Virus record (IMG/VR): IMGVR_UViG_3300014819_000043
Span: 1-29,684 of that record
Strand: one strand, 5' to 3'
DNA from: a virus
Length of the DNA stretch: 29,684 nucleotides
How positions within the stretch are numbered: the stretch's first letter is position 1; every line of letters begins with the position of its first letter. Made by a program: the position numbers and the translations under genes. A model generated the notes under the pieces. It worked only from the letters and a program-made list of their open reading frames with translations. It searched no databases and had not been told where the DNA came from. Below are positions 1-29,684 of this stretch, piece by piece.

Positions 1-2
1 AT

Positions 3-101
3 AATGAATGTGGAATAGAGTTTGAGTTAACGAGTGATCCAATTGCAATGGCAGAAGCCTTAAGGGACATTATTCGTGATCCTTGCGATATAACTCCTTG
101 A
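3..101 (+). CDS. C-terminal end of an unidentified protein (5' truncated by window)
   Basis: Reading from base 3 there is an open frame of 32 codons up to a TGA at 99-101, while the other two forward frames stop almost at once. The visible end contains the stretch IAMAEALRDIIRDP, which looks like an amphipathic C-terminal helix. The upstream part lies outside the window, so no family can be named. It is followed by about 80 bases without a recognisable gene before the small-gene cluster. Confidence 0.45.
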   Translation, partial: NECGIEFELTSDPIAMAEALRDIIRDPCDITP

Positions 102-181
102 TATTATTGAAGAATTAATACCTTGAAATATCTTATAATCAATGTTATGCTGATTATATGAAGAATGAAAAGAGCCGGTTG

Positions 182-412
182 ATGAAGCACGTTTATATTG
201 TGCGAGGGATCGTGAGTGACGTGTCGAGCGAGATCCTTAAGGTCTTTGAGCTTGAGCGTGATGCCGAGCGTTTTGTGAGTGAGTTTCCTCTGGACGAGAA
301 TGGTCTTCCGCAGGGCTATGATGATATTTACGTTGCACTTACTTGCGGCAACTTCGATTTCCATGGAAGACTGAAAATTGTCCCTGCCACGCTTTCCTCG
401 GTGGAGGTTTAA
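182..412 (+). CDS. Small hypothetical phage protein, 76 aa
   Basis: A small soluble protein beginning MKHVYIVRGIV, with a mixed alpha/beta pattern and an acidic central helix (ILKVFELERDAERFVSEF). I do not recognise the family. Start choice is open: an ATG at 158 adds eight residues but has no ribosome binding site, while the ATG at 182 has AGAG about seven bases upstream and gives the more protein-like N-terminus. The 3' end carries a GGAGG (403-407) that serves as the Shine-Dalgarno of the next gene two bases after its stop, so the two are co-translated. Confidence 0.6.
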   Translation: MKHVYIVRGIVSDVSSEILKVFELERDAERFVSEFPLDENGLPQGYDDIYVALTCGNFDFHGRLKIVPATLSSVEV

Positions 413-414
413 AC

Positions 415-576
415 ATGGTTCGTGATCGTCGCAATCGTCGTATTGGGGATATTCAGCGTGATCTTCGTCCCGACCAGGGTGGAGACATTCTTTCGGAGTT
501 TATGCTTGAGTTTGTTTGGCCTCTTGCCACCTTTGTTGTTCTAATGGCTTTGCTTATTTTGGTTGTATATCTATGA
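415..576 (+). CDS. Small single-pass membrane protein, 53 aa
   Basis: A 53-residue protein with a basic N-terminal half (MVRDRRNRRIGDIQRDLRPD) and a C-terminal hydrophobic segment at about residues 33-53 that could span a membrane once. An inside-in, tail-anchored topology fits the positive-inside rule. The start is fixed by a strong GGAGG seven bases upstream (403-407); the longer in-frame start at 343 would lie inside the previous gene and is not credible. Its TGA overlaps the next ATG (ATGA at 573-576), indicating translational coupling. Function is unknown; small phage membrane proteins of this kind include holin- and spanin-like proteins, but nothing here proves that role. Confidence 0.6.
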   Translation: MVRDRRNRRIGDIQRDLRPDQGGDILSEFMLEFVWPLATFVVLMALLILVVYL

Positions 577-755
577 GTAATATTAGACCGCTATATACGG
601 AGAAGAACCGCACGGCGCTTGCAGAACTTATCGTTAACCGAATGTCATATGAGGAGTTGGTAGATTATGCAACTTATATGATTGCTTCTTCATATGATAA
701 AAACGTAGATCATTTTAACACGGATTGGGAACTTGTTAATGAGGAAGATGTCTAA
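573..755 (+). CDS. Small hypothetical acidic protein, 60 aa
   Basis: Starts at the ATG overlapping the stop of the upstream membrane-protein gene (ATGA). A longer frame from 516 would overlap that gene and has a cysteine-rich, unlikely N-terminus. The protein is helical and acidic, with the core ALAELIVNRMSYEELVDYAT, a pattern common in small phage proteins of unknown function. Its end overlaps the start of the next gene in another frame, so the four small genes from 182 to 999 form one coupled cluster. Confidence 0.55.
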   Translation: MSNIRPLYTEKNRTALAELIVNRMSYEELVDYATYMIASSYDKNVDHFNTDWELVNEEDV

Positions 756-999
756 ATTTAAAGTTGGACAGCTTGTTCGTTTAAAGCACATTAACGTTAA
801 TGCTGTGCTTGATGATATGCCTGATGTTCGTGTATACGTCATTGGTGGATATGGGCAAGAAACAAGGCACTTGCATTGGGATTGGATGCCTATTAATAGC
901 ATTGGGATTATAGTAGGAGAATTCGATAAGAATTCTTTCGACGTGTTAATTAATGAAAAGCTGATTAATATATCGTATATGTATTTGGAACCGCTTTAA
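748..999 (+). CDS. Small SH3-like beta-barrel protein, 83 aa
   Basis: Contains the pattern KFKVGQLVRLKH at the N-terminus, then GIIVGEF, FDVLINEK and a closing YLEPL. This is the usual layout of small SH3-like barrels in phages and bacteria, where a short strand pair is followed by G-I-I and a terminal L-x-P-L. Possible starts are ATG 748, which abuts GAGGAAG, and ATG 739, which has GGGA eight bases upstream; I place it at 748 because the domain begins there. It overlaps the previous gene by eight bases. The binding partner is unknown. Confidence 0.6.
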   Translation: MSKFKVGQLVRLKHINVNAVLDDMPDVRVYVIGGYGQETRHLHWDWMPINSIGIIVGEFDKNSFDVLINEKLINISYMYLEPL

Positions 1000-1006
1000 T
1001 ATTTAT
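1000..1006 (+). promoter_or_regulatory. TATTTAT box, five bases before the DUF192 start codon
   Basis: TATTTAT followed by five bases and then ATG (1012), with no Shine-Dalgarno. The same arrangement recurs before several other genes here (TATTTAT or close variants, 4-5 bases before ATG). If it is a late-type -10 element, the transcript would start at or near the ATG. Read on the opposite strand it is ATAAATA, close to the T4 late promoter, so direction is uncertain. Confidence 0.35.
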
Positions 1007-1011
1007 CCCGT

Positions 1012-1401
1012 ATGCAAACAATGCGAGATATATATTCCATATGGAAACAACGATCCAACTGTGAAGCTACGTTAGGAGGAATTCCTTTAAGACTACGTAT
1101 GTTAACAACTCCAGAAGAGCAGGAAAAAGGATTTATGTTTGAGCCCGAGCCGGATGATGGCTTTGGGCTTTTTTTCGTTTATCCCGAGCCAAAAGAATTA
1201 GGTTTTTGGATGCGGGACGTTCCTTTTGATTTGGATCTTGTCCCTTTAGATGAAGATATGAGAGTGTTAGGAGTTCATCATTTATTAGCATATGATGAAA
1301 GAACGTGTAAGATTAAACGTCCTTGTCGATATGTTTTAGAATTGCGAGCTGGTTGGTGTGAACGTAATTCTGTTGTTAGGGGCAATAAATTAGAATTTTG
1401 A
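1012..1401 (+). CDS. DUF192 family protein, 129 aa
   Basis: Matches the DUF192 pattern. In order: a strand ATLGGIPLRLRMLTTPEEQEKGFMF, then GLFFVYPEPKELGFWMRDVPFDLDLVPLD, where family members have G-x-x-F-x-F and F-W-M-x-N/D-T/V-x-x-P-L-D, and a final VLELRAGWCERNSV. DUF192 proteins are small beta-rich proteins of unclear biochemical function found in bacteria and many marine phages, often secreted in bacteria; this copy has no signal peptide. The start may be ATG 1012 or ATG 1021. It stands between the small-gene cluster and the tagged-protein block and is preceded by a TATTTAT box instead of a ribosome binding site. Confidence 0.8.
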   Translation: MQTMRDIYSIWKQRSNCEATLGGIPLRLRMLTTPEEQEKGFMFEPEPDDGFGLFFVYPEPKELGFWMRDVPFDLDLVPLDEDMRVLGVHHLLAYDERTCKIKRPCRYVLELRAGWCERNSVVRGNKLEF

Positions 1402-1449
1402 TCCTATATGTACTATTTAAAAAAGTATTGTTTCCGAAAGGTTTAATCG

Positions 1450-2574
1450 ATGAGAAATAAAAAATATACTGGTAGTCCTTCCCTTAAATGGCTATTTGAA
1501 CAAGCTCCTGCGGCTGCTCCAGCACCTGCTGCTGGCGCTCAAAATCCAGAGCAACAAAAAGCAAAAATTGCAGATATTAACTCTATTAATAAAAACACAA
1601 ATATTGCAGATGTAGATCCAAAAGCAATTGTAACTGCGATGCAAAATCCGGAAGCAAATCCAAATATAATAAAAATTATTGAAAAACCTGCCGAAGAGAT
1701 TAAAGCTTTGGTAGCTAAAATTGGACCAGATGAATTAGCTAAACGTATTGGAGAGATTGGCGCCAAATTACCTAGCACCGGTTTGCCAAAAAATGAGATG
1801 CCATTCTTGCCAGCAACAGATATTAAGGATTGGAATGATTCAGAAGCAGTATCTAAAATGATTGATGCAGTTTCTCCAGGCGGGGAATATCAGGTTGATT
1901 TTAATGCTCCATTTTATGATATGAAATCTGGCGCAGAAAAAACGGCAGAAGCAGGAAAAGGATCCGAATCAACTCAGCAACAAGGTATGCAAGAAGCTGC
2001 CCAACATAAATTATTAGAAATGGGAGTAAAAAAACTAGCTGAGATGTTAAATGAGGAAGAAGGACCGGCTTCTGTTGCTATCAACACTTTGAATACAAGT
2101 CCTTCAGACGCCGAAGAATGGCTAAAAGCTGGCGTTAAGGATGGAAAAACTGGAGATGACGAACCGGCTGTTGCATATCAAGATCAAGCTCCATTAACAA
2201 TTAATAAAATGGTGCCAACGCAGAAAAACGTATTGATTGGAAAAAGCTTAAATTTTGCTGTTGGCAATTACCCAACACCAGGAACAGAATTAGGAGCTTA
2301 CGTAGTAGATGCTGGAAATGGCATAGAGATACTAGATGGTCATCATCGCTGGGCGGGGGGTTATTTATTAGATCCAAACATGAATTTAACCGGTCATTTA
2401 TTTAAATCTTCAATTCCAACTAGAAAATTACTTCCAATATTAACTCGTCTAGGCAATGCTTTAGGCAAACCAACAAAAACAGATGAAGCATTTAAACGTG
2501 TAGGTAGTCTTATTCGTGAGGCTGCATGGAGTATTGATCGTTGGCAAGTTTTAGCAGGAATAAAAAGAGGTTGA
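1450..2574 (+). CDS. ParB/sulfiredoxin-like protein with N- and C-terminal tags, 374 aa
   Basis: The key motif is ILDGHHRWAGGYLLDPN, with D296-G-H-H-R-W301, which resembles the G-x-H/R-R-x-x-A phosphate-binding turn of the ParB/sulfiredoxin fold. ParB-fold members include DNA-binding CTPases, nucleases and sulfiredoxin (ATP-dependent cysteine repair), so the reaction here is undetermined. Residues 1-17 carry a tag (SLKWLFEQ at 10-17), followed by a Pro/Ala/Gln-rich linker and a helical middle; the last residues contain DRWQVLAGI. All three elements recur in the next gene, its paralogue. AAAGG at 1437-1441 is the ribosome binding site. The codons for the last residues (AAAAGAGG) double as Shine-Dalgarno for the next gene. 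I infer a non-structural cargo protein. Confidence 0.65.
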   Translation: MRNKKYTGSPSLKWLFEQAPAAAPAPAAGAQNPEQQKAKIADINSINKNTNIADVDPKAIVTAMQNPEANPNIIKIIEKPAEEIKALVAKIGPDELAKRIGEIGAKLPSTGLPKNEMPFLPATDIKDWNDSEAVSKMIDAVSPGGEYQVDFNAPFYDMKSGAEKTAEAGKGSESTQQQGMQEAAQHKLLEMGVKKLAEMLNEEEGPASVAINTLNTSPSDAEEWLKAGVKDGKTGDDEPAVAYQDQAPLTINKMVPTQKNVLIGKSLNFAVGNYPTPGTELGAYVVDAGNGIEILDGHHRWAGGYLLDPNMNLTGHLFKSSIPTRKLLPILTRLGNALGKPTKTDEAFKRVGSLIREAAWSIDRWQVLAGIKRG

Positions 2575-2575
2575 T

Positions 2576-3754
2576 ATGAAAAATAATAGATACACAGGTC
2601 GTCCGTCCCTTAAGTGGTTATTTGAACAAGCTGATGCCGAAGCGGATAAAAATGCTGCTGCACCAGATAGCGTAAGTGCAGAAAAAATAGCCGCATTATG
2701 GAAACTTCCATATGCACAATTCGTTGAACAACTTAAGGTTGTGGCAAAAGACCCAAAGCTTCGTGCGTTCTTGGCTGCTGGGAAAAAAGATGGAGCACCG
2801 GGTGATGAAGGAGTTAAAGTTTCAGCAACTACTATTGCTGGCAAAGCTTTAAGTCCAACTCAAAGCGAAATCGATCTAGGCGGTTCCGTTGGATGGTCAT
2901 TTAAAAATCCAGGTGGAATAGCAGCTTTCTATAGTGGTGGCGCATGGCAAGGCGGCGACGATCCTATTATAACCGCAGGAGGAAAATGGGTTATCGATGG
3001 TCATCACCGTTGGTCCCAAGCAATGGTCTTTAATCCAGATGTTACTTTAGCTTGCATTAATATCAACATTGCAGATCCAGAAATGGCATTAAAAATGACT
3101 CAAGCGGCAATTGCAGTAACAAAAGGCGACGTTCCAACGCAAGGCGTTAAGCAAGGAATGAACGTATATGGCATGGGATTTAATGACATCATAGCTAAAT
3201 TTGCAGGCGGCGGCTCAACTTTATTAACTCTAGATGTTGTAAAGCAATTGCAAGGAAAATTAGTTGTTAGTGCAACTCCAGATGAAATAGAAGCAGCCAA
3301 TGCATTGCCTAACAAGCCAACCGGTCCAGCAGCAGCTAGTCAAAAAATTGCTCAGGCTAGCGCAAGTGGAGTAGCTCCTGCGTCTGCTTATGGAGAAATG
3401 TCTCAAGCCTTAAAAGAACAAATTAACATGAAAGGCTTCGAAGGTCTTGCAAACGTTGGAAATGAAGCAAATACGGGAACGGTTGTTCCTTCAGGGGATC
3501 CTGGCGCTCAATGGGGAACTTGTGCTGCTTCTTTGGCACACAATTGCAAGACATTGCCAGCAGCAGGAAAATTCCCACGTCCAAAGATGCCACAAACAGG
3601 AACTGGAGATGGTGGGCCAGGTTCAGAAGGACTTTCTACCGCATTACAAAGCGGCGATATTAACTTTAAGCCAGGTTACGATATTCAAAAGGAAAGCGTC
3701 CGTTTTGATCTAGATCGTTGGAAACTATTAGCTGGAATAAATAAAAGAGGCTGA
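2576..3754 (+). CDS. ParB/sulfiredoxin-like paralogue with N- and C-terminal tags, 392 aa
   Basis: Paralogue of the upstream gene: the N-terminus YTGRPSLKWLFEQAD, the DGHHRW motif (141-146, followed by SQAMVFNPDVTLACI) and the C-terminus DRWKLLAGI all align, and both have a PTQ segment ahead of the motif. Here the motif lies about 155 residues nearer the N-terminus and a longer Ala/Gly/Pro-rich region follows it, so the two copies differ in linker placement. One base separates it from the upstream stop and AAGAGG precedes its ATG, so translation is coupled. The C-terminal domain includes two cysteines (CAASLAHNC) with no obvious role. Enzymatic activity is unknown; a DNA-binding or nucleotide-binding ParB-like role is the best guess. 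Confidence 0.65.
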   Translation: MKNNRYTGRPSLKWLFEQADAEADKNAAAPDSVSAEKIAALWKLPYAQFVEQLKVVAKDPKLRAFLAAGKKDGAPGDEGVKVSATTIAGKALSPTQSEIDLGGSVGWSFKNPGGIAAFYSGGAWQGGDDPIITAGGKWVIDGHHRWSQAMVFNPDVTLACININIADPEMALKMTQAAIAVTKGDVPTQGVKQGMNVYGMGFNDIIAKFAGGGSTLLTLDVVKQLQGKLVVSATPDEIEAANALPNKPTGPAAASQKIAQASASGVAPASAYGEMSQALKEQINMKGFEGLANVGNEANTGTVVPSGDPGAQWGTCAASLAHNCKTLPAAGKFPRPKMPQTGTGDGGPGSEGLSTALQSGDINFKPGYDIQKESVRFDLDRWKLLAGINKRG

Positions 3755-3755
3755 A

Positions 3756-4856
3756 ATGAAATTAAAATTAAAACATTTGCTAACAGAATTGTTTGAGCAA
3801 GATCAAGAAACCCCGCCTTCTTCTGGTAAAGAAGAAAAAGGTGTTGTTACTGCTGGAGATCCAGTTCCAGGTGATGCAGAACCAAAGAAGCAAGTTCACG
3901 TATTTGACTTTGATGACACATTAGGTGTTACAAAGGATGCAAATGGTATAATGGTATATCGTGATGGTGTTCCATTAAAAACTCCACAAGAAATGCAACA
4001 ATGGTTAGCAAGTAAGGGAATTGGACAGGATTATATGTTAACCGGTCCAAAAGGTGGACAGATTGAACAACCAGATGGCGTTGATGGTATCGCCGCTTAT
4101 ATTAATTCTGCCGGTTTAGCTAAAGCACGTGAAGGAATTAATAACGTATTAGTCTCTCCAACCAAACCAACGCCTGGAGATCCGAAGTTTGCTGGCGAAG
4201 CAATTGTAGCTGACTATAGCCCTTCATCTACTGCAAAATCAGCAGAACCAATCGACTCAACATTATCTAAAATTAAAAACTTGCCTGCGGGTGCAACAAG
4301 TCAAATTATTACTGCTCGTTCTGGTGAAAGTTCCGGAAGAATTCCAAAAGATTTCGCAGGACAACCTCATCCTCCGTCTGTTGAATCTGATTTAAAAGAT
4401 TTTATGACATCGCAAGGCGCTAACTTAACAAATGGAATAAAAGGTCTAGGCGGCGGAAATAAGGGCGATGCAATTAAAAAGTTATATTTTGATGGCAAGC
4501 CACCAGAACAACAACCAGACGAAGTACATTTCTATGATGATGATGCAAAAAACATATCAGATGTTAAAAATGCATTAGGCGGCAAAGTACCTGCTGAAGT
4601 TTTCTTGTATGGACCTGGAGAATTTGAAAAAAATCAAGCAAATCCTGAAAGTCCAAATCAAGAGTTTCCTGCTGCACCAGAAACTCCTGGTCAAGAACAA
4701 AGCCTCAAAGAATATAGACTTATGAAGCTTAATAGAATGTTAGCTGAAGCTCATAGAAAAAATGATGCTACTCGTTATCGTGTTATAAAGAAGATGATAA
4801 ACGAAGAACACGAGAGGGTGTATCTTAATCGTTGGCGTAAGCTAGCAGGTATTTGA
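3756..4856 (+). CDS. HAD-superfamily phosphatase-like protein with tags, 366 aa
   Basis: Has the HAD motifs in order: motif I D51-F-D53-D-T-L, motif II around T186 (IITARSG), and motif III-like FYDDDAKNISDVKNAL at 259-274. These place the nucleophile aspartate and the Mg-binding acidic residues. A long insert (about 60-180) between motifs I and II would form a cap. The N-terminus MKLKLKHLLTELFEQ is a short helix like those of its neighbours, followed by a disordered Pro/Glu linker. The C-terminus has a second helix (SLKEYRLMKLNRMLAE) and ends in RWRKLAGI, without the KRG extension found upstream. It closes a three-gene operon before a terminator. The substrate is unknown; HAD proteins of phages include 3'-phosphatases and nucleotidases. 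Confidence 0.75.
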   Translation: MKLKLKHLLTELFEQDQETPPSSGKEEKGVVTAGDPVPGDAEPKKQVHVFDFDDTLGVTKDANGIMVYRDGVPLKTPQEMQQWLASKGIGQDYMLTGPKGGQIEQPDGVDGIAAYINSAGLAKAREGINNVLVSPTKPTPGDPKFAGEAIVADYSPSSTAKSAEPIDSTLSKIKNLPAGATSQIITARSGESSGRIPKDFAGQPHPPSVESDLKDFMTSQGANLTNGIKGLGGGNKGDAIKKLYFDGKPPEQQPDEVHFYDDDAKNISDVKNALGGKVPAEVFLYGPGEFEKNQANPESPNQEFPAAPETPGQEQSLKEYRLMKLNRMLAEAHRKNDATRYRVIKKMINEEHERVYLNRWRKLAGI

Positions 4857-4875
4857 AAGTAAAATACAAAAGAAG

Positions 4876-4898
4876 AAGGGAGCGAAAGCTCCCTTTTT
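4876..4898. terminator. Bidirectional intrinsic terminator between convergent genes
   Basis: An eight-base-pair stem, AAGGGAGC with GCTCCCTT, closed by a GAAA tetraloop and followed by T residues on the plus strand. On the minus strand the stem is followed by a C/T-rich stretch. It lies just after the stop of the plus-strand HAD gene and overlaps the stop of the minus-strand HAD gene, so it can serve both. Confidence 0.8.
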
Positions 4899-5449
4899 CA
4901 TTTTATTAATCTAGCTATGATTTTAACGCCAGGAACTTTTAATCTTTGAACGGCGGCTATATTCTTTGGACTATCATCAAAGAACTCAATCTCTTTATAT
5001 CCAAACTTCATAGCTACCATCTTAATCCATTGAGCTTTCATTTCCGGATCGCTATTGCCGAGGGCAACAACAGGAATTTCTGGGATATCGTTTAAACGAA
5101 AGAATTCCCGAGCTGGTTCTTCACTTCCACGTGCGGTAAGAATAACTGCGCTGTCAGTTCCATGTTTTGCAATAACAAGCTTTAATATTTTTGTTGTCCA
5201 ACGTATAGCTTTAGGATCTTTTAATCCTTGAAAGTCGGAATAATCAAATTCATCGCCGGGTTCTTTTTCATATACCGCATATTCTGCTGGATTTAAATCT
5301 AACAGCTCACCCGAAGCTTTTTTAATATGAACTTTGCTATTTGTTTTTACAAGAGTATCATCAAGATCGAATATACGTAATTTCTTTCCAGCTTGCAACG
5401 TTTCTTTGATGATTTCATGTATATAAGTTTTTAAAATTTGATTGCTCAT
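4898..5449 (-). CDS. HAD-superfamily phosphatase-like protein with N-terminal tag, 183 aa
   Basis: Compact HAD protein: motif I IFD28-L-D30-D-T-L, motif II ILTARG (103-108) and motif III-like FFDDSPKN (156-163), all in the usual order, with candidate lysines at 138 and 143. The first 16 residues, MSNQILKTYIHEIIKE, precede the fold and match the LKEYI-type tag of other genes here. It is smaller than the neighbouring plus-strand HAD protein and only distantly similar, so it is not a recent copy. It is transcribed against its neighbours, diverging from the gp13-like gene with a gap of only 21 bases, so its promoter must lie in that gap or inside gene 13. No Shine-Dalgarno is visible. Substrate unknown. 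Confidence 0.75.
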   Translation of the reverse strand: MSNQILKTYIHEIIKETLQAGKKLRIFDLDDTLVKTNSKVHIKKASGELLDLNPAEYAVYEKEPGDEFDYSDFQGLKDPKAIRWTTKILKLVIAKHGTDSAVILTARGSEEPAREFFRLNDIPEIPVVALGNSDPEMKAQWIKMVAMKFGYKEIEFFDDSPKNIAAVQRLKVPGVKIIARLIK

Positions 5450-5456
5450 AATATCA

Positions 5457-5468
5457 TACTAATTAGTA
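5457..5468. promoter_or_regulatory. 12-bp palindrome TACTAATTAGTA in a divergent intergenic gap
   Basis: A perfect 12-base palindrome fills most of the 21-base gap between the divergent HAD gene (minus) and gp13-like gene (plus). It contains TAATTAG four bases before the plus-strand ATG, comparable to the TATTTAT boxes elsewhere. It may be a shared promoter element or operator. Palindromes of this length are expected by chance several times in an AT-rich window this size, so confidence is low. Confidence 0.25.
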
Positions 5469-5470
5469 AT

Positions 5471-6742
5471 ATGTCAACATTTAATACAACAATGTCCCCA
5501 ACTCCATTTGGATTTTTTGATAGTGATACGGCATTTCAAAATGATGCAGATAAAGTCGTTACATTCGTTTTAAGAAAGCTTGGAGAAGACGTATTAAGCG
5601 TTGAATTGACAAAGAAAATGATTTGGGCTTGTTTTGAAGAGGCTACCCTTTACTTTAACGCAGTCATGATTGAATATCAAGCCAAATCAAATTTATCTTC
5701 TCTTCTTGGAACCCCTACCGGAAGTATTGACCCTGCTACTGGCAAATATAACCTCAATTTAATTAATAACTACGTTCAACCAAACTTTGAATTCATCATA
5801 AGACAAGCAGAGCCATATGCTTCAGAAGTTGGATACGGTCAATCTCTTCAAAGTTATTCTGGTTCTATTAAATTGGAATTAGGTCGTCAAGATTATGATA
5901 TATATGAAGAATTAAAAGATGAAGCAGGCAATCGTCTTGCTGCTTATATGGGCACCGGCTCCCTTGATGTTCGTGGTAGAATGAAAATATTTGAAGTATA
6001 TCATTATGCTCCAATTCAATATGTATTTAATAGCAATCTTGCATCTAATTTCGTTGCTTCAGGTCTTCCAGTAGAAAGCTACGTTCCAGATACACGTTTC
6101 TACGTTCTTCCCTTGTTTGAAGACGTATTGAGAGCTGGAATGTTAGATATGGCTTCTCGTGTAAGACGTTCTCATTATACTTATAAAATATCTGGAACTG
6201 GTATCCGAATATTCCCAACTCCAAATAATCTTATTCCATTCTTTAATGATAAATTGTGGTTAAGAGTTGGCTTTCCACCCTCGGCTGCTCCAGGCATTGT
6301 TGGCACATACTTTAGCGGCTCATTAGAGGCGTCTGGAAGCCTCCAGGATCCTGCTACACCGTCCTCCGTGTTATTCGGTGTCAGTAACCCAGGAAACATT
6401 CCTGCGGGCTTTATAACGTATTCTTCTCTCAACCCATGGAGTAGAAATTGGATTATTCTTTATACTTTGGCGGTTGCTAAAGAACTTCTTGGACTTGTTA
6501 GAACCAAGATGAAGACAATCCCAATTCCAGGCGCAGAATTAACTCTTAACGGTGATGAACTACTTGCTCAAGGAAGAGAAGATAAAAAAGACTTATTGGT
6601 TGGTGATACTGGCATTATCACTAAACTTGATGCCTTGACCTACGATAAACTTGCAGAGCTTGAAGCAAATAGAGCAGAAAATAATATGAAACTATTGCAA
6701 CATATGCCTTTCCCCCCAAAATATACATTATTTATTGGATGA
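5471..6742 (+). CDS. gp13: Neck protein, T4 gp13-like, 423 aa
   Basis: The N-terminal region VVTFVLRKLGEDVLSVELTKKMIWACFEEA has the pattern of T4-type gp13 neck proteins (F-x-x-x-x-L-R-x-L-G, then a strand and a helix with E-A). It is followed downstream by gp14- and gp15-like genes, in T4 order. In T4, gp13 and gp14 form the neck that closes the head portal and accepts the tail. At 423 residues it is longer than T4 gp13 (309 aa); the extra length is in the middle and C-terminal parts. The ATG at 5471 is chosen over a longer in-frame start at 5438, which would overlap the divergent HAD gene. There is no Shine-Dalgarno; TAATTAG lies four bases upstream. Assignment rests on pattern and position. 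Confidence 0.6.
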   Translation: MSTFNTTMSPTPFGFFDSDTAFQNDADKVVTFVLRKLGEDVLSVELTKKMIWACFEEATLYFNAVMIEYQAKSNLSSLLGTPTGSIDPATGKYNLNLINNYVQPNFEFIIRQAEPYASEVGYGQSLQSYSGSIKLELGRQDYDIYEELKDEAGNRLAAYMGTGSLDVRGRMKIFEVYHYAPIQYVFNSNLASNFVASGLPVESYVPDTRFYVLPLFEDVLRAGMLDMASRVRRSHYTYKISGTGIRIFPTPNNLIPFFNDKLWLRVGFPPSAAPGIVGTYFSGSLEASGSLQDPATPSSVLFGVSNPGNIPAGFITYSSLNPWSRNWIILYTLAVAKELLGLVRTKMKTIPIPGAELTLNGDELLAQGREDKKDLLVGDTGIITKLDALTYDKLAELEANRAENNMKLLQHMPFPPKYTLFIG

Positions 6743-6766
6743 GTAGTCAAAAGCTCCCCTCTGTTC

Positions 6767-6773
6767 TATCTAT
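6767..6773 (+). promoter_or_regulatory. TATCTAT box five bases before ATG 6779
   Basis: TATCTAT, five bases, then ATG at 6779, the same geometry as the TATTTAT boxes before the DUF192 and 508-aa genes. If it drives a leaderless transcript, the following gene might start at 6779 rather than 6818. Confidence 0.3.
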
Positions 6774-6783
6774 ATATAATGAT

Positions 6784-6808
6784 AAGTGGAACGCTACCAA
6801 TTAGAAGA
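6784..6808 (+). repeat. 25-bp direct repeat, copy 1
   Basis: An exact 25-base match to 8208-8232, starting AAGTGGAACGC and ending TTAGAAGA. Each copy lies shortly before one of the two H-D-x-x-H paralogue genes. The distance from the repeat to ATG is two bases different in the two copies, so the reading frame through it is not conserved and selection at the protein level is unlikely. Confidence 0.9.
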
Positions 6809-6817
6809 CAAAAACAT

Positions 6818-8191
6818 ATGAAACTATTAAAAGAATATATCACATTACTTGTTAAAGAAGCTATGGATGAAGACGTTAACCTAAAACGTCTAAATCCTGG
6901 AATGTTAGGCATTTATTCTCTTGCTCAAGCTATTAATAAGCTAATCTATGAGGGAGATGCATTGCCTGGAGCCTTGCCAATAGACATTATTAGTTCCGGA
7001 AAAGAATTAAAGTCTGCTCCAATGATAACAGATACAGAAAGAAATTCTGGAGTATCCCTTCAGCATACCGGCTCTACTTTCAAATTATATATTGATCCTT
7101 CTAAAGCAGGAACTTTCATGAGTGGCGATAATGAAACTCATGATATTATGCATACGATTACTGGACACCTTGCCAAAGCAATAGCCAGAAGAAGAGAAAG
7201 CCTCGAGGCTTCTGGCCAATATGGTGGTACTCCTTCCAAATTCAATAAAATAACTTTGAAAAAAGATGAAATTGCGGATTTTACGGATAAGTTTGAAAAA
7301 ACATTTGGGTATAAGTTACCATATTCAGTTTTTGAAAAAACATTTGAATTGAAAAAACCTACCGAATATAGCAATTGGTTTGTTAAAACAGTTTGGCCAA
7401 AAATTAAGAATAAGAACGTTAAAATATACGGAAATACTGTTAACAAAGATAACTTCATATATATCGGCTATACGATATGGAAATCTGTATATGGTCCAGG
7501 CGGCGTTCTTCCAGGTATTTTTGGACACAGATCTTGGGGAAATGTTGATATCTCCAATGCTAAACTTGATCCAGCAGATCCGGATAATTTCGGAGCACCA
7601 ACAGTAGGCAAAGGTAGCCCTGGAAAAGTTGCTTGGAAACAATCCATGGAAGACGAAGAAATGCTTGGAAATGTCATTAACATGGCTATTAGTTATGAAG
7701 TGGAAGCTGGTCAACCTATTGACGTTAAAAACGTTGTTTATAAAATATTTAGTAAATATCAACAAGCACCAAGTCCAAGCACTAACGTGGGAAATATTAA
7801 GCCGCAAGAATATAAACTAAGATACAATACGCTAGAAGCAAGAAAAGCGTTAACGAGATTATTTGAGTTATATAATCAAATGTTGCAGCGTTATACGGTT
7901 GGTCTATCTACCGCTCAACCAGCTCGTAAACAAGCTGCGAAAGCGGCAGAGAACATATATGATCGTGAGCAGGTAACACCAGCCCAACTAAACGCTGCCA
8001 GACAGAGTTTAGCAGCCAAAAGAGAACCTTCTCCATTCCCTGAACCCGCTCCAGCAAGAAGACCTCGCAGAGCACCTGCTGCTCCCGCTCCTGCACCAGC
8101 TCGTCCAACCAAAAAAGCCCCAGCTCGTCCAACCAAAAAAGCCCCAGCACGTCCGACTAAAAAAGCACCAGCAAGAAGAACTAAAAGATGA
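6818..8191 (+). CDS. Tagged protein with H-D-x-x-H motif and basic repeat tail, 457 aa
   Basis: Begins with MKLLKEYITLLVKE, the clearest form of the N-terminal tag. A conserved domain follows (IYSLAQAINKLIYEG, then SAPMITDTER) with the motif H108-D-I-M-H112-T-I-T-G-H117, a candidate metal site. That motif resembles the HDxxH of COQ4-type proteins, but the similarity is short and I would not assign function. From about residue 370 the chain is low complexity, Ala/Pro/Arg-rich, ending in three and a half copies of PARPTKKA. This histone-H1-like tail suggests nucleic-acid binding. Residues 1 to about 150 align closely with the next gene. The start aligns with that paralogue; an ATG at 6779 would add 13 residues. 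It interrupts the usual gp13-gp14 adjacency. Confidence 0.65.
   Translation: MKLLKEYITLLVKEAMDEDVNLKRLNPGMLGIYSLAQAINKLIYEGDALPGALPIDIISSGKELKSAPMITDTERNSGVSLQHTGSTFKLYIDPSKAGTFMSGDNETHDIMHTITGHLAKAIARRRESLEASGQYGGTPSKFNKITLKKDEIADFTDKFEKTFGYKLPYSVFEKTFELKKPTEYSNWFVKTVWPKIKNKNVKIYGNTVNKDNFIYIGYTIWKSVYGPGGVLPGIFGHRSWGNVDISNAKLDPADPDNFGAPTVGKGSPGKVAWKQSMEDEEMLGNVINMAISYEVEAGQPIDVKNVVYKIFSKYQQAPSPSTNVGNIKPQEYKLRYNTLEARKALTRLFELYNQMLQRYTVGLSTAQPARKQAAKAAENIYDREQVTPAQLNAARQSLAAKREPSPFPEPAPARRPRRAPAAPAPAPARPTKKAPARPTKKAPARPTKKAPARRTKR
8096..8188 (+). repeat. 24-bp tandem repeat encoding PARPTKKA units
   Basis: Three units of 24 bases (8096-8119, 8120-8143, 8144-8167) and a partial fourth. Units 1 and 2 are identical, unit 3 has a few substitutions. 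They encode the Lys/Arg/Pro/Ala tail of the tagged protein. Identity at the DNA level suggests recent expansion by slippage or unequal exchange. Confidence 0.9.
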
Positions 8192-8301
8192 GCCGGTTAT
8201 TCATAACAAGTGGAACGCTACCAATTAGAAGAAGAAGATATGAACCTATTAAAAGAATATATCCGTCTTATAATCAAAGAGCAATTGGAAGAAGATATTG
8301 A
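8188..8301 (+). pseudogene. Fragment of gp14 5' end (first eight codons) left by a duplication
   Basis: An ATG overlapping the stop of the upstream gene (ATGA) opens a 37-codon frame that begins MSRLFITS, identical to the first eight residues of the gp14-like protein at 9357. The 16 bases 8195-8210 are identical to 9364-9379. After codon eight the sequence switches to the 25-base repeat and the similarity to gp14 ends; the remaining frame is arginine-rich and runs into the next gene out of frame. It reads as the junction of a tandem duplication. It could still act as a coupling leader peptide for the next gene. Confidence 0.6.
8208..8232 (+). repeat. 25-bp direct repeat, copy 2
   Basis: Identical to 6784-6808. 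It follows directly on the gp14 fragment, sharing the bases AAG with its end, which fits a duplication junction with three bases of microhomology. It ends seven bases before the ATG of the second paralogue. Confidence 0.9.
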
Positions 8302-9319
8302 TATCCAAAAATTATCTCCTGCAATGATCGGGGTTTATTCTTTAGCCCAAGCGATGAATAGATTGATATATGAGGGCGGTGCGCTACCTGGAGCTATTCC
8401 AATAGACATAATAGATGCTGGTCAAAAACTACAATCTGCTCCAATGGCAACAGATACAGAAAGAAAAGCTGGGGTAAGTTTTCAATCTGATCGTAATAGT
8501 TTCAAACTTTATCTTAATCCGAATTTAAAAAAACCTGAAATGATTGGCAATGACGAAACTCATGATCTTATTCATGCTTTTACCGGACATTTAGCTAAAA
8601 AATTTGGCAAAAGAAAACAGTCTATAGAGAAAAGTGGTCAATATTCTACAACTCCTACAGAATTTAATAGAACACGGCTTGATAAAGATGCTATAAAGCT
8701 TTATAATGATGCTTTTTTAAGAGCATTTAAATTTAATCCGCCGCAAGAAGTTTTTACAAAACCTTTTAATATGGACCAATCCGATTATATAAAATGGTTT
8801 ATGGATATATTTGCTGACAAAAAAGAAAAAAATGTTAGTAGTAAATTTGATTTTGATATTAAGAATTTAGGTAAGGATACGTATTGGGCGGTTTTAGGTG
8901 ACGATTTTTCACCAGGCAGACTTAGTAAAAGATATTATGTTGGTTATGAAAAATTTAAAAAACCTTTTAATTTCGTTGATTACAGTCAAGCAGATGTTCC
9001 TTTTCGTGCTCCATTGCCGCCTATAAAATACAATCAATCATTTGAAGATGAAGAAGAGCTGGGCGTTACTATGATTGCTGAAATTTCGAAATATGTAACC
9101 AAAGGAAAGATTATATCCAATCCAGCAAAGATGGCAAAAAAGATAAGAACTGAATATTCAAAATCTCTTGGATTAACAAATATAGATCCAGATGACTTTA
9201 AACATCGTTATGATACTGCCGAAGTTGAAAATACAATGAAAAGATTATTTGAGTTATATAACGTATTTGTTGATAGATATAAGAAAGCTCAATCAAATCC
9301 GGCTGCAAGAACTGTTTGA
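8240..9319 (+). CDS. Tagged protein with H-D-x-x-H motif, paralogue, 359 aa
   Basis: Paralogue of the upstream gene: MNLLKEYIRLIIKE tag, then IGVYSLAQAMNRLIYEG, SAPMATDTER and H108-D-L-I-H112-A-F-T-G-H117 at the same residue numbers. It lacks the basic repeat tail and ends RYKKAQSNPAARTV. The conserved histidines and aspartate in both copies support a functional, probably metal-binding, site. The ATG at 8240 is preceded by a GAAGAAGAAGA purine tract; a GTG at 8210 would start inside the duplicated leader. The DNA around the tag (CTATTAAAAGAATATATC) is identical in both paralogues although later parts have diverged. Function unknown. Confidence 0.65.
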   Translation: MNLLKEYIRLIIKEQLEEDIDIQKLSPAMIGVYSLAQAMNRLIYEGGALPGAIPIDIIDAGQKLQSAPMATDTERKAGVSFQSDRNSFKLYLNPNLKKPEMIGNDETHDLIHAFTGHLAKKFGKRKQSIEKSGQYSTTPTEFNRTRLDKDAIKLYNDAFLRAFKFNPPQEVFTKPFNMDQSDYIKWFMDIFADKKEKNVSSKFDFDIKNLGKDTYWAVLGDDFSPGRLSKRYYVGYEKFKKPFNFVDYSQADVPFRAPLPPIKYNQSFEDEEELGVTMIAEISKYVTKGKIISNPAKMAKKIRTEYSKSLGLTNIDPDDFKHRYDTAEVENTMKRLFELYNVFVDRYKKAQSNPAARTV

Positions 9320-9345
9320 AATTACATTATAATGTCAGGTTGCCC

Positions 9346-9352
9346 TATTTAT
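9346..9352 (+). promoter_or_regulatory. TATTTAT box four bases before the gp14 start codon
   Basis: TATTTAT, four bases, ATG (9357), with no Shine-Dalgarno in the gap. It belongs to the recurrent box-ATG arrangement seen before other genes here. A perfect palindrome, ACATTATAATGT, lies just upstream at 9324-9335. Confidence 0.35.
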
Positions 9353-9356
9353 CTAT

Positions 9357-10097
9357 ATGTCAAGGTTATTCATAACAAGCCGAGAGATCCAGTTTATCAA
9401 TGACATTACCAAGGAATTGGTAAAAGACGTAATTGGGCAACAGATAATTTATTATCCTATTTCTACGATGAAGACCCAAATTCATCCAATATATGAAGAA
9501 GCAATTGAGAAGATATTTGAAAATCCAATTCGTTTAGATGTTATGGCTGGACAACCCAACTGGGAAACTAAATGGAACCAATTTGGTAATGAGCAAGTCA
9601 ATAAGTTTGAGTTGTTTGTTCAAGCCCGTGACCTCTTAGACAAGGGCTATAACCTTAATGAAGGCGACTTCTTCCTTTATGGTGACCAACTATATGAGTT
9701 AGTTACTTTCGTGCCTATAGACAACATATACGGTCAAGTAGAATATACAACCGGTTATAAGTTAGAAGGCAAAGTAGCACGAAAAGGTCAATTTGATGTT
9801 AACGTCTTTAAACAAATGCTTAAAGATCAAGGCGTTAAGTATATTGATAGTAATGTTACTAAGGTTTGGCAACAACAACGTGGTCTTACGGAGAATATTG
9901 AAGGACAAACGTTGGACAAACGTCAGATGCGTAATAGATTGGCAGAAGATATGGCTCCAATAGCATTAGACGAAGGCGCTCGTATTATTAATATAGATGC
10001 GGATCCAGATCCTACACATAAACCAGAGGAAGCAAGTTCTTTTGATAATAATAGTCCAACTTACGTAGAACCAACAGATATCTATAACGAAGACTGA
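9357..10097 (+). CDS. gp14: Neck protein, T4 gp14-like, 246 aa
   Basis: Close in length to T4 gp14 (256 aa) and with the same order of landmarks: QIIYYPISTM near residue 30, where T4 has a Y-Y-V-P segment, a helical region, then EGDFFLYGDQLYEL near residue 100 (T4 E-G-D-L-I-Y-F-P...L-F-E-I), a GYKLEGKVARKGQF segment, and an acidic C-terminus containing YVEPTDIYNED. In T4, gp14 joins gp13 in the neck collar that seals the filled head. The N-terminus MSRLFITSREIQFINDITKEL is partly duplicated at 8188-8210. The gene has a TATTTAT box in place of a ribosome binding site. It lies upstream of the gp15-like gene, as in T4. Confidence 0.75.
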   Translation: MSRLFITSREIQFINDITKELVKDVIGQQIIYYPISTMKTQIHPIYEEAIEKIFENPIRLDVMAGQPNWETKWNQFGNEQVNKFELFVQARDLLDKGYNLNEGDFFLYGDQLYELVTFVPIDNIYGQVEYTTGYKLEGKVARKGQFDVNVFKQMLKDQGVKYIDSNVTKVWQQQRGLTENIEGQTLDKRQMRNRLAEDMAPIALDEGARIINIDADPDPTHKPEEASSFDNNSPTYVEPTDIYNED

Positions 10098-10108
10098 TAC
10101 TTAGATAT

Positions 10109-11341
10109 ATGGCTGTTGACCCAAAAGAGAATGTCACAAGACAGAACATACCACAAGACCCAAGAAATCCTAAAGATCATCTTGATAGTGGTTATGAAAA
10201 TCAGCCAAGCTTAGATTTCACTATCCCTCCAGTTGGTATAGAAGATATCGATTTTGCCATTCATCGTTTATTTGATAAGACTATTGGTTTTAATACTTTC
10301 ATGGTGAGCGCCGCAAAAGGTCCGCAAAATGTAAAGAAACCATATGTTATCTTTGCTACCGGTGAAAGATTTGCTCTTGCAAAACGTCTTAAACCACCAA
10401 GAGATAAAAATAAAGTCCTTATTCTTCCAGCTATATCCATTCGTAGGACCGCTATAGAACAAGCTCCTGATGATATTACCGGTAGAGGCATGAACCAATA
10501 TACTGGGGTTATAACAATAAAAAGAAAATTAGCTCCAGAAGATAGAGATTATCAAAACCTTGTTAACAAACAAGGATTAAAGAACTTACAAAGCGTTCTT
10601 TCTGGATTACCAACTTCTAATAGACCTACCGGCGATGATAAAAATGAATTGGAAGTTGTTCAAGGTGGATTGTTACAAAATAGACTATCTGCAAATAACA
10701 TATATGAGATAATAACAATTCCGCAGCCACAGTTTTTTACTGCGAAGTATGAAGTTGTGTTTTGGACGAATTATACCCAACACATGACATATCTTATTCA
10801 AACATATATGACCTCTTTTCTTCCACAGTTTAGAGGGCATAAATTAGAAACCGATAAAGGTTATTGGTTTCTTGCATACACAGAAGACAGTTTCTCCAAT
10901 GGAGAAAACATCGATCAGTTTGAAGGTGAGGAGCGTCTTATAAAATATACCTTTAATATTAACGTTAAAGGTTATTTATTGGCTGCTCAAGCGCCTACAA
11001 ATGCTGTTCCTGTAAGAAGATCGATTAGTTGTCCAAACTTAGTATTTGATATTGCAATAGCTGGAGATATACAACCAAAAGACGTTTTGGAAAGACCTCC
11101 AATCAAAGATACTCCTAATGACGGTTTTACATTAACAGATATCGATATGGACCCCGCAACAAAACAAACTGAAACTACATTACAAAAATTTGCTCTTAAT
11201 AAGACTTTAATTGACCCAATAACTGGAAAGAAGCATAAGAAATACGTATCTATCTTAGATGTCAATCAAAAAAAGGGAGAAACAGTGTTTGCAGCTTCAG
11301 ATATTGAAACTTTAGAAGAATATTTAATATCATCCAAATGA
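10109..11341 (+). CDS. gp15: Tail completion/sheath-stabilising protein, T4 gp15-like, 410 aa
   Basis: Two segments match T4 gp15 in pattern and order: YEVVFWTNYTQHMTYLIQTY near residue 213 (T4 Y-E-L-S-I-F-T-R-Y-x-D-D-M), followed by SFLPQF, and IKYTFNINVKGYLL near residue 276 (T4 I-E-W-S-L-T-F-E-V-N-G-W). T4 gp15 forms a hexamer capping the tail tube and sheath and connecting to the neck. This protein is longer than T4 gp15 (272 aa), with an added N-terminal region beginning with a disordered Asp/Pro stretch and a C-terminal extension. It follows gene 14 by 11 bases and precedes the sheath genes. TACTTAG lies four bases before the ATG. In T4 the terminase genes 16 and 17 would follow; here they are absent. 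Confidence 0.75.
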   Translation: MAVDPKENVTRQNIPQDPRNPKDHLDSGYENQPSLDFTIPPVGIEDIDFAIHRLFDKTIGFNTFMVSAAKGPQNVKKPYVIFATGERFALAKRLKPPRDKNKVLILPAISIRRTAIEQAPDDITGRGMNQYTGVITIKRKLAPEDRDYQNLVNKQGLKNLQSVLSGLPTSNRPTGDDKNELEVVQGGLLQNRLSANNIYEIITIPQPQFFTAKYEVVFWTNYTQHMTYLIQTYMTSFLPQFRGHKLETDKGYWFLAYTEDSFSNGENIDQFEGEERLIKYTFNINVKGYLLAAQAPTNAVPVRRSISCPNLVFDIAIAGDIQPKDVLERPPIKDTPNDGFTLTDIDMDPATKQTETTLQKFALNKTLIDPITGKKHKKYVSILDVNQKKGETVFAASDIETLEEYLISSK

Positions 11342-11383
11342 AGAAATAGTGGTGTAGTAACCCCTAATTAGAAAAAGAAAAGG

Positions 11384-11402
11384 CTTCAACGCTGATTTGA
11401 AG
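11384..11402 (+). promoter_or_regulatory. Short hairpin in the leader of the first sheath gene
   Basis: CTTCAA and TTGAAG can form a six-base-pair stem with a seven-base loop, ending just before the purine-rich Shine-Dalgarno AGAAGAAGGA of the sheath gene. It could be a weak 5' stabilising or processing structure. With only two G-C pairs it may be chance. Confidence 0.25.
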
Positions 11403-11418
11403 AAGAAGGATAAACCAA

Positions 11419-14400
11419 ATGCCAGATCAAGTTTTTAAATTCCCAGGCTATTATGATCGTGAAATCGATCTAACCGCAAGAGTAGTTGCTCCTAACGGCG
11501 TACCTGCTGGTATAGTTGGTTCATCGGTTAAGGGACCAGCATTCATTCCATATACTCTTGGATCATTTTCAGATTTCCAAACCAAGTTTGGCGGTTTTAA
11601 TCCAAACTTGACAGCCCCATATGCTGTAGAAAAATTTTTACAAAACCGTAATGCACTTACATTCATAAGGGTATTGGGAGCCGGTTCAAATACAACTTCT
11701 ATTGATATTGCAGCCACTCAAACCGCCGGCATCGTTAAAAATGCTGGGTTTAAACTTTCTGCTTCTAATGGATGGGGTACCGTTGCAAATAGTACTCGAG
11801 CAGTTGGAGCCGTTCAGTTCTTGGTTGCTCGTCACGACTTGCAACCAGGCGAATCCGCACCATCCGGTTTCCCAATGTTTACAGATAACAATAGCTATGT
11901 AGATGCTAGTTTGGGAGTTAATCTTGTTCGTGGCGTTATATTTGCTGCTTCTGGTTCTCGTGTAATGATTATGTCTGCCAGCAATGAAGCATTCACCCCA
12001 GGATTAAATGATACCGCAATATATTCAACTCCTGCCAATAGCGAAGAACCATATTTTAAGATTGTAATTTCTACCTCACTTGGTACATCATATGCGACTG
12101 ACGATGGATTTGTCGGAGTAAAAATATATTCTGCATCCTTTAATCCAACATCCGATCTTTACTTCGGAAAGCTTCTCAATACAGATCCTTCAAAGTTTGA
12201 AGAAGAACAACATTATTTATATGCTGATTTTGCAGTAGACGATGAAGTTGCAACAGTCGTTCAAAGTAACATCAATGGCGTATTGATTGCTTCTGGAACC
12301 TTGAATACTTCTACCACGTCCGGATTGCCAAATGAAAAATTCCTAGCGGCATATGGTCGTTTCGATACACGATATACAACCCCAAGAACTCCAGCTTTCA
12401 TTTCTCAACCATATGGTTCAACGGAACATGATTTATTCCATATTGAAGCATTGGATGATGGCCAATATATCAGCGATAAAATTAAAATATCAGTTCAAAG
12501 CTTACAAGCTTCAACAAATCCAATATATCCATATGGAACATTTGCTATAACGGTTCGTCAATTTGGAGATACTGATATTAATCAAGCAGTTATCGAACAA
12601 TTTACTGATCTAACGCTTGACCCAGATAGCGATAATTACATTGGCAAGATTATTGGCGATGCAAAAGCATACTTCAATTTCGACGTAGAAGATCCAGATG
12701 ATCGCCGCATAGTTCGTTCTGGAAAGTATGCAAATAAGTCCAACTATATTCGTGTAGTAATCAGCGATGCTGTAGAACAAAAGATGGTACCATCAAGCGT
12801 ACTTCCATTTGGTTTCCGTGGCGTTGACGTATTGAATACAAATCCAAAATTCACCGACGTGAGCTCCTCAATCGCTTCACAACGCCGTTTAGTTGGCATT
12901 GGTTCTCAAGACACATTTGGCTGTGAAGGCGCAATTGTCCCACCAGTTCCATATCGTTATAAGGTAACTAGAAATAGCGGTTCTCTAGAAATTACAGATG
13001 CTCGTCTCTTCTGGGGCGTGAAGTTCGAAAGAAACAATAACAACGTTGAAAACGTTAATATCAATAACGAACAAAATCGCTTTATTGCTGCGGCAACAAA
13101 GTTTGCTGGTATTAGCAAGCTAGACGTGGTAGTAACCGGTTCTTCAAAAGATAATTTTAATAATAATAAGTTTACTTTAGCTAGAGTTGCGGTTAGTGGC
13201 GTTAATGACATTTCAGGTCTTACTGGTACCGCCAGTACTCAAATGAGAAAAGCTCAATATATCCGTAATGGAGTTGTTGATCCAACAACGTATAACGTCA
13301 ATGGATTTGTTACGTTTGCATCCCTTGTACATGAAGGTACGCAACCAATAACGTTCAACAAATACAACAACTATGCCAAGTTTACAACCTTCCTATATGG
13401 TGGTTTTGATGGCGTTAACATTCTAGATAAACACGCTGTTAGATTTGATGATAAATCTACTTCAATTGAAGTTGATGGTGGTGCTTATTCTGCATTTGTA
13501 TCCCCTGGATTTAGTGCAAATCAAAACGGCATTGGAATTGAAAATAATCAAATCAATAGCTATCGTATAGCAACAGACATTATTACAAATCCGATTGCTT
13601 CTAATATCAACTTGCTATCACTTCCAGGTCAACGTGAACCGTTTGTTACGGATTATGCATCAGATAGAGCATCTGGCTTTGGTTTAGCTCTATACCTAAT
13701 GGACATTCCAAACTACAACTCTTCTGGAGATAGAATATTTGATGGAGAAATTCTTGGTACATCGTCTTTTATCGACGTTCAACAAACTGCCAATAACTTC
13801 GATACTCGTTCTATCGACAACACATTTGTTTCTGCATATTTTCCAGATGTCATTATTGCTGATCCGCAAACAAACAAGAGAATTACAGTACCAGCAACGG
13901 TCGCTGCTCTCGCTGCAATCGGCTATAACGACAAGGTAGCTTATCCATGGTTTGCTCCAGCAGGATTTAATCGTGCAGCCCTTAACTTCGTAACCCTTAC
14001 GAGAACAAGAGTAAATCAAGGAGAACGTGAAAAGCTTTATCAAGTAAGAGTTAATCCAATCGTTAAGTTCCCAAATGAAGGTTATGTAATCTTCGCACAA
14101 AAGACACTTGATGGAGCGGGCACTTCACTAGACAGCATTAACGTTCAACGTATGATTATGGACGTACAACGTCAAGTAATCGATATCGGCAATAAGCTTA
14201 TTTGGCAACAACTAACTCCAGCTCTATATAATGAATTCATTTCTAGAGTTACTCCAATATTGTCTCTAGTACAAAATCGTGGTGGTTTGAGACAATTCAA
14301 AGTTGTTTGCGATAACACAAATAATACAATGCTCGACCGTGAGAATAACAAAATGAATGCTAAGATTTACTTACTTCCAGTCAAGGCAGTAGAATTCATC

Positions 14401-14445
14401 GCCCTCGACTTCATTGTCACAAGAGAAGGCGTTCAATTCGGTTGA
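11419..14445 (+). CDS. gp18: Tail sheath protein 1, T4 gp18-like, 1008 aa
   Basis: Contractile tail sheath subunit. The N-terminal region (GVPAGIVGSSVKGPAFIPY, then FQTKFGGF and TFIRVLGAG) is the conserved sheath N-terminal fold. The last 150 residues (YPWFAPAGFNRAAL, VNPIVKFPNEGYVIFAQKTL, INVQRMIMDVQRQV, and a closing strand VEFIALDFIVTREGVQFG) form the conserved C-terminal domain that interlinks neighbouring subunits. T4 gp18 has 659 residues; the extra 350 here lie in the middle and likely form surface-exposed domains. Its RBS is AGAAGGA, and a 50-base gap separates it from a second sheath gene. The pair is paralogous throughout. Confidence 0.95.
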   Translation: MPDQVFKFPGYYDREIDLTARVVAPNGVPAGIVGSSVKGPAFIPYTLGSFSDFQTKFGGFNPNLTAPYAVEKFLQNRNALTFIRVLGAGSNTTSIDIAATQTAGIVKNAGFKLSASNGWGTVANSTRAVGAVQFLVARHDLQPGESAPSGFPMFTDNNSYVDASLGVNLVRGVIFAASGSRVMIMSASNEAFTPGLNDTAIYSTPANSEEPYFKIVISTSLGTSYATDDGFVGVKIYSASFNPTSDLYFGKLLNTDPSKFEEEQHYLYADFAVDDEVATVVQSNINGVLIASGTLNTSTTSGLPNEKFLAAYGRFDTRYTTPRTPAFISQPYGSTEHDLFHIEALDDGQYISDKIKISVQSLQASTNPIYPYGTFAITVRQFGDTDINQAVIEQFTDLTLDPDSDNYIGKIIGDAKAYFNFDVEDPDDRRIVRSGKYANKSNYIRVVISDAVEQKMVPSSVLPFGFRGVDVLNTNPKFTDVSSSIASQRRLVGIGSQDTFGCEGAIVPPVPYRYKVTRNSGSLEITDARLFWGVKFERNNNNVENVNINNEQNRFIAAATKFAGISKLDVVVTGSSKDNFNNNKFTLARVAVSGVNDISGLTGTASTQMRKAQYIRNGVVDPTTYNVNGFVTFASLVHEGTQPITFNKYNNYAKFTTFLYGGFDGVNILDKHAVRFDDKSTSIEVDGGAYSAFVSPGFSANQNGIGIENNQINSYRIATDIITNPIASNINLLSLPGQREPFVTDYASDRASGFGLALYLMDIPNYNSSGDRIFDGEILGTSSFIDVQQTANNFDTRSIDNTFVSAYFPDVIIADPQTNKRITVPATVAALAAIGYNDKVAYPWFAPAGFNRAALNFVTLTRTRVNQGEREKLYQVRVNPIVKFPNEGYVIFAQKTLDGAGTSLDSINVQRMIMDVQRQVIDIGNKLIWQQLTPALYNEFISRVTPILSLVQNRGGLRQFKVVCDNTNNTMLDRENNKMNAKIYLLPVKAVEFIALDFIVTREGVQFG

Positions 14446-14495
14446 TATGAATAGTTAATATTAGTAACTGAAAAAATAGAAAAGGCATAACAACA

Positions 14496-17400
14496 ATGAC
14501 ACAAATATCGTTCAAATCAGCAGGCGTTTCGGCTAGAACAATAAATCTAACAGGACCAACGGCAATACAGCCTTCTGGTATTCCTGCTGGTGTGATTGGT
14601 ACCTCTATAGCTGGACCAGCATATGTACCAACAACCGTAGCTACCTACAATGATTTTCAAGCAACCTTTGGAGAAACAACTAATGACATATATGTTGGTC
14701 CATTAGCGGTTTCCGAATGGTTAAGAAACGCTCAAGCTGCTACATTTATTCGTGTTCTTGGAGCCGGAGCAGGCAATGCTAGAACTGTTGATACGGATGC
14801 TGCTGGTGGAAATCGTGGAAAGGTTGAGGGAGCAGGTTATGTCGTCGGCGGTGAGTTGCCAGAATATTGGAATGGATTTGCAGGCGAATTAACCGCTTCT
14901 CAATATGCTACTTTTGGTAACTCTCTTGGAAGAACATACTTCCTTGGTGCTTTCATGAGCCAATATGAAACAACTGCCTCTAATACCATAGTAAGCTCTT
15001 CAATGTTAACAGACGCTGGTTTATCAGCAAATGGAGCTCCGATTGTTCGTGGCATTCTTTTCGCAGCTAGTGGTACTCTTCTAACGTTATCTTCTTCTAT
15101 TAGCAGTTCAAATGTCGTTTCTACAGGCACAACAACACCAGGAGGTGCAGTTACCGGCTCTGTCAAACTTCTTAATGGATTACAAGAATTCGTTATGCTT
15201 GTAAATGGTCTTACAAATACCGATCCAATGTATCCAAGTGTAATTACTGCATCTTTTGATGTTGAAGCTCCAAACTACTTTGGCTCTTTAATGAATAGAG
15301 ATCCATTAAAGCTTGAACAAGCCGGATACTACTTGCAAACAGATTGGGTTATTCATCCATCACAAGCAGTTGTAACAGGTTCTGGCATTATCCTAAATAC
15401 TGATAATGGTGTTAAAAATCTACGTACAACATTTGGTTTAGAAAACGTTGCATTCCTTGTAACTGGTTCAAAAACAAGAAATAGTGGTTCTCTATATGCT
15501 CCTAACTATGAAAACTTTGAAGACCGTTATCGTACTCCAAAGAGCCCATGGTTAACTTCACAAAAGTTCGGCGGCAAACCAGTTAATCTTTTCCGTATTC
15601 ACTCTGTGGATGACGGCGTATACGCAAACGATAAAGTTAAAATCTCAATTGAAAATATTACTCCAAGCCTTTCTGACGTTTATCTCTATGGAACGTTCGA
15701 TCTTCTAGTAAGAGATTTCTCAGATAGCGATAAGAGCAAAATTGTTTTAGAACAATATAGAGGATTATCATTAGACCCAACAAATCCAAATTATATTGCA
15801 CGTGTAATCGGAGATTATAATACTTTTTATAACTTCGACACAGAAGATGGAGCTTCAAAGCTTGTCACTCTAGGAGATTACACAAATAACTCCAAATATA
15901 TTCGTGTTGAGGTTGCCTATGGGGTTGATGCACAGGACGTAGATCCAACGGCTCTACCGGTTGGTTTCCGTGGACCAGCTCACTTAGTAACTTCAGGTTC
16001 TGTACCACTCGCTGGGTTTAATGATGCAACGACGTATGCCGTAACAAATCCATTAAGAAAAACAGTTCAGATGCCAATACCATTCCGTGACAATCTTGTT
16101 CGTGGTATTGCTCCAAATACTACTTCGGATAAGGGTCTATATTGGGGCGTTCAATTTGAGCGCAAAATATCTGCCATAGAACCAAATAAAACAACAATAC
16201 CAGAAACAAGCATTCGCAGCTTTGCTAGCTATTTCCCAAATTTCCAAACTGATTACCAAAACTTTGTGGTAATGGATAATGAAGGAGCTATCGATACTGT
16301 TGAAAATGGGATTGTTGATGCGGATCGTTTTAATAACAATGGTTTCTCACTTGAAAATATTCAAATCAAATATCGTGTAATTCCAGGTAGTACGGCCACT
16401 TTCCCAAACAATACAATCCCAGATACTACTCAAGCAGTAAGCTGGAATTATGTCAGAAACGGACAAGTGACTACAAATACAGGTTCTCTTGTAAGAAGAC
16501 TTTCAGTAGCCGATCTAGCAGATCCAGCTACCCGTCAACTTGGTAAGTTCAATCTATATCTTCAAGGCGGATTTGATGGCGTCAACATCTTCAACTATGA
16601 TGAGCGTTATCTAACGAACAAAGCAATAAATGAAGAACTTGATTTTGCAAATCGTGGTGAACAGAATGGTTCTGCTGTAGTAGCATATAATACCGCACTC
16701 AATCTAATAGCAGATGCTACAGAAGTTGATGTACAACTATTTGCAATCCCTGGTATACGTAATCCATCTATTACAGATAAAGCTATAGAGACAGCCGAAA
16801 ATCGTTTTGATGCTCTTTATATCATGGACATAGAAACATATGACACGGATGGCATTTTGGTAGCCAGCGAAGATCAAGTACCATCTGTACGTTATACGAT
16901 TAACAACTTCCGTGATCGTAATATCAATACGTCTTTTGGAGCTACATATTTCCCAGATGTCATTATGAGAGATACCGTAGCAAACACGTTACGTCAAGTA
17001 CCACCATCTGTTGCGGTCCTTGGTGCTTTCTCTTATAACGATGCTGTAGCTTTCCCATGGTTTGCCCCAGCCGGTTTCGCAAGAGGTGGTCTAGCAACCA
17101 CAGAGCGTTCAACGATTGAACTTTCCAGAACTAACATGGATGACCTCTATGAAGTTGATATCAATCCAATCGTATCCTTTGCAGGATCTGAAGGTTTGGT
17201 AATCTGGGGTCAAAAGACGATGTATGCACAACAATCAGCTCTTGATCGTGTAAACGTTCGTCGTCTTCTTCTATCTATTCGTAGACAAGTTCGTCAAGTT
17301 TCTAATCGTATTCTCTTCGAACAAACTCTACCAGAAACCCTTACACGTTTCTCACAGCTTGTCAATCCAATACTTAAGCGTGTACAAGAACAAAAGGGCG

Positions 17401-17561
17401 TTGATCGTTTCCTTGTACGTATCGATACTAGCACCACAACTCAAGCTGATTTCGAGAATAAGACAATCCGTGGTAAGATTTTCTTACAACCAACTCGTAC
17501 CCTCGAGTTCTTGTCCGTAGACTTCGTAATCAACAATCCAACCAACTTTGGTCAAGGCTGA
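14496..17561 (+). CDS. gp18: Tail sheath protein 2, T4 gp18-like paralogue, 1021 aa
   Basis: Second full-length sheath protein, alignable with the first at both ends: GIPAGVIGTSIAGPAYVP and TFIRVLGAGAG near the N-terminus, FPWFAPAGFARGGL, INPIVSF, VIWGQKTM, VNVRRLLLSIRRQV and FLSVDFVINNPTNFGQG at the C-terminus. Both ends are intact, so neither copy looks decayed. The middle regions are more divergent. Possible roles are a mixed or alternating sheath, or two sheath types in different tail segments. The start follows an AAAAGGC purine tract. The next gene begins six bases after its stop. Confidence 0.95.
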   Translation: MTQISFKSAGVSARTINLTGPTAIQPSGIPAGVIGTSIAGPAYVPTTVATYNDFQATFGETTNDIYVGPLAVSEWLRNAQAATFIRVLGAGAGNARTVDTDAAGGNRGKVEGAGYVVGGELPEYWNGFAGELTASQYATFGNSLGRTYFLGAFMSQYETTASNTIVSSSMLTDAGLSANGAPIVRGILFAASGTLLTLSSSISSSNVVSTGTTTPGGAVTGSVKLLNGLQEFVMLVNGLTNTDPMYPSVITASFDVEAPNYFGSLMNRDPLKLEQAGYYLQTDWVIHPSQAVVTGSGIILNTDNGVKNLRTTFGLENVAFLVTGSKTRNSGSLYAPNYENFEDRYRTPKSPWLTSQKFGGKPVNLFRIHSVDDGVYANDKVKISIENITPSLSDVYLYGTFDLLVRDFSDSDKSKIVLEQYRGLSLDPTNPNYIARVIGDYNTFYNFDTEDGASKLVTLGDYTNNSKYIRVEVAYGVDAQDVDPTALPVGFRGPAHLVTSGSVPLAGFNDATTYAVTNPLRKTVQMPIPFRDNLVRGIAPNTTSDKGLYWGVQFERKISAIEPNKTTIPETSIRSFASYFPNFQTDYQNFVVMDNEGAIDTVENGIVDADRFNNNGFSLENIQIKYRVIPGSTATFPNNTIPDTTQAVSWNYVRNGQVTTNTGSLVRRLSVADLADPATRQLGKFNLYLQGGFDGVNIFNYDERYLTNKAINEELDFANRGEQNGSAVVAYNTALNLIADATEVDVQLFAIPGIRNPSITDKAIETAENRFDALYIMDIETYDTDGILVASEDQVPSVRYTINNFRDRNINTSFGATYFPDVIMRDTVANTLRQVPPSVAVLGAFSYNDAVAFPWFAPAGFARGGLATTERSTIELSRTNMDDLYEVDINPIVSFAGSEGLVIWGQKTMYAQQSALDRVNVRRLLLSIRRQVRQVSNRILFEQTLPETLTRFSQLVNPILKRVQEQKGVDRFLVRIDTSTTTQADFENKTIRGKIFLQPTRTLEFLSVDFVINNPTNFGQG

Positions 17562-17567
17562 TAGACA

Positions 17568-18122
17568 ATGAAATTTATATATACAAATTATGGCATCTTA
17601 ACTGAGGACCATGTTCGTGAATTAAAAGAATGCGGATATGGAGTTGACGAATGTGGTTCTTGGGATGTTGAAGAAGGCGCACCACTACGTATGTCTAATG
17701 GTTACATAGGCGACGAAATGGAAGCTCCATCCTCTAAAGTAATATTAATTCGTGGTGGCGGCTTGGAAGAGGGCGATACTTCATCTCCAGCAGATGGTGG
17801 CTCAGTAACTGGAACACAAGTTGCATTGTCAATGCCAAATGGACCTGGAGGAGCTCCAAGTCCATCAGGTGCCAACGTTCCAAATTCATCTGAACCAAAA
17901 AGCAAACCAGATGTTGTAGTTCCACCTTCAATGGATATGAAGAAAGAAAATTACAATCGTCATGTAGAACGTATATTAGAAGCCTGGATGGAAGAAGAAT
18001 TGCATGGAGATCAAGATAAGCTTGATTTGGATGATGACGGCGAAATTGAAGCAAGTGATCTCATGCTTATAAGACGTGGTTTAAAAGATAAACAAGTTGG
18101 CAAAGACAGAAAACGCAGTTGA
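17568..18122 (+). CDS. Hypothetical protein with a single EF-hand-like loop, 184 aa
   Basis: N-terminal part MKFIYTNYGILTEDHVRELKEC looks folded; residues about 60-120 are Gly/Pro/Ser-rich and probably disordered. Near the C-terminus is the helix NYNRHVERILEAWMEEEL and then a 12-residue calcium-loop pattern D153-L-D155-D-D157-G158-E-I160-E-A-S-D164, followed by a helix (LMLIRRGLKDK). Asp at the last loop position is as in dockerin modules; canonical EF-hands have Glu there. A single loop suggests metal-stabilised folding or pairing with another subunit. It sits between the sheath and tube genes, so a tail-associated role is plausible but unproven. No strong ribosome binding site; translation may be coupled to the sheath gene. 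Confidence 0.65.
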   Translation: MKFIYTNYGILTEDHVRELKECGYGVDECGSWDVEEGAPLRMSNGYIGDEMEAPSSKVILIRGGGLEEGDTSSPADGGSVTGTQVALSMPNGPGGAPSPSGANVPNSSEPKSKPDVVVPPSMDMKKENYNRHVERILEAWMEEELHGDQDKLDLDDDGEIEASDLMLIRRGLKDKQVGKDRKRS

Positions 18123-18148
18123 TTTCTTAGAAAATCAGAATTGAAATA

Positions 18149-18156
18149 TATTTATA
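18149..18156 (+). promoter_or_regulatory. TATTTATA element upstream of the tail tube gene
   Basis: TATTTATA lies about 22 bases before the tube ATG, leaving room for a short leader with AAAAAGGG as Shine-Dalgarno. On the minus strand it reads TATAAATA, the T4 late promoter consensus, so it could also fire in the antisense direction. I favour the sense direction because a highly expressed gene follows and a terminator closes it. Confidence 0.35.
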
Positions 18157-18178
18157 AGAAGAAAAAGGGTAAAAGATT

Positions 18179-18667
18179 ATGGCCGAAACACTATCAGTAA
18201 CAGATATGTTACCTACAAAGTTTGAACCACTTAAAAAGCATCGGTTCGTCTTCGCTATCGAAGGTATCGACTCGTTCCTTATTAAGTCTGCTGCACGTCC
18301 ACAAATGACATTTGAAGAAAGTGCTATTCCATGGATCAACAGCACACGCTACATTGCTGGCAAAGGCACCTGGGGCGAAATGAACGTTACAATTTACGAT
18401 CCAATTGCTCCATCCGGTGCTCAACAAGTAATGGAATGGGTACGTCTTTGCTTTGAAAGCGTTTCTGGTCGTGCAGGTTATTCTGATTTCTATAAGCGTG
18501 ATATCCAAATCAAGATGTTAGATCCAGTCGGAACTGTAGTTCAACTTTGGGATATCAAAGGTGCTTGGTGTAAGTCTGCCAACTTTGGCGATATGGCTTA
18601 TGATGGCAACGATCTAGCAGATATTCAGCTTTCTATTCGCTTCGATAACTGCGTTCTTCAATTCTGA
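18179..18667 (+). CDS. gp19: Tail tube protein, T4 gp19-like, 162 aa
   Basis: Length (162 aa) equals that of T4 gp19 (163 aa). Features: FEPLKKHRFVFAIEGIDSF near the N-terminus, a central GTWGEMNVTIYDPIAPSGAQ, then QVMEWVRLCFE, RDIQIKMLDPVGTVVQLWDI and a C-terminal ADIQLSIRFDNCVLQF. This is the single-domain beta-barrel tube subunit that stacks as hexamers inside the sheath. It has its own Shine-Dalgarno (AAAAAGGG) and is flanked by a TATTTATA element and a terminator, fitting expression as a separate, abundant transcript. The position after the sheath genes matches T4. Very likely correct. Confidence 0.93.
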   Translation: MAETLSVTDMLPTKFEPLKKHRFVFAIEGIDSFLIKSAARPQMTFEESAIPWINSTRYIAGKGTWGEMNVTIYDPIAPSGAQQVMEWVRLCFESVSGRAGYSDFYKRDIQIKMLDPVGTVVQLWDIKGAWCKSANFGDMAYDGNDLADIQLSIRFDNCVLQF

Positions 18668-18693
18668 TTACAAATACAGTTATCCTTTCGTAG

Positions 18694-18722
18694 AAAACCT
18701 GGGAGAGTTCTCCTGGGTTTTT
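18694..18722 (+). terminator. Intrinsic terminator after the tail tube gene
   Basis: CCTGGGAG and CTCCTGGG form an eight-base-pair stem with two G-U pairs around an AGTT loop, extended by AAAA/TTTT at the base, and followed by a run of five T. It lies 27 bases after the tube stop codon and just before a TATTTAT box, so transcription stops and restarts here. Confidence 0.7.
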
Positions 18723-18723
18723 C

Positions 18724-18730
18724 TATTTAT
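18724..18730 (+). promoter_or_regulatory. TATTTAT box five bases before the 508-aa gene
   Basis: TATTTAT, five bases, ATG at 18736, directly downstream of the tube terminator. No Shine-Dalgarno is possible in the gap. A promoter is needed here because a terminator precedes it, which is the best positional argument that the box acts in the sense direction. The full octamer is TATTTATA. Confidence 0.45.
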
Positions 18731-18735
18731 AGCAT

Positions 18736-20262
18736 ATGGATATGATAGAACAATCAATGAAACAATATGAGCGTATTCGTAAAGGATATCCTAGGTTATT
18801 CTCAGACGCTCATAAGATTGCAAAGCTTATTATAAAAGCCTCTAAAAAGGATTTTGAGCCCATTAAAACTTGGCGCTACCTACAGAGGTTGAAGCAAATA
18901 GAAAGCCGTAAAAAGGGTTATAGCCCGGTTCCTGATATGGTTATTAATATCTTCTTTGACGCCAAGTTAACTCGTGATGAAGAACGTGCAAAAGTAAAAC
19001 AATATTATTTGGACGTTTTAAAAGTCGGACAAAAAGATATTAATGAAATGTCTTTGTTGAAAGAATATATTAAAACTATTCTGGAGCAAGAAAGTAAGCT
19101 TCATCCTATCAAAAAGGGTGAATTAGCAGATATCTCAACTAGTGACGATATTGCAAAAAGAGTAGCTGGTGATGTAGCTCTAATGGTTAATGACATATAT
19201 GGTGCTATGGGAGCCGAATCAAATAATACTGGCGAAGACGTATTGAAACGTTTTACAAATATGGGTATAACGGACGTAGATGATGATCCGGAACCTGATG
19301 CCGCTATATTATATACTAATTGGGGCGGCTCAAAGAAGTTATCCAGAGTAGGTCATGATGGAACTGGTCCTGGCAAGGAAGCTGTAAAACAATTAATGAA
19401 AAAATTGTTGAATGAGCCTGGAGCATGGGCAGAAGCATCAGGAGCACCTGCTAACGTATTAATATCCAAATATAATCTTCCAACAGTTAATGATGAGAAG
19501 ACAGTAAGAACTTTGCTATCTGGTATTAATGATATTGAATGGCATGGCAAACACCCATATGGAATATCTTATGGCGATGGATGGTATACGAGAACATTGC
19601 CAAATGGTAAAAAATCTACCAAGATAATTGTTGGCAATCCTCCTATTAAAGAAGTCGCTTTAATAAAAGAATATATCAGTTTAATAATAGAAGATATTGC
19701 TACTAAATTGGCTCCAGCAAAAAAGGGAGATGTTGTTAACGTTGCAACAAATAATGATACGGCTATAACTGTAGCTCCAGACGTTTCTGATTTAGTTAAT
19801 AAAACTTATGGAGGTATGGGTGGTTTCCCAGGTGCAGATACACCAGAGGGCGTCCTAAACCGATTTACAGATTTCTATTTGTCTGATGTTGATGAAGACC
19901 CTGAACCTGACGCTGGTATTCTTTATACTGATTGGAAAGGTTCTAAAAAGGCTTCTGCTCTTGTAACAGATGGTGGTCCAGAATCAAAGACTAAACTAAG
20001 AGATATGATGGATACATTTTTTAATCAAAATGGTTCATGGATAGAAGTTTCTGGAGCGCCTGCAAACATTCTTGTAAGTAAGATGGGAATGCCAACTATT
20101 GAGGATGAAGAAACGGTAAGAAAGTTATTACCTAAAATTAAAGACCTCATATGGCATGGAAAGCATCCAGATGGGATTGCATATGGCAATGGTTGGTATA
20201 CAAGAAACATTGCTGGACAAGACCAAACAAAGATTATTGTTGGAAATCCTCCAAGCGTATAA
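18736..20262 (+). CDS. Polyprotein-like protein with two tagged repeat domains, 508 aa
   Basis: Residues 1-104 form a basic helical domain (YERIRKGYPRLF, WRYLQRLKQIESRKKGY) I do not recognise. Then come two copies of a domain of about 200 residues, each beginning with the tag: LLKEYIKTILEQ at 107-118 and LIKEYISLIIED at 309-320. Each copy contains DPEPDA-I-LYT-W-GSKK, then SGAPANVL-SK, then WHGKHP-GI-YG-GWYTR and ends K-IIVGNPP. Conserved W, H, Y and R suggest an active or ligand-binding site, but I cannot name the family. Internal tags suggest proteolytic separation into three pieces or fusion of once separate genes; an ATG at 19048 begins the first tag but lacks a clear ribosome binding site. 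Confidence 0.65.
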   Translation: MDMIEQSMKQYERIRKGYPRLFSDAHKIAKLIIKASKKDFEPIKTWRYLQRLKQIESRKKGYSPVPDMVINIFFDAKLTRDEERAKVKQYYLDVLKVGQKDINEMSLLKEYIKTILEQESKLHPIKKGELADISTSDDIAKRVAGDVALMVNDIYGAMGAESNNTGEDVLKRFTNMGITDVDDDPEPDAAILYTNWGGSKKLSRVGHDGTGPGKEAVKQLMKKLLNEPGAWAEASGAPANVLISKYNLPTVNDEKTVRTLLSGINDIEWHGKHPYGISYGDGWYTRTLPNGKKSTKIIVGNPPIKEVALIKEYISLIIEDIATKLAPAKKGDVVNVATNNDTAITVAPDVSDLVNKTYGGMGGFPGADTPEGVLNRFTDFYLSDVDEDPEPDAGILYTDWKGSKKASALVTDGGPESKTKLRDMMDTFFNQNGSWIEVSGAPANILVSKMGMPTIEDEETVRKLLPKIKDLIWHGKHPDGIAYGNGWYTRNIAGQDQTKIIVGNPPSV

Positions 20263-20278
20263 TTCGTTAGATATTCTC

Positions 20279-20285
20279 ATTTATA
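20279..20285 (+). promoter_or_regulatory. ATTTATA element upstream of the gp26-like gene
   Basis: ATTTATA about 55 bases before the ATG at 20341, matching the core of other putative late elements in the window. It would produce a leader of roughly 50 bases that contains the hairpin at 20306-20328. Confidence 0.3.
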
Positions 20286-20305
20286 CATTCTAAGCTGTCA
20301 TTATA

Positions 20306-20328
20306 CAATTGAAGAGTTATATCAATTG
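20306..20328 (+). promoter_or_regulatory. Leader hairpin abutting the Shine-Dalgarno of the gp26-like gene
   Basis: CAATTGA and TCAATTG form a seven-base-pair stem with a nine-base loop. The final G of the stem is the first G of the strong Shine-Dalgarno GGAGGAAG (20328-20335). The structure could tune translation of the chaperone, whose product is needed in small amount. The stem is weak (two G-C pairs). Confidence 0.35.
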
Positions 20329-20340
20329 GAGGAAGAAATA

Positions 20341-21231
20341 ATGTCAGAAACAGATAACAGAGATTTGCGTAACGCAATGCTAGCAGCGCAGATGGCATCT
20401 CAAAATCCTGGTGGAACCAATGGAGAGGGTCAGCCAATTAATGCTCAACAATACGCCAAACAAGAGTTAGGTGTTGAGATACCAGTAGATGCGGTGCCAT
20501 TGCCATCTAAGGGAACAGTATATCCGCTAGGACATCCACTATGTAATGCAGATGTAGTTGAATATCGTAGCATGACAGCCAAAGAAGAAGACATTCTAAT
20601 GTCTCAGGCTCTTATTAAGCGTGGAACCGTTATAACAGAACTAATCAAATCATGTTTGATTAATAAGAATATCGATGTTCAAACGCTATTATCCGGAGAT
20701 AGAAATGCTCTCATGATTGCAATCCGTGCATCCGGATATGGTGCTCTATATGAGCCACTATATACTTGTCCATCATGTGAATTCAAGAATGAATTGCAAA
20801 TCGACTTAAATAATTTGCCAATTAAGCCACTTACCCTTGAACCTGTATCTCCAAATGCAAATTCATTTGCATTCAAACTACCGGTATCTAAGAAAGAAGT
20901 GACATTTAAATTTTTGAATGGTCGTGAGGAAGAAGAAATAGTTTCTGAAATGGAAACCCGTAAGAAGAAAGGCTTGTTAAACTCAAATCTTGTTACCGCT
21001 AGACTTCTTCGCTGTATAACCTCTATTGACGGAAATGACAATAAGAGTCTTATTTCACGTTTCGTTCAATATATGCCAGCTCGTGATTCATTACTTCTTC
21101 GTGAACATATCGATGCACATGAACCCGGCGTTGATATGAAAATCGATTTCAAATGCAACAATTGTGATCATTTCGAGGAGGTAACGTTGCCCTTCGGCGC
21201 TAACTTTTTTTGGCCTAACTTCAAGCGATAA
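20341..21231 (+). CDS. gp26: Baseplate hub/tail assembly protein, T4 gp26-like, 296 aa
   Basis: Resembles the T4 baseplate hub protein gp26 family: a long N-terminal disordered segment, VPLPSKGTVYP, an EEDILMSQALIKRGTVI helix, then a CxxC pair (C143, C146), a FKLPVSKKEVTFKFLNGREEEE segment, a second CxxC (C272, C275) and a C-terminal LPFGANFFWPNFKR. The two CxxC pairs may bind zinc. T4 gp26 is 208 aa. The start is ATG 20341, with GGAGGAAG five bases upstream; a TTG at 20326 overlaps that site and is rejected. The frame ends soon after a run of seven T (21205-21211), where a +1 shift would extend the protein into the gp51-like frame. It lies upstream of the tape measure gene, like tail assembly chaperones. 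Confidence 0.7.
   Translation: MSETDNRDLRNAMLAAQMASQNPGGTNGEGQPINAQQYAKQELGVEIPVDAVPLPSKGTVYPLGHPLCNADVVEYRSMTAKEEDILMSQALIKRGTVITELIKSCLINKNIDVQTLLSGDRNALMIAIRASGYGALYEPLYTCPSCEFKNELQIDLNNLPIKPLTLEPVSPNANSFAFKLPVSKKEVTFKFLNGREEEEIVSEMETRKKKGLLNSNLVTARLLRCITSIDGNDNKSLISRFVQYMPARDSLLLREHIDAHEPGVDMKIDFKCNNCDHFEEVTLPFGANFFWPNFKR
21205..21211 (+). other. Putative +1 programmed frameshift site (run of seven T)
   Basis: The context is AAC TTT TTT TGG in the gp26 frame. After reading TTT at 21208-21210, the peptidyl-tRNA can re-pair one base forward on TTT (21209-21211) and continue with GGC in the +1 frame. That frame is open to 21481. It encodes GLTSSDKETVLLEPFFLL before reaching the first ATG of the gp51-like frame at 21281, and this stretch looks like protein sequence. 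A -2 shift would give the same product but needs poorer re-pairing. Confidence 0.5.
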
Positions 21232-21280
21232 AGAAACCGTTCTTCTAGAGCCATTCTTTTTATTAGGTTATTATTTCGGT

Positions 21281-21481
21281 ATGGATTGGGATACGTATTA
21301 TAACTTTCCAATCTCCTTTAAAAGATGGCTCATTAAAAGAATAGAAAAAGAAATAACCAAAGCACAAGAAGCACAAAGTGATATCCCCAGTAAAGCCCCA
21401 CATCATAATACACCAGATGTAAGATCCCTTACTGGGAAAACAAGATCACAAGTTCCGCAAAAACTTCAACGCTTTACTTAG
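21281..21481 (+). CDS. gp51: gp51-like hub assembly domain, probably expressed by frameshift from the gp26-like gene
   Basis: The first ATG gives 66 residues beginning MDWDTYYNFPISFKRWLIKRI, followed by a polar, disordered tail. There is no Shine-Dalgarno before this ATG, and the same frame is open upstream to 21185. The upstream codons VLLEPFFLLGYYFG continue the hydrophobic, aromatic helix that leads into WDTYYNFP, as expected if the domain begins before the ATG. The pattern aromatic-LP/FP-x-x-x-R-W is what I associate with gp51-type hub catalysts or tail chaperone extensions that follow gp26 in T4-like phages. The likely product is therefore a gp26-gp51 fusion of about 380 residues made by a minority of ribosomes. 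Confidence 0.5.
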   Translation: MDWDTYYNFPISFKRWLIKRIEKEITKAQEAQSDIPSKAPHHNTPDVRSLTGKTRSQVPQKLQRFT

Positions 21482-21526
21482 ATCAGACAAAACTATACCT
21501 GTGCATCATAGACCAAATCTTAACAA

Positions 21527-22072
21527 TCAAAAACGTATCTTAAGAAGACCCAGATGATGTAATGCCATATAGGCTCCATCTGGGTTTCTTATTTTTCCAT
21601 CAAATAAAAGATTTTCTAAGTCTTCCATATCTACAACGGCAACTTCTAAAAACTCATTATCATCCAAGTCTAAATCTTTAGCTACCTTCTTGCATCCAGT
21701 AGATATATACACGTGTCGCAGACCAGATGAATATGGGGAATAGCTACGGCTTGATAAGAACTCTATATTGCCTTCATATCCAGTCTCTTCTAATAGTTCT
21801 CTCTCAGCGGCTCTAAAAGGCTTTTCTCCGGGGTCTATCATACCTCCTGGTAGTTCGAACTCTACTCGTTCTATGCCTGGTCTAAACTGCTTTACGAGCA
21901 CTACTTGACCATCTTCCGTCATAGGAAAGATATTGACGCTATCTGGGGTTCTATCAACGAAAGAAGTATAAGGTTTGCCATTAGGCAACAAGAAGGTTTT
22001 CTGAATGACCTTTTTTTCATAGCCGGTTGGTTGATGTGAGAAGGTATAAAACTTTTCTTTTAACTTTTTCAT
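21527..22072 (-). CDS. NUDIX hydrolase, ADP-ribose pyrophosphatase-like, 181 aa
   Basis: Carries a complete Nudix box, G77-x5-E83-x7-R91-E92-L-x-E95-E96-x-G98, which binds Mg and catalyses hydrolysis of nucleoside diphosphate-X compounds. Ahead of it, VVLVKQFRPGIERVEFELPGG is typical of ADP-ribose/ADP-sugar pyrophosphatases of the NudF type. Downstream SSGLRHVYIS is also typical of that branch, and NPDGAYMALHHL fits its C-terminal helix. Phage Nudix enzymes (for example T4 NudE) act on dinucleotide polyphosphates, ADP-ribose or NAD derivatives; the substrate here is not determined. The start is ATG 22072, eight bases after the upstream stop; a TTG at 22084 is rejected. It is last in a four-gene minus-strand operon. 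Confidence 0.9.
   Translation of the reverse strand: MKKLKEKFYTFSHQPTGYEKKVIQKTFLLPNGKPYTSFVDRTPDSVNIFPMTEDGQVVLVKQFRPGIERVEFELPGGMIDPGEKPFRAAERELLEETGYEGNIEFLSSRSYSPYSSGLRHVYISTGCKKVAKDLDLDDNEFLEVAVVDMEDLENLLFDGKIRNPDGAYMALHHLGLLKIRF
21548..21595 (+). terminator. Possible plus-strand terminator inside the convergent NUDIX gene
   Basis: ACCCAGATG (21548-21556) and CATCTGGGT (21577-21585) form a nine-base-pair stem, with a small inner stem (GCC-ATATA-GGC) in the loop, followed by TTCTTATTTTT. It would end the gp26/gp51 transcript shortly after 21481, within the 3' coding end of the minus-strand NUDIX gene. The coding constraint means the pairing could be accidental. Confidence 0.4.
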
Positions 22073-22080
22073 AATTATTC

Positions 22081-23205
22081 TCAAGCAATAGAACGTGCAA
22101 CAGCACCGGCGGCTAGTTCAGAAGCAACAGTTGCGGCTGCTCGTCCTCCTGCTACTAATTCTCCCGCTTTTACAGATGCAGCAGTTGGTTCTGCGGCAGC
22201 GAGTGCTACACTTCCATGAGCACCACTTATTGCTCCTGATATGCCATGTGACCAGAAACCATGAATAATATGATATACTGTTGGCAATGCAGATATAAAC
22301 AGTATTAAAATATATATTTGAAATATTGTTGCTTCTAATTTTAGTCTTAAAGCAGTATCTTTTTGCCAATCTTCATATGACATTGCGCCGCTAGCTTCTT
22401 TTGTTTGCAAATCAGCTAACTTTCCTGCGGTTTTAATATCTTCTTTGGAAGCAACGGTTGTACCTTTGTTGTTACCAAGCTTTAAATATTTTTTATGTAG
22501 GTCTTGTCCTTTCCCTACTTTCCAGTATGCTTGATAGATATAATAAGAAAGCTTGTCAGGAACTGATCTATCAATTAAAGCTTCTTCAGCTTTATGTGCA
22601 TAGTGAAACAGATGTCCTATCCAAGAACAAAATTTTCCAAAAGCTTTCCAAAAATCAGATTGAGATTTTTGTAACCAAACTCCTAGTTTTTCTAAACCAG
22701 AACCAATTAATGAAATAAGTTTAAGACCTGCCAACGTAATACCACCGAGGGTAAGAGGATCTATAAACTCAAGTAGTTTTCGTTCGCTACCAAACAACTT
22801 ATCCGCTTCTGCAAAATAAGCCTGAGCTTCTTTTAATATGTTGTTATGTTTTTTTGCTACGAATAATTTTCTTTCAGCAATTTGACCGGTTTGTGATTTA
22901 AGATTTTTTGTGGCAGCATCCCATTGTTGTATGGTATTTTGAAATGCGTTCATATCTTGGGGCATTGCAACTGAACTGCCACTCTTATTGATAAGATTAT
23001 AAATTTCCATTATATCTGGATTGTTTTTATAACCTTGAACTTTTTTAACTAGTCCATCAAATTGTTGTATCATTGCTTCTATGGTTTTTTGTCCAGCCTC
23101 AACAACGCCTTGTTTAACACGTTGAACTATTCCTTGTTCAAGTAGTAATGAAGCAACCTCACGTTGAATAATTGTTTCTAGCAAAAGCTTTTCTGAAGAA
23201 TTCAT
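22081..23205 (-). CDS. Putative membrane-interacting protein with N-terminal tag-like helix, 374 aa
   Basis: The ATG at 23205 lies four bases after the upstream stop with GAAGAGA as ribosome binding site; a longer frame from 23280 would overlap that gene and is not favoured. The N-terminus MNSSEKLLLETIIQREVASLLLEQ is an amphipathic helix similar to the tags elsewhere. Residues about 25-150 are helical and probably coiled-coil; a hydrophobic stretch follows (IDPLTLGGITLAGLKLISLIGSG is cut here to its character: Gly/Leu/Ile-rich). A transmembrane segment is visible near residues 295-315 (IYILILFISALPTVY), then a Gly/Ala-rich hydrophobic tail. Such a layout fits a protein that enters or crosses membranes, perhaps an ejected internal protein. 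No family recognised. Confidence 0.6.
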   Translation of the reverse strand: MNSSEKLLLETIIQREVASLLLEQGIVQRVKQGVVEAGQKTIEAMIQQFDGLVKKVQGYKNNPDIMEIYNLINKSGSSVAMPQDMNAFQNTIQQWDAATKNLKSQTGQIAERKLFVAKKHNNILKEAQAYFAEADKLFGSERKLLEFIDPLTLGGITLAGLKLISLIGSGLEKLGVWLQKSQSDFWKAFGKFCSWIGHLFHYAHKAEEALIDRSVPDKLSYYIYQAYWKVGKGQDLHKKYLKLGNNKGTTVASKEDIKTAGKLADLQTKEASGAMSYEDWQKDTALRLKLEATIFQIYILILFISALPTVYHIIHGFWSHGISGAISGAHGSVALAAAEPTAASVKAGELVAGGRAAATVASELAAGAVARSIA

Positions 23206-23209
23206 ATTG

Positions 23210-23755
23210 TCAATCTCTTCTGGAACGTTTACCAGAGCATTTCCATTTCTTACGTGATAATCTGAGGGGACTGTTAGCATCTTTAGCGGCAGAAGGATGA
23301 TCTTTCATTTGACCGTAAGAGCGAGCACAGTAGCTGTCGCCCTTTGAGGTTCCTGGAGCAATTGAATAACCTTTTGCTCCATAACGAACTGTTTTCTTAT
23401 TCTTGCCAGAACCGACAACCTTTTTGTATTTCTTTGAACCTGTATATTTTTCAGCAAGATTTGAACGTTGTTCTGTGCCCATAAGATCTGAAACAATTCT
23501 ACTGATCAATTCTTCTTCAATATCAGGAAAGAATTCATTATCTAAGATATTTCTTACCATATCTTTAAGTTTAGCTAAAGATCTTTCATCATATTTGGCA
23601 TCATCTACATATTGATCAAAATCAGCCAGCGTATCAAATCCTTCTTCTCCAAATGCTTTTTGAAGAACAGGTATAGCTGTATTTTTTGTAAAATCAGTTT
23701 GAATATTCTCATGGAGAAGAAAGTTTAATACGTTCTTAATATTATAGTTTGACAT
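23210..23755 (-). CDS. Hypothetical protein with basic Cys/Trp C-terminal module, 181 aa
   Basis: Residues 1-17 (MSNYNIKNVLNFLLHEN) form a short helix comparable with the tags. The middle is acidic and helical (LAKLKDMVRNIL, EEELISRIVSDLM). The C-terminal 60 residues are basic: YGAKGYSIAPGTSKGDSY, then C143-A-R-S, then SPLRLSRKKWKC173 and a final RSRRD. The Y-C-x-R-S ... S-R-x-x-W-x-C pattern recurs in marine phage proteins in my memory as a domain of unknown function; the two cysteines could bind metal or pair. The start has AAAGGA six bases upstream. It is coupled to the genes on either side within the minus-strand operon. Confidence 0.65.
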   Translation of the reverse strand: MSNYNIKNVLNFLLHENIQTDFTKNTAIPVLQKAFGEEGFDTLADFDQYVDDAKYDERSLAKLKDMVRNILDNEFFPDIEEELISRIVSDLMGTEQRSNLAEKYTGSKKYKKVVGSGKNKKTVRYGAKGYSIAPGTSKGDSYCARSYGQMKDHPSAAKDANSPLRLSRKKWKCSGKRSRRD

Positions 23756-23767
23756 TATAAATCCTTT

Positions 23768-24121
23768 TCAGAGTGGCCAAGCTTTGCCAGTTTTTTCTTC
23801 AAAAGATTTTTTAGCAACGTTTTGTGCATTCAGTTTTTCCATTACGGTTTCAACTGTTGCGCCTTCACGTTTAAGTTCTTCTTGATATTCTTTTGAAGCA
23901 CGAATTACTTCAGTCATGGCAGCTAACTGTTCTGGTGTCCCTTGAAGTTTGAAAGGAAACCCAGCTAATCCTTCATCTTCTTCTGTTTGCTCCGACATAC
24001 CAGCAGCTACTTTTCTCATACCGGCAGCAGCAAGGCGGGCAGCAATGGAGGCAAATAATAATTTACCTGACCAAGATAGACGAATTTCATTTAAATGTTG
24101 TTTAGATTTTTTATCTGACAT
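23768..24121 (-). CDS. Small conserved phage protein, 117 aa
   Basis: First gene of the minus-strand operon, with GAGG seven bases before its ATG. The N-terminal part has a basic segment and an Ala-rich hydrophobic helix (LLFASIAARLAAAGMRKVAAG). The C-terminal half FKLQGTPEQLAAMTEVIRAS, EYQEELKREGATVETVMEKL and FEEKTGKAWPL is a compact helical pattern that I have seen in phage tail regions, but no function is known to me. It diverges from the tape measure gene. Confidence 0.6.
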   Translation of the reverse strand: MSDKKSKQHLNEIRLSWSGKLLFASIAARLAAAGMRKVAAGMSEQTEEDEGLAGFPFKLQGTPEQLAAMTEVIRASKEYQEELKREGATVETVMEKLNAQNVAKKSFEEKTGKAWPL

Positions 24122-24205
24122 TATATTGCCTCAATACCTTAAAATTTTAGATCCGATTGTAATTATGAGAAGACCGGATAAACACTACAAGTTAAATAGT
24201 AAAAC
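24122..24205. promoter_or_regulatory. Divergent intergenic region between minus-strand operon and tape measure gene
   Basis: Eighty-four bases separate two divergent genes, so promoters for both directions are expected here. It contains the AT-rich palindrome TAAAATTTTA and the minus-strand ribosome binding site GAGG near 24129-24132. For the tape measure gene I see TAAATAG a few bases before ATG but no Shine-Dalgarno. No single element is convincing. Confidence 0.35.
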
Positions 24206-27200
24206 ATGCAATCAAATATTGAAATAACGGCACAACTGAATAAAATGCTTTTAGAGCAAAATCAGTTATATCTTACGCAAGCTAAAATTCAGCGTGGACA
24301 ATTAGCTTTGACGCAACAATTAGTTGCAGCAATGGGCGATGTTGATGTTTCAAAATTAAATGAAAGCCTAAATGCTACCACAGAGCAGATCGCCGCAGCA
24401 GACGAAGCTTTAAAAAGAATGGGCATTAGCGGTCAAAGAGCCGGTGATCAAATATCAAGCTCTAGTTCTCAAGCAAAAATAAATTTATTAGCTACAGCGG
24501 ACGCAACTGAAAAAGCAGCAAATGCAATGGAAAAAGGTGCCATATATGGTGCAGCATTTCAAGGAGCGGTCAAAGGTTTCCAGGTATCTTATTCAATATT
24601 AAGCGGCATTGCTGGAATATTAGGATCCGTTGCCAGTACCATGGGACAATTCGCTATGTCCGTTTTGTCATTTCCTCTGAAAATATGGAGTTTCTTATTT
24701 GAAAAAGCTTCTCAAGGCGGCGGCGGTGGTGAATTAAGACAAACTTTAGAAAATATACGTAAAGAATTTGGTGATCTAGAAAAAGGATCTTCAAAAGCCA
24801 TAATAAGTTTAGCTAAAAGTATATCTGGACCTCTTACCGATACAGGATTAAGTACTTATAGAATATTTGGCAATCTGGCAGAAAGATTAAAATATGTTGC
24901 CGAACTTGCCAAAGCTTTAGGTCCAATATTCATTAATATCGTTCAAAAAGGACTAATAGCTGACGCCGAAGCCGTTGGTCAATTCCAAAAAGCTCTAGGT
25001 CTTTCAAATGAACAAATGAAAACCATTGCCAGAACATCAATAGTATCTGGCAGAACAATGGATGAAGAGCTAAGGCAAACCGCCAATTATGCAGTCCAAT
25101 TGGGAGATGCTTTTGGAATGAATGCCATGGAAATATCTCGTGACATGGCTGAGATGGAAGGAGATTTAAAGCATTTTGGTGGTATGTCAAAGAAAGAATT
25201 TGGCGAAGCTGCTGTATATGCAAAGAAATTAGGAATAGAAATCAAATCTCTTACCGGAATTATTGATACATTCGACAATCTAGATTCCGCTGCAAATGCT
25301 GTAGCTAGGTTGAACCAACAGTTTGGTATACAATTAGAGACTATAGAAATAATGAGGATGACCGGTCCAGAACGATTAGAGTATATTAGAAAACAATATG
25401 AAAAAACTGGTCGAACATTTGAACAACTTGATCGTCAAAGTCAGCAATACATGGCTACAACCATAGGCATGACACAAGAAGAAGCGCAACTAGCATTTGC
25501 TCAAAATAATCGTGGCGTTGGACTAGATCAGATAAAAAAGAAATCTGCCGAAGCAGAAAAGAAACAGTTAACCCAAGCCGAAGCACTACAAAAACTTGCT
25601 GGCTCAATTGAGAGATTAGTTAAAGGCGGCGGTGGGGGTGTTACAACGTTATTCGAAGCATTTACTAAAGGCTTTGAAACTGCCATATTCCGAAGTAGGG
25701 ATTTTAGGCAAATTATGAGGAATATCAGGCAAATTCTTAGAACTACTAGACTGGCAGGTATGCAAGTAGGTAGAGCATTTGTTGAGATGTTTCCAGGCGT
25801 AAAAAACATTCTTGGCGGATTAGCAGATTTGTTTAGTCCTACCCGTTGGAAAGCAACAATGAGAAAAGTTGTTGAGGTTTTCAAAGATTTTTTTAGAGAT
25901 TTACAAACAAATCCAGAAGCTGGATTAAAAAATCTATTTGACAGGCTTAAAAAAGTATTCTTTGATCATTTTGATGCTAGTACAGGAGCAGGAAATAAAA
26001 TAATTGAAGGTTTTAAAACATTCTTTACTGTAATATTAAAAGCGGTAGTTGGAGGATTAAAAGCTTTTATTCCAATGGCATTTGAAGCTTTAACTAAGCT
26101 TATAAAAGGCATTAATAGTTTCCTTAAAGGAGAAGTAGGTATTCCTATAGACACCAGTACTATAGGTGGTCAAATAATGGATTCCCTTAAAGGATTATGG
26201 GAAGCTATAAAGCCTGCTGGGGTAGAACTTTGGAATGCTATCAAAACCTTGTTAAGCACCGTTTTTGATATGATTGTGGATTGGATGAAAGAGCATTGGG
26301 CGATGATCGGTGCTTTATTAATTCCTCCATTGGTAGGAAGCATTTCTGGTGCCATACAGGCTGCTATGACCGGTGGCGTAGCTAAAGGGCTGCTGGGTGC
26401 AGCCGGGGATTTGGCAGGCGGTGGAAGCGGTGCTAGCGCCGTTAAAAAGCTAATTGAAACCGTTACAAATACCGCAGAAGAAACAAAAAAACAAACATTA
26501 GAACTAAGTCCAGTACAAAAAGCTGTCCAAGAAATAAAAGGAGTTATCGAGAAACTAAAGGACGTTGATATTGGTGCGTCTGATATTAAAAAAGCAGCAC
26601 TTTTTGGTTTGTACGTAACTGCCGGATTAACAATCATTGTATTGGCTATAGTTGGATTGGCAAAAGGCATTCAAGAAAGCGGTCTGGATGCTGGTTCTAT
26701 CTTGTTGGCTACTACAGTTATTCTGGCAGCGGCAGGAGTTATGGCTGCTATGTCATATACAGCCGATATATTAGAAAAATCAACTGTTAATCGAAATACA
26801 ATCAAAAAAGCAGGTATAGTTGCAGTCTTTGCAGCGATATTGACCGTTGGTTTTATAGCTTCATTAGGATTAATGGTAGAAGCAATAAAGGGTTTAGGAG
26901 CAGAAAATGTTGCCATGGCAATACCTGCTCTCTTAGGTATGACAGTAGTCATGGGAGCCATGTCTTTATTGGCATATGCAATCGAAAAAGCTAACGTTAG
27001 TTCAAAAGCCTTGACAGGAATGGTTGTGATTGGTATATTTGCAGCCGGTTTAACTTTTTTCATGGCGCTGATGGTTGGAATAATGAGAATTGCAACGGCC
27101 GGATTGTCCGCAGAAGAAACCGTTGCTATAGGTTCTCTATTTCTTTCTATGGCTGGAGTGATGCTAGCAATGATACCTTTGATGTTAGCGGCAGCAGCGG

Positions 27201-29089
27201 TGGGTGTTATGATGGCAAATCCAATCGTGGCGGCGGTGGTGACGGGTGCGCTGGTATTAGGTTTAGCAACCATAGGAACGTTTGCCGAAGCCGTAACCGG
27301 TGTCATCATGAAAATAGTATCATTAGCTGAAGGTATGCCCTCTGGACCTGAAGTAAAATCAAAGGTCGATATTATGATATCGGTTATGGGTGCATTGACC
27401 AACTTAGTATCTGCTGTAGGAGGTATAACCTCTACCGTTGCAATCTCTGTAGACGATGACGATACGGGGGCTTTTACTTCTGCAATGGATTCGGTAACTC
27501 GTTTCATACAACAAATGTCTATATCTGCTAGAGAATTTATAACTCAAACGATAACGTTAGTTTCTGGTTTTAGCAAAGAAGATTTAGCTAAAGTGGAAGT
27601 AGTTACTTCATTGTTAGCTGGCTTAGGAAGTTTAATAGGAAGCTTTTCAGAAGCTCTAAATGGATTAAAATCCGAAAGTTGGTTTGGAGAAGATGCAGAA
27701 TTTAGAAGTAATATGACTGTATTTGGCAGTATGGTTACTACTGTGGTAGATTCTGTTCTTTCGTCCGGAATTTTGACACAATCAACTGCTTTAATAACTG
27801 GATTTACTAGAGGTCTTGGTGGTTTAACTGAAGAACAAGTAAAAGCTATTGGTCCACTTACCGGTGTTTTATCTTCTATATTCACCTTTTTGGGTGCAGT
27901 AATGAAGTCATTGCAACTCGATCCTGCAACTGTCACGGCATTAGCTGGTAGTGATGAAGGTGCCTCCGCAGCTCGTTCAATTGTCTCGAGTTATTCAACC
28001 ACAACAACTACAAACATTATTCGCTTGCTCGATGTTGTTAAAGACAGCATTGCGCCAATGGTCAATGCATTGCTCAGTTCTGTTGCCGGTATTGAAACAA
28101 GACAATTAGATAGAGCAGCAAAAGCTGGACAAGCGGTTATGAGCATAATATCTGGTATTAGCGGATTTATGGATGCTGTTAGAAAATCTGGTCTTAAATC
28201 AACTAGTATTGGGGTTGGCGAAGGAAAAGCTGAAATCATAGAAAACTTTGATCAAACACAATTCGAATCAATATTACGTAACATGGGCACGGTTATTAGT
28301 ACCATATTTGCTCCAGGAAATGTTGGATTTATAAAACAAATAGTTGATGCATTAGTAGGTGCTGATCTGGGAAGACTGCCTAGAAACATCGGAGATAAAG
28401 TAAAAGGAATTGTTGATATTGTTGGATTAGTTTCTACTCTTAATAATCCGGAGTTGATTAAGTCTTTGTCGGATTTAAGTGTAGGAGGCGTCGGAGGCGG
28501 AATAAATCCTGCATCTATTGGTGCTCGTATTACCTCTATTGCTGGAATAGTCACAACTGCAATAAGTGGATTAGCGGGAATATTCACAACAGACATTATA
28601 CGTTCTTTAAATGTATTTTCAAAAGGTCGTGCAGCGCAACTTGAAAGATTTAGTGAAATGTCGAGCAGCTTAATCACAATGGTTAATACTCTAGATAGTC
28701 AATTAGCTAACGTTCAAGAAGCATTAGGATCCTTGGCAGGTAGAGCAACATTTGGCAATATTAAGGCTGCATTGTTTGGCGGTGAAGATGAGGCTAGTAA
28801 AGCAAATAGCGTCTTTGGAGGCATTAACTCTATCATTAATGAACTAAACAATATAAGACCTGTCAATCTAGAAGCTAGTTTGGGTAGAATTGCTGGCATG
28901 GTTACAATGGGCGGCAGCGAAGAATTTAATATTAATCACAAAAACTTTACATTAACTGTCAATTTGAGTGTGCATTTGAATGCACAAACTATTGAAGAAG
29001 CAATAGTTTCTAATCCAGCAGGCACCTTAGTTGTTACAAGAGAAGGTACGAAAACCCCAGGTTCTGGCAGACTAAGAGGAAGAGGCTGA
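24206..29089 (+). CDS. Tape measure protein, 1627 aa
   Basis: Very long protein downstream of the tube and chaperone genes, with the usual tape-measure composition. The N-terminal 100 residues are helical and Gln/Ala-rich. A hydrophobic segment lies at about 115-170, then a long polar helical region. From about 695 to 1045 there is a series of at least seven hydrophobic segments rich in Gly, Ala, Val and Met, as expected for parts that insert into the host membrane at infection. The rest is helical with Gly-rich joints, ending in a basic GSGRLRGRG. It acts as the scaffold that sets tail tube length and is released on ejection. T4 gp29 has 590 residues, so the tail should be far longer. No peptidoglycan hydrolase motif is evident. 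Confidence 0.85.
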   Translation: MQSNIEITAQLNKMLLEQNQLYLTQAKIQRGQLALTQQLVAAMGDVDVSKLNESLNATTEQIAAADEALKRMGISGQRAGDQISSSSSQAKINLLATADATEKAANAMEKGAIYGAAFQGAVKGFQVSYSILSGIAGILGSVASTMGQFAMSVLSFPLKIWSFLFEKASQGGGGGELRQTLENIRKEFGDLEKGSSKAIISLAKSISGPLTDTGLSTYRIFGNLAERLKYVAELAKALGPIFINIVQKGLIADAEAVGQFQKALGLSNEQMKTIARTSIVSGRTMDEELRQTANYAVQLGDAFGMNAMEISRDMAEMEGDLKHFGGMSKKEFGEAAVYAKKLGIEIKSLTGIIDTFDNLDSAANAVARLNQQFGIQLETIEIMRMTGPERLEYIRKQYEKTGRTFEQLDRQSQQYMATTIGMTQEEAQLAFAQNNRGVGLDQIKKKSAEAEKKQLTQAEALQKLAGSIERLVKGGGGGVTTLFEAFTKGFETAIFRSRDFRQIMRNIRQILRTTRLAGMQVGRAFVEMFPGVKNILGGLADLFSPTRWKATMRKVVEVFKDFFRDLQTNPEAGLKNLFDRLKKVFFDHFDASTGAGNKIIEGFKTFFTVILKAVVGGLKAFIPMAFEALTKLIKGINSFLKGEVGIPIDTSTIGGQIMDSLKGLWEAIKPAGVELWNAIKTLLSTVFDMIVDWMKEHWAMIGALLIPPLVGSISGAIQAAMTGGVAKGLLGAAGDLAGGGSGASAVKKLIETVTNTAEETKKQTLELSPVQKAVQEIKGVIEKLKDVDIGASDIKKAALFGLYVTAGLTIIVLAIVGLAKGIQESGLDAGSILLATTVILAAAGVMAAMSYTADILEKSTVNRNTIKKAGIVAVFAAILTVGFIASLGLMVEAIKGLGAENVAMAIPALLGMTVVMGAMSLLAYAIEKANVSSKALTGMVVIGIFAAGLTFFMALMVGIMRIATAGLSAEETVAIGSLFLSMAGVMLAMIPLMLAAAAVGVMMANPIVAAVVTGALVLGLATIGTFAEAVTGVIMKIVSLAEGMPSGPEVKSKVDIMISVMGALTNLVSAVGGITSTVAISVDDDDTGAFTSAMDSVTRFIQQMSISAREFITQTITLVSGFSKEDLAKVEVVTSLLAGLGSLIGSFSEALNGLKSESWFGEDAEFRSNMTVFGSMVTTVVDSVLSSGILTQSTALITGFTRGLGGLTEEQVKAIGPLTGVLSSIFTFLGAVMKSLQLDPATVTALAGSDEGASAARSIVSSYSTTTTTNIIRLLDVVKDSIAPMVNALLSSVAGIETRQLDRAAKAGQAVMSIISGISGFMDAVRKSGLKSTSIGVGEGKAEIIENFDQTQFESILRNMGTVISTIFAPGNVGFIKQIVDALVGADLGRLPRNIGDKVKGIVDIVGLVSTLNNPELIKSLSDLSVGGVGGGINPASIGARITSIAGIVTTAISGLAGIFTTDIIRSLNVFSKGRAAQLERFSEMSSSLITMVNTLDSQLANVQEALGSLAGRATFGNIKAALFGGEDEASKANSVFGGINSIINELNNIRPVNLEASLGRIAGMVTMGGSEEFNINHKNFTLTVNLSVHLNAQTIEEAIVSNPAGTLVVTREGTKTPGSGRLRGRG

Positions 29090-29104
29090 TAGGAGCATAT
29101 TAAT

Positions 29105-29278
29105 ATGACAATATATGAACAAATGATAGCTAGCGAAGAATATAAAAAGCTTTTTGAACAACTACCAGATGATAGAAAATATGCAATTCAAGAAGATATG
29201 AAGAAATTTATTGATGATGTCGAGAACAAACTTATTAATCCTCTTAAAACTCATATGGAAACTTTTAATAAGAAGTAG
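29105..29278 (+). CDS. Small hypothetical protein, 57 aa
   Basis: Starts 16 bases after the tape measure stop with AGGAG at 29091-29095 as Shine-Dalgarno. It is helical and charged (MTIYEQMIASEEYKKLFEQ, then a central KYAIQEDMKKFIDDVENKL), with no cysteines or membrane segment. Too short for assignment. The strong ribosome binding site and its place between tape measure and the next gene argue that it is real. Its stop codon overlaps a TAGTTAT box of the next gene. Confidence 0.6.
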   Translation: MTIYEQMIASEEYKKLFEQLPDDRKYAIQEDMKKFIDDVENKLINPLKTHMETFNKK

Positions 29279-29282
29279 TTAT
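29276..29282 (+). promoter_or_regulatory. TAGTTAT box five bases before the last gene
   Basis: TAGTTAT, five bases, ATG at 29288, again without a Shine-Dalgarno. It differs from TATTTAT at one position and keeps the same spacing as the other boxes. The first three bases are also the stop codon of the preceding gene. Confidence 0.3.
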
Positions 29283-29287
29283 ATATT

Positions 29288-29684
29288 ATGTCCAATGATT
29301 ATCCAAGAAGAGTTAGAGATGTTTTGGCGTCTCAAAATAAAAGAAGTATCAGCATAATCCTTACAAATACCGGTCCTTCAAGTGAAGCTTCTGGGGGTAA
29401 TCATGTTGTTGACATTGGTGCAGACGATTATACTGAAGACACTAAAACAATAGCACATACTTTCGCCGTCGCTACAATCGATGAAGCCCAAAATACATAC
29501 AAACCATCCAATCAATATCAACAAGCTAGTTTATTAAATGGCAATGGATATCCTGCTGCGATATCAGATGAATTTGAAGATGATTATTATTTAGGAAAAG
29601 AAACAGTTGGTGCTGATGGTAAAGCAATGTTCGTCAATCTTTCTGATAGTGATTTGCTAAACATTAATATAATCAAAGGTAAAG
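29288..29684 (+). CDS. Unidentified late protein, 3' end beyond the window
   Basis: An open frame of 132 codons from ATG 29288 with no stop before the end of the window. The protein begins MSNDYPRRVRDVLASQ, followed by a short strand (SISIILTNTG), an acidic region and a Tyr/Asn/Gln-rich segment. In T4-like phages the genes after the tape measure encode tube-terminator or baseplate proteins (gp48, gp54), but the visible part does not let me decide. A baseplate-related role is inferred from position only. Confidence 0.6.
   Translation, partial: MSNDYPRRVRDVLASQNKRSISIILTNTGPSSEASGGNHVVDIGADDYTEDTKTIAHTFAVATIDEAQNTYKPSNQYQQASLLNGNGYPAAISDEFEDDYYLGKETVGADGKAMFVNLSDSDLLNINIIKGK

Follow-up and report, generated by a model that had tools for sequence, protein, structure and literature searches.

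Short amphipathic helices that head otherwise unrelated proteins of a T4-like myovirus are best explained as T4-type head-targeting signals, with cutting by an S77 prohead protease, co-assembly through a scaffold-type C-terminal tail and probable injection of the carriers; we regard this explanation as a whole as likely, though well short of certain. Targeting of the tagged proteins to the phage head is well supported indirectly, because an S77 protease, tags on head-core proteins and a scaffold C-tail on three cargo proteins have been found, the inferred capsid cut site matches, and analogous tags are seen in cyanophage virion data. Trimming near the tag Glu is plausible from the sequence, and injection into the host is suggested by analogy with T4. 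The analysis establishes the tags, their non-randomness and protein-level conservation, the presence of protease and core genes in relatives nearly identical to the window, and the correspondence of the tail to scaffold tails.

Tagged proteins in the window

The window is the whole analyzed stretch of 29,684 bases, IMG/VR virus record IMGVR_UViG_3300014819_000043. It comes from the module in which a T4-like myovirus encodes its neck, tail and baseplate: we recognise an Ad2-type neck protein, a gp19-type tube protein, two paralogous sheath proteins, a tape measure and a T4_baseplate protein. The original prediction, made from the sequence alone, had assigned an LLKEYIxLIIKE-type tag and several shorter relatives to proteins of this region. 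Its positions are exact (Table 1). Among the shorter relatives it listed, SLKWLFEQ at the head of each ParB-like protein and LLTELFEQ at that of the plus-strand HAD protein hold, but LLLEQ of the protein at 22081 is weak. It overlooked one more carrier, the 181-aa protein at 23210-23755, whose orthologs retain the tag (LLSYLLNE, LKYLIRHIIKE) while the downstream sequence diverges, as well as the RWxxLAGI C-tails of both ParB-like proteins and the plus-strand HAD protein.

Table 1. Tag carriers and related proteins of the window (slash, proposed cut position)
Protein	Length, aa	Position (strand)	Tag	C-tail	Other features
ParB-like protein A	374	1450..2574 (+)	SLKWLFE/Q, N-terminal, nt 1483-1503	DRWQVLAGIKRG, nt 2536-2571	Ala/Pro-rich linker, DGHHRW ParB-like motif
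ParB-like protein B	392	2576..3754 (+)	SLKWLFE/Q, N-terminal, nt 2609-2629	DRWKLLAGINKRG, nt 3713-3751	
Plus-strand HAD-type protein	366	3756..4856 (+)	LLTELFE/Q, N-terminal, nt 3777-3800	LNRWRKLAGI, nt 4824-4853	Linker, DFDDT motif
Minus-strand HAD-type protein	183	4898..5449 (-)	ILKTYIHEIIKE/T, N-terminal, nt 5402-5437, residues 5-16		
H-D-x-x-H protein A	457 (from ATG at 6818)	6818..8191 (+)	LLKEYITLLVKE/A, N-terminal, nt 6824-6859, residues 3-14		
H-D-x-x-H protein B	359	8240..9319 (+)	LLKEYIRLIIKE/Q, N-terminal, nt 8246-8281, residues 3-14		
184-aa protein	184	17568..18122 (+)	No N-tag in the window copy		Between sheath and tube
508-aa protein	508	18736..20262 (+)	LLKEYIKTILEQ, residues 107-118, nt 19054-19089; LIKEYISLIIED, residues 309-320, nt 19660-19695		104-aa N-domain, then two repeats of tag plus about 190 aa
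399-aa protein	399	22081..23280 (-)	LLLEQ, residues 46-50, doubtful		No amphipathic moment
181-aa protein	181	23210..23755 (-)	NIKNVLNFLLHE, N-terminal, nt 23708-23743		

The tags end in IKE, VKE, LFE, IIE, ILE or LKE, a triplet whose presence alone is not proof of cutting. ParB-like proteins A and B are probably paralogous to each other, and their shared SLKWLFEQ therefore counts as one event. A short protein of Stenotrophomonas phage Marzo, annotated as virion-associated, is related to their ParB-like domain (probability 95.5%), and a domain of the DarB-like antirestriction protein of BcepIL02 is a weak profile match (65%); both matches agree with delivery without proving it, and the second would suit an anti-restriction role of the delivered proteins. 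The minus-strand HAD-type protein resembles the polynucleotide-kinase family phrog_415. The model of H-D-x-x-H protein B shows the tag as a helix (pLDDT < 50) that does not pack against the body; the H-D-x-x-H model (moderate, pLDDT 63) had no PDB match at E <= 0.001, and the predicted structure of the plus-strand HAD protein (pLDDT 40) was set aside as unusable. Deposited phages yielded zero homologs of the H-D-x-x-H, plus-strand HAD or full-length scaffold proteins.

The tag had been described as N-terminal or internal, which is the case for most carriers. Still, orthologs of the 508-aa protein in three related contigs (G003, G007, G008) are only 111-119 aa long and have the tag as their C-terminal end, finishing in LKEYIVHVIREI or LIKEYIHHILKEL; their genes are located beside tube and baseplate genes. 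This C-terminal tag in a short protein from among tail genes was counted against the head-targeting explanation. The 184-aa protein shows further variation: its G008 ortholog begins with MKITLEQLKRLIREATED, and its counterpart in L083 carries MKVTIQELRSLIAEAI N-terminally and IVKIIKEELSK C-terminally.

Significance and conservation of the N-terminal tags

We analyzed a clade set of 11 related contigs with 445 ORFs in 147 families. Over these ORFs, an LLKEYI-like regular expression matches near the N-terminus in five families unrelated to one another and at the start of each repeat of the 508-aa protein; three further, internal matches are strays. Leave-one-family-out profiles, compared with internal 40-mers, recover six held-out carriers with p = 0 to 0.007, the weaker of these values failing under multiple-test correction if taken singly. 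Hence the occurrence of one tag on unrelated domains, as originally proposed, is borne out. The recognised sheath, tube, baseplate and tape-measure proteins are without the tag. An unsupervised comparison of N-termini gives a modest excess at a score of at least 30 (6 pairs vs 2.0 expected) and 2 pairs vs 0.007 expected at a score of at least 38; the top non-homologous pairs are tagged genes. Generic hydrophobic-x-Glu expressions alone are too permissive; for instance, in phage Mel-JY01 four proteins are tagged by the generic pattern vs 2.9 expected.

Conservation of the tag acts at the protein level, as synonymous codons vary among tags and the tag outlasts the linker in most carriers. Identity of the tag vs the next 30 residues, measured between G002 and G009 or G010, is 100 vs 76% for the H-D-x-x-H protein, 100 vs 46% for ParB-like protein B, 90 vs 60% for ParB-like protein A, and 86 vs 50%, 70 vs 33% and 66 vs 23% for carriers 21463, 14259 and 16506, respectively; for the N-segment of the scaffold it is 81 vs 36%. 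In this comparison, the tags of the minus-strand HAD, plus-strand HAD and protease are not clearly better conserved than the rest, which counts against the head-targeting explanation.

The head module upstream of the window

The postulated prohead protease has been found. It is encoded ~8 kb left of the window in the 50.9-kb contig G002, whose overlap with the window is ~100% identical and which reaches ~29 kb further upstream (G002 position 28,948, in window orientation, is window position 1). The protein matches the S77 family PF03420 (82 bits, above the cut-off) and phrog_207 (head maturation protease), and S77 proteases above the cut-off are also present in six other relatives (G009-G014), including the 53-kb G009, several cargo proteins of which are 52-64% identical, and the 103-kb G010. 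Within this phage group the protease gene adjoins portal, scaffold and capsid genes; in G002 the module comprises portal, a 287-aa protein, the protease, a 183-aa protein, a 161-aa protein, a protein of 674 aa in the scaffold position and a major capsid protein matching phrog_138.

Absence of the tag from structural proteins, as claimed originally, holds within the window, but head-core proteins just upstream do carry tags. The S77 protease starts with MKLLKEFKEFNYEIIKE, the 183-aa product of the next gene, between protease and scaffold, carries KGMIKDCIRELIKE, and the N-segment of the scaffold-position protein carries FLLEQ. Beyond the window, tags are also seen on proteins of 441 aa (ALLREYLQLKLNKILKE) and 423 aa (NLEKLLFENILE) and on one rich in Ser, Thr and Gly (MFMNRQLLKEYIGLIVQQALKE). 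Moreover, opposite the T4 gp23 cut FLTE/A the capsid proteins of the clade read LLKE/T, ILKE/N or LISE/A, the cut position being predicted by alignment.

A scaffold-type C-terminal tail

Three cargo proteins, the ParB-like pair and the plus-strand HAD protein, finish in RW[QKR]xLAG[IM]; the scaffold C-terminus is [ED]KWQILANIK in six contigs out of six. Among the 445 ORFs, the strict motif occurs in no family beyond the three cargo families and the scaffold. Proteins in the scaffold position of distant relatives end alike, in RMKKLAGIVK (Microcystis phage Mel-JY01), RWQKLAGIIK (Flavobacterium phage immuto), RWGELAGF (L078) and RMQKLADIS (LR756508). We considered the ParB-like and plus-strand HAD proteins as gp22-type scaffolds themselves and ruled this out: the C-tail is present, but the gp22 N-region is absent.

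IMG/VR was scanned with exact DNA patterns for W-[QK]-x-L-A-G-[IM]-K, and all figures refer to samples, the matches listed. Of the 214 viral coding matches listed for W[QK]xLAGIK, 197 place the motif no more than 16 residues from the stop; of these 197, 144 have gp22-like N-termini, 31 are cut by the contig end and 22 are others. The RWxxLAGI-type tail is C-terminal in 108 of 111 IMG/VR coding matches, again among those listed, while in bacterial genomes the WQ pattern is C-terminal in 5 of 62 coding matches. Several non-scaffold carriers of the tail are also N-tagged (L218, FQDAWQEFLTEA; L256, WRSFLKEEA; L316, WKDFLAES), and several are long low-complexity proteins. In immuto the motif is found at the N-terminus as well, two proteins beginning with MKKQILSEQFxRMQxLAGIITES.

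(L/I)xE is common in scaffolds, with no enrichment directly before the C-tail compared to upstream windows; distances from (L/I)xE to the tail peak at 8 and 26-29 residues. The missing enrichment weighs against the head-targeting explanation.

Tags in other phages and in cyanophage virions

A start-anchored M-x-LLKEYI pattern finds in IMG/VR, along with chance short-frame matches, genuine genes whose products are otherwise unrelated. L089 and L111 encode a DnaQ-like exonuclease, L107 a zeta-toxin-like kinase and the T4-like relative L078 a protein of 291 aa; additional H-D-x-x-H proteins were recovered as well. The Mel-JY01 ParB-like protein begins with MGILKQLLKEI. In LR756508 (484 kb), 23 of the 65 ORFs at 150-200 kb begin with MKLTERKLRKIVKEE-type tags, compared to 1.1 expected, and 5 of 78 at 330-380 kb are tagged. 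In both this genome and immuto the tagged genes gather in one region, one tagged immuto gene adjoining baseplate genes; immuto also has a tagged NT5C. We found nothing on these tags in the literature on capsid targeting in environmental phages, and no description of the scaffold-tail signal in the literature searched.

Published mass spectrometry of virions of cyanophage S-CREM2 (PMC10665884) detected a SAM hydrolase, an APH-like kinase, an NMNAT and two small proteins, with co-purification considered possible by the authors. All five carry T4-like tags (MKDFDSFLEE, VKRFDAFLTE and MKNFSSFLTE in the three enzymes, respectively, of the type MKxFxxFLTE), and Cas9 of S-CREM2 has such a tag at residues 18-25. 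The strict tag pattern, whose expression was refined after viewing the N-termini, is present in 5 of 43 detected vs 0 of 152 undetected CDSs (p = 4e-4); the looser generic pattern gives p = 0.017. In the first 100 kb of S-SCSM1, the fixed S-CREM2 pattern has one carrier per class (p = 0.5), and the generic pattern gives p = 0.53. The detected S-SCSM1 carrier is again an NMNAT (MKSFLQFLKE), and the T4-like tag is kept in six cyanophage NMNATs, two of them seen in virions. Taken as an indirect comparison on analogues, S-CREM2 argues against the refuting possibility named in the original prediction, an equal frequency of the tag on non-virion early proteins, whereas S-SCSM1, with one carrier per class, has too few carriers to inform it; the clustering of tagged genes in LR756508 and immuto bears on the same point.

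Comparison with known systems

We consider the system a variant of the capsid-targeting system of T4 rather than a new kind. The original claim of a new injected-effector system is overstated, since the T4 internal proteins and Alt already act in this way; of its interpretation as head packaging, targeting to the head is supported by the protease, core tags and scaffold C-tail, and trimming is consistent with the sequence. As in IPI-IPIII and Alt, the signal is short (10-20 aa), N-terminal, attached to unrelated bodies, and ends in or near (L/I)xE; an S77 protease is encoded in the head module, and the protease and core proteins have related N-termini. In T4, gp21 cleaves after L/I-x-E and itself has LIE-9, and Alt is cleaved at both ends (PMC9026906); LLTELFEQ of the window resembles Alt MELITELFDE. 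Novel features are the classes of tag, the range of cargo and the mimicry of the scaffold tail: the main class is LLKEYIxLIIKE here and MKTYQEFIAE in T4, the cargo is larger in number and different, and three cargo proteins bear the scaffold C-tail, which T4 gp22 lacks. The system is known here from sequence. The cargo shares the RW[QK]xLAGIK tail and an LLEQ-type N-segment with gp22 scaffolds of environmental T4-like phages, but it has enzyme-like domains and no EAIADAK N-terminal region, and is not scaffold.

Processing after Glu by a gp21-related protease, as proposed here, also affects head and ejection proteins of phiKZ and SPN3US (PMC5694885). However, their propeptides are mostly >100 residues long, with S/A-x-E or A-x-E motifs and an S80-type protease; a phiKZ-type propeptide system was rejected given the S77 protease and the short tags ending in I/L/V-x-E. 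The weak match to the DarB-like protein of BcepIL02 recalls the virion-carried Dar antirestriction system of P1, but the window proteins are small, tagged and from a T4-like phage, and the homology is confined to the ParB-like domain.

Proposed mechanism and alternative explanations

We infer docking, packaging, cleavage, injection and post-entry functions of the tagged proteins as follows. The N-terminal amphipathic helix (LLKEYIxLIIKE, SLKWLFEQ, LLTELFEQ) would dock a late-made protein onto the prohead scaffold core, the RWxxLAGI tail of the ParB-like and plus-strand HAD proteins may aid co-assembly with the core, and the shell would form after the cargo has docked. The S77 protease would cut after the tag-ending (I/L/V)xE, DNA would be packaged after cleavage, and the mature enzymes would remain in the head alongside it. 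The freed enzymes would exit with the DNA, probably enter the host and act early, possibly in nucleic-acid end chemistry, anti-restriction or other takeover. A more general form, evenly balanced in our judgment, is a two-ended packaging code of environmental T4-like phages, with N-terminal core-binding helices and a borrowed scaffold C-tail RW[QK]xLAGIK, such that enzymes co-assemble as scaffold mimics and injected proteins could be listed from sequence.

The tagged proteins could instead associate with the head core without being injected, as assembly factors that are degraded or act in maturation. We consider this rather unlikely, even though tags and the tail are found on core proteins themselves, cleavage reduces T4 core proteins, gp22 and gp67 among them, to fragments (PMC9026906), and several non-scaffold tail carriers are long and of low complexity: the cargo proteins have conserved, enzyme-like bodies, in which motifs are in some cases intact (DFDDT, DGHHRW), and tagged enzymes remain in mature S-CREM2 virions. 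A general docking helix, binding a shared assembly partner, chaperone or tail components rather than the head specifically, would agree with the neck and tail genes surrounding the tagged genes, the short tag-ending orthologs of the 508-aa protein beside tube and baseplate genes, and the tagged immuto gene adjoining baseplate genes. It is nevertheless improbable, as the recognised sheath, tube, baseplate and tape-measure proteins are untagged, the tag is present on the protease and on the protein between protease and scaffold, and the second signal is a scaffold tail.

Under an explanation by composition or chance, L/K/E-rich short amphipathic helices would be frequent at N-termini, and generic hydrophobic-x-Glu patterns are indeed frequent, as in Mel-JY01 and S-SCSM1; yet this is a very improbable source of the held-out profile values, the top unsupervised pairs, the C-tail statistics and the tag density at 150-200 kb of LR756508, and the anchored pattern retrieves genuine unrelated genes. 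Scarcely credible is a leader that affects how well late proteins are expressed or how stable they are (by translation initiation or degron protection) and has no role in location: the tag is mostly at the beginning of late-region genes, but synonymous codons differ between tags, the tag is also internal and C-terminal, and the scaffold tail is left unexplained.

Biological implications

The phage proteins that enter the host with the DNA are largely unknown beyond a few model phages, as virion proteomics is needed to find them. Under the head-targeting explanation, a signal readable from sequence would nominate injected enzymes across uncultured T4-like phages: ParB-like, HAD and H-D-x-x-H proteins here, and elsewhere exonuclease, kinase, NMNAT, SAM hydrolase and even Cas9. 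If the two-ended code is true, injected proteins for host takeover could be catalogued in thousands of phages that have never been cultured. Scaffold-tail mimicry would also be a testable route for loading cargo into large capsids.

Distribution of Head-Type Signals

Head-type signals are found on NT5C-type HAD nucleotidases of two further phages, L089 and the Flavobacterium phage immuto (VRRFQKLAGI and ADLLLEES), and hence tagged HAD phosphatases recur. A metallopeptidase-like motif is present in a tagged protein of L078, a T4-like relative.

The 423-aa tagged protein of the 50.9-kb record G002 has no Pfam match, and by eye its sequence looks like a PD-(D/E)XK nuclease with an EAK motif; a second tag-like segment, MISNLTNILTYLLEE, lies close to its C-terminus. 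The Cas9-like phage nuclease of cyanophage S-CREM2 carries a T4-like tag, and the presence of this nuclease in virions has been reported.

The 508-aa protein consists of a short tail-region protein and two repeats, each comprising a tag and about 190 aa. In its short orthologs (111-119 aa; related contigs G003, G007, and G008 and record L117) the tag is at the C-terminal end, and, as it closes the short forms, the extension begins at the tag. The window encodes two tandem tail sheath paralogs, and G002, a chaperonin-like ORF, assigned to its family by eye only and retained in related contigs G009 and G010.

Positions of the discussed features
Record	Position	Feature	Signal or motif
L089	4707-5360	HAD nucleotidase	
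immuto	109856-110455	HAD nucleotidase	
L078	4097-4534	145-aa protein	MLLEAYIQEVFKE; HELVHH
G002 (rev. comp.)	16506-17777	423-aa protein	
S-CREM2 (L125)	7704-10313	Cas9-like nuclease	RFASFMAE, residues 18-25
Window	18736-20262	508-aa protein	
Window	11419-14445	Sheath paralog, about 1,010 aa	
Window	14496-17561	Sheath paralog, about 1,010 aa	
G002 (rev. comp.)	10974-12719	Chaperonin-like ORF	
LR756508 (L128)	150-200 kb	Tagged ORFs	MKLTERKLRKIVKEE-type

Leaders resembling those of T4 internal proteins, e.g., MVKRYKQFINEG, MLKNYWTYIKES, and MTKNYKSFVEA, head many ORFs of the 735-kb phage LR756501 (L071). In the listed region of phage record LR756508, about one third of ORFs start with tags, and these ORFs form a candidate head-cargo set of very large size.
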